Positions 1 to 44,694 of a stretch of DNA of 44,694 bases are shown piece after piece. The notes beneath the pieces are model-generated. The model did not search any database and was not told the origin of the DNA. It saw only the letters and a list, made by a program, of their open reading frames with translations. This DNA comes from Dethiobacter alkaliphilus AHT 1 (GTDB lineage Bacteria; Bacillota; Dethiobacteria; Dethiobacterales; Dethiobacteraceae). The DNA lies in NCBI RefSeq assembly GCF_000174415.1, contig NZ_ACJM01000020.1, forward strand, positions 1 to 44,694, in the 5' to 3' direction. Position 1 is the first letter of the stretch. Each line of letters starts with the position of its first letter. The position numbers and the translations under genes were made by a program.

Positions 1-446
1 TGTCAGCCGTTGCCCAGCCAACCAATGTCTTTTGTACATATATCTTTAACGGTGGCCCAGGTATAACCCAGCCTTCAATGTGTTTACATAGCTTATATCG
101 GTAACCCATACGGCTCCAGGCTTGTCAGCTTTAAAGTTCTGGTTTAAAAGATTCTCCTGCTACCGGAAGCTGATGGTTTTGAGTCTGTGGTAGCTTTAAA
201 CTTCCGTTTGCGCTTGGAGTACAATCCATTTCGTTTCTGGATGCCATAAAGCCTGTTACGGCTGCACTTAGGAAAGTGTTCTCGTACGTCCTCCAGCATT
301 TTATCTAAGCCGCAGATACCATGGCACTCAGCATAACTTTTCTTCGCAATCTCAAGTATCTTTTCGTTCTCAAGAGCCCGTTTACTGGGACCCCTGTTTT
401 TCCAATTATAAAAGTTGCTCCGTGTTACCTCAAGGTATTTGCACAT
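1..446 (-). pseudogene. IS3-family transposase OrfB, frameshifted and truncated
   Basis: The first 90 residues read like the helical N-terminal part of an IS3 OrfB (start MCKYLEVTRSNFYNWKNRG). The frame then breaks near base 172. The expected continuation (HQLPVAEN, then ADKPGAVWVTDISYVNT, then ATVKDI) can be followed only by switching frame several times between about 170 and 1, each time at an apparent single extra base. The integrase core (DDE) would begin at the WVTDISY segment and is cut by the window edge. No functional transposase can be made from this sequence as given. The clustered shifts could be decay or base-calling errors near an assembly end. Confidence 0.8.
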
Positions 447-493
447 CTTCTCAACCGGGAACTGGGAGCTTAGTTCATTGATGTGTTTGTAAA

Positions 494-787
494 TTACTGT
501 TTCCGGTTGTCTTTCACGAAGAGTGCTGTAGCCTTTTTTAAAATATCGACGGCCTCCTCGAGCTCATTGTTTCTGCGCTTTTCCGCCTTTAGCTGAGCCT
601 CGAGTTCAAGAATCCTCGCACTCTCAGGGTTCTGCCGCTTTTTCTCTTCTTTAAGCCAATTCCGTAATGTCTGAGCGTTTATTCCAAGGTCGTTTGCGAC
701 ACTATTAACAGGCCTGCCACCTTCCTGGACTAGTTTGATGGCATCCTTCTTAAATTCTTCACTGTACCGGTTTGCATTGCTTGGCAT
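494..787 (-). CDS. IS3-family transposase OrfA (helix-turn-helix protein)
   Basis: A 97-residue protein that binds the IS ends and normally contributes the N-terminus of the OrfAB transposase made by programmed frameshifting. It opens with RYSEEFKKDAIKLVQEG, followed by a helix-turn-helix (VNSVANDLGINAQTLRNWLKEE) and a leucine-rich coiled coil (LEAQLKAEKRRNNELEEAV), the usual OrfA order. The start at 787 is chosen because GGAGGAGATAAAA lies directly upstream; the in-frame ATG at 802 lies within that ribosome site. Length is normal for the family. Confidence 0.88.
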   Translation of the reverse strand: MPSNANRYSEEFKKDAIKLVQEGGRPVNSVANDLGINAQTLRNWLKEEKKRQNPESARILELEAQLKAEKRRNNELEEAVDILKKATALFVKDNRKQ

Positions 788-861
788 TTTTATCTCCTCC
801 ACATGGTTATTATACCTAACTCATGTGTGTCCAGCAATTCGGGTACAGGTCAGACAATACT

Positions 862-887
862 AAACCGGCCATTTTGGCCGGTTTTTT
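862..887 (+). terminator. Intrinsic terminator, plus-strand orientation
   Basis: A perfect 9-bp stem (AAACCGGCC and GGCCGGTTT) with a 5-base loop is followed on the plus strand by six T. The gene ending nearby (901-1368) is on the minus strand, where the hairpin lacks a good T-tract. It lies 10 bases from the IS end, so it may be the terminator of a plus-strand gene now separated from it by the IS. Confidence 0.7.
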
Positions 888-900
888 GGATGAGTCAAAT

Positions 901-1368
901 TTAGTCACTGGTGGGTTCTCCGAATTTTTGAACCAGATAGGACATTAGGAGAGCAAAAAACAAGTGAGCAATATAAAATGCTGCTATGGACAGGGGTTCA
1001 TTACGGGTGGCTTCGGCCAGGTTGAGAAGCTTCATGATAAATCCGGCCATAAATACCCAGAGTCCGCTCACCACTATTAAAGCTTTAAGCCATGCATTTT
1101 TCCAGCCTGTCCAATCAAGAATTAGGATATAAATAAAGGCATAGGTGCCACCGACTACAAGACTCCAGACAAATCCTAAAATTATTTGCAAAGTTGTGTA
1201 AGCGCCGATATTCAGAAAGATTTCCAGAGTTAGTTGAGGCATGTTTACTGTATCACCAGGCAAAAACAAGTTAATCAGGTACAGAAAGAGGTTTGCTGCT
1301 ATGGCGGCAACTGTCCCTGAAAAGGCTGCCAGGATAAGCCGGTCATTAATAACATATCCGTCTTTCAT
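901..1368 (-). CDS. Four-helix integral membrane protein, unknown function
   Basis: A 155-residue protein with four hydrophobic segments at about residues 10-36, 50-85, 92-113 and 126-147, and little soluble sequence. The first helix is Ala/Leu-rich and an Asn sits at the second loop. The start at 1368 has AAAGGAGTAAAT directly upstream. I do not recognise a specific family; small membrane proteins of this shape are common in Clostridia. It stands alone on the minus strand, between the IS remnant and the divergent threonine dehydrogenase. A 25-bp palindrome about 100 bases upstream of its start may control it. Confidence 0.7.
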   Translation of the reverse strand: MKDGYVINDRLILAAFSGTVAAIAANLFLYLINLFLPGDTVNMPQLTLEIFLNIGAYTTLQIILGFVWSLVVGGTYAFIYILILDWTGWKNAWLKALIVVSGLWVFMAGFIMKLLNLAEATRNEPLSIAAFYIAHLFFALLMSYLVQKFGEPTSD

Positions 1369-1469
1369 ATTTACTCCTTTTGAAGACTCTTTAGTTTATT
1401 ATTTATTAGAATTAGCCTCATAATGCATATTTTGCCTGATGGATGTGAGTATATGGTTTTTGATATATT

Positions 1470-1494
1470 ATGACCAGACAAATTGTCTGGTCAT
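1470..1494. promoter_or_regulatory. Perfect 25-bp palindrome, candidate operator
   Basis: Two 12-base arms (ATGACCAGACAA and TTGTCTGGTCAT) flank one central A. There is no T-tract, so it is unlikely to be a terminator. It lies in the divergent gap between the membrane protein (start 1368) and the dehydrogenase (start 1673 or 1679). The size and symmetry suit a dimeric repressor of the TetR or GntR type; no such regulator is encoded in the window. Confidence 0.55.
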
Positions 1495-1622
1495 AGGCTT
1501 TTGTAGTGTATTATTTTTGAGTAATAGTATTTGTATTTAGCATAGCGTTATCTTAATCTGTCCTTTAATGCTTTTACCAGTATATGCGCAGATAGTACAT
1601 TGTCATGTAGTAAAAATTCACA

Positions 1623-1637
1623 CTATAACAGTTATAG
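1623..1637. promoter_or_regulatory. Short palindrome upstream of tdh
   Basis: CTATAAC-A-GTTATAG is a perfect 15-base palindrome 35 bases before the dehydrogenase start. In AT-rich DNA this could occur by chance. If real, its position near the likely promoter would suit a repressor site. Confidence 0.25.
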
Positions 1638-1672
1638 AATAAACTGAATTAGACATAACTGGCAGAGGGGAA

Positions 1673-2716
1673 ATGGTATTGAAACAAACAATGAAAGCGC
1701 TGGTAAAAGATAAGGCAGGTCCAGGAGTGGTAATGAAAGATGTTGACATTCCCGAACTAGGGCCGCATGATGTCCTGGTGAAGGTAAAAGCAGCCTCAAT
1801 CTGCGGGACCGATGTGCATATCTATAACTGGGATGGTTGGGCTGCCGGGAGAATCAAGCCTCCGGTGATTATCGGGCATGAGATGTCGGGTTACATTGTT
1901 CAGACAGGGGAAGCGGTTAAGTACTGGCAGGAAGGAGATTATGTCAGTCTGGAATGCCATCAAACCTGCGGGCACTGTTATCAGTGCAGAACTGGTCAGG
2001 GACATATCTGTCGGGATTATACTATTTTGGGGGTGGATTTTAACGGTTGTTTTGCCGAATATGTCCGTGTGCCGGAGTATAACTTATGGAGAAACGATGA
2101 AGATGTTTTACCAGAAGTGGCCTGCTTACAGGACCCCATCGGCAATGCAGTGATGGCCACATGTGCTGCTGAAATAACAGGAAAAAAAATTCTGGTAACG
2201 GGCTGCGGAGCCATCGGCCTCCTAACCGTCGGTGTTGCTAAAGCACTGGGCGCTGCCAAAATTTATGCTGTGGATATCAATGATTACCGCCTGAAAATAG
2301 CAGAAGATATGGGAGCAACGGCTACTATTAACCCTTTAAGAGAAAACATGGTGGAAGAGGTGCAGATAAAGACCAGAGGTTGTGGGGTAAACGTTGTTAT
2401 TGAAGCCAGTGGAGATGAGCGATGCCTGCAGGACAGTTTGAAAACAGTAAACAACGGTGGCCAGGTGGTTCTGCTGGGAATATATAAGGACAGAGTGCTC
2501 TTGGATCTGGCAAACGAAGTAATATTTAAAGGAGTTACCATAACGGGGATTACCGGCAGGGAGATCTTTAAAACCTGGTATAAAACTGCGGAGTTGTTAA
2601 GTAGTTACTTGAGTGTGGAGCCGGTGATAACCCACAGGATGAAGATGAAAGATTATGAGGCAGCTTTTCAGCTGATTCAAACAGGTCAGTGCGGTAAAAT
2701 TGTTTTATATCCTTGA
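1673..2716 (+). CDS. tdh: L-threonine 3-dehydrogenase, zinc-dependent
   Basis: Oxidises L-threonine to 2-amino-3-ketobutyrate with NAD+, the first step of threonine breakdown to glycine and acetyl-CoA. It is a medium-chain zinc dehydrogenase: catalytic-zinc ligand Cys44 in SICGTD, then GHEMSG, then a structural-zinc cysteine cluster (CHQTCGHCYQC...C), and a Rossmann motif GCGAIG. The segment GITGREIFKTWYK near residue 297 is typical of threonine dehydrogenases rather than sorbitol or alcohol dehydrogenases. Length (347) matches the family. The ATG at 1673 is only 2 bases from AGAGGGG; the TTG at 1679 has better spacing and may be the real start. The usual partner 2-amino-3-ketobutyrate ligase is not adjacent. 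Confidence 0.85.
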   Translation: MVLKQTMKALVKDKAGPGVVMKDVDIPELGPHDVLVKVKAASICGTDVHIYNWDGWAAGRIKPPVIIGHEMSGYIVQTGEAVKYWQEGDYVSLECHQTCGHCYQCRTGQGHICRDYTILGVDFNGCFAEYVRVPEYNLWRNDEDVLPEVACLQDPIGNAVMATCAAEITGKKILVTGCGAIGLLTVGVAKALGAAKIYAVDINDYRLKIAEDMGATATINPLRENMVEEVQIKTRGCGVNVVIEASGDERCLQDSLKTVNNGGQVVLLGIYKDRVLLDLANEVIFKGVTITGITGREIFKTWYKTAELLSSYLSVEPVITHRMKMKDYEAAFQLIQTGQCGKIVLYP

Positions 2717-2731
2717 AAATTACAGCCAGGT

Positions 2732-3892
2732 TTAATAAGAGTTTCTTAGTTTTATCGATAGTAGCGTGGCGATAAGAGTTGTGCCTAAAAGCAGGGAGTA
2801 GGTATAAAGATAGTGTCCCTGCAGTTCAAAGAGGAGACCGCCCAGGTAGGGAAAGAGCCCGGCAGCGCCTAGTGCTGTAAAAACCAGTCCGTAGTTTCTG
2901 CCGAAATTTGCTTCACCGAAGATGCTGACCACGGCAGACGGGAAGATGCTAAACAGGCTGCCATAAGACAGAGCCAGAGCGGCCACCGCAACCATTAAGA
3001 AAATCGGTGAACGAACGGCCATGACAATAACCAGCATCAGCGCGATATTACTGAAAACAATGGTCATGGCAGTGCTGCGGCCGACCCGGTCGGACAGCAG
3101 TCCGCCCATAATACGGCCGGCAGCATTACAAAAGGCAAATATGGCAACGGCAATATAACCTTTGTCGTATGCTGTCTGGATACGCATGATGTTATCCAGA
3201 TGGGCGGCAAAGGTTACTCCTGTTCCCGTGGTTAAAAAGAACATCAGCCAAAAACAATAGAGCCGGGAATCGCCCAATGCAGAGGACGGTTTTTTGGCAG
3301 CGGCCCACTCTCTCAGATCCTTAATTCTGTAGGGTGGGTTTTCTATGAACTGGGCCAGCAGAAAAATGCCGCATGTAAGCGCCAGTCCGCTAATGATCAA
3401 GGCCTCAGCAGTGCCTCTTTGTAGCAGAACCTTAATTAAAGGCGACATAAACATGGCAGCCAAGCCGGTGCTGGTGACTACCAGACCGGTAATCATTCCT
3501 TTTTTCTCAGAGGAAAACCATTTCATGGCAGCGGGCGTAGTTGATGCAAAACAACAGGCCAGGCCTATCCCCAGTAATAATCCCAAGGAAACTGCTGCTT
3601 TAAAAGGATAGTTTAGCAAATAAGCACAACTTATAAAAGCGCTCCCGGCAAAAATGCTGCCGATACTGATAACGGGCCTGGGGCCTAGATAATCCTGCGC
3701 CCAGCCGGTAAACACCATAAAAAAGGCATAGCAAAATAAGAACAGGGAGTACGGAAGAGCGGCCTGATAATAAGTCCAGCCCTCCTGCTTCACCAGGCTT
3801 GTGGCAAAGATGCTCCAGGTATAATTTATACCCACCAGAAAGTTAATTCCGGCTCCCGCCAAAGCCACCTTCCAACCACGGTATAAAGGCAT
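2732..3892 (-). CDS. MFS transporter, OFA (oxalate/formate antiporter-like) family
   Basis: A 386-residue major facilitator protein with about 12 hydrophobic segments and no long soluble domain. The N-terminus (YRGWKVALAGAGINFLVG, then YTWSIFATSL) and the motif GWAQDYLGPRPVI after helix 2 are typical of the OFA family, which exchanges small carboxylates. A second loop motif, GGLLSDRVGR, lies between helices 8 and 9. The start has TAAGGAGTAACTT upstream. It converges on tdh with 15 bases between the stops. The substrate cannot be read from the sequence; a monocarboxylate is likely from the family. Confidence 0.8.
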   Translation of the reverse strand: MPLYRGWKVALAGAGINFLVGINYTWSIFATSLVKQEGWTYYQAALPYSLFLFCYAFFMVFTGWAQDYLGPRPVISIGSIFAGSAFISCAYLLNYPFKAAVSLGLLLGIGLACCFASTTPAAMKWFSSEKKGMITGLVVTSTGLAAMFMSPLIKVLLQRGTAEALIISGLALTCGIFLLAQFIENPPYRIKDLREWAAAKKPSSALGDSRLYCFWLMFFLTTGTGVTFAAHLDNIMRIQTAYDKGYIAVAIFAFCNAAGRIMGGLLSDRVGRSTAMTIVFSNIALMLVIVMAVRSPIFLMVAVAALALSYGSLFSIFPSAVVSIFGEANFGRNYGLVFTALGAAGLFPYLGGLLFELQGHYLYTYSLLLGTTLIATLLSIKLRNSY

Positions 3893-4101
3893 AAGTTACT
3901 CCTTATCGTGTTTTTATGTCTGTTTGGCTTCTACTTTTGAGTATGTTGGGGATATCAGGTATATGACATATAAAAGCGCGCTTATTGGATTTTCTCTACG
4001 CGCCCTTTTGATACCGGTTTCTTTAGCAGCTTTACCAACTGACTAAGCTTAACTCGGTATAAAAAAGCCTGCCGGCGTAATATAATGTTTTGGTGATGAT
4101 A

Positions 4102-5427
4102 ATGCGCTTTTGCAAAAAAAAGAAGTCCATCATGGGGATACTTTGCTGTTTGTTCGTGTTTGTAGCCCTGGTTGCTGCGGGCGATTATTTGTACTATTTA
4201 AACCGGCTTTATCCGGGAATCTACTTTAAGGATTTGCATCTGGGGGGAAGCACTTTTCAGCAAGCAGAAAAGCTGTTGGAGGATGCTCAAATTACCTTTT
4301 ATGGCCCTGAGGGCAAATCGATTACTTTTTCTTTAAGCGCTATGGGAATAGAGTTAGATGAAAAGGAAGTGCTGGAAACCGGGTACTGGCAAGGTCGTCC
4401 CAAATCCTGGCCCTGGACCTTTAAGCACCGCTTATCCATAAATAAAGAAGGGTTATTCATACCCTTCCGGTATAACGTAAACTCCAATCTGTTTTCTCAC
4501 AGTACTGATTTTATCAGTTCATATTTCAGCCGGGAAGCTGAAAATGCCTATTTTGACATTGATGGTTCCCAGGCAAAGCTGGTTGCTGAAAAATATGGGT
4601 ATGTATATGACTCCCGGGAGGTTAAACAATTAGTACTGGCTAATCTGGCCCGTCCCGACCTTCCATTGGAAATCAGAGTGCCATATGCCGAAATAATTTC
4701 CCCTGAAATCACCATGGCCACATATGAAGAAAAGGGAATTGAAGGTTTGATGTCTTCTTATACTACAAAGTTTGACCCTTCAGTGGTTAACCGTGTCCAT
4801 AATCTCCAACTGGCCTCTGCCCAGTTAAACAATTATTTTCTGGCGCCCGGTGAGGTGCTTTCTGTTAATCGGGTGATTGGCGATACTGTGGCAGAAAAAG
4901 GGTATAAAAAAGCTCCGGTAATTGTGGGCGGCAAACTTAGCGAAGGTATAGGGGGAGGCATTTGCCAGGTTTCAACAACTCTCTATAACACCGCCCTGCT
5001 GGCGAACCTGGATATTGTGGAACGGCATAACCACCATTTGACAGTACTTTACATTGACCCGGGCAGGGATGCAACCATTTCTTATCCTGTGCTGGATTTC
5101 AAGTTTCGCAATAACAGGGATCATTATGTTTTAATTACATCCCAGTTGGAGAAAGACAGCCTGACTTTCCGGTTGTTCGGTCGTCCCCTTGCAGAAACGG
5201 TTGAAATTTCCTCTGAAGTGTTAGATACCTTTCCTCCTCCGGTAAAGTACCAATATGCAGCAGACTTAAATCCCGGTGAAGAGGAAATAATTGAGGGTCA
5301 TCCCGGTTATCTGGCAGATGTCTGGAAAAGAGTCTATCTGGGCGATGAATTAAAAAGTGAGGAAAAAATATCAACGGACAGGTACTCGCCCCATCCCCGC
5401 ATTATCCGGCAGGGGCCGCAAGAATAG
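4102..5427 (+). CDS. VanW family protein with peptidoglycan-binding-like N-terminal domain
   Basis: A membrane-anchored extracytoplasmic protein of about 441 residues. A basic start and one transmembrane helix (residues 8-28) are followed by a putative peptidoglycan-binding domain of the kind often paired with VanW (about 35-220). The VanW domain covers about 225-375, with GEVLSVNRVIGDTVAEKGY, then GGGICQVSTTLYN and a His pair (RHNHH). A short C-terminal tail may be G5-like. VanW was named from vancomycin-resistance clusters, but most members have unknown roles at the cell wall; no van genes are here. Start is uncertain: TTG 4090, GTG 4093, ATG 4096 and ATG 4102 are in frame. I chose 4102 because GGTGAT lies just upstream. 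Confidence 0.8.
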   Translation: MRFCKKKKSIMGILCCLFVFVALVAAGDYLYYLNRLYPGIYFKDLHLGGSTFQQAEKLLEDAQITFYGPEGKSITFSLSAMGIELDEKEVLETGYWQGRPKSWPWTFKHRLSINKEGLFIPFRYNVNSNLFSHSTDFISSYFSREAENAYFDIDGSQAKLVAEKYGYVYDSREVKQLVLANLARPDLPLEIRVPYAEIISPEITMATYEEKGIEGLMSSYTTKFDPSVVNRVHNLQLASAQLNNYFLAPGEVLSVNRVIGDTVAEKGYKKAPVIVGGKLSEGIGGGICQVSTTLYNTALLANLDIVERHNHHLTVLYIDPGRDATISYPVLDFKFRNNRDHYVLITSQLEKDSLTFRLFGRPLAETVEISSEVLDTFPPPVKYQYAADLNPGEEEIIEGHPGYLADVWKRVYLGDELKSEEKISTDRYSPHPRIIRQGPQE

Positions 5428-5477
5428 TCCGTTGGTTGATGCGCTTGGAGTCTCTGCAGAGCGATTCACAATAAGCA

Positions 5478-5512
5478 AAGCCTTGCTGAACAAAATTCAG
5501 CAAGGCTTATTT
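5478..5512 (+). terminator. Intrinsic terminator after the VanW gene
   Basis: A 12-bp perfect stem (AAGCCTTGCTGA and TCAGCAAGGCTT) with a 7-base loop is followed by ATTT. The T-tract is short. It lies 50 bases after the VanW stop and directly before repeat copy A. Confidence 0.7.
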
Positions 5513-5593
5513 GCACTGATAGGAAATTTATAACGCTTCGCAGATAGCGAAGCTTCTAATGTGAGCAGTGCTGAAAAGAGCGCGCCTTTATTG
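5513..5593 (+). repeat. Dispersed structured repeat, copy A
   Basis: One of five copies. The closing stem is GCACTG (5513-5518) with CAGTGC (5566-5571). Inside it is the hairpin GCTTCGC-AGATA-GCGAAGC at 5535-5553. The tail GAGCGCGCCTTTATT is shorter than in copy B and lacks the second arm of the terminal hairpin. It sits between the VanW terminator and nfeD, reading in the direction of both genes. Confidence 0.8.
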
Positions 5594-5702
5594 CACTTCA
5601 GAAGATTAAAGACTCTGTTAAAGAATTCTCATTAACAATATATTATAAATAAGGAAAAGGAGGCATATTCATTTACAACAGAAGCGGGAGGGAGGGTGGT
5701 TA

Positions 5703-7061
5703 TTGCTGAAAAACAAAACTTTTTTTATTTGCAAGGTATTTGTAATCATTGCGATAATTACAATGCATTTCAGTGGCATGTTCACTTCCCGGATCGACGC
5801 TGCCGCTGACAGGCCTGTCTGGGTAGTTAACCTTGACGGGACCATTACCGCCGGACAGTTTAATTTTCTGCAGCGTCAGGTGGAGAGTGCGGAGGAAAAT
5901 GGGGCCCAGTTATTTGTCCTGGTTATGAATACGCCCGGAGGTCTGGTTGATGCTACCATGAAGATTAACGAGTTATTTCTTAATGCAGAATTACCAACGG
6001 CGGTTTTGGTAGCACCGTCAGGAGCCATTGCCGCTTCGGCTGGAGCGTTTATTACCCTGTCTGCAGATATTGCCGCCATGGCGCCGGGAACATCGGTGGG
6101 AGCGGCCCAACCTGTGGCCATATCCATGGAGGGCACTGAAGTGGCAGATGATAAAACAACGCAGTTTCTGGCTCAGCATCTGCGCAGTATGGCAGAAGTT
6201 CAGGGGCGCCCGGCAGATGTAGCCGAGCGTTTTGTGACGGAAAATCTCACCCTTAGTGCGGCGGAAGCTTTGGAGCTTGGGGTTACTGATTATCTGGCTA
6301 ATAACCTGGAAGATTTATTGGCCCAGGTGGATGGTTTAGTCGTGGAGAAGCAGGGGCGCTCTTACACATTAAATACAGCTGATCCGCAGCTTGAAGAGCA
6401 GGAAATGAACCTGCGGGAAAGGTTGCAGAACTGGCTCAGTGACCCTCAGATATCTTTTTTAGTGTTGATGTTTGGAGTTATGGGTATCTATCTGGGCATT
6501 AGTGCGCCGGGTACTTTTGTTCCGGAGGTATTGGGAGCTATTTTGCTGATAATGGGTATTTATGGAATAGGGTTATTTGACACCAATACCACCGGAATTA
6601 TTCTGCTTTTGTTGGGAGCAGGACTAATAATTGCAGAAATATTCACCTCCGGTTTTGGTGTATTTGGTATAGGTGGGGGTATCTCGCTTCTGGCGGGAGC
6701 GGTTTTATTGCCCGTTGAACCGTTGATGGCCCCGGAGTGGTACGGCTCCTTTATCGTCATGGTATTTGGAGCGGTTGTAAGTTTGACCATCATCTCTTTG
6801 TTAGTTGCCTATAGAGTAATGGTAAGTCGCAAGCGTTGGCGCCACGGCAGCCAATACTTTGACGCCCCTCGCCGCGGCGTGGTGGTAGAGGAGTTGTCAC
6901 CATACGGGATGGTAAAATCCAGAGGAGAGCTGTGGAAGGCTCGTTCTTTGGATGGGTCTTCTATTCCGGTGGGAACCGAGGTGGATGTAGAGCGGAAAGA
7001 GAGTCTTGTTTTGGTGGCAACTCCGGTGATTGACGGGAAAGGAGACGACCAGGCGCAATAA
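5703..7061 (+). CDS. NfeD-family membrane-bound ClpP-class serine protease
   Basis: A long-form NfeD protein (452 residues): signal sequence (about 1-34), ClpP-like protease domain outside the membrane (about 38-215), four to five membrane helices (about 250-370), and a soluble OB-fold NfeD domain (about 385-445, starting RRGVVVEEL). Ser112 in the AASAG motif is the likely nucleophile, and Lys151 is a candidate general base, as in the Ser-Lys dyad of archaeal 1510-N. These proteases are thought to cleave stomatin-type partners; a stomatin gene follows 15 bases later, which is the classic operon. The TTG start at 5703 is supported by GGGAGGGAGGG upstream. Confidence 0.9.
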   Translation: MLKNKTFFICKVFVIIAIITMHFSGMFTSRIDAAADRPVWVVNLDGTITAGQFNFLQRQVESAEENGAQLFVLVMNTPGGLVDATMKINELFLNAELPTAVLVAPSGAIAASAGAFITLSADIAAMAPGTSVGAAQPVAISMEGTEVADDKTTQFLAQHLRSMAEVQGRPADVAERFVTENLTLSAAEALELGVTDYLANNLEDLLAQVDGLVVEKQGRSYTLNTADPQLEEQEMNLRERLQNWLSDPQISFLVLMFGVMGIYLGISAPGTFVPEVLGAILLIMGIYGIGLFDTNTTGIILLLLGAGLIIAEIFTSGFGVFGIGGGISLLAGAVLLPVEPLMAPEWYGSFIVMVFGAVVSLTIISLLVAYRVMVSRKRWRHGSQYFDAPRRGVVVEELSPYGMVKSRGELWKARSLDGSSIPVGTEVDVERKESLVLVATPVIDGKGDDQAQ

Positions 7062-7076
7062 AAGGAGGTTGTTTGT

Positions 7077-7850
7077 ATGGAGTTTGATGTCAGTTTCTTT
7101 TTGATTCCGGTTATCGTTGTATTGGTTTCCTTTTTGGGCTCGGCCATTAATGTGGTGCGCGAGTATGAGCGGTTGGTAGTTTTTCGGCTGGGCAGGCTGA
7201 TCGGGGAAAAAGGTCCCGGCTTGGTTCTCATTATTCCCATAGTGGATCGGGTGGTTCGTGTTTCTTTACGTATTGTAACTCTGGATGTGCCAACACAGGA
7301 GGTGATAACCAAAGATAATGTCACCACCAGTGTAAATGCCGTGGTTTATTATCGGGTTATTGATCCCAACCGGTCGGTAAACAACGTAGAGGAATATACT
7401 GTGGCTACGGCACAGTTGGCACAGACCACCTTGCGCAGCGTGGCGGGTCAGGCCGATTTGGATGAACTTCTTTCTGAACGTGATAAACTAAACCAGCAAA
7501 TCCAGAAAATCCTGGACGATGCCACCGATGTTTGGGGAATTAAGGTGACGGCAGTGGAAATTAAGGATGTAATTATTCCCGAAGGCCTCCAGCGTGCCAT
7601 TTCCCGTCAGGCAACGGCGGAAAGGGAGCGACGCGCCGTGGTTGTTCAGGCTTTAGGTGAAAAAGAAGCGGCGGAAAAGATTGCCGAGGCCGCAAAAATC
7701 CTAAACTCCCAGGAAGGCGGTTTTTATGTCCGGCTGCTGCGCTCTTTGCCGGAGATTGCCCAGCAGTCGGGTAATATGCTGGCCTTTCCCCTGCCGGTAG
7801 AGCTGCGTCATTTGTTCCCGCCCCTTGGCAAAAACAGTGACGATGATTAA
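7077..7850 (+). CDS. SPFH/Band 7 protein, prokaryotic stomatin (slipin)
   Basis: A 257-residue membrane-associated scaffold protein. One N-terminal helix (about 4-24) is followed by an SPFH domain starting NVVREYERLVVFRLGRL and including GPGLVLIIPIVDRVVRVSLR. A charged coiled coil follows (RQATAERERRAVVVQALGEKEAAEKIAEA, about 177-207), then a short hydrophobic C-terminus. Such proteins form oligomeric rings in membrane microdomains and are substrates or partners of NfeD. AAAAGGAGGTTGTTT precedes the ATG. The gene is certainly co-transcribed with the NfeD gene upstream, and a strong terminator follows. Confidence 0.92.
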   Translation: MEFDVSFFLIPVIVVLVSFLGSAINVVREYERLVVFRLGRLIGEKGPGLVLIIPIVDRVVRVSLRIVTLDVPTQEVITKDNVTTSVNAVVYYRVIDPNRSVNNVEEYTVATAQLAQTTLRSVAGQADLDELLSERDKLNQQIQKILDDATDVWGIKVTAVEIKDVIIPEGLQRAISRQATAERERRAVVVQALGEKEAAEKIAEAAKILNSQEGGFYVRLLRSLPEIAQQSGNMLAFPLPVELRHLFPPLGKNSDDD

Positions 7851-7911
7851 AACACAATCCAGCTCTGCCATGAGACTCTGATGCAAACCTCTGTAAAATA
7901 GAAAAAACTAC

Positions 7912-7936
7912 AGGCCCGGACCCCGGGCCTTTTTTC
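7912..7936 (+). terminator. Intrinsic terminator of the nfeD-stomatin operon
   Basis: AGGCCCGG and CCGGGCCT form an 8-bp GC-rich stem with a 3-base loop, followed by five T. It lies 60 bases after the stomatin stop. Confidence 0.9.
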
Positions 7937-8004
7937 TGTGGAAAATGGATAAGTGTGCTGCGCCAGTTTAAAATAATAGTGACTGAATGCAGAGGGGTTT
8001 GCTT

Positions 8005-8817
8005 ATGAGCAGAAAGCGCCTGGTAATGTTGTTTTTCGGCCTGGGACTAGCCATATTGTTGATTACCATGGTTACCAAAGCCCATGTAGTGACTGTTAAG
8101 CACTATGAGGTGGCAATTGAGGAATTGCCGCCTGCTTTTGATGGTTTGCGCATTCTTCATGTTACCGATTTGCACAGTAAGAAATATGGTGATAAACAAA
8201 AAGGCTTAGCAGAACTTTTAGACAAAGAGGAATATGATTTAGTAGCTGTTACCGGAGATATTGTGGATATGAGAAACAGGAGTTTGGAGCCTGCTACTAA
8301 GTTTATTGAACTGTTGGGGGACAAACCGGTATTCTTTGTTCCCGGAAATCATGAGGTTAAAACAGGGATTGAATTCAGAACGAAACTGGATGAATTGGAA
8401 GTAACCCGATTGGAGAACAGGGCGCTAAAGTTTCAATATGGGGGGCAGCATATCTGGTTGGTGGGGGTTAATGATCCGCACGAAGATCGGGATAAGTTGG
8501 CAAACGCCCTAAGCGAGGTTATCGATGGTTCACCCAGGGTACTTCTGGCTCATTCACCTACCATATTTGAACAGGCGGTGAAGCAGGAAATCGATTTGGT
8601 ATTGGTCGGCCATACCCACGGAGGCCAGATTCGCTTACCCTTTTTAGGGGTATTGTTTATTTCCGGACAGGGTCTGTTTCCCCGATATGTGTACGGGGAG
8701 TATATGGAAGGAAAAACAACCATGATTGTAAACAGCGGCATTGGAGAAACTGTGTTTAATATCCGATTAAAGACCAATCCGGAAATTGTTATTGTAACCT
8801 TGCGGCCTATAAGTTAA
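8005..8817 (+). CDS. Metallophosphoesterase, membrane-anchored (YkuE-like)
   Basis: A calcineurin-like phosphoesterase of about 270 residues with one N-terminal membrane helix (about 5-23). The five metal-site motifs are present in order: DLH in HVTDLHSKK, GD in VTGDIVD, GNHE in FVPGNHEVK, H in LLAHSPT, and GHTHGGQ in VLVGHTHGGQIRLP. Both di-metal ligands and the catalytic His are therefore kept. YkuE-type relatives act at the cell envelope; the true substrate is unknown. The start at 8005 is chosen over the ATG at 7987 because GAGGGG lies 7 bases before it. It appears to be a single-gene unit. Confidence 0.85.
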   Translation: MSRKRLVMLFFGLGLAILLITMVTKAHVVTVKHYEVAIEELPPAFDGLRILHVTDLHSKKYGDKQKGLAELLDKEEYDLVAVTGDIVDMRNRSLEPATKFIELLGDKPVFFVPGNHEVKTGIEFRTKLDELEVTRLENRALKFQYGGQHIWLVGVNDPHEDRDKLANALSEVIDGSPRVLLAHSPTIFEQAVKQEIDLVLVGHTHGGQIRLPFLGVLFISGQGLFPRYVYGEYMEGKTTMIVNSGIGETVFNIRLKTNPEIVIVTLRPIS

Positions 8818-8892
8818 ATTATTCGGTGTAGGAATTCGGTTTCTAAAATAGAATAATATAATGGTATTATAAATGAGGCAGGGAGGTGTTTT

Positions 8893-9471
8893 ATGATTAA
8901 AGAAGGTTTCAGTAAGTTTTACTGGGGATTTTTTTTCATTCTCATTAGTTTTCGCATTCAGGGGTTGGACATCATTCCTGATATTGTGGGTTTTATCCTC
9001 ATAGCTGACGGGGTGGGTAAGCTGCTGTCAGAGAGCGATTATTTCCAAACTGCACAAAAATATACCCTCCCCATGATTCTTCTGTCTATCTTTAGTATTT
9101 ATGAACCGCCGGTAGAGCAAGCTGGAATTAATTTCGGTTTTTTAGGCCCAATGGGAGTATTGATTTCCATTGCTTCTTTGGTGTTAACCCTATTGCTGGC
9201 CTATAATATCTTTATGGGGATCAAAGAGATGGCAGAGCAGCGTAATAAGACTGCAATAGCAGCAGAAGCCGAACAGAGGTGGAACCAATTTTTGTGGCTG
9301 AATCTGGCATATATACTTCTGTTTGTGTTAATCTTTGTCCCTCCACTGGCAATTTTAATGATAATTGGGCTATTAATCGCATCCATTGCTTTAACCATCG
9401 CAATTATGCGGTTAATGAAGCAGTGTGAAGAGGAACTGCTGCCCTCCGACACACAGTTTAGGGATGCTTAA
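8893..9471 (+). CDS. Integral membrane protein, unknown function
   Basis: A 192-residue protein with about five hydrophobic segments (residues 8-25, 28-45, 56-70, 80-108 and a long one at 135-178). The opening, FYWGFFFILISFRIQGLDIIPDIVG, resembles a conserved type of Firmicutes membrane protein of unknown role. No catalytic motif is visible. GCAGGGAGGTGTTTT precedes the ATG, and TATAAT-like sequence at 8856-8862 may be its promoter. A strong terminator follows within 10 bases of the stop. Confidence 0.72.
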   Translation: MIKEGFSKFYWGFFFILISFRIQGLDIIPDIVGFILIADGVGKLLSESDYFQTAQKYTLPMILLSIFSIYEPPVEQAGINFGFLGPMGVLISIASLVLTLLLAYNIFMGIKEMAEQRNKTAIAAEAEQRWNQFLWLNLAYILLFVLIFVPPLAILMIIGLLIASIALTIAIMRLMKQCEEELLPSDTQFRDA

Positions 9472-9480
9472 CTCTAGAGG

Positions 9481-9506
9481 ACCGTCCTTTGCGACGGTTC
9501 TTTTTT
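9481..9506 (+). terminator. Intrinsic terminator after the membrane protein
   Basis: ACCGTC and GACGGT form a 6-bp stem with a 6-base loop, followed by TCTTTTTT. Repeat copy B begins at the next base. Confidence 0.85.
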
Positions 9507-9606
9507 GTACTGCTAGAAATTATAACGCTTCGCAGATAGCGAAGCTGCTAATGTGAGCAGTACTGAAAAGAGCGCGCTGAGGAAACCGAAAGAGCGCGCC
9601 TTTCTT
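9507..9606 (+). repeat. Dispersed structured repeat, copy B (most complete)
   Basis: The closing stem is GTACTGCT (9507-9514) with AGCAGTAC (9556-9563), a perfect 8 bp. Inside is the hairpin GCTTCGC-AGATA-GCGAAGC. The tail forms a second hairpin, GCGCGCT with AGCGCGC, then CCTTTCTT, which looks like a terminator. An alternative local pairing, CTGCT (9545-9549) with AGCAG (9556-9560), excludes the closing stem. No protein is encoded; a 70-codon open frame over this stretch lacks a ribosome site. Confidence 0.85.
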
Positions 9607-9608
9607 GT

Positions 9609-9675
9609 AAGGAATTATAACGCAGATAGCGAAGCTGCTAAGGTAAGCAGTACTGATATGCGCGCTGTTCTTTTA
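9609..9675 (+). repeat. Dispersed structured repeat, copy C (decayed)
   Basis: It follows copy B in tandem after 2 bases. It keeps GGAATTATAACG, AGATAGCGAAGCTGCTAA and AGCAGTACTGA but has lost CTTCG, which removes the left arm of the inner hairpin. The left arm of the closing stem is also missing. From 9676 to about 9890 I see only AT-rich sequence without features. Confidence 0.75.
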
Positions 9676-9893
9676 CTTTATATTGGTAGCAGGAAGATGG
9701 TTGTGAAAGTGCGGGACAAAAGTACTGTGAATTTTATCCTGGGACATATTTTGGAGCTCTTTTAGCCTAGGAAGCATTATTTTATATAGGCTTTGCTGAT
9801 GAGGCTTACAAATAAGGAAAAATGGCAGTAAATTGAAAAATCTGAACAGTTTCGTAAACCATGATTTGCAGAGAGGTTTTGTGGGGTATTGCG

Positions 9894-9920
9894 TGGTATA
9901 ATTCTCTACAACGACGTTGT
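9894..9920 (+). promoter_or_regulatory. Extended -10 promoter with downstream palindrome
   Basis: TGGTATAAT at 9894-9902 is an extended -10 element (TGn plus TATAAT); no good -35 is seen. Six bases later ACAACG-A-CGTTGT (9908-9920) is a perfect 13-base palindrome at the expected transcription start, a position typical of a repressor site. It would drive the lipoprotein gene at 10029 with a leader of about 120 bases. Confidence 0.55.
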
Positions 9921-10028
9921 TGGGCTTATGCTAAGGAATGTTGTAACAAACTCCAAAGGGGGGATAGTCAGCCGGCATTGTTTGAAGCTTCATGAAACTT
10001 AAACCATAACATCAAGGAGGGGCAAAAA

Positions 10029-11093
10029 TTGTTAAAGAAGGGTTTATTAGTTTCGCTGGTTGTATTGTTGGCAGGTGTGTTACTTATCGGATGCGGGGAA
10101 ACAGAAGGTACACCGGATGCGGAACCCGGTTCCCTGGAAGGTCGCTATGTGGGGTACTCATGGCGTGGTGAGGCCGGTGGTACCACACTGGAAGAAGCAG
10201 ACCGCTATATTGAGACAATTTTGGAGCTCGATGAAGACGGTATCATCCAAGATGCTAAAATGCGCTTTTTCGTTCAGGTAGACGGTTACTGGACAACCCG
10301 TCAAAGCGGTCAGGCCTATGTTGATGTGGATTTCTCCGTAGATCCTACTCCTGCAGTACCGGGTGAAGACTACGAACAGGGAGATTCCATGTTCACTGTT
10401 TACACCGTGGATATGATGTCTTTATATACTGCTGCTGTAGATTCGGACGGAACTGTAGCTGCTGCCATTGTAGATCCCGTTCTCCGTTACATGCATGAAA
10501 TGAAATTCCCTGCTGATTTCGATTTTGACCGCACCGTGGGTGAACTGACAATCGGCAGTGGACTGGCCGTTCCCACTACCCGGACTTCCGGTTCCGGACT
10601 AATAAGACCAGATAACTGGGATGATCTTGCTGATAACACTCTGTTTGATGTTTCTCCCTGGTCTCACGTCTTAACCGATGAAGGTACAATGGCAGGAATC
10701 TCCGACTCCTCCACAGTACAGGAACTGCTGGAAGCTTTAGGCGTAGAATTTGTTGACGGTGTACCTCAGGAAATGGATGCCGTGTACGGACGTTATGGCC
10801 TGGGCGGCTGGGACGGTAACTTCAATGCTATTGCCGAATACCTGATTGGCCAGGATGCAACTGAGTATACTTCCTTAATTGACTGGTCCGTTGAGCGCTA
10901 TTCCGCCAATATTGATGAAGACAATCAGTTTGGTCTTGATACAGAGTCCGGTGCTACACGCACTGTGCAGGATTCCATTGATGGAATTTCCGGTGCAACT
11001 GTTCGTCTTTCCCGCGAATCCACCTCCTATCAGAGAGCGCTGGTGGAAGCAGGGATTATCAGTGAAGCAGACGTGATTATCGGCCGCTTCTAA
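10029..11093 (+). CDS. Lipoprotein with a C-terminal FMN-binding-type motif
   Basis: A 354-residue secreted lipoprotein. The signal peptide ends at lipobox LIGC (Cys22). An acidic, soluble body follows, with no membrane helices. Near the C-terminus DGISGATV (Thr324) fits the S/T-GAT motif where ApbE attaches FMN covalently to threonine in FMN-binding domains. The rest of the protein does not clearly match a family I know, so the FMN assignment is tentative. The start is TTG with AAGGAGGGG upstream. The high Asp/Glu content suits a surface protein of a salt- or alkali-adapted cell. It has its own promoter and terminator. Confidence 0.7.
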   Translation: MLKKGLLVSLVVLLAGVLLIGCGETEGTPDAEPGSLEGRYVGYSWRGEAGGTTLEEADRYIETILELDEDGIIQDAKMRFFVQVDGYWTTRQSGQAYVDVDFSVDPTPAVPGEDYEQGDSMFTVYTVDMMSLYTAAVDSDGTVAAAIVDPVLRYMHEMKFPADFDFDRTVGELTIGSGLAVPTTRTSGSGLIRPDNWDDLADNTLFDVSPWSHVLTDEGTMAGISDSSTVQELLEALGVEFVDGVPQEMDAVYGRYGLGGWDGNFNAIAEYLIGQDATEYTSLIDWSVERYSANIDEDNQFGLDTESGATRTVQDSIDGISGATVRLSRESTSYQRALVEAGIISEADVIIGRF

Positions 11094-11120
11094 ATTGTTA
11101 AATTAGAAAATGCAAAAATA

Positions 11121-11149
11121 AAAGGGCTGCCTTGAGGCGGCCCTTTTTT
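11121..11149 (+). terminator. Intrinsic terminator after the lipoprotein gene
   Basis: AAGGGCTGCC and GGCGGCCCTT form a 10-bp stem with one G-U pair and a TTGA loop, followed by six T. It lies 30 bases after the stop. Confidence 0.9.
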
Positions 11150-11251
11150 GCTGCCTGCTGCCAAAATAATCCTATGGTTGTTTTAACTCTTAACCCGGCA
11201 TATAAGTTAGGAAAGATATTATTAGCAGACTGATGTTTTGGAGGTGCTGCT

Positions 11252-11428
11252 TTGCGGAGTATCTCGTATCTTATTGCTTGTCCCAAGTGCAAGGCCGCCA
11301 GGAGAATCCTCGCTGATGAAATTCTTGAATCAGCTTTTGTCTTATGTTTAAAGTGTTATGAAATTAATGCGGTGAGCAGAACAGAAGTAATGCAGGTAGT
11401 GGGGGATAATCCGGACATCTTAGAGTAG
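11252..11428 (+). CDS. Zinc-ribbon microprotein, unknown function
   Basis: A 58-residue protein with two CxxC pairs, CPKC (residues 10-13) and CLKC (32-35), spaced as in a zinc ribbon. The start is TTG at 11252 with GGAGGT 6 bases upstream. The C-terminus is acidic and contains no further motif. It lies between the lipoprotein terminator and the large protease. A role in nucleic acid or protein binding would be typical of zinc ribbons but is not shown here. Confidence 0.65.
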   Translation: MRSISYLIACPKCKAARRILADEILESAFVLCLKCYEINAVSRTEVMQVVGDNPDILE

Positions 11429-11539
11429 AAGAAATGTTGCCCTTATGATAGACTAGGGGTGAACGGTTAGATTAGAAAAACATGTTTAAGATTAGCTACC
11501 AAAGTCAGAAAATTCTGATATTAACCCGGAGGGTTTAGG

Positions 11540-14500
11540 ATGAATCGCAAAGCCATTGTCAGTAATTTGGTAGGGGAAGATACGAACGGCATCATTGCTG
11601 TGGCCCGTGAGGAAGGGTGTGCGGTGGAGCATGTGCTGCCTTACGGTATCCTGATTGAGGGAAACCGAAACCAGTTGTTGCGTCTGGAGAAGAGCGGCTA
11701 CAGGGTGAAAATTCTCACTGATGTGGGTGTTTTAGAGGTTGGGGACCACCGGATATTGACCGTTGAAGACAATACGGCGGGATTATCGCCACAGCAGTTA
11801 AAAATATGGTCACATTTTTTGCTTCAGCTAATAGCGCCACCGGCAAAGGATTGGATAGTCAAATTGGAACAACTGGGACTTGATGTGGTGGAGCCTGTTT
11901 CCGCCTACGGACTGTTTGTGGTGGGTAATATGCAGATGGTGGACGAGGCGGTAAAGCTGCCTTATGTCTCGTGGGCAGGTCCCTTTTTACCCCAGTACCG
12001 CCTGCATAACAGTACTTGGGATCTTAGCGGAACTGTCAGATATATCAGCATTGCGGCTTACCCGCCAGACAGGATTTCTAAGGTTGCTGATGCCGTTATA
12101 AACTATGGGGGCAAAGTAATCAGAGAGACTGTACCGCCGTTTTATTACTACGGTCAATACGGAGAGCTCCTTGTGGAAATGGCAGCGGAAAACATCAAGA
12201 AGATTGCGCAGCTGCCGGCAGTAAGGTGGATTGAATATGCTCCTCCTCAGGCCGGGCTGGAAGGGGAGAGGGAAGCACAGATTGTGGCGGGTAATTTAAA
12301 TAGCGCTGCTTACCCTGATAAATCACCTCTGCCCGGGTATACAGGTTGGCTTGAGGGGCTGGGCATTGACGGCGGCAGTGGAGTGAAAGTGGCCATCTGT
12401 GATTCGGGAGTTGATACCAATGATAAAAACAATAAGACAGGACACCGTGATTTGCTGGGACGGCAAAATTCTTTTTTGGACTATGGTGACGGAGATTACT
12501 GCCCGGAGGATTTAGCTCACGGTACCCATGTGGCCTCCATCGCCGTTGGGAGTGCCGGAACAGGCCAGAAGGACGGGGATGGCTTTTACTGGGGACAGGG
12601 AGTGGCGCCACGGGCAGAGTATGTGAATCAGAATATATTGCTTGGACCGTGGCCACCGGACTGGCAAAAGTTAGTCCGGGATGCAGCTGTAAAAGGGGCT
12701 CAGGTGATGAATAACAGTTGGTGTTCCGGAAAAGCTCCCGGTGACGGATATACGCTTCCGGCCCGGACATTTGACCGGCTTATTCGTGATGCAGTTCCCG
12801 GTACGGCCAGACCCCGGGGACTTGCCGTGATATTTTCCGCAGGAAATGCCGGGCCCGGCTCTTTTTCCATCACACCACCCAAAGAACTGAAAAATGCCAT
12901 TGTGGTAGGTAACTCACTTAATTATAATCCGGATAAGCGTTTCCGCTGCAAAGATATCAGAGGGGTTTTTGGAGCATCCAGCCGTGGTCCCGCTAGGGAC
13001 GGGCGGATATTGCCCACGGTGGTTGCTCCGGGAACAGATGTGGCGGCGGCACTTTCGCAGGGCTCGCGACGCACTCCCATTGTGGGGTCCGGAGATAAGG
13101 TCCACAGAAGTACTAACCGGTATGTATATATGACGGGGACGTCCATGTCCGCCCCGCTTATTAGTGGTGCCTGCGCCTTATTAATAGAGTGGTGGCGCCG
13201 GCGAACAGGTGGCAAAGATCCCAGCCCGGCAATGCTTAAGGCGCTGTTGATAAATGGGGCGGAGAACCAGGCCGGTGGTCAGGATTGGCGTTGCATCAGT
13301 GAAACTGGTGAATGGATTATGCTGGAAGATGGTAGCTACTGCCGCCCTCTGGAATTTTATCCGCTGGAGATAGTTAGTGGATACGAGACTATGACCGCTG
13401 TTAAGAAACATGAGGCGCTGGAGCCGGGTGAGTGGCATTACAGTGCTAAAGATCAAATGTTATATGTCCGTATGCCTCTTAATTTCAGGCCGATGGACTC
13501 GTCGGCACCGTTACTTTATGCGCTTGCACCGCACCCGCTGGGCTCGTTGCCCGACAATACACAAGGATGGGGCAGGGTCAGTCTGAACAATATTTTGCTG
13601 CAGTCTCCGGCCAGCGACAGAGGAGCTAAGATTTTTATTGATGAAGAACATACCTTTACTGCCACCGGGCAGCAATACGTACTTAAGGTGGCGCCTGCGG
13701 ACAGCAGTTTGCCAATGCGTTTTACTCTGGTTTGGACCGATGCCCCTGCATCTCCCGGTAGCGGCAGGGTTCTTGTTAATGATTTAGACCTGGAGGTGCA
13801 GGAGATAGACGGAAAAAACCGCATATATAAGGGCAATGTTTTTGCCGGTGGTTACTCCAGGGCCGGAGGGCACTATGATGCCCTTAACAATGTGGAGTGT
13901 GTGTATTTACAAAAACCGGCTGGGGTTTATGAAGTACGGGTTGTCGCTTCGGCCTTGCGTGCTTTGGCTAAACCACCTTTTGGCTGCAGGAAGCATGGTC
14001 AGGATTTTGCGCTGGTGATTGATAATGCGGAGCAGGTTTCCGACAAACCCGTTAATCTTTTTCCGGTGGTGGAGCAGTGTAAAAACTCGCAGGAGGTTAA
14101 TAACATTCTTAAGGTTGCCTGTAAGCAGCTTTTGGTATCATTACGGGCAGGAGACAGTGTGGGGCTGACTGATCTGGAAACAGATTGTTCGCAGGCCCGC
14201 AGCCAGGCCATACGAACTATCACCGGTAGATCCATCCGCAAAAGTACCGGGTCAAGATTGCTGGTTAAAAGCAAGGGATGTAAGTCCGGTGCGGGGGGAC
14301 TAATGGCGGCCGCCAATATGGCGGCCGGGATAAAGGGCGAAAAATCGCTGATTTTGTTTTCCGGAGCCAAACAGGAAGGTTGCTTGCAGTGTGTTGACAA
14401 TGGTCAAAAGCAATTGCGGGACAAACAAGATTTAAATATCCACACGTGCGCACTTGGCCCTCACGCCAATCACTATTACCTGGCAGAACTGGCTGCCGCA

Positions 14501-15223
14501 CATCATGGCCGCTATTTTTATGCGCCGGATGCGTCTTATCTGGCAGAAGTCTGTAATTACCTGCGTGCAGAGCTTACCGGCCATGGTGTGGTGTTAAATG
14601 AGACGGTGAAGGGAAGTGGCGGTGCTGTATCTGCTTTGGTAGAAGAAAACGCTGAAGAGGTGACCTTTACTTTTTTCTGGCCTGATGTTCCCAAAAAGGT
14701 GGTTCATGATCCAAGACACATAAACGAAATAGGGGTGCGCCTGACTAGCCCCGACGGTCAGCAGGTGCATCCAAACAGTAGTTGGTTGTACAGACAGGAC
14801 GGGGCCGGCCATGTGCTTTTTCGCATTATGAAGCCCCGGCCGGGATACTGGAAGCTACAACTCTTAGCAGGCAGGGAAATGGATATCCAATATACTGTGA
14901 GTGCTTTAGTTAAGTCATCCCTGCATTTGCAGCTGGACACCTCCGTATATCAATCTACACTTAAAATCATGGCTCATGTTAAGGAAAAAGATGCTGCTCT
15001 GACCGGTTGGCGGCCCTTTGCCAGGTTATTATCAGCAAATGTTTCAAAAGATAACGTTCGCTTTAATGAAATTGACGGAGGCAAAGAGCAGGGAGCAATC
15101 ATTGACTGCAAAGATATATCCGGACCGTGTAACTTGCTTTTACTGGTGGATGGAATTTCTTCTGTCACCGGAACCCCTTTTCGTCGTTTGAAGATGATAA
15201 GTCTGCCGCCTTTAAGATTTTAA
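11540..15223 (+). CDS. Very large subtilisin-like (S8) serine protease with vWA-like domain
   Basis: A 1227-residue peptidase. The catalytic triad is present: Asp288 in CDSGVD, His327 in HGTHVAS and Ser535 in GTSMSAP; the oxyanion Asn436 is in SAGNAGPG. Residues 1-265 hold three divergent repeats of a beta-alpha-beta unit (around 25-60, 105-150 and 180-235). After the protease domain comes a beta-sandwich (about 690-830), as in alkaline proteases of the Kp-43 type. Then comes a vWA-like segment (about 836-1012, with LRAGDSVGL and HHGRYFYAPD) lacking a recognisable MIDAS (DxSxS), and a last beta-rich region. No signal peptide or membrane anchor is visible. GGAGGGTTTAGG precedes the ATG. Confidence 0.88.
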   Translation: MNRKAIVSNLVGEDTNGIIAVAREEGCAVEHVLPYGILIEGNRNQLLRLEKSGYRVKILTDVGVLEVGDHRILTVEDNTAGLSPQQLKIWSHFLLQLIAPPAKDWIVKLEQLGLDVVEPVSAYGLFVVGNMQMVDEAVKLPYVSWAGPFLPQYRLHNSTWDLSGTVRYISIAAYPPDRISKVADAVINYGGKVIRETVPPFYYYGQYGELLVEMAAENIKKIAQLPAVRWIEYAPPQAGLEGEREAQIVAGNLNSAAYPDKSPLPGYTGWLEGLGIDGGSGVKVAICDSGVDTNDKNNKTGHRDLLGRQNSFLDYGDGDYCPEDLAHGTHVASIAVGSAGTGQKDGDGFYWGQGVAPRAEYVNQNILLGPWPPDWQKLVRDAAVKGAQVMNNSWCSGKAPGDGYTLPARTFDRLIRDAVPGTARPRGLAVIFSAGNAGPGSFSITPPKELKNAIVVGNSLNYNPDKRFRCKDIRGVFGASSRGPARDGRILPTVVAPGTDVAAALSQGSRRTPIVGSGDKVHRSTNRYVYMTGTSMSAPLISGACALLIEWWRRRTGGKDPSPAMLKALLINGAENQAGGQDWRCISETGEWIMLEDGSYCRPLEFYPLEIVSGYETMTAVKKHEALEPGEWHYSAKDQMLYVRMPLNFRPMDSSAPLLYALAPHPLGSLPDNTQGWGRVSLNNILLQSPASDRGAKIFIDEEHTFTATGQQYVLKVAPADSSLPMRFTLVWTDAPASPGSGRVLVNDLDLEVQEIDGKNRIYKGNVFAGGYSRAGGHYDALNNVECVYLQKPAGVYEVRVVASALRALAKPPFGCRKHGQDFALVIDNAEQVSDKPVNLFPVVEQCKNSQEVNNILKVACKQLLVSLRAGDSVGLTDLETDCSQARSQAIRTITGRSIRKSTGSRLLVKSKGCKSGAGGLMAAANMAAGIKGEKSLILFSGAKQEGCLQCVDNGQKQLRDKQDLNIHTCALGPHANHYYLAELAAAHHGRYFYAPDASYLAEVCNYLRAELTGHGVVLNETVKGSGGAVSALVEENAEEVTFTFFWPDVPKKVVHDPRHINEIGVRLTSPDGQQVHPNSSWLYRQDGAGHVLFRIMKPRPGYWKLQLLAGREMDIQYTVSALVKSSLHLQLDTSVYQSTLKIMAHVKEKDAALTGWRPFARLLSANVSKDNVRFNEIDGGKEQGAIIDCKDISGPCNLLLLVDGISSVTGTPFRRLKMISLPPLRF

Positions 15224-15283
15224 AGAAAAAAGAGTTATGTGCATTTTCAGAGAAGTTAAGGGATAGGCATAGTAATGTTTAAT

Positions 15284-15318
15284 TAAAAAAAAGTCGTGGC
15301 GATTGTTTTCCACGACTT
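15284..15318 (-). terminator. Intrinsic terminator of the HicB-like gene
   Basis: On the minus strand AAGTCGTGG and CCACGACTT form a 9-bp stem with a 10-base loop, followed by eight T. It lies 18 bases after the stop at 15337 and may also stop plus-strand transcripts from the protease gene. Confidence 0.85.
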
Positions 15319-15336
15319 CTTGGTGCTATTCGGTTT

Positions 15337-15636
15337 TTATACAGGAGTTGCTGCCAAGGGTGTTATTTCCAGATTTACCATGGTGACGATTTCCCCGTCT
15401 TTGGGCTGTTGGTACCTGACACGGTTAATGGGTGTGGGCTCTGGAATCAGATCATTGCCGTCGAGAAGGTTGGCCACATGCAGCATTAGCTCTGCCTGTG
15501 CCTGTAGGACAGCTTTGGTTAGGTTATTTTCGTTGCATACGGAGACGAGGCCGGGTAGGTCGGGGAATTCTACTCGAATGCTGTCTTCTTTTACGTAACA
15601 AACTGCCGGATAAATCAAACGGAATTCCTCTTTCAC
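15337..15636 (-). CDS. HicB-like antitoxin-family protein without HicA partner
   Basis: A 99-residue protein of the HicB RNase-H-like fold, with IYPAVCYVKEDSIRVEFPDLPG, a typical HicB core in which a beta hairpin is followed by D-LPG, and then an amphipathic helix (AVLQAQAELMLHVANLL). HicB proteins usually neutralise the small RNase toxin HicA; no HicA-like frame lies on either side. No C-terminal DNA-binding domain is seen either. The start is GTG at 15636, supported by GGGAGGT 7 bases upstream; the longer frame from 15711 has no ribosome site. Confidence 0.75.
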   Translation of the reverse strand: MKEEFRLIYPAVCYVKEDSIRVEFPDLPGLVSVCNENNLTKAVLQAQAELMLHVANLLDGNDLIPEPTPINRVRYQQPKDGEIVTMVNLEITPLAATPV

Positions 15637-15775
15637 AATGTACACCTCCCTGTATTCTCTCTTATCTATATTGTACTTTCTTTCACAAAAAATATAAAGG
15701 ATTTTTTTCACATAACAGATGTTTGTCGAGGAATAAAATAATTCTTAGAATGAATAGAAAATGTATAAAAATTAC

Positions 15776-15803
15776 TTGAAAAATTCCTAATATTCTATAT
15801 AAT
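15776..15803 (+). promoter_or_regulatory. Sigma-A-type promoter for the CoA-transferase
   Basis: TTGAAA (15776-15781), a 16-base spacer and TATAAT (15798-15803) lie about 95 bases upstream of the start at 15898. The surrounding sequence is AT-rich. Confidence 0.7.
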
Positions 15804-15897
15804 TAAGACTATATGTTTATTGTGTCCTGGCTTACAATAAAATACTTAGCTTTTATTGTTTGAAGTAATCAACAAATTAGGGGAGAGTGACAAAAGC

Positions 15898-17190
15898 ATG
15901 AACAGATTTCAGGAGATGTATAAAGAGAAATTGGCTACAGCTGAAGAGGCTGTACAGATTATCGAATCCGGAGATGATATCTGGTTTCCGGTAGGAGGCG
16001 GTGAGCCTCAGCTGCTGCCTCAAGCCTTAGTGGACAGACGGGAAGATTTGCAGGATGTTAAAGTAAACCAGATCCTGCCCCTGAAGCCAACCATGTTTAA
16101 AGAAGAGTATGCCCCGCATGTTAAGCATTATTCCTGGTTCTGCAGCGGAGCTTCACGTCAGGCCATCAACGAGGGTTGGGGTGAATTCTTCCCCAACTAC
16201 TTCCATGAAGTTCCCCGGTTGTTGCTTAATTATCGCAAGGCCAATGTGGTTATGATGACTGTTTCCCCCATGGACAAGCATGGCTACTTCAGCATGAGTC
16301 TTGGAATTGATTATACTAAAGCCGCTCTGCAGAAGGCAGAAAAGGTTATTGTGGAAGTTAACCCTAATGCGCCCAGATCTTTGGGTAATAGTTTCATCCA
16401 TGTCTCCCAAATTAATCATGTGGTTGAATGTGACGATCCCATGCCAACCCTGGCCATTCCTCCCACCACTGAACTGGAGGAGACCATCGGCAAATATGTG
16501 GCAGAATTGATTGATGACGGGTCAACTTTGCAGATTGGTGTAGGCGGTATTCCCAACGCTGTGGCCAAAGCGTTGCTGTCCAAAAAGGATCTGGGAATTC
16601 ATACTGAGATGATTGTTGACGGTATGGTTGATTTGTTGGAGAGCGGAGCCGTTAACAACAGTAAAAAGACTTTCCATCCCGGAAAAATACTGGGCACCTT
16701 TGCCTTGGGTACAAAGCGTCTTTATGACTTCATGGATGACAATCCCATTGTGGAAATGCATCCCGTCAGCTACACTAATGATCCTTATAATATCGGTAAA
16801 AATGATAACATGATTGCCATTAATGCTTCCATTGAAGTGGACCTCACCGGACAGTGCTGTTCGGAAAGCATGGGCTGCCGCCAGTTTAGCGGTACCGGCG
16901 GTCAGGCGGACTTCTTCCGCGGCGCTAACATCTCCAAAGGCGGTAAGGGTTTTGTTACCCTGGCCTCCACTGCCAAAGGCGGCACCATTTCCAGAATTGT
17001 GCCTAAGCTGTCCCACGGAGCTGTTGTTACTACCAGCAGAAACGATGTGGACCATGTAGTTACCGAGTACGGTGTTGCCAAGCTGCGCGGCAAATCTATC
17101 CGCGAGCGTGCACTTGCTTTGATTCAAATCGCTCATCCCGATTTCCGCGATGAACTTAAAGAAGAAGCGCAAAAAATGGCGCTGCTCTAA
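15898..17190 (+). CDS. Acetyl-CoA hydrolase/transferase family CoA-transferase
   Basis: A 430-residue class I CoA-transferase related to butyryl-CoA:acetate and 4-hydroxybutyrate CoA-transferases. It moves CoA between short-chain acyl-CoA and acetate through a glutamyl-CoA intermediate. The likely catalytic Glu lies in GIHTEMIVDG, and the CoA-binding loop is SGTGGQADFFRGA. The N-terminus (KLATAEEAVQIIESGD) is typical. The start at 15898 matches family members and has AGGGGAG upstream, though with long spacing. A strong promoter and terminator make it a single-gene unit, which suggests high expression in fermentation or syntrophic metabolism. The exact acyl substrate cannot be read from sequence. 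Confidence 0.87.
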   Translation: MNRFQEMYKEKLATAEEAVQIIESGDDIWFPVGGGEPQLLPQALVDRREDLQDVKVNQILPLKPTMFKEEYAPHVKHYSWFCSGASRQAINEGWGEFFPNYFHEVPRLLLNYRKANVVMMTVSPMDKHGYFSMSLGIDYTKAALQKAEKVIVEVNPNAPRSLGNSFIHVSQINHVVECDDPMPTLAIPPTTELEETIGKYVAELIDDGSTLQIGVGGIPNAVAKALLSKKDLGIHTEMIVDGMVDLLESGAVNNSKKTFHPGKILGTFALGTKRLYDFMDDNPIVEMHPVSYTNDPYNIGKNDNMIAINASIEVDLTGQCCSESMGCRQFSGTGGQADFFRGANISKGGKGFVTLASTAKGGTISRIVPKLSHGAVVTTSRNDVDHVVTEYGVAKLRGKSIRERALALIQIAHPDFRDELKEEAQKMALL

Positions 17191-17192
17191 AG

Positions 17193-17241
17193 AAAAAAAT
17201 TACCCTCGCAGCTTTTGCTGTGAGGGTAATTTTTTTCTTTA
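17193..17241 (+). terminator. Intrinsic terminator after the CoA-transferase
   Basis: AAAAAAATTACCCTC and GAGGGTAATTTTTTT form a long stem around an inner CAGC/GCTG pair, with a run of T on the right and A on the left. It begins 3 bases after the stop. Confidence 0.9.
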
Positions 17242-17377
17242 AATATTGCCTAAACTAAAGAATGTAACGAAAGCATCTTTCTTGTTTTAACTTTGTTGGG
17301 TAAAGCTGTTCGGTATAAATAATGTTTGCGGACAAAAAATATAAAAGCAAAGAGTTTAAATTTAAAGGAGGTCTTGC

Positions 17378-17641
17378 ATGCATCACAATAAGGGAGATTC
17401 GCCACAAGTTAAATGTGTAGTTGATAGCTGTGAATATTGGGAACAGGGTAACCAGTGTACCGCTTCCACAATTGAAGTTAGCCCGCCTCATGCTGTGGAC
17501 TCAGAAGAAACTGATTGTAACACTTTCAAGCCTAAGAACGGAATTTCTATGAAGGGCGAAGAGGCCATTAAAGGTATTTCCGGAGATCCGCAAAACCTGC
17601 AAGCTAATTTCGGTGTTGTGGACCCGGTAGAATTGGAATAG
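17378..17641 (+). CDS. DUF1540 domain protein
   Basis: An 87-residue protein with the DUF1540 cysteine pattern: VKCVVDSCEYWEQGNQC, then TDCNTF. The four cysteines suggest a small metal or disulfide domain. Such proteins are frequent in spore formers, often abundant, and without a defined role. The C-terminal half (about 50-87) is polar and not part of the domain. AAAGGAGGTCTTGC gives an excellent ribosome site, and a terminator follows directly. Confidence 0.85.
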   Translation: MHHNKGDSPQVKCVVDSCEYWEQGNQCTASTIEVSPPHAVDSEETDCNTFKPKNGISMKGEEAIKGISGDPQNLQANFGVVDPVELE

Positions 17642-17645
17642 TAAA

Positions 17646-17679
17646 AAGCTCTGCGGTTATAGCCGCAGAGCTTTTTTGC
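17646..17679 (+). terminator. Intrinsic terminator after the DUF1540 gene
   Basis: AAGCTCTGCGG and CCGCAGAGCTT form a perfect 11-bp stem with a 6-base loop, followed by TTTT. Confidence 0.92.
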
Positions 17680-17699
17680 GCTATGGTTGTATTGTGTGG

Positions 17700-17729
17700 T
17701 TGAAAATAAAATGCCCGATGTTATATACT
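17700..17729 (+). promoter_or_regulatory. Sigma-A-type promoter for the Dabb gene
   Basis: TTGAAA (17700-17705), an 18-base spacer and TATACT (17724-17729), ending 25 bases before the gene at 17755. Confidence 0.55.
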
Positions 17730-17754
17730 GGAATACATTAAGGAGTTGATTGGG

Positions 17755-18042
17755 ATGTTAAAACATATTGTGTTGTTTAAGTTAAAAGATAACAGTGGGA
17801 AAAACCGCAGTCATGTAACGGATGTTTTGCTTGGAATGAGAGGGAAAATTCCTGAACTGACGGATTTTGAAGTAGGTTTGGATGTGGTAGGTGCCGACTA
17901 TTCATTTGATGTTGCTTTTGTGGCCAGATTTCCCTCGCGTCAAGAGCTGGAAGGCTACAGGGAACATCCGCTACATAAAGAGGTCTCCCGCTATGTAAAA
18001 AGCCTAAGTGAGGATTATGTGAAAGTGGACTATGAACTTTAA
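17755..18042 (+). CDS. Dabb (stress-responsive alpha/beta barrel) family protein
   Basis: A 95-residue dimeric ferredoxin-like barrel protein. It opens MLKHIVLFKLKD, the usual Dabb N-terminus, and contains FDVAFVARFPSRQELEGY followed by HPLHKEV, another family hallmark. Family members range from stress proteins to enzymes, and the role here is unknown. The ATG at 17755 has AAGGAG 9 bases upstream. Its stop overlaps the stop of the convergent gene by 4 bases. Confidence 0.85.
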   Translation: MLKHIVLFKLKDNSGKNRSHVTDVLLGMRGKIPELTDFEVGLDVVGADYSFDVAFVARFPSRQELEGYREHPLHKEVSRYVKSLSEDYVKVDYEL

Positions 18043-18485
18043 ACGGTCTTTACTTTTTGATCAAGATAAAAGGATACTGAGCGGGTTATCAGGTAGGCCA
18101 TTACAAACCTTAGCGGTAAAATGATAAGCAGATTAGCACCTAAAGCGGCCAAAAGCAGGTTGTCTTCAATGATGCTGTGGTTGATGGCCAGAAAGACGCC
18201 GCAGAGAAGCATATCCCGTTTGTTTAATGTTCCCTGCCGTGAGTATTCAATTATTATGGCGGCGCCATAGGTGACGCCGATAAAGATGCCTACAATCAGG
18301 GGAAATGCTGCCTGCGGCGACATTGACAGACTACGGGGCAGCCATCCCAAAATGGAGGTGAGCTTTTCCAGCAGTTGAAAATGTTTGGCATATTCCAGGA
18401 GAATCATGATGGGAATCAGGATAATTGCCAGCTGCAGAATGGTGGAAAAGCTTGCAGTCAGCGCTTCACTAAGATAAAGTACCAT
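18039..18485 (-). CDS. Gate-domain (nucleoside recognition) membrane protein, second of a pair
   Basis: A 148-residue membrane protein with four to five hydrophobic segments. The fold is that of the gate or nucleoside-recognition domain also found in spore maturation proteins SpmA and SpmB and in YlbJ. Asn/Ser positions in GVFLAINHSIIEDN match the helical kink seen in such domains. The start at 18485 is chosen for GGGAGGTTAAC upstream; it lies one base after the stop of 18487-18951. The two genes are therefore translationally linked and likely form a heteromeric membrane complex. The substrate is unknown. Confidence 0.75.
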   Translation of the reverse strand: MVLYLSEALTASFSTILQLAIILIPIMILLEYAKHFQLLEKLTSILGWLPRSLSMSPQAAFPLIVGIFIGVTYGAAIIIEYSRQGTLNKRDMLLCGVFLAINHSIIEDNLLLAALGANLLIILPLRFVMAYLITRSVSFYLDQKVKTV

Positions 18486-18486
18486 G

Positions 18487-18951
18487 TTAACCTCCCACAA
18501 GGATATAGGCCAGATTTAGCAAGAAACCAAAGAAAAAAGCTCCCCCTATTCTTAGCAGCACCGACGTGACCGGGGGAAGGCCGGTAAACTTCAGAACGGG
18601 AGATTCCATTAACAGGGCGTGGCAGGTGAGAATCATCAAAGCAATAACTGTAAGCTCACGGGGGGATAGTTGTAATACGGCGATTGCTCCCATGGCGGCA
18701 TAAATATTTACGAAGAACCCCAGCAGAAGTGGCAGTGCCGCTTCCCCCGGCAGGCCAAAAAGATTAAGGAACGGACTAAACAGGCCCGCCACCCTTTCCA
18801 GCCAGCCCAGCTGTTGCAGGGCCACCAGCACAAAGGTAACCGGTATGACAATCTTGGCCAGAATAAGCAGGGTCTGAAGTGCTTTAACGGTTCCTTGCCA
18901 AATTGGTTCCAGATGGTTCGTTGGTGTTTGGGGGGGGGTTGGATTTTCCAT
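18487..18951 (-). CDS. Gate-domain (nucleoside recognition) membrane protein, first of a pair
   Basis: A 154-residue membrane protein. A proline-rich polar N-terminus (MENPTPPQTPTNH) precedes about four hydrophobic segments. CHALLMESPVLKFTG is the counterpart of NHSIIEDN in the partner, showing that the two are divergent halves of the same fold. AAGGAGAAACC precedes the ATG. It is organised like spmA-spmB, but the proteins are shorter than classical SpmA and I do not claim that identity. Confidence 0.75.
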   Translation of the reverse strand: MENPTPPQTPTNHLEPIWQGTVKALQTLLILAKIVIPVTFVLVALQQLGWLERVAGLFSPFLNLFGLPGEAALPLLLGFFVNIYAAMGAIAVLQLSPRELTVIALMILTCHALLMESPVLKFTGLPPVTSVLLRIGGAFFFGFLLNLAYILVGG

Positions 18952-18995
18952 GGTTTCTCCTTGTGGAATCTAGATTATCAGAAGGGTGAATTTTG

Positions 18996-19946
18996 ATGAA
19001 AAATACTACTATGATCCTGTTAGCATGCCTGGTACTTTTTTTTATAACAGGCTGTAACGAGCCAGCATCTGTGGGTAATGTTTCTGTGGAGGAAAACAGC
19101 TCTGAAGAAGGGGAGATAATGGATCCGGTAGAAAATGATGATGTTCCTTTTTCCAAACCGGAAGACAGCGACAGGCAAGAAGAACAACAGATGGAGCCAC
19201 AACTTACACTCTCTGAGATTAAAGAACAATTAATCGAGGTGTATGGGCGTCAGGTTCCTGTACAATGGGGAGAGAGAGTAAGCGGTGTAAAAAACAGTAT
19301 TGACACCAATGATAAGGTGATCGCCCTTACTTTTGATGCCTGTGGGGGCGGCAGGCTGGGAAACGGGTATGATGAAGAGTTAATTGATTTCCTCATAGAA
19401 AATAATATTCCTGCCACATTGTTTATTAGTGGAGGTTGGATTGACAACAATGAGGAAGTTTTTGCTAAGTTGGCCAAGGTCCCCACGTTTTCAATACAGA
19501 ATCACGGATACCGTCACCGGCCCCTTTCGGTGAATGGACAGAGCGCATATGGTATCAAAGGTACCGGCAGTGTTGCCGAGGTTATTGACGAGATAATACT
19601 TAACGATGAGAAAATAGCCGAAATTACCGGCAAAAGGACGCAATACTTTCGTTCAGGGACAGCATTTTATGATGACGTGGCGGTAAATATTGCCAATGAG
19701 TTGGGAAAAACAGTGGTAAATTTCAGTGTGGTAGGAGACGGGGGCGCCAGGTTTTCACAGCAACAAGTGCACAATGCCGTTGTTAGGGCCAAACCGGGAG
19801 CCATCGTTCTACTGCATATGAACAGGCCGGATACTGAGATCGCAGCAGGGGTAAGGAGTGCTGTATTGGAGTTGCAAAAACAAAATGTTTCATTTGTTAC
19901 GTTAGATGAGTACCATAAATATCTAAGCGAAGAAGTTATTAATTAA
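18996..19946 (+). CDS. Polysaccharide deacetylase-family lipoprotein
   Basis: A 316-residue exported lipoprotein. The signal peptide ends at lipobox ITGC. An acidic linker (about 25-75) follows, then a NodB-type domain from about residue 105. The first motif reads LTFDACGG instead of the common TFDDG, so the second metal-site Asp is Ala. The second motif NHGYRHRP keeps the two zinc His residues, and FRSGTAFYDD and VLLHMN are the later motifs. It may remove acetyl groups from cell-wall sugars. The TFDACGG form is a subgroup I have seen annotated as deacetylase, so activity is plausible but not certain. The ATG at 18996 has GAAGGG upstream. Confidence 0.8.
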   Translation: MKNTTMILLACLVLFFITGCNEPASVGNVSVEENSSEEGEIMDPVENDDVPFSKPEDSDRQEEQQMEPQLTLSEIKEQLIEVYGRQVPVQWGERVSGVKNSIDTNDKVIALTFDACGGGRLGNGYDEELIDFLIENNIPATLFISGGWIDNNEEVFAKLAKVPTFSIQNHGYRHRPLSVNGQSAYGIKGTGSVAEVIDEIILNDEKIAEITGKRTQYFRSGTAFYDDVAVNIANELGKTVVNFSVVGDGGARFSQQQVHNAVVRAKPGAIVLLHMNRPDTEIAAGVRSAVLELQKQNVSFVTLDEYHKYLSEEVIN

Positions 19947-20239
19947 AGTCTTTCTATTGCGTTTTTTTTTTGCCATAAGACGTTGCCGTTTGTTTGTTCA
20001 CATTCTACCAGGCCTTTTTTCTGTAGCGAAGCAAGTGTTTGCTGCACTGCGGTATGGGGGCTCATCTGTGCTCCGCAGCCGCCCAGTCCGTATTCTTGTG
20101 CAAAACGTTGGATTATTTGCTTATATAATTGCGGATACTCCACTTTTAGTTCTTCGGCCAAATGCTCTGCTGATTTTTGATAGTTGCCGCCAAGAAATTC
20201 CAATAATTTAAGCTCCATTTGTTCAAGTATGTCTGTCAC
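19943..20239 (-). CDS. Small protein with possible winged-helix fold, unknown function
   Basis: A 98-residue soluble protein starting at GTG 20239 with GGAGG upstream. The first part is helical (LEQMELKLLEFLGGNYQKSAEHLAEEL). Residues 60-95 (SPHTAVQQTLASLQKKGLVECEQTNGNVLW) look like the recognition helix and wing of a winged-helix DNA-binding fold. It could be a regulator, but I do not recognise the family. Its stop overlaps the stop of the convergent deacetylase by 3 bases. Confidence 0.6.
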   Translation of the reverse strand: MTDILEQMELKLLEFLGGNYQKSAEHLAEELKVEYPQLYKQIIQRFAQEYGLGGCGAQMSPHTAVQQTLASLQKKGLVECEQTNGNVLWQKKNAIERL

Positions 20240-20343
20240 AATTAGCCTCCGGTGTATAAGAATATCTCATTATTATTTTATATTGTCCACGCAAAGTCCT
20301 TCTTTTTAGAAGTTGCGGAGCATAATAAATTTCCTGCCAGTAG

Positions 20344-20383
20344 GACGCACAAAAGCCGGCTTATAAGCCGGCTTTTGTGCGTC
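20344..20383. terminator. Perfect 40-base palindrome, terminator of the catalase gene
   Basis: GACGCACAAAAGCCGGCTTA is followed immediately by its exact complement. The core AAAAGCCGGC and GCCGGCTTTT suits a bidirectional terminator, and it lies 2 bases after the catalase stop. Exact 20-base arms are unusually long for a terminator. Confidence 0.85.
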
Positions 20384-20385
20384 GG

Positions 20386-22521
20386 TTAGGCTGAAACCAT
20401 ATCTTTTTGTGCCAGACGGCCCCAGTGGCGGTGCTCCGCTATGGCCTTAATAAATTCCTGGCCGAAATAACCCATATCCCCAGCATTGCGGATAGTAATT
20501 ACACCCAGTTCATTGTACGTTTCAAATTGGCTTTCAGGAGGTGCCAAGGCAACTCCCTGGATTTCTGAGGCATTCAATAAGTCTACCCCTTCATTACTGG
20601 CACCGATGGCTTTGGCGTGTTTAAAGGCTTCGCTGACAAAATGGCGCGCATCTCCATGAGTCAGCAGGGTATCTACGCTCTTGCGGCCACCGGGGACATA
20701 AACAGCATCGTACATTATGGACGCCGTTGTGACATAATTTTTATTGACCTCCAGCTGTTGTCCGTCAAAGCTGGTGAGCATGCCCAGATTTTTGCTGACA
20801 ATGTCGCACATCACGCCGACTCCGTTTAAGGCATGCATTACTTGGGTGACTTCCGGATAATAGAAGCCGTTTTCCAAAAGTATTGCCACTTTGCGGGTGC
20901 GAGCATCCTTTATGGTATTAGCCTGGCTTACAGCGGGGGAAGCGGCGGTAACCCCTGTTCCTCCGGGTTTGGACGGTGGGTTTGCCCCCACTCCCATGGC
21001 GATTTGATGTGCCAGCTGACTGTCCACGTTGTTAAACATCTCTACTACCCGCTGCTTAATCTGTTTGTCCTTTACTTTGCCCACCTCAAAATGAAATGCT
21101 TCGATGATATGCTGCTTTTCCGGAGGTGACATACTGTTCCAGAACAGGGTGGCCTGCCGGTAGTGGTCCATGAAGCTGGCACTGCGTTGGCGCACTTTAC
21201 TGCCCTCCACCTTTTCCGCATAGTGGATATACCCGTTTTGGGCATCGGGCTGTGGTGCATTGTTTTGTAGTGAGTTGGGAGAATAGCTTACTTTGCCTTG
21301 ATCGATGGTCATGCGGTGATAGCCGTCGCGCTGATTGTTATGGACCGGCGCCACAGGGCGGTTAATGGGAATTTCATGGAAGTTTGGTCCTCCTAAGCGG
21401 ATTAGCTGGGTGTCCAGATAGGAGAAGAGTCGACCCTGCAGCAATGGATCATTGGAGAAATCAATTCCCGACACCACATGTCCGGGATGAAATGCTACCT
21501 GTTCCGTTTCTGCAAAGAAGTTATCCGGGTTTTTGTTGAGGGTCATTTTGCCAATGGGTTTAACGGGAACCTGTTCTTCCGGCCAGATTTTGGTGGGATC
21601 CAGGATATCAAAATCAAAACTGAACTCATCCTCTTCTTCAATAAGCTGTACTCCCAGTTCATACTCCGGGTAATTGCCCTGCTCAATGGCGTCCCAGAGA
21701 TCCCGACGGTTGTAGTCCGGGTCTTTTCCTGCTAATTTTTGTGCTTCGTCCCAGACCAGGGAGTGAACACCCAGGAGGGGCTTCCAGTGAAATTTAACAA
21801 ACCGTGCTTTGCCCTGCTCATTGACAAAGCGGAATGTATTTACGCCAAAACCCTGCATCATCCGGTAACTGCGGGGAATGGCCCTGTCAGAGAGCAGCCA
21901 CATTATCATATGAGTGATTTCCGGAGTATTGACAACAAAGTCCCAAAATGTATCATGGGCTGCGGATGCCTGTGGAATTTCATTATCCGGTTCCGGTTTA
22001 ATGGAGTGCACAATGTCCGGGAATTTCATGGCATCCTGAATAAAGAAGACCGGAATGTTATTGGCTACCAGGTCATAATTGCCGTCTTCTGTGAAGAACT
22101 TGGTAGCAAAACCCCGCACGTCGCGGACCGTATCCGCTGAGCCGCGAGAGCCTACCACGGTGGAGAAGCGGACAAAAACAGGTGTTTTAACCGACGGGTC
22201 CTGTAAAAACTTTGCTTTGGTGTATTCTTTCATGGGTTCATAGGCCTGAAAATAGCCATGAGCGCCGGAACCACGGGCATGCACCACACGTTCCGGGATC
22301 CGTTCGTGGTCAAAGTGCATCATTTTTTCGCGGAAATGAAAGTCCTCCATTAAAGTAGGACCCCGGGTACCTGCTTTAAGAGAATCGTCGGTGTTGGCAA
22401 CCTGAACCGCCTGATTTGTAGTTAGGTTGTTATTGCTGTGATCCACACGGAAAGTTTCCAATTGCGAGTTTTTGCTGTGTTCATTGAGAGGGGTGTTGGA
22501 CTGGTTTTGCTCGTTGTTCAT
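20386..22521 (-). CDS. katE: Large-subunit monofunctional catalase (HPII type)
   Basis: Converts hydrogen peroxide to water and oxygen. At 711 residues it is a clade 2 large catalase. The heme domain has the active-site His81 in VVHARGSGAHGY, Asn near 154 in VANNIPVFF, and the heme-ligand Tyr in RLFSYLDTQ. Residues from about 555 form the extra C-terminal flavodoxin-like (DJ-1/PfpI-type) domain, starting RKVAILLENGFYYPEV. The Asn/Gln-rich N-terminal arm is typical. AAAGGGTG precedes the ATG. It is monocistronic on the minus strand; spore-forming anaerobes often use such catalases against oxygen exposure. Confidence 0.93.
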   Translation of the reverse strand: MNNEQNQSNTPLNEHSKNSQLETFRVDHSNNNLTTNQAVQVANTDDSLKAGTRGPTLMEDFHFREKMMHFDHERIPERVVHARGSGAHGYFQAYEPMKEYTKAKFLQDPSVKTPVFVRFSTVVGSRGSADTVRDVRGFATKFFTEDGNYDLVANNIPVFFIQDAMKFPDIVHSIKPEPDNEIPQASAAHDTFWDFVVNTPEITHMIMWLLSDRAIPRSYRMMQGFGVNTFRFVNEQGKARFVKFHWKPLLGVHSLVWDEAQKLAGKDPDYNRRDLWDAIEQGNYPEYELGVQLIEEEDEFSFDFDILDPTKIWPEEQVPVKPIGKMTLNKNPDNFFAETEQVAFHPGHVVSGIDFSNDPLLQGRLFSYLDTQLIRLGGPNFHEIPINRPVAPVHNNQRDGYHRMTIDQGKVSYSPNSLQNNAPQPDAQNGYIHYAEKVEGSKVRQRSASFMDHYRQATLFWNSMSPPEKQHIIEAFHFEVGKVKDKQIKQRVVEMFNNVDSQLAHQIAMGVGANPPSKPGGTGVTAASPAVSQANTIKDARTRKVAILLENGFYYPEVTQVMHALNGVGVMCDIVSKNLGMLTSFDGQQLEVNKNYVTTASIMYDAVYVPGGRKSVDTLLTHGDARHFVSEAFKHAKAIGASNEGVDLLNASEIQGVALAPPESQFETYNELGVITIRNAGDMGYFGQEFIKAIAEHRHWGRLAQKDMVSA

Positions 22522-22721
22522 TTTCTCACCCTTTCTGTAATTTTAACGTTTTGGAAAATTATGCTCCTGATATGTTAGTGTGCGCAGGGAGATAGCCTTT
22601 ATACGAATTCCGTATTTGTTTTAAATAAAAAAAACCAGGATTTTTACCCGGTATTTTGTCAAAGCTATATAGGAAAATGGATTTGCAACAGTGGAGAAGA
22701 AAAAGGTGGGAGCAAAGAAAG

Positions 22722-23939
22722 ATGAAAGCGGATAGTGCATTAAAAGTTGGAATATTAAGCTTATCTAACTATATCACAGTACTGGTAAATACCATCCTGT
22801 TTCCTGTTTTTCCTGCCATGGCCAGAGATCTGGGAATCAACCTGACAGACCTGGCCATCCTGGTGGGGATTGTTTCTTTTCCGGCAGCGGTAATCAATCT
22901 CTTTGGCGGAGTCTTAGCGGACCGTTTTGGCCGTAAATTAGTGATGGTGGTTTCTTTATTTATTTATGGCCTGGGCGGTCTGGTAGCGGGACTTGCCATA
23001 CTGTTTGTTGCCAAGCCCTATCCATTGCTGCTTGTGGGGCGGTTTCTGCAGGGCCTGGGCTCTGCCACACCCATGTTTTTAAGCGTTGCCCTGGTTGGCG
23101 ACATCTTTCAGAGCATAGAAAGAAGCAAAGCGGTGGGTTTTCTGGAGACGGCAAATGGCCTGGGGAAAGTATCGAGCCCCGTTCTTGGCGGTGCCATTGG
23201 CTTATTGGCATGGCAGGCCATTTTCTTTTTGTATCCGTTGGTGGCCATTCCAGTGGCGGTGGCAACATGGGTTTACATTAAAGAGCCCAAACATGATAAG
23301 TCGGTGGAGTGGGATAAGCATAAAGAAGCGTTTCTGCTTTTTACTAACAGATCCAGACTGCTGAGCCTGGTAGCTGCGTTTTTGGTAATTTTTCTTTTGA
23401 TCGGCACCATGTTTTGGATGAGTGATTTTTTGGGTGCGAAGCTGGAAGTTAATAAGCTGCTGCGCGGAGTAATTATTGCTTTACCTGCTGTGGCCATGAT
23501 GCTAACCACGTTGGCGGCGGGCTACATTTCCCAAAGGCTGCATCCCAGGATCATTATCGCTCTTGGCATGTTGTTGCTGGCAGGAAGTGCTGTTTTGCTG
23601 GGGTTTTTCTTTAACGCATTATTATTCTGGCCCCTCATTGTGCTGGTGGGTATCGGGGCCGGCATTACGCTACCGGCCATTGATACGGTCAGCACCTCGG
23701 TTAAGTCCAAGGACATCAGAGGGTTGACCACCACCATATATGGCAGCGCCCGCTCCCTGGGAGGCGCTTTGTCCCCCATCACGTTTTCATTTCTTTTGCA
23801 CTATGGAAACCGATTGACTTTTGCCAGCCTCGGTGCGGCGGGATTGGCACTGACCGTTATCTTTTACCTCTTATTTAGAGAAAAAGACATACTGCCAGAG
23901 GAGTTACTGCCCGATGATGCAGCACCGGAGCAAGGTTAG
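22722..23939 (+). CDS. MFS transporter, multidrug-efflux-like
   Basis: A major facilitator protein of about 405 residues with 12 predicted helices. Motif A after helix 2 reads GGVLADRFGRKLV, and LQGLGSATPMFLSVALVGD lies in helix 4. The pattern resembles drug:proton antiporters with 12 helices. The frame is open from a TTG at 22656, but MKADSALKVG at 22722 gives a normal MFS N-terminus and has GGTGGGAG upstream. The substrate is unknown. Its stop overlaps the stop of the convergent ylbJ by 4 bases. Confidence 0.8.
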   Translation: MKADSALKVGILSLSNYITVLVNTILFPVFPAMARDLGINLTDLAILVGIVSFPAAVINLFGGVLADRFGRKLVMVVSLFIYGLGGLVAGLAILFVAKPYPLLLVGRFLQGLGSATPMFLSVALVGDIFQSIERSKAVGFLETANGLGKVSSPVLGGAIGLLAWQAIFFLYPLVAIPVAVATWVYIKEPKHDKSVEWDKHKEAFLLFTNRSRLLSLVAAFLVIFLLIGTMFWMSDFLGAKLEVNKLLRGVIIALPAVAMMLTTLAAGYISQRLHPRIIIALGMLLLAGSAVLLGFFFNALLFWPLIVLVGIGAGITLPAIDTVSTSVKSKDIRGLTTTIYGSARSLGGALSPITFSFLLHYGNRLTFASLGAAGLALTVIFYLLFREKDILPEELLPDDAAPEQG

Positions 23940-25180
23940 GGATCCCTGTGATATATACTTTGAACCTGTCGGAGGATACAGGCTAGACATGTGAGGATAA
24001 ATAACAGGCAGCAGCCGATTAAAAAGAACGAAAGGATAAGACGTTGGGTAGAAAAGACATAAGTAGCGGTAGAGGCTGCAGCCGGCAGAACCCAATAAAA
24101 AACTTGTTGGCCGGTGGGATAAAACAGCCAAGTAAGACCTGCCACCAAAAAAGCATGGATTATTCTGGCGATGAAAAACAGGCGCAGCCCCACATCTGTG
24201 CCGGCTACCATGCTGGCAACCTGAGCATGGATAGACAATCCGCTCCAACCCAGTATAAAACCGATGGCGATTATTATTTGCAGGTCACTGACAGCGGTCT
24301 GAGAAGCCATGGTGGAACCGATTGTGGTCTCAAACAGGCCACTGGCCACAGAGGGCATAATTTCTGCAGAAAACCCCAGTGGAATCAGTATGGCGGAAAT
24401 GGCCACGGCAATAAGGTCAATGATCCCTGCATCGGCAAAGATGCGTATAATTACGGCAAAGAGGATGATAAAGCCGCCGATATTTAAAAGTTTACGAACT
24501 GATGATGAGACAGCATCATTGAGTAATCGGCCAATGGTCTGTTTCTCTTTTCTTTGATGACGCAGCATGGTAACTAAAGCTTTTTTTACAGAAAAGCTAC
24601 CTGGATTATAGTTACTTACCACATCGCCTGTATTATAAAAACGCAGTCCAAACCCGATAATGAGGTTAGCAAGATAGTGGGTTCCTGCAATAACAAATCC
24701 CAATTCAGGCCTGCCAAGCATCCCTACGGCAACCGCACTAATCATAAATAAAGGGGTGCAGAAGTTGGTGAAACAAAGAAGTCGTTCGGCTTCTTTTTTT
24801 GTACATAACTGTTTTTCCCTCAATTGCGCTGTTAGCAGGGCATTGATGGGAGAACCGCCCACCAGTCCCATCACCAGCACAAAGCCGCCGGAACCGGGCA
24901 CATTAAAAAGGGGCCGCATAACAGGCTCCAATAAAATACCGATAAAATGAACAAAACCCAGTTTCATTAACAGATCAGAGGCAACAAAGAACGGTAAGAG
25001 GGAAGGGAAGATTATTTCCCACCAGACTTTCAGACCCTCAGCAGCACCCTGAAAAACAACGGCCGGTTGATAAACCATGGTCAGAATAAAAAAGATGGCC
25101 AAAATTGTCCAAACCAGGCCCGGTATATCCTGTTTGTTGCGGTTAATCTGCCGGAATAAATGGACTCGCAAATAATTCAC
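23936..25180 (-). CDS. ylbJ: Sporulation integral membrane protein YlbJ
   Basis: A polytopic membrane protein of 414 residues carrying two gate (nucleoside-recognition) domains. Typical segments are WWEIIFPSLLPFFVASDLLMK and MGLVGGSPINALLTAQL, which I recognise from YlbJ. In Bacillus, YlbJ is needed for spore cortex formation and heat resistance, so this supports a spore-forming host. The start is GTG 25180 or, more likely by spacing from GAGGTG, TTG 25171. It is separated from the small gene upstream by about 75 bases. Confidence 0.87.
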   Translation of the reverse strand: MNYLRVHLFRQINRNKQDIPGLVWTILAIFFILTMVYQPAVVFQGAAEGLKVWWEIIFPSLLPFFVASDLLMKLGFVHFIGILLEPVMRPLFNVPGSGGFVLVMGLVGGSPINALLTAQLREKQLCTKKEAERLLCFTNFCTPLFMISAVAVGMLGRPELGFVIAGTHYLANLIIGFGLRFYNTGDVVSNYNPGSFSVKKALVTMLRHQRKEKQTIGRLLNDAVSSSVRKLLNIGGFIILFAVIIRIFADAGIIDLIAVAISAILIPLGFSAEIMPSVASGLFETTIGSTMASQTAVSDLQIIIAIGFILGWSGLSIHAQVASMVAGTDVGLRLFFIARIIHAFLVAGLTWLFYPTGQQVFYWVLPAAASTATYVFSTQRLILSFFLIGCCLLFILTCLACILRQVQSIYHRDP

Positions 25181-25239
25181 CTCAAATGAGACGTTTTTTC
25201 TGTTTTAAAACATTATTGAGGGGAGATGAGTTTTATTCA

Positions 25240-25267
25240 AAAAAAAAAGACGAGTCTCACTCGCCTT
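25240..25267 (-). terminator. Terminator of the small zinc-ribbon gene
   Basis: On the minus strand AAG-CGAGT and ACTCG-CTT pair with one mismatch around GAG, followed by about ten T. The stem overlaps the gene's last codons. Confidence 0.6.
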
Positions 25268-25412
25268 GTTCTGTGTTTTGAAGTTCCTGCGTAAAAGATT
25301 CTACCGGGACAGCACAATGGGGGCAGATAGCTACAGCGGTGGACTCTATGGCAGTTCGCTTACCATCCTGCCACCCGCACAGAACACACTCTCCCAGAAG
25401 TACCTGTTTCAT
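25257..25412 (-). CDS. 51-residue zinc-ribbon microprotein
   Basis: A short protein with two CxxC pairs: CVLC (residues 9-12) and CPHC (30-33), spaced as in a rubredoxin-like or zinc-ribbon knuckle. The C-terminus is acidic. AAGGAGTGAGAAA precedes the ATG, and a T-rich terminator overlaps its end, so it appears to be a real single gene. I do not recognise a named family. Confidence 0.7.
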   Translation of the reverse strand: MKQVLLGECVLCGWQDGKRTAIESTAVAICPHCAVPVESFTQELQNTEQGE

Positions 25413-25466
25413 TTTCTCACTCCTTAAAAGATATTATTGCTATTATGCTCAATCTGGAAACATTAA

Positions 25467-25493
25467 ACCCCGTTGTCATTTTGACAACGGGGT
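25467..25493 (-). terminator. Hairpin downstream of the asparagine-synthetase-like gene
   Basis: ACCCCGTTGTCA and TGACAACGGGGT form a perfect 12-bp stem with a 3-base loop, 10 bases after the stop at 25503. The T-tract on the minus strand is poor (TTTAATG). Confidence 0.7.
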
Positions 25494-25502
25494 GAATTCA
25501 TA

Positions 25503-26930
25503 CTATACCAGCCAACGGTTGACAGTTTCTTCTGCCGATTTTGCAGGAAAGAATTCTTTGAAAATATTGTAGTAAAAGTATTCTTCTTTATTCTTAAAAG
25601 GAAAGCTGCTTCTTTCTTTGGCTCTTTTATATTCTCTGTCGGTAACTTTTTGGCTGATCATTTGCTTCATAATGTCTTCATTGCCGGTGCCAATGCCAAA
25701 TTGTTCTTTGGTACGCCAGACCACTTCTTCCGGTAAATCAGTGCTAAACGCTTGGCGTAAAATCCATTTTTCTGTACCTGACTCCGACAATTTAAAATGC
25801 GCGGGTAACCCCAGGGCAAATTCCACCACTTTGGGGTCCATAAAGGGCATAATGCACTCCAGGGAGTGGGCCTGTGTCATGCGGTCAACCCGCTGCAGGC
25901 CACCGTTATGTAACCCCTTCATCAGCGAAGCCAGCTCCTCATTTAGTTCCCGTTCATCCGCACATTTTTTCAGGTGGTGGTACCCGGCAAATAATTCGTC
26001 GGCACCTTCGCCGGACAACGCTATTTTTATCCCTTGCCGGTGGGCTAATTGAGCCACCAGATAATTTGCTATGGAGCTGTTCACCAATTCCACATCAAAG
26101 GATTCCAGGTGATAGATTACATCCGGCAGTACTTCCATCATTTCATCTGCGGTGTAGAGATACTCGTAATGGTCTGTGCGCAGGAATTTGGCTACTTTGC
26201 GGGCATTTAGGATATCACTGCTGTTTTCCAGGCCCACGGCAAAAGTGGGTAGAGGGTTGCTACTGATTTTAGAAGCGGCCGCCACCACAGCGGAACTGTC
26301 CAGCCCGCCGCTTAAAAAGGAGCCTACGTCGTTATTTTGCTGCAGCACTTTTTCTACGGCACCGGATAGCAGTTTATTTAGTTCTGCCGCGGCTTCTTCA
26401 GTATCTAACTGCTTTTTTGCCACCGGCACCGGAACATCTTTGAAGCGCTTTAGTTCTTTGGTTTGGGTAAAGAAATGTCCCGGAGGAAATATTTCAATCT
26501 TGTCGGTCAGCGGGGTGAGGGACTTAATCTCGGAAGCAACCAAAGTGTACTTGCCGTCTTTGCTGTAGTAGAGGGGTTTGGTGCCGTAGGGGTCCCGGGC
26601 TATAAAAAATTCATCGGTATTGGAAATGATGATGACAAAATTTCCGGCAATGTTTTTAATAAATCCCGGACCCTCCGTTTTATATAGCTCAAGAATTTTT
26701 GTACGGGTTAATACTTTTCCCCCGTAGACGGGCATGCCGTCAAAGATAACTCCATAGTCATCATCACCGGTGTGGATAACCTTATTCTCGGTCACATTTA
26801 TTTCGCCCAAGCGGTATTTACCGTTTTCATAGATGAGGTGTTGACCGGCTCCCCGGTGCTGGATTTTTTCCAGCATGGTTTCCAACGCCTGTTTATCATC
26901 GGCGCCAATCACAGCAGCAATGCCACTCAT
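25503..26930 (-). CDS. Asparagine-synthetase B homologue lacking the glutaminase nucleophile
   Basis: A 475-residue AsnB-type protein. Glutamine-dependent AsnB starts with Met-Cys, where Cys1 of the mature protein cleaves glutamine. Here the start is MSGIAAVIG, with AGT (Ser) in that place. The Gln-binding loop NGEIYNH is also replaced (FDGMPVYGG), while HRGAG is kept. The synthetase domain is complete, with PP-loop SGGLDSS (about 208-214) and GEGADELFAGY. It likely activates a carboxylate with ATP and uses free ammonia, or acts on another substrate. AGGAGG precedes the ATG. It is divergent from the osmoprotectant transporter; a link between the two is only suggestive. Confidence 0.82.
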   Translation of the reverse strand: MSGIAAVIGADDKQALETMLEKIQHRGAGQHLIYENGKYRLGEINVTENKVIHTGDDDYGVIFDGMPVYGGKVLTRTKILELYKTEGPGFIKNIAGNFVIIISNTDEFFIARDPYGTKPLYYSKDGKYTLVASEIKSLTPLTDKIEIFPPGHFFTQTKELKRFKDVPVPVAKKQLDTEEAAAELNKLLSGAVEKVLQQNNDVGSFLSGGLDSSAVVAAASKISSNPLPTFAVGLENSSDILNARKVAKFLRTDHYEYLYTADEMMEVLPDVIYHLESFDVELVNSSIANYLVAQLAHRQGIKIALSGEGADELFAGYHHLKKCADERELNEELASLMKGLHNGGLQRVDRMTQAHSLECIMPFMDPKVVEFALGLPAHFKLSESGTEKWILRQAFSTDLPEEVVWRTKEQFGIGTGNEDIMKQMISQKVTDREYKRAKERSSFPFKNKEEYFYYNIFKEFFPAKSAEETVNRWLV

Positions 26931-27160
26931 TAACTTAAAACCTCCTGAAATTTTGGTATACGTCTAATGGTTAGTATATGCCTGCAACAATATGCAAGCC
27001 CCTCTGGAAAGTAAAATTATTATTTGCTTAACAGAGTATAAGTATGTTCTTAACTATTGTAGCAGGAAAACATTGTTTAATGTAGAAATAAATACTATAG
27101 CGTTGGAATTTTTAAGGTTTTGTAAGATTTGTGGCAGCAAGTTTAAAAGGAGGTGTTCCT

Positions 27161-27790
27161 ATGGAACTATTCCAGTTTATTTTATCACGGCGTGAAATGA
27201 TTCAGGAGCTTGCCATAGAGCATTTTTATCTTGTCCTGTTAGCCGGTGCCATTTCCATTTTGATTGGTGTAATTCTGGGAGTGGCCATTACATATAATCG
27301 GGTTGCTGCCAGAATAGTTTTGGGAGTGTGCCAGGTACTGATGGTTATTCCCAGCTTTGCCATGCTGGGATTTTTACTTCCCTTCTTTGGGATCGGATTT
27401 CGCACCGGAGTCGTGGCGCTTATCTTATATTGCCTGCTTCCGGTAACCCAGAACACCTATATCGGCATTTTAGAAATACCTCCATCGGTATTAGAGTCAG
27501 CCAAAGGAATGGGTATGTCCCCTTTTGCTATTCTCTGGAAGGTCAAGATTCCGTTGGCATTACCCGTTATTATTGCCGGGTTTAGAACAGCCATGATTAT
27601 GATTGTGGGAATTGCCGCCATCGCCGCTTTTATCGGTGCCGGAGGTCTGGGCGAAATGATTTTTCAGGGGATCTCCCGCAGTCAGGCTAACCGCATTTTG
27701 ACCGGAGCAATTTTTATAGCCATTATTGCTCTTATGCTGGATGTTTTGATGAGCAGGCTCGAAGAGTATCTTATGGCACGGGTAAGGTAA
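27161..27790 (+). CDS. Osmoprotectant ABC transporter permease (OpuCB/OpuBB-like)
   Basis: A 209-residue membrane subunit with about five helices. It carries the EAA loop of ABC permeases (PSVLESAKGMGMSPFAILWKVKIPLALP) that contacts the ATPase. Together with the next three genes it forms a glycine betaine, choline or carnitine uptake system. The ATG at 27161 has AAAAGGAGGTG upstream; the GTG at 27131 lacks a ribosome site. No riboswitch or GbsR-type regulator was seen in the 230-base gap to the AsnB homologue. Confidence 0.88.
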   Translation: MELFQFILSRREMIQELAIEHFYLVLLAGAISILIGVILGVAITYNRVAARIVLGVCQVLMVIPSFAMLGFLLPFFGIGFRTGVVALILYCLLPVTQNTYIGILEIPPSVLESAKGMGMSPFAILWKVKIPLALPVIIAGFRTAMIMIVGIAAIAAFIGAGGLGEMIFQGISRSQANRILTGAIFIAIIALMLDVLMSRLEEYLMARVR

Positions 27791-27809
27791 TTCAGTGAGG
27801 TGATTGATT

Positions 27810-28928
27810 ATGATAAAGCTTGAAAGTGTAACAAAAATTTTTCCGGGCAGTAAAGTTCCGGCTGTAGACAATCTTAATCTGGGCGTGGCGGAAGGTGAAG
27901 TTTGTGTGATTGTAGGTCCCTCCGGCTGCGGAAAAACAACCACAATGAAAATGATTAACCGCCTTCACAATCCCACCAAAGGGAATATATTTGTTAACGG
28001 CAAGAATATAATGGAACTAAATCCCATAGAATTACGCCTAGGCATTGGTTATGTGATTCAGGAGATCGGACTCTTTCCCCATATGACCATTGAGGAAAAT
28101 ATTGCCACGGTTCCCAGAGAACTTAAATGGCCCCGAGATAAAACCAAAAAGAGAGTGGAAGAGCTAATGCGGCTGATGGGGTTGGATCCGGGGATATATG
28201 CCAAACGCAGGCCTTCTGCCTTAAGCGGCGGGCAAAGGCAACGGGTAGGGGTAGCCAGGGCCATGGCAGCGGACCCGCCGGTACTGCTTATGGACGAACC
28301 CTTTGGAGCTGTGGATCCCATCACCAGAGCCAGATTGCAAAACGAGTTTTTACGGCTCCAGCAAAAAATGAAAAAGACAATTGTATTTATCACACATGAT
28401 ATTGATGAAGCGATTAAGATGGGCGATAAAATTGCGGCTATGCGGGAAGGGAAGTTAATTCAGTTTGGTAATCCCGATGAATTGTTAAGCAGCCCTAAAG
28501 ACGAGTTTGTCAGCAAACTGGTAGGCCACAACAGATCAATTAAAAGACTCCATCTTCTTGAAGCAGAAACTGCGGTGCAGGAAAGTGTGCCGGTGGCCAG
28601 GATGACAGATAGTGTTGGGGAAATTGCCGGAAAGCTGGATACCACCATCATGGATTCGATTATTGTGGTAGACGAAGATTGTCAGCTTAAAGGCGCAATT
28701 TCAGCCAACGCCTTAACTAAAGATAAAAATGCTCTGGCCGGAGATCTGGTGCAAGAGCTTGCCAATACCGCCGGCATAGATGCCACATTAAACGATGTGC
28801 TCTCCATTATGTTGAACCTGGGCGAAGGATATGTGGCGGTGGTGGACGAGCAGGAACGTTTCCGGGGAATTATAACGCTCAATGATATATTAGAGGTGGT
28901 CAGAAGTGACACAAAACCGACTGAGTAA
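27810..28928 (+). CDS. Osmoprotectant ABC transporter ATPase with CBS domains (OpuCA/ProV-like)
   Basis: A 372-residue ATPase. Walker A is GPSGCGKTT, the signature is LSGGQRQRV, and Walker B is LLMDEPFGAVD, followed by the switch His in FITHD. Residues from about 255 hold a CBS-type regulatory pair (DTTIMDSIIVVD and VLSIMLNLGEGYVAVVD), as in OpuCA, where it senses ionic strength or c-di-AMP. The ATG at 27810 has GAGGTG 7 bases upstream. It overlaps the next permease gene by 23 bases. Confidence 0.92.
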   Translation: MIKLESVTKIFPGSKVPAVDNLNLGVAEGEVCVIVGPSGCGKTTTMKMINRLHNPTKGNIFVNGKNIMELNPIELRLGIGYVIQEIGLFPHMTIEENIATVPRELKWPRDKTKKRVEELMRLMGLDPGIYAKRRPSALSGGQRQRVGVARAMAADPPVLLMDEPFGAVDPITRARLQNEFLRLQQKMKKTIVFITHDIDEAIKMGDKIAAMREGKLIQFGNPDELLSSPKDEFVSKLVGHNRSIKRLHLLEAETAVQESVPVARMTDSVGEIAGKLDTTIMDSIIVVDEDCQLKGAISANALTKDKNALAGDLVQELANTAGIDATLNDVLSIMLNLGEGYVAVVDEQERFRGIITLNDILEVVRSDTKPTE

Positions 28929-29643
28929 AGTGTGGGTACATTTGCGGACTCCCTTGCTTCTCATCGCCCTGGGTGCAATATTAATTATTTATGTGGTTAA
29001 TAACCCGGGCGGGGCAATAGCTGCCAGAGCGCTGACGTACCCCAATGTCCTGCGTTATTTGCGGGAACATGTTGTTCTGGTGATTGCGGCTATGGTGCTG
29101 GCAGTACTTGTGGGTATACCTGTGGGGATTATGCTCACCCGGCCCAAGTTAAGAAGAATAGGGAAAGTAATTGAGACTTTTGTTAATATCGGCCAAACCG
29201 TTCCCAGCCTGGCTATTCTGGCACTGTTTTTTGTTTATCTGGGCCTGGGCTTTAATACTGCATTGTTTGCTTTGTGGTTGTACAGCATTTTGCCGATTTT
29301 ACGCAATACTTATGCCGGTATTACCAGCATAGAGCCGGAAATCCTGGAGGCTGCCCGCGGCATGGGTATGACGCCGTGGCGAACCCTCTATAAGATTGAA
29401 CTGCCATTGGCATTGCCGGTACTAATGGCCGGTGTCCGCACTTCTACTGTAATCTGCGTTGGAACAGCTACTCTTGCTACCTTTATTGGTGGTGGTGCAC
29501 TGGGTGACCTGATAAAAACCGGTATCCAGGTTAGAAGAGATATACTTGTTTTTACCGGAGCAGGTCTGAGTGCTTTGCTGGCTATCCTGCTTGATTACCT
29601 GGCGGGTCAGGCAGAGATTGCTATATTAAATAAAAGAAACTAG
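28906..29643 (+). CDS. Osmoprotectant ABC transporter permease (OpuCD/OpuBD-like)
   Basis: A 245-residue permease, paralogous to the gene at 27161. It has an N-terminal helix (about 13-31), then the same core with the EAA loop EPEILEAARGMGMTPWRTLYK. The two permeases probably pair as a heterodimer. The start is GTG at 28906, inside the end of the ATPase gene, with GAGGTGG upstream, so translation is probably coupled. Confidence 0.9.
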   Translation: MTQNRLSKVWVHLRTPLLLIALGAILIIYVVNNPGGAIAARALTYPNVLRYLREHVVLVIAAMVLAVLVGIPVGIMLTRPKLRRIGKVIETFVNIGQTVPSLAILALFFVYLGLGFNTALFALWLYSILPILRNTYAGITSIEPEILEAARGMGMTPWRTLYKIELPLALPVLMAGVRTSTVICVGTATLATFIGGGALGDLIKTGIQVRRDILVFTGAGLSALLAILLDYLAGQAEIAILNKRN

Positions 29644-29658
29644 GAGGGGATTTAAAGT

Positions 29659-30600
29659 ATGAAAGTTAAAGGAAGGTTTTTGATTTTTGCTGCTTTGTTT
29701 CTGCTAGTAGCTCTAACCGCTCTGGGGTGTGGTGATAATCAGGCAGAAGGCTGGGTCTTTGCTACAGACCATGAATATTCTGTGCGGCCTGATGGCTATC
29801 CTGGAGTCACAGATCTCTACGGATTTGAATTTGATGACGTGATTATTATGGATCAGGGCATAACATATCAGGCTCTGCGAGATGGCGATGTGGCGGTTGC
29901 CATGGGCTTTGCCACAGACGGCCGTATTGCCGCCTTTGATTTGGTCAATCTGGAAGATGATAAAGAATTCCATCCGGTCTACAATGTAGCGCCCAATGTG
30001 CTGACCGCAACCTTGGAAGAATACCCCGAGATAGAAGGGCTTTTAAACAGCGTGGTACCGCTTTTGGATGAAGAAACCATGTCCGAGTTAAACGCCAGGG
30101 TTGATATCGAAGGGTATGAACCGGATGAAGTGGCTTATGAGTTTCTCCTGGATAACGGTTTGATTAGTGAAACAGCCGCCGATGGCGACAAAGGACCTAT
30201 TTCCATCGGCTCCAAAGAGTTTACAGAGCAGTTGCTGTTAGGTCAGATGGCGGTTCTGCTGCTGGAGAATGACGGTTTTCAAGTAGAAGATAATACCGGT
30301 CTGGGTGGCACCTCCATAGTCAGGGAAGCACTGGAAAATGATGAAATCCAGATTTATTGGGAATACACCGGCACAGCTTGGATGACCCACTTCGGCAATG
30401 AAGAAGCGATCACCAATCCGGAAGAATGCTATGCACTGGTTAAAGAAGAAGATGCCAACAATGGTATTACCTGGTTGGATTATTCAGACTTCAATAACAC
30501 CTATACTTTTATGATGCGTCGGGCAGATGCTGACAGTCTGGGCATTACCACCATCAGTGATCTGGCTGAGGCTATTAACGAAGGAGTTCCTGCACCATAA
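29659..30600 (+). CDS. Osmoprotectant-binding lipoprotein, circularly permuted (OpuCC-like)
   Basis: The substrate-binding subunit, 313 residues, with a signal peptide ending at LGC (Cys24). In the usual OpuCC/OsmoF order the IGSKEFTEQ...LGGT...EYTGT...TISDL half comes first and the RPDGYPG...YGFEF...TDGRI...DDK...VD half second. Here the second half comes first (residues 30-168) and the first half last (about 180-309), joined by an acidic linker. All family motifs are present once, so it is a circular permutation, not a duplication. A binding site for a quaternary amine is expected to be formed from both halves. GGAGGGGATTTAA precedes the ATG. Confidence 0.9.
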   Translation: MKVKGRFLIFAALFLLVALTALGCGDNQAEGWVFATDHEYSVRPDGYPGVTDLYGFEFDDVIIMDQGITYQALRDGDVAVAMGFATDGRIAAFDLVNLEDDKEFHPVYNVAPNVLTATLEEYPEIEGLLNSVVPLLDEETMSELNARVDIEGYEPDEVAYEFLLDNGLISETAADGDKGPISIGSKEFTEQLLLGQMAVLLLENDGFQVEDNTGLGGTSIVREALENDEIQIYWEYTGTAWMTHFGNEEAITNPEECYALVKEEDANNGITWLDYSDFNNTYTFMMRRADADSLGITTISDLAEAINEGVPAP

Positions 30601-30625
30601 ATGACAAAACAAAATAGACACAAAC

Positions 30626-30652
30626 AAAGCCACGGAATTTTCCGTGGCTTTG
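30626..30652. terminator. Bidirectional terminator between the transporter and the DUF4321 gene
   Basis: AAGCCACGGA and TCCGTGGCTT form a 10-bp stem with an ATTT loop. T follows on the plus side and AAAC precedes, so it can stop both convergent genes. Confidence 0.75.
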
Positions 30653-30657
30653 TTGCA

Positions 30658-30906
30658 TCAAAGACGGGTGTAGATGAAAAAAGCTATGAAGAAGCCCAGG
30701 ATGGTGGCGATGTTTAATCTAAGCATGATGCCCAGGGTAAGGGTGAGAGGGGCCAGATCGATGGTGGTGGGGCTAAGGCCGATGGTGCGGCTGTAGCTGA
30801 GAAAGGGCAAGGCGCCGCTGAAAATTTCTCCCAGCAGAGATCCGAAGATGCTGCCGATGATCAGTAAGATGAGTAGAATGCCTGTTGATTTGGTTACTTT
30901 GGGCAA
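30658..30906 (-). CDS. DUF4321 family membrane protein
   Basis: An 82-residue protein with two membrane helices (about 8-28 and 60-80) separated by SYSRTIGLSPTTIDLAPLTLTLG. This matches DUF4321, a Clostridia protein of unknown role, often near cell-shape genes. The start is TTG at 30906, chosen for AGGAGG upstream; the longer frame from 30993 has no ribosome site. Confidence 0.75.
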   Translation of the reverse strand: MPKVTKSTGILLILLIIGSIFGSLLGEIFSGALPFLSYSRTIGLSPTTIDLAPLTLTLGIMLRLNIATILGFFIAFFIYTRL

Positions 30907-31153
30907 AATATGTACCTCCTGTTGTCTGACGGAATAATATTCCTTTCGACGTTTTGGGACATGAATCCTGTTTGAGAGGAGGCAGTTCTGCACAGTCAGG
31001 ACTTTTTTCCTAATAGGCGATGGGTTATTACAATATTCTTAAATCATACTAAACTAACAGGTTATATTATCAATATGTCAAATAAATATCCTGTTGGACG
31101 TTGGGAATATTAACTTTATCAGTAGACAAAGACAGAAAGGATGATGATTTGAA

Positions 31154-31426
31154 ATGCCGTTATTTCTGATTAAAAGAAACTTTGGTAAGATTACCGATGA
31201 ACAATTAGGTTCTAAAGCATCCACGTCAAAGAAAGTTTGCTCTGCAATGCCCGGTGTTACCTGGGTAAGGAGTTACCTCTCCCTGGAAAACGATGAGAAA
31301 GTCACCTACTGCATTTATGAGGCACCGGATGCCGACACTGTGGCCAAACAGGCAAAAGATGCCGGCCTTCCCGCCGATGAAGTAATTCCTCTGGAAGCAG
31401 AGATTGATCCGGACACTGTTCAATAA
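31154..31426 (+). CDS. DUF4242 family protein
   Basis: A 90-residue small alpha/beta protein. GVTWVRSYLSLENDEKVTYC and YEAPDADTVAKQAKDAGLP match DUF4242, a ferredoxin-like barrel whose Streptomyces member has been described as nickel-binding. AAAGGATGATGATTTGAA precedes the ATG. The role here is unknown. Confidence 0.8.
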   Translation: MPLFLIKRNFGKITDEQLGSKASTSKKVCSAMPGVTWVRSYLSLENDEKVTYCIYEAPDADTVAKQAKDAGLPADEVIPLEAEIDPDTVQ

Positions 31427-31431
31427 AATTA

Positions 31432-31468
31432 GAGTAAGCCTCCAAAATAAAGGAGGCTTACTCTTTTG
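31432..31468. terminator. Terminator between DUF4242 and the small helical genes
   Basis: GAGTAAGCCTCC and GGAGGCTTACTC form a perfect 12-bp stem, followed by TTTTG on the plus strand. It also ends the minus-strand genes arriving from 31470. Confidence 0.85.
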
Positions 31469-31469
31469 T

Positions 31470-31646
31470 TTAGAGCTGCTTTGCCGCATATTCACATTCA
31501 AGGATGCACATGCGCACCCGGTGGGCCGATTCTTCCAACGTGGAACGGAGGTTTTTATCCTCGGTACTCATAGCCAGCTCTTTTAGCTGATTGACAATTT
31601 TCTGATATTCCATAATGCATTCATGTATTTGCTGGGTCTGGGACAA
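31470..31646 (-). CDS. Small helical cysteine-containing protein, second of a pair
   Basis: A 58-residue, mostly helical protein (QQIHECIMEYQKIVNQLKELA, then SAHRVRMCILECEYAAKQL). Three cysteines sit on the helices. The start is TTG at 31646 with AAAGGAG 8 bases upstream. It follows the gene at 31660 by 13 bases. I do not recognise a family; the pattern resembles one half of a four-helix bundle. Confidence 0.55.
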   Translation of the reverse strand: MSQTQQIHECIMEYQKIVNQLKELAMSTEDKNLRSTLEESAHRVRMCILECEYAAKQL

Positions 31647-31659
31647 CCGCGCCACTCCT

Positions 31660-31839
31660 TTACTTTAGCTTTTCCTTGGCATCAAGGCAGAGGTGAATAC
31701 TTAACTCAATATTGCGGTCAGCTTCCGCCAAAGCGTAGCGCCCGCGATGATTTACCATTTCATTGGCTATACTGCGAACTTTCATGGCGTTTTGAGTGCA
31801 ACGGTCAATACACTGCTGAATTTCAGCTTCAGAAACCAG
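31660..31839 (-). CDS. Small helical cysteine-containing protein, first of a pair
   Basis: A helical protein of about 59 residues (EAEIQQCIDRCTQNAMKVRS, then DRNIELSIHLCLDAKEKLK). The open frame extends to a GTG at 31905, which has no ribosome site. AGGAGGTGAATAAC instead points to a CTG start at 31839, which is rare. The CxxxC pair at residues 9-13 and a later Cys resemble the partner gene at 31470. Two tiny, related helical proteins in tandem suggest a complex. The start choice is uncertain. Confidence 0.5.
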   Translation of the reverse strand: MVSEAEIQQCIDRCTQNAMKVRSIANEMVNHRGRYALAEADRNIELSIHLCLDAKEKLK

Positions 31840-31988
31840 GTTATTCACCTCCTGTAGTTTGTTTTGTTTAGTATTTAGAAGAATCAAAGCGTTTATGTAG
31901 TTCACATGGCTTAAGTTTGATGCCTTGTTTTAAATATATGGAGGCTGGTAACAATAAGACTAAACGGTATTGGAAAGGAGCAATATTG

Positions 31989-32282
31989 ATGAGGGATAAA
32001 CAGGCCTATGAGCAAAAGATGGAAGCTGAAATGAAACAATTGGAGGCTAAGGTTACTCAGTTGGAGGCAAATCTGCAAAGTATGCAGGCCGACCGTCAAT
32101 TGGAAGCAAAAAAGGAACTGTCACGATTAGACGAGCAGTTTTCTGAAGCCAAAGAGAAATGGCAGGATCTCAAAGCTGCGGGTGATAAAGGATGGGACGA
32201 TATTCGGGAAGGTTTTGAAAATGCCTGGTCCGATGTGACCCATTCATTTGACAGAGCAGGAGATGAATTCAAAGACATTTAG
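31989..32282 (+). CDS. Coiled-coil protein, sll1863-like stress family
   Basis: A 97-residue, highly charged protein. A long coiled coil (about 5-65) with KQLEAKVTQLEANLQSMQ is followed by GWDDIREGFENAWSDVTHSFDRA. This resembles small coiled-coil proteins of the sll1863 stress-response type. The ATG at 31989 has AAAGGAG 8 bases upstream. The terminator of this gene starts in the stop codon. Confidence 0.7.
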   Translation: MRDKQAYEQKMEAEMKQLEAKVTQLEANLQSMQADRQLEAKKELSRLDEQFSEAKEKWQDLKAAGDKGWDDIREGFENAWSDVTHSFDRAGDEFKDI

Positions 32283-32308
32283 CCGTGAAATGCGGCTTAT
32301 TTTTTTTG
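32281..32308 (+). terminator. Intrinsic terminator overlapping the coiled-coil stop
   Basis: AGCCG and CGGCT form a 5-bp stem with a 7-base loop, followed by TATTTTTTTT. Confidence 0.7.
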
Positions 32309-32395
32309 TATAAAAACCGTGCAATTAACCGGATTCTGTACTATAATACTTGTATAGTTAAAATATTTACATATATAATTAAAAGGGGTGGAAAA

Positions 32396-33250
32396 GTGGC
32401 TGTAAGAATTCTGACAGACAGTGCGTGTGACTTGCCTAAGCAGGTTGTGGCGGAATATGGAATTGATGTGGTACCTCTTATGGTGTATAAGGATGATAAG
32501 GAGTACCAAGATGGAGTAACCCTCAAACCGGCTGAAATGTTTGGCCATATGCGGCAGGGAACAATCTATAAAACAGCCCAGGTTCCGCCCGGCTCTTTTC
32601 TGGAAAAGTTTGGGGAATATGGCAAAAACGATGATAGCTGTATCTATCTGGCCTTTTCCTCAGAGTTGTCCGGCACCCATGATTCTGCTTTGTTGGCCAG
32701 AGACCAATTACAGGAAGCGGAAACTTCCCTGAAGTTGGATATTATCGATACCAAATGCGCTTCCATGGGTTTTGGTTTGGTGGTTTATCTGGCGGCACGG
32801 ATGGCCAAAGAAGGCAAATCTCATGCAGAAATAGTTGCGGCGGCACAGCAAAACGCCCAACATATGGAACATCTTTTTACAGTAGATGACCTGGAGTATC
32901 TGTACCGTGGGGGACGGGTCAGCCGAACTGCTGCTTTTGTGGGAGGAATTCTAAATATTAAGCCGGTCCTTCATGTGCAGGATGGTCGTTTAATTCCTCT
33001 GGAAAAAGCCCGGGGGCGTAAAAAAGCCATAAAACGTATGGTGGAAATTATGGGTGAGCGGGGCAGAAATTTTAATGAGCAGGTTATTGGCATCAGTCAC
33101 GGTGATGACCTGGCCGCAGCCGAAGAACTAAAGACTTTGCTGGAACAGCAATATGGCTGCCGGGAATTCATGATCAGTGATGTGGGCTGTGCCATCGGTG
33201 CCCACTCCGGGCCGGGTACTTTGGCCTTGTTCTTTTTGAATAATACCTAA
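32396..33250 (+). CDS. DegV family fatty-acid-binding protein
   Basis: A 284-residue DegV (FakB-type) protein. The N-terminus VRILTDSACDLPK and the segments FSSELSGTHDSA and YRGGRVSRTAAFVGGILNIKPVL are diagnostic. FakB proteins bind a fatty acid and present it to the kinase FakA for use in phospholipids. The start is GTG at 32396 with AAGGGGTGG upstream. No fakA is nearby. Confidence 0.9.
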   Translation: MAVRILTDSACDLPKQVVAEYGIDVVPLMVYKDDKEYQDGVTLKPAEMFGHMRQGTIYKTAQVPPGSFLEKFGEYGKNDDSCIYLAFSSELSGTHDSALLARDQLQEAETSLKLDIIDTKCASMGFGLVVYLAARMAKEGKSHAEIVAAAQQNAQHMEHLFTVDDLEYLYRGGRVSRTAAFVGGILNIKPVLHVQDGRLIPLEKARGRKKAIKRMVEIMGERGRNFNEQVIGISHGDDLAAAEELKTLLEQQYGCREFMISDVGCAIGAHSGPGTLALFFLNNT

Positions 33251-33257
33251 AATTATT

Positions 33258-33283
33258 GCGCGCCTCAGGCGCGCTTTTCTTTT
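33258..33283 (+). terminator. Intrinsic terminator after degV
   Basis: GCGCGCC and GGCGCGC form a 7-bp stem with a TCA loop, followed by TTTTCTTTT. The T-tract runs into the next promoter. Confidence 0.9.
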
Positions 33284-33310
33284 GCAAATATCTCCAAAAT
33301 CCGATAAGAT
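33282..33310 (+). promoter_or_regulatory. Sigma-A-type promoter for the decarboxylase
   Basis: TTGCAA (33282-33287), a 17-base spacer and TAAGAT (33305-33310), 32 bases upstream of the TTG start at 33343. Confidence 0.6.
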
Positions 33311-33342
33311 TAACCTTAAAAGATATCGTAGGGGGAATTAAG

Positions 33343-34749
33343 TTGGATACAGAGCAGTTTCGCAAGTATGGTTATGAATTTGTGGACTGGATTGCTGATT
33401 ATATGGAGAAAGTTGAACAGCTCCCGGTTCGCTCTGAAGTCCTGCCCGGGGAGATAAAGAAGCAATTACCCCATGCACCGCCGCAGCAGGGTGAGCCCAT
33501 GGCTCAGATATTCAGTGACTTTCAACAAATCATTATGCCGGGGATTACCCATTGGCAGCATCCGTGTTGGTTTGCTTATTTTCCTGCCAATAACAGCCCG
33601 GCTTCGGTGCTGGCAGAAATGTTAACTGCCGGCATGGGGGCACAGGCCATGGTATGGCAGACTTCACCGGCGGCTACCGAATTAGAAGAAGTGGTGATGG
33701 AATGGTTACGCCAGATGCTGGGGCTGCCGGAAGAAATGGAGGGTGTAATTCAGGATACAGCTTCAACATCCACGCTGTGTGCTCTCTTGACTGCCAGGGA
33801 AACGGCCACTGGATTTATGGCCAATGAAGAGGGCATGCGGCAACCATTGGTAGTCTACGCCTCCACAGAGGGGCATTCCAGTATCGATAAAGCGGTGAAA
33901 ATTGCCGGCTATGGCAAAAAAAATCTGCGCCACATTCCCACCGATGAAAACTATGCCATGATTCCTGAAAAGCTGGAGGAAGCTATAAAAAATGATGTGG
34001 CAGCAGGTTTGATTCCAGCTTGCGTTGTGGCCAGTGTGGGGACCACATCTTCAACTGCGGTGGATCCGGTACGGAAAATCGGCGAAATTTGCCGCCGCCA
34101 CAACGTCTGGCTCCATGTTGATGCCGCTTTTTCCGGAACTGCGGCCATTGCCGAAGAGAATCGCTGGATGCTGGACGGGGCTGAGTACATAGATTCATTT
34201 GTTTTCAATCCACATAAATGGATGCTGACTAATTTTGACTGCTCCGCATACTTTGTCCGGGATACGGAAAAGCTGATTCGCACCTTTGAAATTCATCCGG
34301 AATACCTGAAAACCGGTGCCGATAAAGAGGTGAAAAATTTCCGCGACTGGGGAATTCAGCTGGGTCGACGCTTCCGGGCTCTAAAACTCTGGTTTGTCAT
34401 CCGCTCCTACGGCGTGGAAGGTATCCGACAGATGGTTAATGAGCATCTCCGTCTGGCAAGGCTATTTAAGGAGTGGATAGAAGAAGAAAAGCACTTTGAA
34501 GTGCTGGCCCCGGTCCATGTCAGCCTGGTGGTGTTTCGCCTTAATAACGGCGCCGCAGAAGATGAGCTGGACTCCTTAAACCGTCTATTGCTGGAGAAGG
34601 TAAATGCTACAGGAGAGGTTTTTTTAACTCATACCTCCCTGGGTGGACGCTATGCCATTAGGATGGCCATCGGACAGCGGACAACGCAGGAACACCATGT
34701 TCGTGAAGCGTGGGATATTATCCGGGCCAAAGCAGCAGAGACATTGTAA
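33343..34749 (+). CDS. PLP-dependent aromatic L-amino acid decarboxylase family protein
   Basis: A 468-residue group II decarboxylase. The PLP-binding Lys292 is in FNPHKWM, the PLP-ring Asp in HVDAAFSG, and the N-terminal segment PGITHWQHPCWFAYFPANNSPAS lines the substrate pocket as in aromatic decarboxylases. Likely substrates are Tyr, Trp, Phe or DOPA, giving trace amines; sequence alone does not decide between them. The start is TTG at 33343 with GTAGGGGG upstream. It is monocistronic behind its own promoter. Confidence 0.88.
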   Translation: MDTEQFRKYGYEFVDWIADYMEKVEQLPVRSEVLPGEIKKQLPHAPPQQGEPMAQIFSDFQQIIMPGITHWQHPCWFAYFPANNSPASVLAEMLTAGMGAQAMVWQTSPAATELEEVVMEWLRQMLGLPEEMEGVIQDTASTSTLCALLTARETATGFMANEEGMRQPLVVYASTEGHSSIDKAVKIAGYGKKNLRHIPTDENYAMIPEKLEEAIKNDVAAGLIPACVVASVGTTSSTAVDPVRKIGEICRRHNVWLHVDAAFSGTAAIAEENRWMLDGAEYIDSFVFNPHKWMLTNFDCSAYFVRDTEKLIRTFEIHPEYLKTGADKEVKNFRDWGIQLGRRFRALKLWFVIRSYGVEGIRQMVNEHLRLARLFKEWIEEEKHFEVLAPVHVSLVVFRLNNGAAEDELDSLNRLLLEKVNATGEVFLTHTSLGGRYAIRMAIGQRTTQEHHVREAWDIIRAKAAETL

Positions 34750-34820
34750 GGACATATTAATAAACGGAATTCTGTTTATTGACTACAATAGGAGTAACTA
34801 TTTATATCAGGAGGTCCCTT

Positions 34821-36092
34821 GTGAATAAAGAAAAAAAGTTCTGGTTGTTTGCCTCCATGTTGCTCTTAATTGCCATACTTGCCTGGTGGAGTGCCATCCC
34901 GTTTGACACAGAAGTGTTCATTGTCCGGCAGCTAAATCGTCTGGCGGCAGTCTTGGGTTTTTTATTTTTCTTTGTGCAGTTTCTGCTAAGCGCCCGCCTC
35001 AAGCTGATTGAAGAAGGTTTTGGCCTGGACAGGATGCTGCGCTATCACCGCAACGTTGGTCGTCTGGCCCTTGGTTTCTTGCTGCTTCATCCGGCATTGT
35101 GGCTCATTTACGAGAGGCAGCAGGGTATTTTGTTTATTTGGACCGTCTTTCGCATAATCGGGATTGTGGTCCTGGTGGGCCTGATGATAACAGCTGCGGT
35201 GGCGGCTCTTTATAAAAAACTTAATCTGCCTTATGAATTATGGCTAAACATCCATAAAGCAAATTATATCTTATTCCCGTTGGTGTTTGTTCATGTCTTT
35301 GCTAATGCGTTTCCAGGTACGGGGCTGTTTTATCTCTGGATAGTCTTAGCAGTACTGTTTGCCCTCCTCATAATCCATAAACTCAGAAGAGAGATTCAGC
35401 TGCGAAAAAATCCCTTTGAAGTAGTGGATGTAAAACAGGAAGCCGCTGATATCTGGAGCCTGTATTTTAAGGGAAACTCCTTTTCATATCAGCCGGGGCA
35501 GTTTATGCATCTGCGTCTTTTGCGGGATGGCGAAGTGTCTTCGCCACATCCTTTTACCATTTCCTCCAGCCCCACACGGGAACTGGTATCTGTTACGGCA
35601 AAGGAGTTGGGTGATTTTACGCAGACTATAAAAAACACCAAGGTTGGCCACAAAGCTTACATTGATGCACCGTATGGAGTGTTCAGCTTCGTTAACAGCA
35701 GCACCGAAAAGCTGGCTTTTATCGCCGGTGGTATTGGTATTACGCCTTTTATGAGCATGCTGCGGTATATGTATGACAACCAGATTGACCGGAAAATAAC
35801 TTTACTTTGGGGCAATAAAAGTGAAGAGGAACTATGTTTTAGTGATGAACTGGCTGTAATGGAGAGAGAAATGGATAACCTGCAGCTTGTCCGGATAATG
35901 TCCAGGCAAAAAGACTGGCCCGGAGAAAAGGGGCGGGTTGACCGGGAGAAGATTGAAAAGTATATTCCCGATTACGCAGAGCACCAGTTTTATGTGTGCG
36001 GGCCGCCGGCCATGAGCCGGGCCACCATTGAGGCTCTAAAGTCCATGGGCATTACAAAGGACCAAATCCATCATGAGTTGTTTGAATTATAA
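34821..36092 (+). CDS. Ferric-reductase-like membrane protein with FAD/NAD(P)H-binding domain
   Basis: A 423-residue protein. Residues 1-200 hold about six helices with conserved His (YHRNVGRLALGFLLLHP, HKANYILFPLVFVH) that would bind two hemes, as in ferric reductase-like domains. Residues 205-423 form a ferredoxin-reductase module: FAD motif HPFTISSSP, NAD(P)H motif IAGGIGITPFMSML, and the end motif FYVCGPPAM. It could move electrons from NAD(P)H across the membrane. The start is GTG at 34821 with AGGAGG 6 bases upstream. A terminator overlaps the stop. Confidence 0.87.
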   Translation: MNKEKKFWLFASMLLLIAILAWWSAIPFDTEVFIVRQLNRLAAVLGFLFFFVQFLLSARLKLIEEGFGLDRMLRYHRNVGRLALGFLLLHPALWLIYERQQGILFIWTVFRIIGIVVLVGLMITAAVAALYKKLNLPYELWLNIHKANYILFPLVFVHVFANAFPGTGLFYLWIVLAVLFALLIIHKLRREIQLRKNPFEVVDVKQEAADIWSLYFKGNSFSYQPGQFMHLRLLRDGEVSSPHPFTISSSPTRELVSVTAKELGDFTQTIKNTKVGHKAYIDAPYGVFSFVNSSTEKLAFIAGGIGITPFMSMLRYMYDNQIDRKITLLWGNKSEEELCFSDELAVMEREMDNLQLVRIMSRQKDWPGEKGRVDREKIEKYIPDYAEHQFYVCGPPAMSRATIEALKSMGITKDQIHHELFEL

Positions 36093-36116
36093 TACACGGG
36101 AAACCGTGTATTTTTT
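36091..36116 (+). terminator. Intrinsic terminator overlapping the reductase stop
   Basis: AATACACGG and CCGTGTATT form a 9-bp stem with a GAAA loop, followed by TTTT. Repeat copy D begins at the next base. Confidence 0.85.
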
Positions 36117-36218
36117 ATACTGCTTAGGAAATTATAACGCTTCGCAGATAGCGAAGCTGCTAAGGAAACCAGTATCGAAAAGCACGCGCTGAGGGAATCG
36201 AATTAGCGTGCTTTTTTT
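36117..36218 (+). repeat. Dispersed structured repeat, copy D
   Basis: The closing stem is ATACTG (36117-36122) with CAGTAT (36170-36175), a compensated version of copy B. The inner hairpin GCTTCGC-AGATA-GCGAAGC is identical to the others. The tail hairpin AGCACGC with GCGTGCT followed by seven T differs from copy B in both arms but keeps pairing. Confidence 0.85.
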
Positions 36219-36323
36219 AATCCTTTATTTATGATAAAACAAGCTGTTTTGTCTTACAGTAGTAGTAGAAAGAAAATTTACGACAATATCCTACATGTAA
36301 AGGAATGAAGAAAGGTGAACATT

Positions 36324-36491
36324 ATGGATTCACGATTTGAATATATGATCCGTTACCGGACAGCCGCAGGCAAAACAGCGGGACTATATAAAGGTATGAG
36401 CAAAGAAGAGCTGGATCAGATGATTGATTCACTGCGCGAAGATGGCTGTGTGGTTGAAAAAGTGGAAATTATCAGAAGAACAGGTGGCTGA
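36324..36491 (+). CDS. 55-residue conserved-type small protein, unknown function
   Basis: A short basic protein (RYRTAAGKTAGLYKGMSKEELDQMIDSLRED, given here in part). The mix of a beta segment and an acidic helix suggests a small alpha/beta fold. AAAGGTG 6 bases before the ATG and a terminator in the stop codon support it as real. It lies between two repeat copies. I do not recognise a family. Confidence 0.6.
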   Translation: MDSRFEYMIRYRTAAGKTAGLYKGMSKEELDQMIDSLREDGCVVEKVEIIRRTGG

Positions 36492-36515
36492 CCCGGGTAA
36501 CCGGGTCTTTTTTTT
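36490..36515 (+). terminator. Intrinsic terminator overlapping the small-protein stop
   Basis: GACCCGG and CCGGGTC form a 7-bp stem with a GTAA loop, followed by eight T. Repeat copy E begins 3 bases later. Confidence 0.9.
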
Positions 36516-36518
36516 GCC

Positions 36519-36582
36519 GGAAATTATAACGATTCGCAGTTTGCTAAGCTGCTAAGGAACCGAATAAGGCGTGCCTTTCTTA
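36519..36582 (+). repeat. Dispersed structured repeat, copy E (divergent)
   Basis: It keeps GGAAATTATAACG and AGCTGCTAAGGAA, but the inner hairpin is imperfect (GATTCGC against GCTAAGC) and the closing stem is not clear. The tail ends GGCGTGCCTTTCTT. It lies just upstream of the DUF421 gene. Confidence 0.7.
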
Positions 36583-36644
36583 CTTAGGTATGATTGTTTA
36601 ATAAAGGGGGATATTACCGGGAAAATAAGTTAATTGGTGAAACT

Positions 36645-37373
36645 ATGAATGAAACCTCGGTAACCATTGTGCGTGGTGTAATTGCTTTTGCTACCCTGTT
36701 TATTTACTGCCGCCTGCTGGGTAAAGAACAGATTAAGCAGTTAACTTTTTTTGATTACATCAGTGGCATTACCATCGGCTCCATTGCAGCTACATTGACC
36801 ACCAATTTAAATAATCGCCCCTGGCCTGAATTTGTAGGACTTACCACCTGGGTGTTGTTGGCCTATTTTTTACAGTGGCTGACATTACGGTCCCGTCAGG
36901 CAGCCAAATATGTGGACGGTGAACCGGTGGTGATAATTATGAACGGACAATTGATGGAGGAAGCCATGCATAAAGCCCGGCTAAAAACCGGTGACCTGCT
37001 AGGGCTTTTGCGCCTCAAGGATGTGTTTGATTTAAAACAGGTGGAGTTTGCCGTCTATGAAAAAAACGGCAATTTGTCCGTTTTAAAAAAATCCGAGTTT
37101 CAACATGTGACGCCGGGAGATTTGCAGCTGCCTGTAAAATACCAGGGAATTAGCACCGAATTGATATACGACGGTGTTGTTATAGAGCAAAACCTCAAAA
37201 AAGTACAGCTTACCCGACAATGGTTGGAAAATGAGCTGAAAAAACTGGGGATTAAATCATACGAAGATGTTTTTCTGGCAAACCTTAACACCCAGGGAGA
37301 ATTATATGTGGATACATACAAGGACCAACTAATTCATCTTACCAATTTTAGCGATTATGAAGGACCTAACTGA
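36645..37373 (+). CDS. DUF421/YetF family membrane protein
   Basis: A 242-residue protein. Three helices (about 5-80) include GKEQIKQLTFFDYISGITIGSIA, the DUF421 hallmark. A soluble YetF-type C-terminal domain follows (about 90-230), with MNGQLMEEAMHKARL. Relatives affect spore germination or envelope functions, but no activity is established. The ATG at 36645 has GGTGAAACT upstream; the longer frame from 36594 is less likely. The next gene starts 9 bases after the stop. Confidence 0.85.
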   Translation: MNETSVTIVRGVIAFATLFIYCRLLGKEQIKQLTFFDYISGITIGSIAATLTTNLNNRPWPEFVGLTTWVLLAYFLQWLTLRSRQAAKYVDGEPVVIIMNGQLMEEAMHKARLKTGDLLGLLRLKDVFDLKQVEFAVYEKNGNLSVLKKSEFQHVTPGDLQLPVKYQGISTELIYDGVVIEQNLKKVQLTRQWLENELKKLGIKSYEDVFLANLNTQGELYVDTYKDQLIHLTNFSDYEGPN

Positions 37374-37382
37374 GGTGCCGGG

Positions 37383-37751
37383 ATGATAAAAAGAATCATG
37401 GCTTACAGTTTGCCTGTAATCTTAATTATGTCGTTTGTTTATGTGCTCACCTCCGGTGAGGCACAAAAAAAGCCCAAAGCTGAAAATGATAACGTCTCTG
37501 CCCTGTTTTTGCAGTTGGAAAAGCAGGTAGCCGCTGAGGAGTGGGAAAAAGCAGGGGAAACGTTAAACAATCTGGAGGCCGCTGTTGGTAAAGTAGTACC
37601 CAGAGTGCAGTACAGTGTGGGACGGGACGATATTATTAATCTGGAGAGGAATCTGGCTCGTGTACGTGGTTATGTAGGGGCGCAGGAAAAGGCCGGTGCA
37701 CTCTCGGAGTTGGCGGAAGCCCGCTACTTCTGGCGTATCCTTGGGAAATAA
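37383..37751 (+). CDS. DUF4363 family protein
   Basis: A 122-residue protein with one N-terminal membrane helix (about 8-25) and an extracytoplasmic helical domain containing EWEKAGETLNNLEAAVGKV and ending AEARYFWRILGK. DUF4363 genes are commonly paired with DUF421 genes, as here, so the two products probably act together. GAGGTGCCGGG precedes the ATG. Confidence 0.8.
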   Translation: MIKRIMAYSLPVILIMSFVYVLTSGEAQKKPKAENDNVSALFLQLEKQVAAEEWEKAGETLNNLEAAVGKVVPRVQYSVGRDDIINLERNLARVRGYVGAQEKAGALSELAEARYFWRILGK

Positions 37752-37835
37752 CCGGTACAGATTTGTTTGTTTGCTGCTTCAACAGGAATTCCCTCAATCC
37801 GGAAGAATAGTTTTATAGTAGAGGAGGGGAATTCC

Positions 37836-38510
37836 TTGAAGAAAAGAAGTAGTGTAATTCTTGCTCTGTTTTTGGTGCTGGGCTATGGAATATATATTTT
37901 CTTTCTGGCGCCGGTGGTGCGCGAACGTGCTGCCGTGCGCAATATCGAATTGAGGGACGTGGACCTCTTAGGGCTTACCGATGGTGTATATCATGGCGCT
38001 TATGTGGACGGCACCTATGAGGTAGAAGTGGTGGTGGCAGACCACCGGATTGCAGCCATTCATATGTTGATTACCAGGGACAGCGATTACGCGCGTCAAG
38101 CCGAAGGTGTTTTGGACTCAGTGGTGGAAGCACAATCATTACAGGTTGATGTGGTTAGCGGTGCCACCACCACCAGCAAAGCGATTCTTAAAGCTGTGGA
38201 AGATGCGCTGCACAGTCCGCCCAATGAGCCATACATCAGCGGCATTATTCACACCAAGGAAGAAAACAGGATTTTAGTGGTGGAGGGCATAGAATCAGAA
38301 GATTTGGAACAGGAGCAGTGGCTAGAAGAAGGATACGAGGCCATTTGGTTAACGGTTAAAACGGATACGGCGGTGATTGCACCGGAGGGTAAAGCGGCCC
38401 ATGGGGCTGCGCTTCAAAAAGGACAAAATGTGCAGGCCTGGGTGGTGGGGCTAATTTTAGATTCCTATCCGGCCCAGAGTACAGCAGGGCTGATTATCAT
38501 CCGGGAGTAA
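37836..38510 (+). CDS. FMN-binding domain protein fused to a DUF3221-like domain
   Basis: A 224-residue membrane-anchored protein. One N-terminal helix (about 6-24) is followed by an FMN-binding domain with the DVVSGATTTS motif, where Thr111 would carry FMN attached by ApbE. Residues 150-224 (ILVVEGIES, WLTVKTDTAVI, VQAWVVGLILDSYPAQSTAG) look like a DUF3221-type OB-fold domain. Such flavin domains serve in external electron transfer. The start is TTG at 37836 with GAGGAGGGG upstream. Two cytochrome genes follow. Confidence 0.8.
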   Translation: MKKRSSVILALFLVLGYGIYIFFLAPVVRERAAVRNIELRDVDLLGLTDGVYHGAYVDGTYEVEVVVADHRIAAIHMLITRDSDYARQAEGVLDSVVEAQSLQVDVVSGATTTSKAILKAVEDALHSPPNEPYISGIIHTKEENRILVVEGIESEDLEQEQWLEEGYEAIWLTVKTDTAVIAPEGKAAHGAALQKGQNVQAWVVGLILDSYPAQSTAGLIIIRE

Positions 38511-38535
38511 GCGGGAAATGGCAGAAAGCAGCAAA

Positions 38536-38565
38536 ACAGACGCCTTAGCGGGCGTCTGTTTTTTC
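38536..38565 (+). terminator. Intrinsic terminator after the FMN-binding gene
   Basis: ACAGACGCC and GGCGTCTGT form a 9-bp stem with a 6-base loop, followed by TTTTTC. Confidence 0.88.
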
Positions 38566-38633
38566 GTGGTATGTCCTGCTTTTTTTGGGGTACAATTATA
38601 TGCAGATGACAAGACAGTACAAAGGACGGTTTT

Positions 38634-39119
38634 ATGAACAAGAGCTGGTTAGTGGTACTCAAAGTTGTCGGGGTTTTCGTTGGTGCGTATGTGCTTTTTA
38701 TGATTACATATTATCTGACCTCGCATCCAACACAGTTTTGTGCACAATGCCATCTGGTAGAACCATATGTAGAGTCTTGGCATGAATCTCCCCATGCAGG
38801 TGTTAACTGTATGCATTGTCACGAAATGCGGGGCTTTGTAGGTAAACTGGAAGCAAAATCGCGAGGTCTTAATTATCTGTATCTCACAATAACCAATCAA
38901 TATTCTTTACCTGCCGGGGCAAAGATTTTCGAACAAAACTGTATTGGCTGCCATTTGCAGGACTACCGCGGTTATACAGATGCTCCCGGCCTAAACAATG
39001 AACATGGCCATCATTATGAGGTGATTCGCGAAAGAAGATCCTGTCTGGAGTGCCACAGGGAAGTAGGTCACCAGATTAACCTGTATCTCACCCCTGACTT
39101 TAAAAAAATATGGAAGTAA
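38634..39119 (+). CDS. Membrane-anchored tetraheme cytochrome c, NapC/NrfH-like (1)
   Basis: A 161-residue protein with an N-terminal anchor helix (about 6-26) and four heme-binding CxxCH motifs: CAQCH, CMHCH, CIGCH and CLECH. NapC/NrfH proteins take electrons from membrane quinol and pass them to external reductases. The first heme site is CAQCHLVEP and lacks the Met seen after CxxCH in NrfH. AAAGGACGGTTTT precedes the ATG. A near-copy follows 30 bases downstream. No nitrite reductase (NrfA) or nitrate reductase is adjacent. Confidence 0.9.
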   Translation: MNKSWLVVLKVVGVFVGAYVLFMITYYLTSHPTQFCAQCHLVEPYVESWHESPHAGVNCMHCHEMRGFVGKLEAKSRGLNYLYLTITNQYSLPAGAKIFEQNCIGCHLQDYRGYTDAPGLNNEHGHHYEVIRERRSCLECHREVGHQINLYLTPDFKKIWK

Positions 39120-39149
39120 ACAACACATAAGGGAGCTGTGTACAGTGCT

Positions 39150-39632
39150 ATGAGACAAAGCTGGCTAATTGTTCTAATTGTTGTTGCAATTTTTGTAGGT
39201 GCCTACGCGGTATTTATGGTGGCATATTATGCTACATCACACCCTACGTTTTTCTGTACAAAGTGTCATTTTATTGAGCCCTATGTAGCTTCCTGGGAAG
39301 AATTTCCCCATGCCGGGGTGACATGCCTGCACTGCCATGAAATGCGGGGTTTTGTGGGAAAGCTTGAAGCCAAGTCCCGAGGTTTGAATTATCTGTATAC
39401 CACGCTGACAAACCAGTACACGCTTCCAACAGGTGCAAAAATATTCGAGCAAAATTGTATCGGCTGTCATCTTCAGGATTACCGGGGATATGAAAATGCA
39501 CCGGATCTGGCCACAGCTGAGGGAGACCATTATGAATATATCCGTGATAACCGGTCCTGTCTGGAATGTCACAGAGATACCGGGCATGAAATAAACATTC
39601 TGTTAAAACCTGACTTTGAAAAAAGTTGGTAG
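39150..39632 (+). CDS. Membrane-anchored tetraheme cytochrome c, NapC/NrfH-like (2)
   Basis: A 160-residue close paralogue of the preceding gene: same anchor (RQSWLIVLIVVAIFVGAYAVF), same four heme motifs (CTKCH, CLHCH, CIGCH, CLECH) and the identical stretch EMRGFVGKLEAKSRGLNYLY. This is a recent tandem duplication. The start at 39150 is chosen by alignment to the first copy; GGGAG lies 14 bases upstream, longer than usual, and a GTG at 39138 is the alternative. A terminator follows, so the two form one unit. Confidence 0.9.
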   Translation: MRQSWLIVLIVVAIFVGAYAVFMVAYYATSHPTFFCTKCHFIEPYVASWEEFPHAGVTCLHCHEMRGFVGKLEAKSRGLNYLYTTLTNQYTLPTGAKIFEQNCIGCHLQDYRGYENAPDLATAEGDHYEYIRDNRSCLECHRDTGHEINILLKPDFEKSW

Positions 39633-39642
39633 GTAAATTTCT

Positions 39643-39672
39643 AAAGCACAGCGTAAAAAGCTGTGCTTTTTA
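39643..39672 (+). terminator. Intrinsic terminator of the cytochrome pair
   Basis: AAAGCACAGC and GCTGTGCTTT form a 10-bp stem with a 7-base loop, followed by TTA. Confidence 0.82.
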
Positions 39673-39747
39673 GTGCAAAGCAGGAAAACAGGGGTCGATG
39701 TCTAAAATAGTCTAATTATTCAAGTTTTTTTTGCGGAGGATGATTCA

Positions 39748-40476
39748 GTGAAAATTCTTATTTTACAACAGGGCATTTATGGTGAAAGAATTACAGAAAA
39801 CATTAAAAACAAAGCGCCGGAAGGGTGGAGCATTTCAACGTTTAATGTTCCTGCCATTCAGGAGCCTATTGTAGACGAACCGGAAGAGTACTTGCCAAAA
39901 AATTTACCTTCCGCAGATTTGATTCTGCACCTGGCCGAATCGGCCCAGGCGGCACAGCTTCTGCCCGCGGTGGCCAAAGCTACCGGCGCGGATGCGGTAA
40001 TTGCCTCCATTGACACCACCGCCTGGGTCCCCATGGGATTGCGCAATCAGCTGCACCGGGAACTGGCAAAGATGGATGTAACCATTGTATTTCCAGAACC
40101 GCTCTGCTCTATTGACGAAGAGACGGTGGGCTTTAACGAATCCCTGCAGCCCTATACCAGTGAAACGATTCGTGAATTCAGCCGCTATTTTGGAAAACCG
40201 ATTCTGGAAGTAAAGGTGGACAGCGAAGGAAAAATTTCCGAGATAGAAGTTTTGCGCGGTTCGCCCTGCGGTTCTACCGAATACACAATTAAGCGTGTTA
40301 AGGGCATGCCGGCGGAAAAAGCAGTGCCCACTTCAGGTTTGATGTGCCTTCACTATCCGTGTTTAGCTTCTATGACCTTTGAGCAGAAGGCCAACGGCGT
40401 AGATACCATCATGCATAATTCAGGACGGATATTTAATGAGGGGATGGAAAATGCTCTTAAAAAAGCGTCTGAATAA
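39748..40476 (+). CDS. DUF166 family protein
   Basis: A 242-residue soluble protein. It opens KILILQQGIYGERI; its middle DAVIASIDTTAWVPMG and cysteine-bearing segments (EPLCSID, GSPCGSTEYT, LMCLHYPCLASM) match DUF166, best known from methanogenic archaea. Five conserved-looking cysteines might bind metal or an Fe-S cluster, but the function is unknown. The start is GTG at 39748 with GGAGG 8 bases upstream. Its 3' end overlaps the convergent small gene by 20 bases. Confidence 0.78.
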   Translation: MKILILQQGIYGERITENIKNKAPEGWSISTFNVPAIQEPIVDEPEEYLPKNLPSADLILHLAESAQAAQLLPAVAKATGADAVIASIDTTAWVPMGLRNQLHRELAKMDVTIVFPEPLCSIDEETVGFNESLQPYTSETIREFSRYFGKPILEVKVDSEGKISEIEVLRGSPCGSTEYTIKRVKGMPAEKAVPTSGLMCLHYPCLASMTFEQKANGVDTIMHNSGRIFNEGMENALKKASE

Positions 40477-40597
40477 AGGGAAAAACATGGCGGGCAATGA
40501 AATAGAGGATTATGATCAACGCAAACAGCCAGGCACCATATTTTATTGCTGAAGCTGCAAGGTCATTTTCACGGGAATCGTTTTTAAACTCACTCAT
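40457..40597 (-). CDS. 46-residue single-helix membrane microprotein
   Basis: A short protein with a polar, charged N-terminus (MSEFKNDSRENDLA) and one membrane helix (about 20-40). The start at 40597 is chosen for GAGGTGTAAAT upstream; the frame above it is unlikely to be coding. No family is recognised. Confidence 0.55.
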   Translation of the reverse strand: MSEFKNDSRENDLAASAIKYGAWLFALIIILYFIARHVFPFIQTLF

Positions 40598-40688
40598 ATT
40601 TACACCTCTTTTCTTTTTAGTGTGCTGCCAACAGGTGTTGATTATACTAAAGCGCCAGCAGCTATTGAAGTGCAAAGTGTGGGAATAT

Positions 40689-40711
40689 AAAAAGGCACCC
40701 GCAAGGGTGCC
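40689..40711 (-). terminator. Intrinsic terminator of the small membrane gene at 40721
   Basis: On the minus strand GGCACCC and GGGTGCC form a 7-bp stem with a TTGC loop, followed by TTTTTA. Confidence 0.88.
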
Positions 40712-40720
40712 CCTGTACTT

Positions 40721-40903
40721 TTAATCACTTTTTACGTCTGTATTGTTTTTGGCAAAGAGGATATAGGCGTTATAAATGGCTACGATGATACCGATTACCG
40801 TATTGTTGAGCAGCAAGAGGCCTGATGGTAAAATCGGCATAAAGTTCACAAAAGCCAGCCAGGCACCGACAATAATGTGAATCCAGTGAAACGTGGTCAT
40901 CAT
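40721..40903 (-). CDS. Small two-helix membrane protein, possibly SPW-repeat-like
   Basis: A 60-residue protein with two helices (about 5-25 and 30-50). WIHIIVGAWLAFVNFMP resembles the SPW repeat of small bacterial membrane proteins. The ATG at 40903 has GGAGG 9 bases upstream; the ATG at 40909 is too close to it. The function is unknown. Confidence 0.6.
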   Translation of the reverse strand: MMTTFHWIHIIVGAWLAFVNFMPILPSGLLLLNNTVIGIIVAIYNAYILFAKNNTDVKSD

Positions 40904-40967
40904 TTGCATTCACCTCCTTGTCTGTTAATCTGAGCTTTTTGACCGGGAACTATACAAAGTTCTGTGC

Positions 40968-41002
40968 AAAAAAAAATGATGATAGCAATCATCATTTTTT
41001 TT
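40968..41002. terminator. Bidirectional terminator after the TPR gene
   Basis: AAAAAATGATGAT and ATCATCATTTTTT form a long stem with a 2-base loop, with A-run and T-run on both sides. It overlaps the stop of the TPR gene. Confidence 0.82.
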
Positions 41003-41471
41003 CCGGTTCACTTTTGGCATATAGCCTTTCCAGTCTGGCGGGGAAATCTTCGCCGATGGTCTCTTCCAGACCATACCCCAGGGCCAATTCACACAAATCA
41101 ATGGCTTCCCGGATTTTCCCCTGTTCTTCATAGATTTCTGCCAGGACGGAGAAGGAAGGGAAGTAGGGAGTGGGGACCTGATGAAGGTATTCTATGGTCC
41201 AGGCTTCATGAAAATCGGGAAACAATTCGATGTCTTGTTTGCAAATTTGCACTAGCTGATCCAGGCGGTCTTCACCGCTTTGCATCATTTTCTGATAAAG
41301 TCGGATAAGCTTAACATAGGCGTAGTGCCTGTCCATGGGAGAAGAGGATTCTGCAGCTTTTAACAGCGATTCCTCCGCTTCAAGTGTCTTACCCTTCCTA
41401 ATCATTTTTTCTCCTCTGCGCCAGTGGTCCCGGGTACTGAGTGTTTTTGAGCCAAGTCGGAAACGGAACAA
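40992..41471 (-). CDS. TPR-repeat protein, unknown partner
   Basis: A 159-residue soluble protein with two to three tetratricopeptide-like helical repeats: EAEESLLKAAESSSPMDRHYAYVKLIRLYQK, FSVLAEIYEEQGKIREAIDLCELAL and a C-terminal capping helix. TPR proteins are binding scaffolds. The start is TTG at 41471 with TGGAGGG 6 bases upstream. It is divergent from the methyltransferase gene by 44 bases. Confidence 0.72.
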   Translation of the reverse strand: MFRFRLGSKTLSTRDHWRRGEKMIRKGKTLEAEESLLKAAESSSPMDRHYAYVKLIRLYQKMMQSGEDRLDQLVQICKQDIELFPDFHEAWTIEYLHQVPTPYFPSFSVLAEIYEEQGKIREAIDLCELALGYGLEETIGEDFPARLERLYAKSEPEKK

Positions 41472-41515
41472 GTTTATCCCTCCAGTAGTTAATCAATATA
41501 ATTTTAATAAACGGG

Positions 41516-42166
41516 GTGGCCGCTATCGCTATTCAATTAACAAGAACTGTTTTTCCCCTGCCGGGCAGGGACATCCAACTTGATGTGGTGGATGATGTGG
41601 AATCGTTGATTACCGATTTATCCGATGCAGACCTGGTTCCCTGTTGGGCGGAAATATGGCCTGCTGCCCGCTCTCTGGCGCGCTACGTCTGGGAGTATCT
41701 GCACCTGGAAGGACAAAGCGTTATGGAGTTGGGCAGTGGTTTGGGTCTGCCGGGAGCCGTGTGCGGGGTAAAGGGGGCGGATGTTACCTTCTCCGACTAC
41801 AATCAGGATGCGGTGGATTTGTCTGTACATAATGCTAAGATTAACGGCGTTGAAGCCACCGGTCATCTGGGCGATTGGCGAAACTTTGACCTAAAGCGCC
41901 GTTTTGACTGGATAATTGGCTCCGACGTATTTTATGATCCCAAACTAAACCCGTACGTGCTGGAAATCTACCGGCATAATTTGCAGGCCGGGGGGCAGTT
42001 GTTGCTCTCCCACCAGCGCAGGCAGCATACGTATGACTTTGTTGCTGCAGTAAAAGGAGACCTGGAACTGGAGGAAATTCGCCTTGATCTGGTGGAAAGA
42101 GATGAGGAATCTGTTTATGGGCAGTTTGTGGTGAGTATTCATCACCTGCGACCTGCAAACATTTAA
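41516..42166 (+). CDS. SAM-dependent methyltransferase, METTL21/Nnt1-like
   Basis: A 216-residue class I methyltransferase. Motif I is VMELGSGLGLPGAV, and the second strand ends DVTFSDYN. The motif DWIIGSDVFYDP is the post-II acidic motif of the family (PF10294-type), whose members mostly methylate lysine in proteins. The substrate in bacteria is unknown. The start is GTG at 41516, but the ribosome site is weak (ACGGG), so the start is uncertain. Its stop lies 1 base from that of the convergent GalT-like gene. Confidence 0.82.
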   Translation: MAAIAIQLTRTVFPLPGRDIQLDVVDDVESLITDLSDADLVPCWAEIWPAARSLARYVWEYLHLEGQSVMELGSGLGLPGAVCGVKGADVTFSDYNQDAVDLSVHNAKINGVEATGHLGDWRNFDLKRRFDWIIGSDVFYDPKLNPYVLEIYRHNLQAGGQLLLSHQRRQHTYDFVAAVKGDLELEEIRLDLVERDEESVYGQFVVSIHHLRPANI

Positions 42167-42167
42167 G

Positions 42168-43202
42168 TTAAGCGGTGAAGTAGGGTCGAATTAATTCAGC
42201 CGTTTCTTCCGGCCAGACCACACATACCGGCTGCTGCAGCATGATGTGGAAAAAGTTTGCATCCGGCGGGTAATACTTTCTGTTTAGGAAGGTGCGCGGT
42301 GAGAAGCGAACCACCAGCGGATACTCACTGTTTCTGTCCGGAGAAAAATGAATGGAGGCGTTAAAACTATAAACGCCTTTATCTTTGTAAAAAGTGAAGA
42401 GACGGCTAAGGCCTGCCACAAAATCATCCAGCAGTTTTTCTTTGAAGTGGGCTGGTGTGCAGGGGCGCGGCAAGATGGCCATTACATCACCCATAAAGCC
42501 CAGGGGCGCAAAAGGAACGAACCAGTGTAGCTCCCCTACTTGGGCCAAATACCGTTCTCCCCGCTTTTGTTCTTCAGTAAGATAATCCGGCCAGAAATGA
42601 TGGCCGGTTTCTTTTTTGTATCTGCTGAGAGCATGCAGATCGGAAAAAAAGACATTGCCCGGATCCCTGCTGCCGAAAACCTGAATATGGGCATGAACCA
42701 GCCCGCCACCGGATGGCGGCATATAGTTCCATCCCATAAAATAGTAGGGGATCTGCGGGTCATGTTTTTTTACCCGCTCCATAAATTCCGCAGCAAGCCC
42801 AAATGCATCCCGCAGCAGATTCACAGTCATATCTTCTATGGTAAGTACATGTTTTTCTGAGAGAACTACCAATCCGCTGTAGGTATCATAGGGCGCAATG
42901 TTGGCAATAAGGGTTGTGTCTCCCCGAACCAGTCGCCCTTCCGGAATAAGTTCTCTTGGGAAGATGGAAGTGGCCTGTTCCATTTGAGGTGGACAGAAGG
43001 GACAGTACCCCTTATTTTCACCATTATAGTCGTCATAATTGAGTTTTTGTGGACGGATGGCACCTATATGAGCCAGCCTGGTGGAACGGCCGGTCAGTGG
43101 GTCATAACGAAATTCCATGTTATCATGTGTTGTGCGTGCAAAGCCGATTCTGGGGTCCAGCAGATCTGCTGAAATTCTCTCTCTGCGAAAATGGATGGTC
43201 AT
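42168..43202 (-). CDS. Galactose-1-phosphate uridylyltransferase-like (HIT superfamily) protein
   Basis: A 344-residue nucleotidyltransferase. YCPFC holds the likely zinc cysteines, and HAHIQVFG the histidine triad-like active-site segment, where GalT has HPHPQ. The middle region FMGWNYMPPSGGG leads into it. It may be a UDP-glucose or ADP-sugar phosphorylase rather than a true GalT, since no other Leloir genes are near. The ATG at 43202 has AGGAGGAATTGC upstream; the longer frame to 43256 lacks a ribosome site. Confidence 0.8.
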   Translation of the reverse strand: MTIHFRRERISADLLDPRIGFARTTHDNMEFRYDPLTGRSTRLAHIGAIRPQKLNYDDYNGENKGYCPFCPPQMEQATSIFPRELIPEGRLVRGDTTLIANIAPYDTYSGLVVLSEKHVLTIEDMTVNLLRDAFGLAAEFMERVKKHDPQIPYYFMGWNYMPPSGGGLVHAHIQVFGSRDPGNVFFSDLHALSRYKKETGHHFWPDYLTEEQKRGERYLAQVGELHWFVPFAPLGFMGDVMAILPRPCTPAHFKEKLLDDFVAGLSRLFTFYKDKGVYSFNASIHFSPDRNSEYPLVVRFSPRTFLNRKYYPPDANFFHIMLQQPVCVVWPEETAELIRPYFTA

Positions 43203-43281
43203 GCAATTCCTCCTGTGCTGGCCGATGTTATTTTTTAATCTTACCCCAACCGGCAAAAGGGGTCAAGATTAAGGTGCGCTC

Positions 43282-43650
43282 TTAACGGGATGGCAGAGGT
43301 GGCTTCTGTTGGGGTTCCACAGCCTGGCGTTTGTTATTCTCCAGCCTGACAAATTGCAGGGGTTTTGTGGAAAGGACCAGTTCGTACGGATAGGTAAGGA
43401 TTTGAATCACCATCTCATCAGTTTTTGGCCCTTCAATCTTGTATTCCACCGTGTCCGGAAGTTGGGGGGCAGGCTTGGCTGTGACGCGATAACCGCCGCT
43501 GGGGCAGGGGCCGGCGGCGAGCAAATACACATTCTGACCGGCATGCGTGGTGGCAAAGACGCCGCTCTGGTATTTTGTAGATTCGGCCCAGTCCATAACT
43601 ACCTTTGGAACTCTGGTTTGGTTTCCTAAAACTATACTGTTTTTATTCAT
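43282..43650 (-). CDS. PrcB-like (protease complex subunit) domain protein
   Basis: A 122-residue protein resembling the PrcB C-terminal domain: GVFATTHAGQNVYLLAAGPCPSGGY is the core motif, followed by TVEYKIEGP. PrcB was named from the dentilisin protease complex. A proline-rich tail ends the protein. No signal peptide is seen, and the ribosome site is weak (TATGGT). It is divergent from the CAP gene. Confidence 0.65.
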   Translation of the reverse strand: MNKNSIVLGNQTRVPKVVMDWAESTKYQSGVFATTHAGQNVYLLAAGPCPSGGYRVTAKPAPQLPDTVEYKIEGPKTDEMVIQILTYPYELVLSTKPLQFVRLENNKRQAVEPQQKPPLPSR

Positions 43651-43765
43651 ACCATATATTATTTTGTATTGTCCAAAAACTTCCTGCCGGCTTTGGATAA
43701 ATTTTCGTTTATTCCCCGGATTCCCGCAAACACTATAACTATAGTCTTAGAAAAGGGGGAAAGAT

Positions 43766-44134
43766 ATGCGGGAGTTGATAAACGGCGAACGCCGGCAGGC
43801 CGGCTTGCCTCCGGTATTGCTGGATGAAGCATTGTGTGAGCTGGCTGCTTTAAAGGCAAAAGATATGCGGGACAACGGCTATTTTGGCCACCGTTCCGAT
43901 GGCCTGGGCACTATGCCCGAATTGGTGGAGGCTAGTCTTGGCAGTTGCTCCCGGATCGGTGAAAACCTGGCTATGAACTTTCCCGACGAATCATCGGTTC
44001 ACCGGGCCTGGATGAGCTCAGCCATGCATCGTAAAAACATTTTGGATGAAGGTTACCAGCGTTTCGGTTTTAGTTGGGTCGAGATGGGTGAGAAAGGGAG
44101 AATTTATGTCCAGGTGTTTACCGGTGAGCAGTGA
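43766..44134 (+). CDS. CAP (SCP-like) domain protein
   Basis: A 122-residue single-domain protein. It keeps the CAP fold hallmarks: a first helix INGERRQAGL, the His in GYFGHRSDG, GENLAMNF, and HRAWMSSAMHRKNIL with its HR motif. CAP proteins are common in spore coats and cell envelopes of Firmicutes, but this one has no signal peptide. AAAAGGGGGAAAG precedes the ATG. Confidence 0.85.
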   Translation: MRELINGERRQAGLPPVLLDEALCELAALKAKDMRDNGYFGHRSDGLGTMPELVEASLGSCSRIGENLAMNFPDESSVHRAWMSSAMHRKNILDEGYQRFGFSWVEMGEKGRIYVQVFTGEQ

Positions 44135-44163
44135 CCAAGGCAACTGAAAGGAGGCGGTCTGCT

Positions 44164-44694
44164 TTGAATCCGTTGAGACAGTTGTCCCGCCGGGTCATAA
44201 ACCGGATTGTCAGCGGCGCTACTCTGCGTGGACGGCGTGACATGGTGTCTGTGCTTCCCAGAGATGCAATCCAGGCTCTTGATGCGCCACTTTTTGTAAA
44301 GCCGGCCCAAACAAGGCAAATGACAGCACAGGAACGTGTGATAGGGGTGGAACTGGGTGGAGAAGCCAAGGCTTATCCGATAAATATTCTTTCTGTTCAT
44401 GAAATAGTAAACGATGTAATCGGTGGGGAACCGGTGGTAATCACCTGGTCACCTTTGAGTTTTTCTGCCATGGTCTATAGGCGGAGGGTGGTGGACCGGC
44501 CCCTTTTGTTTGGGGGATCCGGTGCCATTTTGCGCAATGTGCTGGTAATGTATGATCGGCAGACGGAAACATATTGGAATCAGCTTACAGGGGATGCGTT
44601 TGCCGGACCCCTGGCGGGAATCAGGCTGGAATCTCTGCCGAGCTTACTAACTTCCTGGGGTGGTTGGCTGCGTGCCTTCCCGGCATCACAGGTA
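44164..44694 (+). CDS. DUF3179 family protein, 3' end outside the window
   Basis: At least 177 residues, open to the window end. The segments AYPINILSVHEIVNDVIGG and LVMYDRQTETYWNQLTG match DUF3179. The usual YCPLC motif is ITWSPLSFSAMV here, so both cysteines are Ser. No signal peptide or lipobox is visible; the N-terminus is basic (LRQLSRRVINRIV). The start is TTG at 44164, with GGAGG 9 bases upstream. It follows the CAP gene by 29 bases, so the two are probably co-transcribed. The function is unknown. Confidence 0.78.
   Translation, partial: MNPLRQLSRRVINRIVSGATLRGRRDMVSVLPRDAIQALDAPLFVKPAQTRQMTAQERVIGVELGGEAKAYPINILSVHEIVNDVIGGEPVVITWSPLSFSAMVYRRRVVDRPLLFGGSGAILRNVLVMYDRQTETYWNQLTGDAFAGPLAGIRLESLPSLLTSWGGWLRAFPASQV

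Follow-up and report, generated by a model that had tools for sequence, protein, structure and literature searches.

A structured repeat behind intrinsic terminators in Dethiobacter alkaliphilus is probably a non-autonomous mobile element

A short structured repeat that recurs directly behind intrinsic terminators could act within a transcript, as a leader of the downstream gene or as an element of the transcript end, or it could be a small mobile element whose insertions lie next to terminators. The question is raised by a 44,694-nt stretch of the genome of the soda-lake bacterium Dethiobacter alkaliphilus AHT 1 (contig NZ_ACJM01000020.1 of assembly GCF_000174415.1; the whole stretch is hereafter "the window"), in which an earlier inspection of the letters alone (the sequence-only reading) listed five copies of such a repeat and offered all of these roles. 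We consider it probable that the repeat is a non-autonomous mobile element inserting behind intrinsic terminators, that its copies are mostly decaying relics, and that its fold is needed by the mobile form.

All five listed copies are present, exactly or within a few bases (Table 1): A, B, D, and E were recovered by the element model, and C by eye and with the 5'-half model. The shared motif, hairpin, and tail are found as described, as is the compensatory change in the closing stems of A, B, and D. The window contains 14 occurrences of GAAATTATAACG with up to two mismatches, where 4.4 +/- 2.0 would be expected. The model also revealed a sixth copy, between divergent genes for an MFS transporter (minus strand) and a VanW-like protein (plus strand), with no terminator called before it. 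Thus, neither the proposed rule that the repeat always follows a terminator nor the rule that it runs with the flanking genes is absolute; the second holds for the five listed copies, and the first is further qualified by copy C, whose upstream "terminator" is copy B's own stem 3 and T-rich tail rather than the terminator of a gene.

Table 1. Copies of the element in the window and the host terminators before them (R1, element model used for copy scores; R3, 5'-half model; z, folding z-score against shuffles)
Feature	Position	Strand	Observations	z
Sixth copy, absent from the sequence-only reading	3968-4060	-	R1 49.8 bits, E 2.1e-9	-3.3
Host terminator (hairpin and T-tract) before copy A	5478-5512	+	Hairpin 5478-5508, listed as read on the minus strand	
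Copy A	5513-5593	+	Retains stems 1 and 2, most of stem 3 lost; R1 64.2 bits, E 9.8e-13	-1.2
Host terminator before copy B	9476-9506	+	Hairpin 9476-9503, 11 pairs	
Copy B, full length	9507-9607	+	R1 108.6 bits; folds with three stems	-5.7
Copy C, truncated, head-to-tail behind copy B	9609-9675	+	By eye; R3 9601-9642, E 0.0012	-0.48
Host terminator before copy D	36091-36116	+	Hairpin 36091-36112	
Copy D, full length	36117-36219	+	R1 114.7 bits, E 2.2e-24	-3.2
Host terminator before copy E	36490-36515	+	Hairpin 36490-36507, then eight T	
Copy E, without the 3' arm of stem 1 and most of stem 3	36510-36582	+	R1 45.3 bits, E 2.2e-8	0.43

The element is a DNA repeat of about 100 nt that folds into three hairpins (stems 1-3). 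In full-length copy B, stem 1 pairs 9507-9514 with 9556-9563, stem 2 pairs 9527-9533 with 9539-9545, and stem 3 pairs 9572-9577 with 9594-9599, followed by a tail to 9607. Both ends are fixed. The element opens with TACYGG, the left arm of stem 1; it closes with stem 3 followed by TTTCTTR, a terminator-like arrangement, and the two ends are not inverted copies of each other. Covariation between paired positions is evident both within genera and among the four that carry the element. All three stems contribute, with two-sided changes at 17 of 20 pairs (93 distinct rows from the AHT 1 genome; also 63 rows from relatives), and none of 500 shuffles reached the covariation score in either set. Unconstrained RNAalifold on 31 seeds predicted stems 2 and 3 and replaced stem 1 by a 4-bp helix. 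Copies C and E, both deletion derivatives, fold no better than their shuffles. The covariation supports the earlier suggestion of selection on a structure, with the qualification that what was selected in the source lineages was apparently the mobile form.

A model search of the AHT 1 genome (G000, 3.1 Mb) and its relatives showed how widely the element is dispersed. At least 115 non-overlapping places in AHT 1 carry it (120 matches at E<=0.1, with 150 of 1292 candidates scored, less five opposite-strand echoes). Genomes of three other genera of the family hold at least 87 (G001), 21 (G010), and 16 (G002) copies, which are lower bounds because at most 103 candidates were scored per genome. The distribution is patchy: 6 of 39 genomes have a match, 33 of 35 further relatives gave none, and no copy was found in G011, which belongs to the same genus as G002. 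Neither phages and plasmids, searched with copy D, nor viral contigs, searched with one exact element pattern, yielded a match. No pair among the 87 near-full copies of AHT 1 is more than 96.1% identical, which gives no sign of present activity.

Most copies are inserted the same way round, right after the hairpin and T-tract of an intrinsic terminator. A terminator lies directly upstream of 89 of the 115 copies in AHT 1, compared with 16 of 340 random nearby positions; only three copies have one on the opposite side, and terminators were still called for 24 after the upstream flanks were shuffled. The remaining 26 copies, some of them full length, have no called terminator. Relatives behave alike, with terminators upstream of 53 of 61 copies (G010, 17 of 18; G001, 29 of 36; G002, 7 of 7) versus 13 of 166 controls. 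The target, hairpin-TTT(T/C)TTR^T, extends beyond the T-tract: the base after the element is T in 53 of 79 cases versus 258 of 971 at generic terminators (p 1e-12), and C replaces T three bases before R in 17 of 59 versus 43 of 756 (p 3e-6). The T-tract, as part of the target, is kept to the left of the element. The element's own 3' end has this same consensus. Each copy therefore ends in a place where another can land, in keeping with the head-to-tail copies, and a single guide that accepts either C or T at the variable position may read both target and element end. The element thus has a precise and testable address consisting of terminator hairpin, T-tract, and R^T.

Comparison of orthologous gaps, proposed with the original observation as a search for insertion polymorphism and target duplications, gave the former at two sites and none of the latter. 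In the rplQ-ecfA gap and in front of holA, G002 is filled and G011 is empty behind the same terminator (the gatB gap, where the G011 sequence is masked, is left out of this count). The rplQ terminator is also present without the element in eight other genomes. At both sites the terminator is older than the insertion, which neither duplicated the target nor clearly removed any of it. Together with the dispersed and head-to-tail copies, these empty sites strongly support the last of the proposed roles, that of a small mobile element with its insertion sites next to terminators. We find it scarcely credible that the copies are chance resemblances among terminators or duplicates made by ordinary recombination with no mobile mechanism: direct head-to-tail copies could arise by recombination, but the precise ends, the target consensus beyond the T-tract, and the patchy distribution speak against this, and in our view the two empty sites refute it. 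Besides its precise address, the element offers empty sites within one genus and copy numbers that differ among its four host genera.

Covariation this strong would ordinarily suggest a cis-acting RNA selected at each place, such as a leader, an attenuator, a second terminator, or a transcript-end stabilizer. We regard this as improbable. The terminator-like 3' end and one copy placed between 23S and 5S rRNA are compatible with it, and single changes between near relatives lean to G-U in stem 2 (18 to 7, p 0.04). However, stem 1 shows the reverse (23 to 56), and over all stems G-U (63) and A-C (83) changes reveal no overall tolerance of G-U. Co-directional downstream genes are slightly but not significantly above background: they follow 69 (78%) of the 88 copies that have a co-directional upstream gene versus 90 of 134 (67%; p 0.09; each convergent gap in this background is counted for two genes), so that the proposed role in the leader of the downstream gene, including attenuation, was rejected. 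The proposed transcript-end role likewise found no support, as most copies lie beyond a gene's terminator, where transcripts should already have ended. Few element-bearing gaps are common to relatives, and many copies are truncated or internally deleted, which, with the absence of an overall G-U preference, points to copies that are mostly relics of a mobile element rather than leaders or processing signals. The fold would then be needed by a mobile form, RNA or single-stranded DNA, in source lineages, most genomic copies being decaying relics. We take mismatch counts (G-T versus A-C in all cells, 70 versus 94, p 0.07) and near-neighbor changes to carry no clear strand signal. Strong stem covariation in a dispersed repeat thus need not imply a cis-regulatory RNA.

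The element does not fall readily into a described class. Rfam, a match to which had been named as evidence against the original proposal, offered no known RNA or riboswitch: there was no match at gathering thresholds in the window, and at E<=5 copies B-E gave unrelated chance matches only, while the same library detected group II introns at locus L198. No earlier description was noticed in the literature searched, which left out most subscription papers and ISfinder. MITEs are characterized by terminal inverted repeats and target-site duplications. The element has non-inverted ends, no duplication at the two empty sites, a fixed orientation, and a specificity for terminators; small mobile repeats with neither inverted ends nor target duplications are a poorly explained class. 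It does resemble MITEs and the RU, BOX, and RUP repeats in being short, dispersed, gene-less, and mainly between genes; PMC2229807 and PMC3049150 deal with small mobile sequences of this kind. REP sequences of the REP/TnpA-REP system (REPtrons) are likewise small palindromic repeats with many copies, mostly between genes (PMC8266576); in contrast to what is described there, the element is a composite of three stems, its consensus lacks a GTAG-type tetranucleotide directly before the palindromes, and no linked Y1 or TnpA-REP gene was found.

As to what moves the element, the main rival to the mobilizer favored below is an HUH Y1 transposase, which would make it a non-autonomous IS200/IS605-like or REP-like derivative; we judge this unlikely, though worth serious attention. 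Non-autonomous IS200/IS605 derivatives are known as PATEs. The element shares with them a hairpin towards each end, a fixed orientation, and the lack of inverted terminal repeats; the two empty sites show no duplication, and the T-tract 5' of the element parallels their retained target cleavage sequence. Stems 1 and 2 would correspond to the left-end hairpin and stem 3 to the right-end hairpin, the T-tract would be the retained left cleavage site, and GGAAA and GAAAAG, 5' of the hairpins, would be guides. For IS608 and ISDra2, PMC5934647 describes the same features: a single orientation, a left flank that retains the target sequence, guides on the 5' side of the end hairpins, and a +1 preference. 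AHT 1 has five Y1 genes. Nevertheless, no significant copy lies at any of these five loci, one of the genes is flanked by a different repeat, and G010, with at least 21 copies, has no Y1 match at E<=0.001. The end hairpins are mutually dissimilar, no TnpA-bearing relative was found, and the target includes a terminator hairpin, a feature not mentioned for IS200/IS605 in the available part of PMC5934647. When the five Y1 loci and those of the group II introns were scanned with the filter off, no significant copy emerged that would link an enzyme gene to the element; the best match (E 0.049), beside a Y1 gene at locus L194, is by eye another repeat and a terminator. The enzyme may also be extinct or have escaped the search.

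SINE/LINE-like target-primed reverse transcription from an RNA 3' end appears still less probable than a cis-acting role. Some 5'-truncated copies do join the T-tract directly (for example C12:30589, C25:24113, and C9:115881; by eye). This mode predicts an excess of 5' truncation, which does not appear, since lone 3' halves are about as frequent as lone 5' halves (half-models; 22 each by eye, including some chance or diverged matches), and this mode was rejected. A search with the tail pattern for a longer autonomous element gave two additional tail pieces (C13:24807 and C13:58154) with no gene seen there between a head and a tail.

The mobile-element reading leaves group IIC-intron-type reverse-splicing machinery as the most likely candidate for the mobilizer, a lead that we hold tentatively; no mobilizing enzyme was found in the genomes examined. 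On this lead, the terminator-like 3' end of the element would stand in for the 5' exon of the intron. Group IIC introns home to terminators (PMC4424553) and use a stem-loop DNA target (PMC10190682), and the lead rests on the group II introns of these genomes, which occupy the same kind of site: hairpin, T-tract, R, intron. Most copies of the element share this placement and the fixed orientation. Landing behind a terminator breaks no gene and is therefore a safe haven, and the element suggests that this niche extends beyond group IIC introns. It is no intron itself: it is only about 100 nt long, matches no Rfam intron, lacks a 5' GUGCG end and catalytic RNA domains, and contains neither a reverse transcriptase gene nor any other intron-encoded protein. 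It is conceivable, if rather unlikely, that the element is a bacterial counterpart of SINEs, a gene-less structured RNA that parasitizes group IIC machinery. Because its 3' end resembles the natural 5' exon (terminator hairpin, U-tract, and R), the guide that finds terminators would also capture the element RNA, and copies would be inserted at R^T, between the terminator and the DNA that follows. Should the shared address reflect shared machinery, bacteria would harbor a group II intron parasite of the SINE type. RVT_1 matches occur in G000 and G010, with a fragment containing a stop in G001 and none in G002, which has at least 16 copies; four occur in G004, which has terminator-homing group II introns and no element. 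The CAAA guide of the G000 intron leaves the C in the TTTCTTR of the element unpaired, and at one of three intron 3' ends the next base is A instead of T. The introns sit behind hairpin-TTTTTTG in G000, hairpin-TCTTTTTA in G004, and hairpin-CTTTTATA in G010, and in all three the D1 loop is complementary to the last four target bases.

The element is a three-stem repeat of about 100 nt. The sequence-only reading knew it from five copies in the window and suggested a covariance-model search of the whole genome and relatives, which did recover further copies in both. The model R1, built on 31 seed copies (29 genome loci and two window copies), gave, at E<=0.1, at least 120 matches across the 3.1-Mb own genome (G000; 150 of 1292 candidates scored); five of these repeat palindromic copies on the opposite strand, so that at least 115 remain. 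At E<=0.001, matches occur in six of 39 genomes: at least 102 in G000, at least 87 in G001, 21 in G010 (Dethiobacter sp. CROMO_A_105), 16 in G002 and one weak match each in G006 and G008; up to 103 candidates were scored per genome, making the larger counts lower bounds. G011, congeneric with G002, has no match at this threshold. An exact-pattern scan found six places in CROMO_A_105, and some own copies stand directly head to tail (Table).

When a terminator is called as a hairpin of at most -6 kcal/mol with a T-rich end, one lies directly upstream of 89 of the 115 own copies compared with 16 of 340 random nearby positions, and upstream of 53 of 61 copies in relatives compared with 13 of 166 controls (two of 63 rows, too close to a contig end, were left out). 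Shuffling the upstream flank except its last 8 bases leaves a call at 24/115 own copies, and only 3/115 have a terminator facing the element's other end. The 26 own exceptions include weak R1 matches and T-tracts lacking a called hairpin, and also full-length copies. A diverged copy between rRNA genes should, from its position, be transcribed with the operon. The upstream gene is co-directional for 88 of the 115; of these, 69 (78%) also have a co-directional downstream gene, compared with a background of 90/134 (67%, p 0.09).

The consensus order is host hairpin, TTTTTT, R, then the element, TACTGGTAGGAAATTATAACGCTTCGCAGTTTGCGAAGCTGCTAAGGTAACCAGTATTGAAAAGCACGCGTTGAGGGAACTGAATAAGCGTGCCTTTCTTR. 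Where TT-R stands at the junction and the copy is near-full (79 junctions, from 47 of the 115 own copies and 32 of the 63 relatives' rows), the first base 3' of the element is T in 53 cases, compared with 258/971 generic terminators (p 1e-12). Three positions before R, 17 of these junctions have C and 59 have T, compared with 43 and 756 in the generic set (p 3e-6), which includes some false terminators. An internal control on own copies, T at 53/80 first bases after the element versus 33/80 second bases (p 0.002), is weaker for the +1 T and points in the same direction. Because the element's own 3' end has C at the matching position in 64/80, the target and the end of the element have TTT(T/C)TTR^T in common, and this terminator address holds for most copies.

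Insertion polymorphism in orthologous gaps, which the sequence-only reading had named as a check on a small mobile element, was found at two sites filled in G002 and empty in G011. In the rplQ-ecfA gap (13 of 19 returned loci inspected), the element directly follows the rplQ terminator in G002, and the same terminator stands without it in G011 and in eight further genomes (G000, G004 to G010); G003 and G021 have neither. The insert edge, TTTCTTTA^TATG, was placed by eye, as the aligner places a few bases inside the insert. Upstream of holA, the alignment of G002 with G011 runs through a shared terminator and GGAGG and is interrupted once, cleanly, by the element. Target duplication was looked for at both empty sites and is absent. 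At a third gap G001 carries the element, G000 a truncated copy and CROMO_A_105 no copy. The element is very probably mobile. Gaps common to the relatives' 63 rows and the own genome are few; the shared filled ones are three with both neighbours matched, plus one recognised by its flanks. A shrunken copy-like sequence at the rplQ terminator of G001 is a probable, perhaps independent, second hit.

Mobilisation by an HUH single-strand transposase (Y1, TnpA type) is possible, though less likely than by group IIC-type machinery. IS200/IS605 logic, as outlined in passages of two papers (PMC5934647, PMC8266576), accounts no less well for the retained target and for the +1 preference. It does not fit a hairpin in the target, nor the result that G010, which bears the element, has no Y1 match. 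A different, dispersed repeat flanking a Y1 gene of G000 looks like a REP/TnpA-REP pair with it.

Group II introns begin at the same kind of site: the reverse transcriptase (RT)-bearing intron of G000 after hairpin-TTTTTTG, that of G004 after hairpin-TCTTTTTA and one of G010 after hairpin-CTTTTATA. Class IIC introns insert at intrinsic terminators, according to a passage of a review (PMC4424553), and from their insertion sites we infer that these introns belong to that class. With boundaries (start GTGCG, end CGAT) inferred by comparing the introns, T is the first base 3' of the intron in G000 and G004. A third end, in G010, is followed by A; it may belong to an adjacent intron, given the two neighbouring RT genes there. 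Loops of D1 at the same Rfam-model place (CCAAAC, CUAAAC and CUAUAC) complement the last four target bases (TTTG, TTTA and TATA, respectively) and would be the guide loop EBS1. Group IIC-type machinery is thus a possible, still tentative, candidate for having moved the element. Arguing against a simple link, G002 has element copies but no match to the reverse transcriptase domain RVT_1, G004 has introns but no element copies, and no intron guide found in these genomes fits the C of TTTCTTR.

Table. Locations of individual copies and neighbouring features (contigs are of G000)
Feature	Location	Remark
Head-to-tail copies	C12:97437 and 97535; C15:64205 and 64305	
Full-length copies, no called terminator	C1:77534, C1:62324	examples
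Diverged copy	L193 771-869 (C31)	between 23S and 5S rRNA genes (Rfam); no terminator; tail T-poorer
Shared gap, by flanks	C9:5733/L208	
Shrunken copy-like sequence	L276 (G001), behind rplQ	GTACTG...CAGTAC; same terminator as full G002 copy (by eye)
Most of stem 3 lost	window copy A, L158, L169, L161, L013	between its arms
Similar internal deletion	window 36510-36582; C8:33821, C8:131714, C4:111042, C12:52811	between two GGAAaCCG-like repeats; 3/5 start GTGCCGG
Insert of ~30 bases	L020 ~1560-1590 (C15:48618-48740)	in stem 3 loop
Intron with RT	L198 ~2400-4304 (C4)	behind terminator following tRNA-like 3' end plus integrase-like frame (by eye)
Third intron end	L132 (G010)	
Y1 gene	C6:60049-60375	GTGGACAGAGGGACAGGTTT..TTGTCCAC on both sides
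GTGGACAGAGGGACAGGTTT..TTGTCCAC	L194 2120, 2955, 3775; L034/L090, L152, L156, L168, L294	
RT-14 and RT-18 RNAs (Rfam)	L134 (G005), L136 (G011)	at RT loci; unrelated to element

Stem 2 (GCTTCGC/GCGAAGC) stands within an internal loop that stem 1 (TACTGGT/ACCAGTA) closes; stem 3 (GCACGC/GCGTGC), together with the T-rich tail, resembles a terminator. Pairing holds in 93.2% of cells over the 93 distinct rows of the own genome, and 17/20 pairs show two-sided changes; the covariation score is 0.228 (shuffled 0.104, slid <=0.075), and 0.334 (0.150, <=0.088) for the 63 relatives' rows (38 G001, 18 G010, 7 G002; mostly best-scoring matches), both alignments being fitted to the structure and so biased towards it. 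A MAFFT seed alignment, not so fitted, also scores above its control (0.157 versus 0.086); in it stem 2 has no two-sided change and a pair-type count not above shuffles (497/500 as high), and unconstrained RNAalifold on the seeds places a 4-bp helix in place of stem 1.

A functional RNA is expected to prefer G-U over A-C changes. Among 129 nearest-neighbour pairs at >=75% identity, 85 changes lead from one Watson-Crick pair to another, and single changes give G-U 63, A-C 83 and other 95, with no overall G-U preference over A-C (p 0.12). Since, in addition, pairwise identity among the 87 near-full own copies nowhere exceeds 96.1% and many copies carry deletions, most copies read as relics of structurally constrained sources. 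By stem, G-U versus A-C is 23 versus 56 (stem 1), 18 versus 7 (stem 2) and 22 versus 20 (stem 3); the lean in stem 2 leaves room for a view other than relics. The structure is likely required for mobility. Repeated losses within stem 3 match what deletion of hairpins in replicating DNA should produce, the five-copy internal deletion is either recurrent slippage or a self-spreading deletion derivative, and the insert in one stem 3 loop is perhaps the scar of another element.

Follow-up and report, generated by a model that had tools for sequence, protein, structure and literature searches.

The window, a stretch of 44,694 nucleotides from Dethiobacter alkaliphilus AHT 1, contains an operon of four genes on the forward strand. 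The first gene (27161–27790) encodes an ABC permease with a BPD_transp_1 domain (PF00528, E 4e-27), and its position is kept in orthologous operons. An ABC ATPase of the ProV/OpuCA type, which carries a CBS domain, is encoded next (27804–28928; TIGR01186 proV, PF00005, PF00571). This protein scored 355 bits against TIGR01186 in an NCBIfam search, above the cut-off of 326.6. A second BPD_transp_1 permease (28906–29643; PF00528, E 4e-28) precedes the final gene, which encodes a binding protein. A ProV-type ATPase and two PF00528 permeases, together in a single operon, are the components of an OpuC/ProU-type importer. A sequence-only reading of this DNA had described these three genes as normal, and the profile matches bear this out.

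The binding protein gene (29659–30600, forward strand) runs from an ATG at 29659 to a stop codon at 30598–30600 and encodes 313 amino acids. A ribosome-binding site (AGGAGGGG, 29642–29649) lies 9 bases 5' of the ATG. Downstream, the sequence reads as a terminator-like hairpin (ACAAAGCCACGGAA-TT-TTCCGTGGCTTTGT, 30624–30653). The reading frame is intact, as had been stated. Also in agreement with the earlier description, the gene begins with an in-frame lipoprotein signal peptide (29659–29730), with the lipobox TALGC and Cys24 as the lipid anchor. The lipobox matches the PROSITE-type pattern. Residues 2–22 form a helix in an AlphaFold model.

The sequence-only reading had proposed that the two lobes of the protein are encoded in swapped order. 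Pfam family PF04069 (OpuAC), which covers type II quaternary-amine-binding proteins, matched the protein with 185.9 bits, compared to a gathering cut-off of 21.2 (E 1.3e-54), but in two stretches. Residues 31–163 correspond to positions 114–255 of the 257 in this profile, and residues 180–309 match positions 4–135 of 283 in the NCBIfam OsmF profile. Hence, the second half of the family stands first. The OsmF equivalog model, NF049931, gave 167.3 bits, again in two stretches and under its curated cut-off of 400. All 27 PDB relatives were matched by sequence, nearly all as split stretches with the halves swapped. The PDB matches at E ≤0.01 all belong to the AfProX/OpuBC/OpuCC/OsmF/EgtUC group (best 4e-41), and these E-values rule out a chance match. 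We then rotated the protein by placing residues 30–176 after residues 177–313. Following rotation, the split matches became a single full-length stretch for each of single-domain AfProX, OpuBC, OpuCC, OsmF and EgtUC. The profile order, the split PDB matches and the rotation therefore confirm the swap. The canonical order of cluster F-III, in which the IGSK..FTEQ half comes first, is the opposite of that found here, so the swap is not simply the usual arrangement of the family.

The borders of the lobes required adjustment, as the segment originally placed at residues 30–168 extends to about residue 170. This canonical second half, now first (residues 30–170; 29746–30168), contains R43, Y70 and F84 and was delimited by the PF04069 profile and pocket columns. 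The canonical first half, now last (residues 177–309; 30187–30585), contains K186, Y236, T239, N280 and Y282 and was delimited similarly with the OsmF profile. Comparison of junctions in permuted relatives identifies ETAADG (30169–30186) as a linker between the old C-terminus and the old N-terminus. The protein ends with the tail VPAP (30586–30597). In position and sequence, VPAP is similar to the first residues of VEAPEP, the linker between the lobes of canonical proteins, with which it may be homologous. The data support the identification of the gene product as an OpuCC/AfProX-type (cluster F-III) quaternary-amine-binding lipoprotein, circularly permuted at the inter-lobe hinge.

The cluster F-III pocket of EgtUC comprises K242, F293, T296, N339, Y341, R379, Y419 and Y443 (PMC9732360). 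In that order, these eight positions are occupied by K186, Y236, T239, N280, Y282, R43, Y70 and F84 of the window protein, as placed by motif position and alignment rather than from a ligand-bound structure. Two of these residues fall in an FNNTY motif that starts at residue 278. Hence, the predicted pocket has the aromatic cage, Asn base and Lys/Thr/Arg carboxylate site of cluster F-III, and overall sequence similarity is also to this cluster, not to OpuAC or E. coli ProX. The ligand is probably glycine-betaine- or choline-like. Five pocket residues lie in the canonical first half and three in the second. Consequently, the permuted chain must still bring both halves together for binding.

We used AlphaFold2, with 28 permuted sequences as input, to model the permuted protein. 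The model is confident (pLDDT 95.0, pTM 0.86) and two-lobed, with an OpuAC-like order. Its best whole-chain structural matches are B. subtilis OpuAC structures (Z 17.4–18.6 over 241–242 residues). Conversely, Foldseek aligned canonical F-III proteins over only about one half of the model. Among Foldseek's top 1000, VIA-align listed no full-length canonical F-III chain; this is not proof that none would match, because those 1000 alone were compared. The closest canonical orthologue, at locus L070, was modelled alike as a control (pLDDT 93.6) and matched AfProX, OpuBC, OpuCC and their kin over about 270 residues with Z of 30–36. The shared order and best full-length match could mean that the protein belongs to the B. 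subtilis OpuAC branch itself, where permutation is already known. We consider this very unlikely. Identity to OpuAC is just 14%, compared to 30–40% to AfProX/OpuBC/OpuCC over the half aligned by Foldseek. Furthermore, sequence matches were all to the latter group, and the cage residues are Tyr, Phe and Asn, as in cluster F-III, instead of the Trp residues that form the cage in OpuAC.

We searched for the same order in relatives. It was found in a paralogue within the D. alkaliphilus genome and in many independent assemblies, including that of the named species Syntrophomonas zehnderi OL-4 (L063). The one-contig genome of L179, a closed chromosome of 2,360,781 bases, has two permuted copies in neighbouring operons. 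Counting only matches unbroken through both halves, 23 of the 98 genomes from the class have a permuted copy, as do 8 of 398 genomes sampled across the phylum. After removal of duplicates, we compared 46 distinct permuted genes with 95 canonical genes. The permuted genes occupy the same permease–ATPase–permease–binding protein operon as their canonical orthologues, and all are cut at the same hinge. Both orders are present in some single genomes, such as that of L056 (permuted) and L168. In several others, the permuted gene is the sole relative found, which makes it probable that the permuted protein can stand in for the canonical one. The window protein is therefore no isolated case; the permuted form is widespread and probably arose more than once.

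An error of assembly or binning might be suspected, since many of the relatives come from metagenome assemblies and the D. alkaliphilus genome is at draft stage. Such an artefact is scarcely conceivable as a general explanation, given that independent assemblies and a closed chromosome share the order. In addition, the signal peptide, stop codon and operon position all agree with the new order. The probable source strain, the soda-lake isolate D. alkaliphilus AHT1, was read by Sanger, 454 and Illumina sequencing, according to the available passages of its genome paper; these mention glycine betaine transporters and no permutation (PMC5609068). A decaying or non-functional rearranged gene is likewise highly improbable. 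Some permuted copies, in a side branch typified by L022, do lack transporter neighbours and have lost some pocket residues. However, the window gene retains its frame, signal, ribosome-binding site, operon and all pocket residues. It is also 70–80% identical to its closest permuted orthologues, and dN/dS between permuted copies is low. For the two copies at L179, dN/dS is about 0.08 in one lobe half and 0.23 in the other, which indicates purifying selection.

The permuted proteins of the side branch without transporter genes are encoded within a conserved three-gene cassette. This cassette occurs elsewhere in the D. alkaliphilus genome (contig C7, L022 7354–10106) and at L030, L031, L034–L037, L039, L042, L043, L047, L068 and L161. 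Its products are a 249-aa membrane protein (62–67% identical), the binding protein, in which pocket residues are altered, and a PAP2 phosphatase (50–62% identical). The membrane protein had no match in Pfam, NCBIfam or the PDB; its RK..H and GDGxAE motifs are reminiscent of dolichol/phytol-kinase-like proteins. Another permuted clade (L032, L038, L040, L041, L046 and L163) still adjoins transporter genes. In some of these, among them L032, L038 and L040, Asp replaces the Phe/Tyr cage residue equivalent to F84, and the ligand of this clade may differ. Contig C23 of the D. alkaliphilus genome also encodes a canonical relative fused to a permease (L023 6543–8135, 531 aa), with an EgtU/OpuF-like architecture. 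Close relatives of this fusion (E 1e-81) are the binding proteins that serve as sensors for acetylcholine and nicotine. Long N-terminal fusions were seen in five canonical proteins and in 0 of the 46 permuted ones.

To build trees of the binding protein, we excised the lobe halves and set them in one common order. Permuted and canonical proteins were interleaved in the resulting 105-row tree, which has eight order changes, six of them forced by strong branches. The transporter genes are not permuted and provide a tree independent of the binding protein. This 79-row tree has seven order changes, all forced by strongly supported branches. For a 42-row set of close relatives, bootstrap transporter trees need four changes (5%–95% range 4–4). 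By the transporter genes, canonical L070 is the partner of the group formed by the window gene and two permuted sisters (support 100/98), and permuted L056 is sister to canonical L080 (100/100). Permuted L067, of an actinobacterial-type clade, and L069 and L081, from Planctomycetes, sit inside other well supported, mostly canonical clades. The permuted genes are not one clade and therefore lobe order has changed repeatedly. The trees support at least four changes among close relatives and a total of about seven, provided that lobes were not moved from gene to gene by recombination.

That proviso matters because the main rival reading is a single ancient permutation. It would have spread by horizontal transfer and homologous recombination, after which each lobe half was overwritten through gene conversion by canonical copies, or some lineages reverted, making the trees misleading. 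We regard this as unlikely, though the least improbable of the alternatives. A single permuted clade was rejected by the three transporter genes (AU p 7e-53 in the 42-row set) and, independently, by the binding protein, whether both halves (2e-6), the first lobe half (1e-4) or the second (0.004) was used. A more limited grouping, which unites the window group and the large permuted clade, was not rejected in the single-lobe trees (p 0.17 and 0.08). These same two groups have an alike linker pattern around KG.I.V, which favours a common origin, as does the occurrence of both orders in some genomes. However, in the genome with both L056 and L168, the lobe halves of L056 have closer relatives than L168, the canonical copy. 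Several permuted genomes also lack a visible canonical copy that could act as a conversion donor. The placement of L067, L069 and L081 argues in the same direction.

The L056 locus illustrates the difficulty. It is syntenic with L080, the DNA being 75–86% identical over about 8 kb, and the two differ in lobe order. A clean permutation in place would be compatible with the dS of their lobe halves, 1.3–1.4, which is within the range of neighbouring genes (about 0.5–1.4). Despite this, the binding protein tree puts L056 with L057, not L080. Transporter genes do not group L056 with L057 (p 0.011 for holding them together), although both have the same junction, GDDPxxMGxGxPVVVGSKEF, a point in favour of one origin. 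Because the gene sets conflict, recombination or transfer of the binding protein gene is probable, and this would lower the number of independent permutations. The comparison of junction with transporter kinship suggests that the binding protein gene can move by itself. The C-terminal VPAP is common to the window group and L056/L057, which could mean a shared origin.

Independent, repeated changes of order remain the preferred reading, and the junctions hint at how these could occur. Nested canonical proteins have hinge linkers of 4–6 residues, mostly rich in Pro and Glu (VEAPEP and similar), while those of most outgroup canonical proteins shown are 0–2 residues long. VPAP looks like a remnant of a VEAPEP-type linker. 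The junctions suit a change from canonical to permuted by duplication and trimming, but the long linker could also be a scar of reversal. None of the loci retrieved contains an ORF in which three or four lobe halves are combined. The flanks of permuted genes held no clear remnants, with one fair match on the opposite strand (L065 6306–6031). Tandem canonical binding protein genes, an arrangement from which a permutation could arise, are present at L101/L174 and L079. At L179 (6136–13596) the whole operon stands twice side by side with both binding proteins permuted, a natural tandem duplication of the system.

Taken together, we think it probable that the gene encodes a lipid-anchored substrate-binding protein of an OpuC-type importer, permuted at the hinge, in which fold and cage were kept while the order changed repeatedly through likely duplication. 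The lobe halves are swapped at the hinge, with the old termini joined by a short linker and the new termini placed within the hinge crossing. Sequence and structure prediction show that the bilobed fold and a quaternary-amine cage, built from both halves, were retained. The protein would most likely close on its glycine-betaine- or choline-like ligand and pass this to an unchanged permease–ATPase complex. Binding protein and transporter trees point to repeated switches at the same hinge in orthologous copies of the operon. These switches would probably have come about through tandem duplication of the binding protein gene and subsequent loss of the outer halves, and the entire gene may occasionally be exchanged among related species. 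A bolder version, which we hold only tentatively, is that lobe order is an evolutionary toggle. The permuted order would have replaced the canonical one several times, and the reverse may have happened at least once, always at a fixed hinge and with no change to the transporter. Long VEAPEP-type linkers of the nested canonical clade could then be scars of reversal. Such a toggle would let both orders coexist in sister species, even in single genomes.

Most known cases of natural circular permutation involve distantly related proteins, and the age of the event prevents its reconstruction. Here, permuted and canonical orthologues share an operon in sister lineages. Their lobe halves are 84–89% alike in the closest pair, and about 70–80% alike between the window group and its canonical sister. 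Hence, the origin and reversibility of permutation, and its effects on folding, ligand binding and transporter docking, can be tested on closely related natural pairs. Annotation readily overlooks the permuted form, because profiles and structure searches that depend on order divide such proteins into pieces or score them too low.

Among known systems, B. subtilis OpuCC and OpuBC, AfProX, E. coli OsmF (YehZ) and EgtUC are like the window protein in identity (30–40%), pocket residues and types of operon partner. They differ in having the opposite lobe order; in the window protein, the hinge linker is opened and the old termini are joined. Permutation in the OpuCC branch, and repeated order changes among orthologues, are not described in any paper found in the open-licence literature searched; the precedents found there are OpuAC/ProX and Treponema pallidum MglB-2. 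MglB-2 is an ABC binding protein with a lipid tether and a natural circular permutation, and it has retained ligand binding (PMC4990184), but it has a Type I sugar-binding fold and only part of one lobe has moved. Its authors suggest that permutation is advantageous for tethered proteins (PMC4990184). We rejected this explanation for the present family since lipoboxes are equally common in both orders (39/46 permuted and 76/89 canonical proteins, Fisher p = 1). The permutation that separates OpuAC from ProX, which the sequence-only reading had correctly named, is known from structures (CPSARST, PMC2395249). B. subtilis OpuAC, which binds glycine betaine (PDB 2B4L, 2B4M), has the permuted order and bilobed fold in common with the window protein (Z 18.6), but differs in sequence, has a Trp-type cage and belongs to another transporter branch. 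The OpuAC permutation is deep; in the window family, the order has instead changed repeatedly among orthologues.
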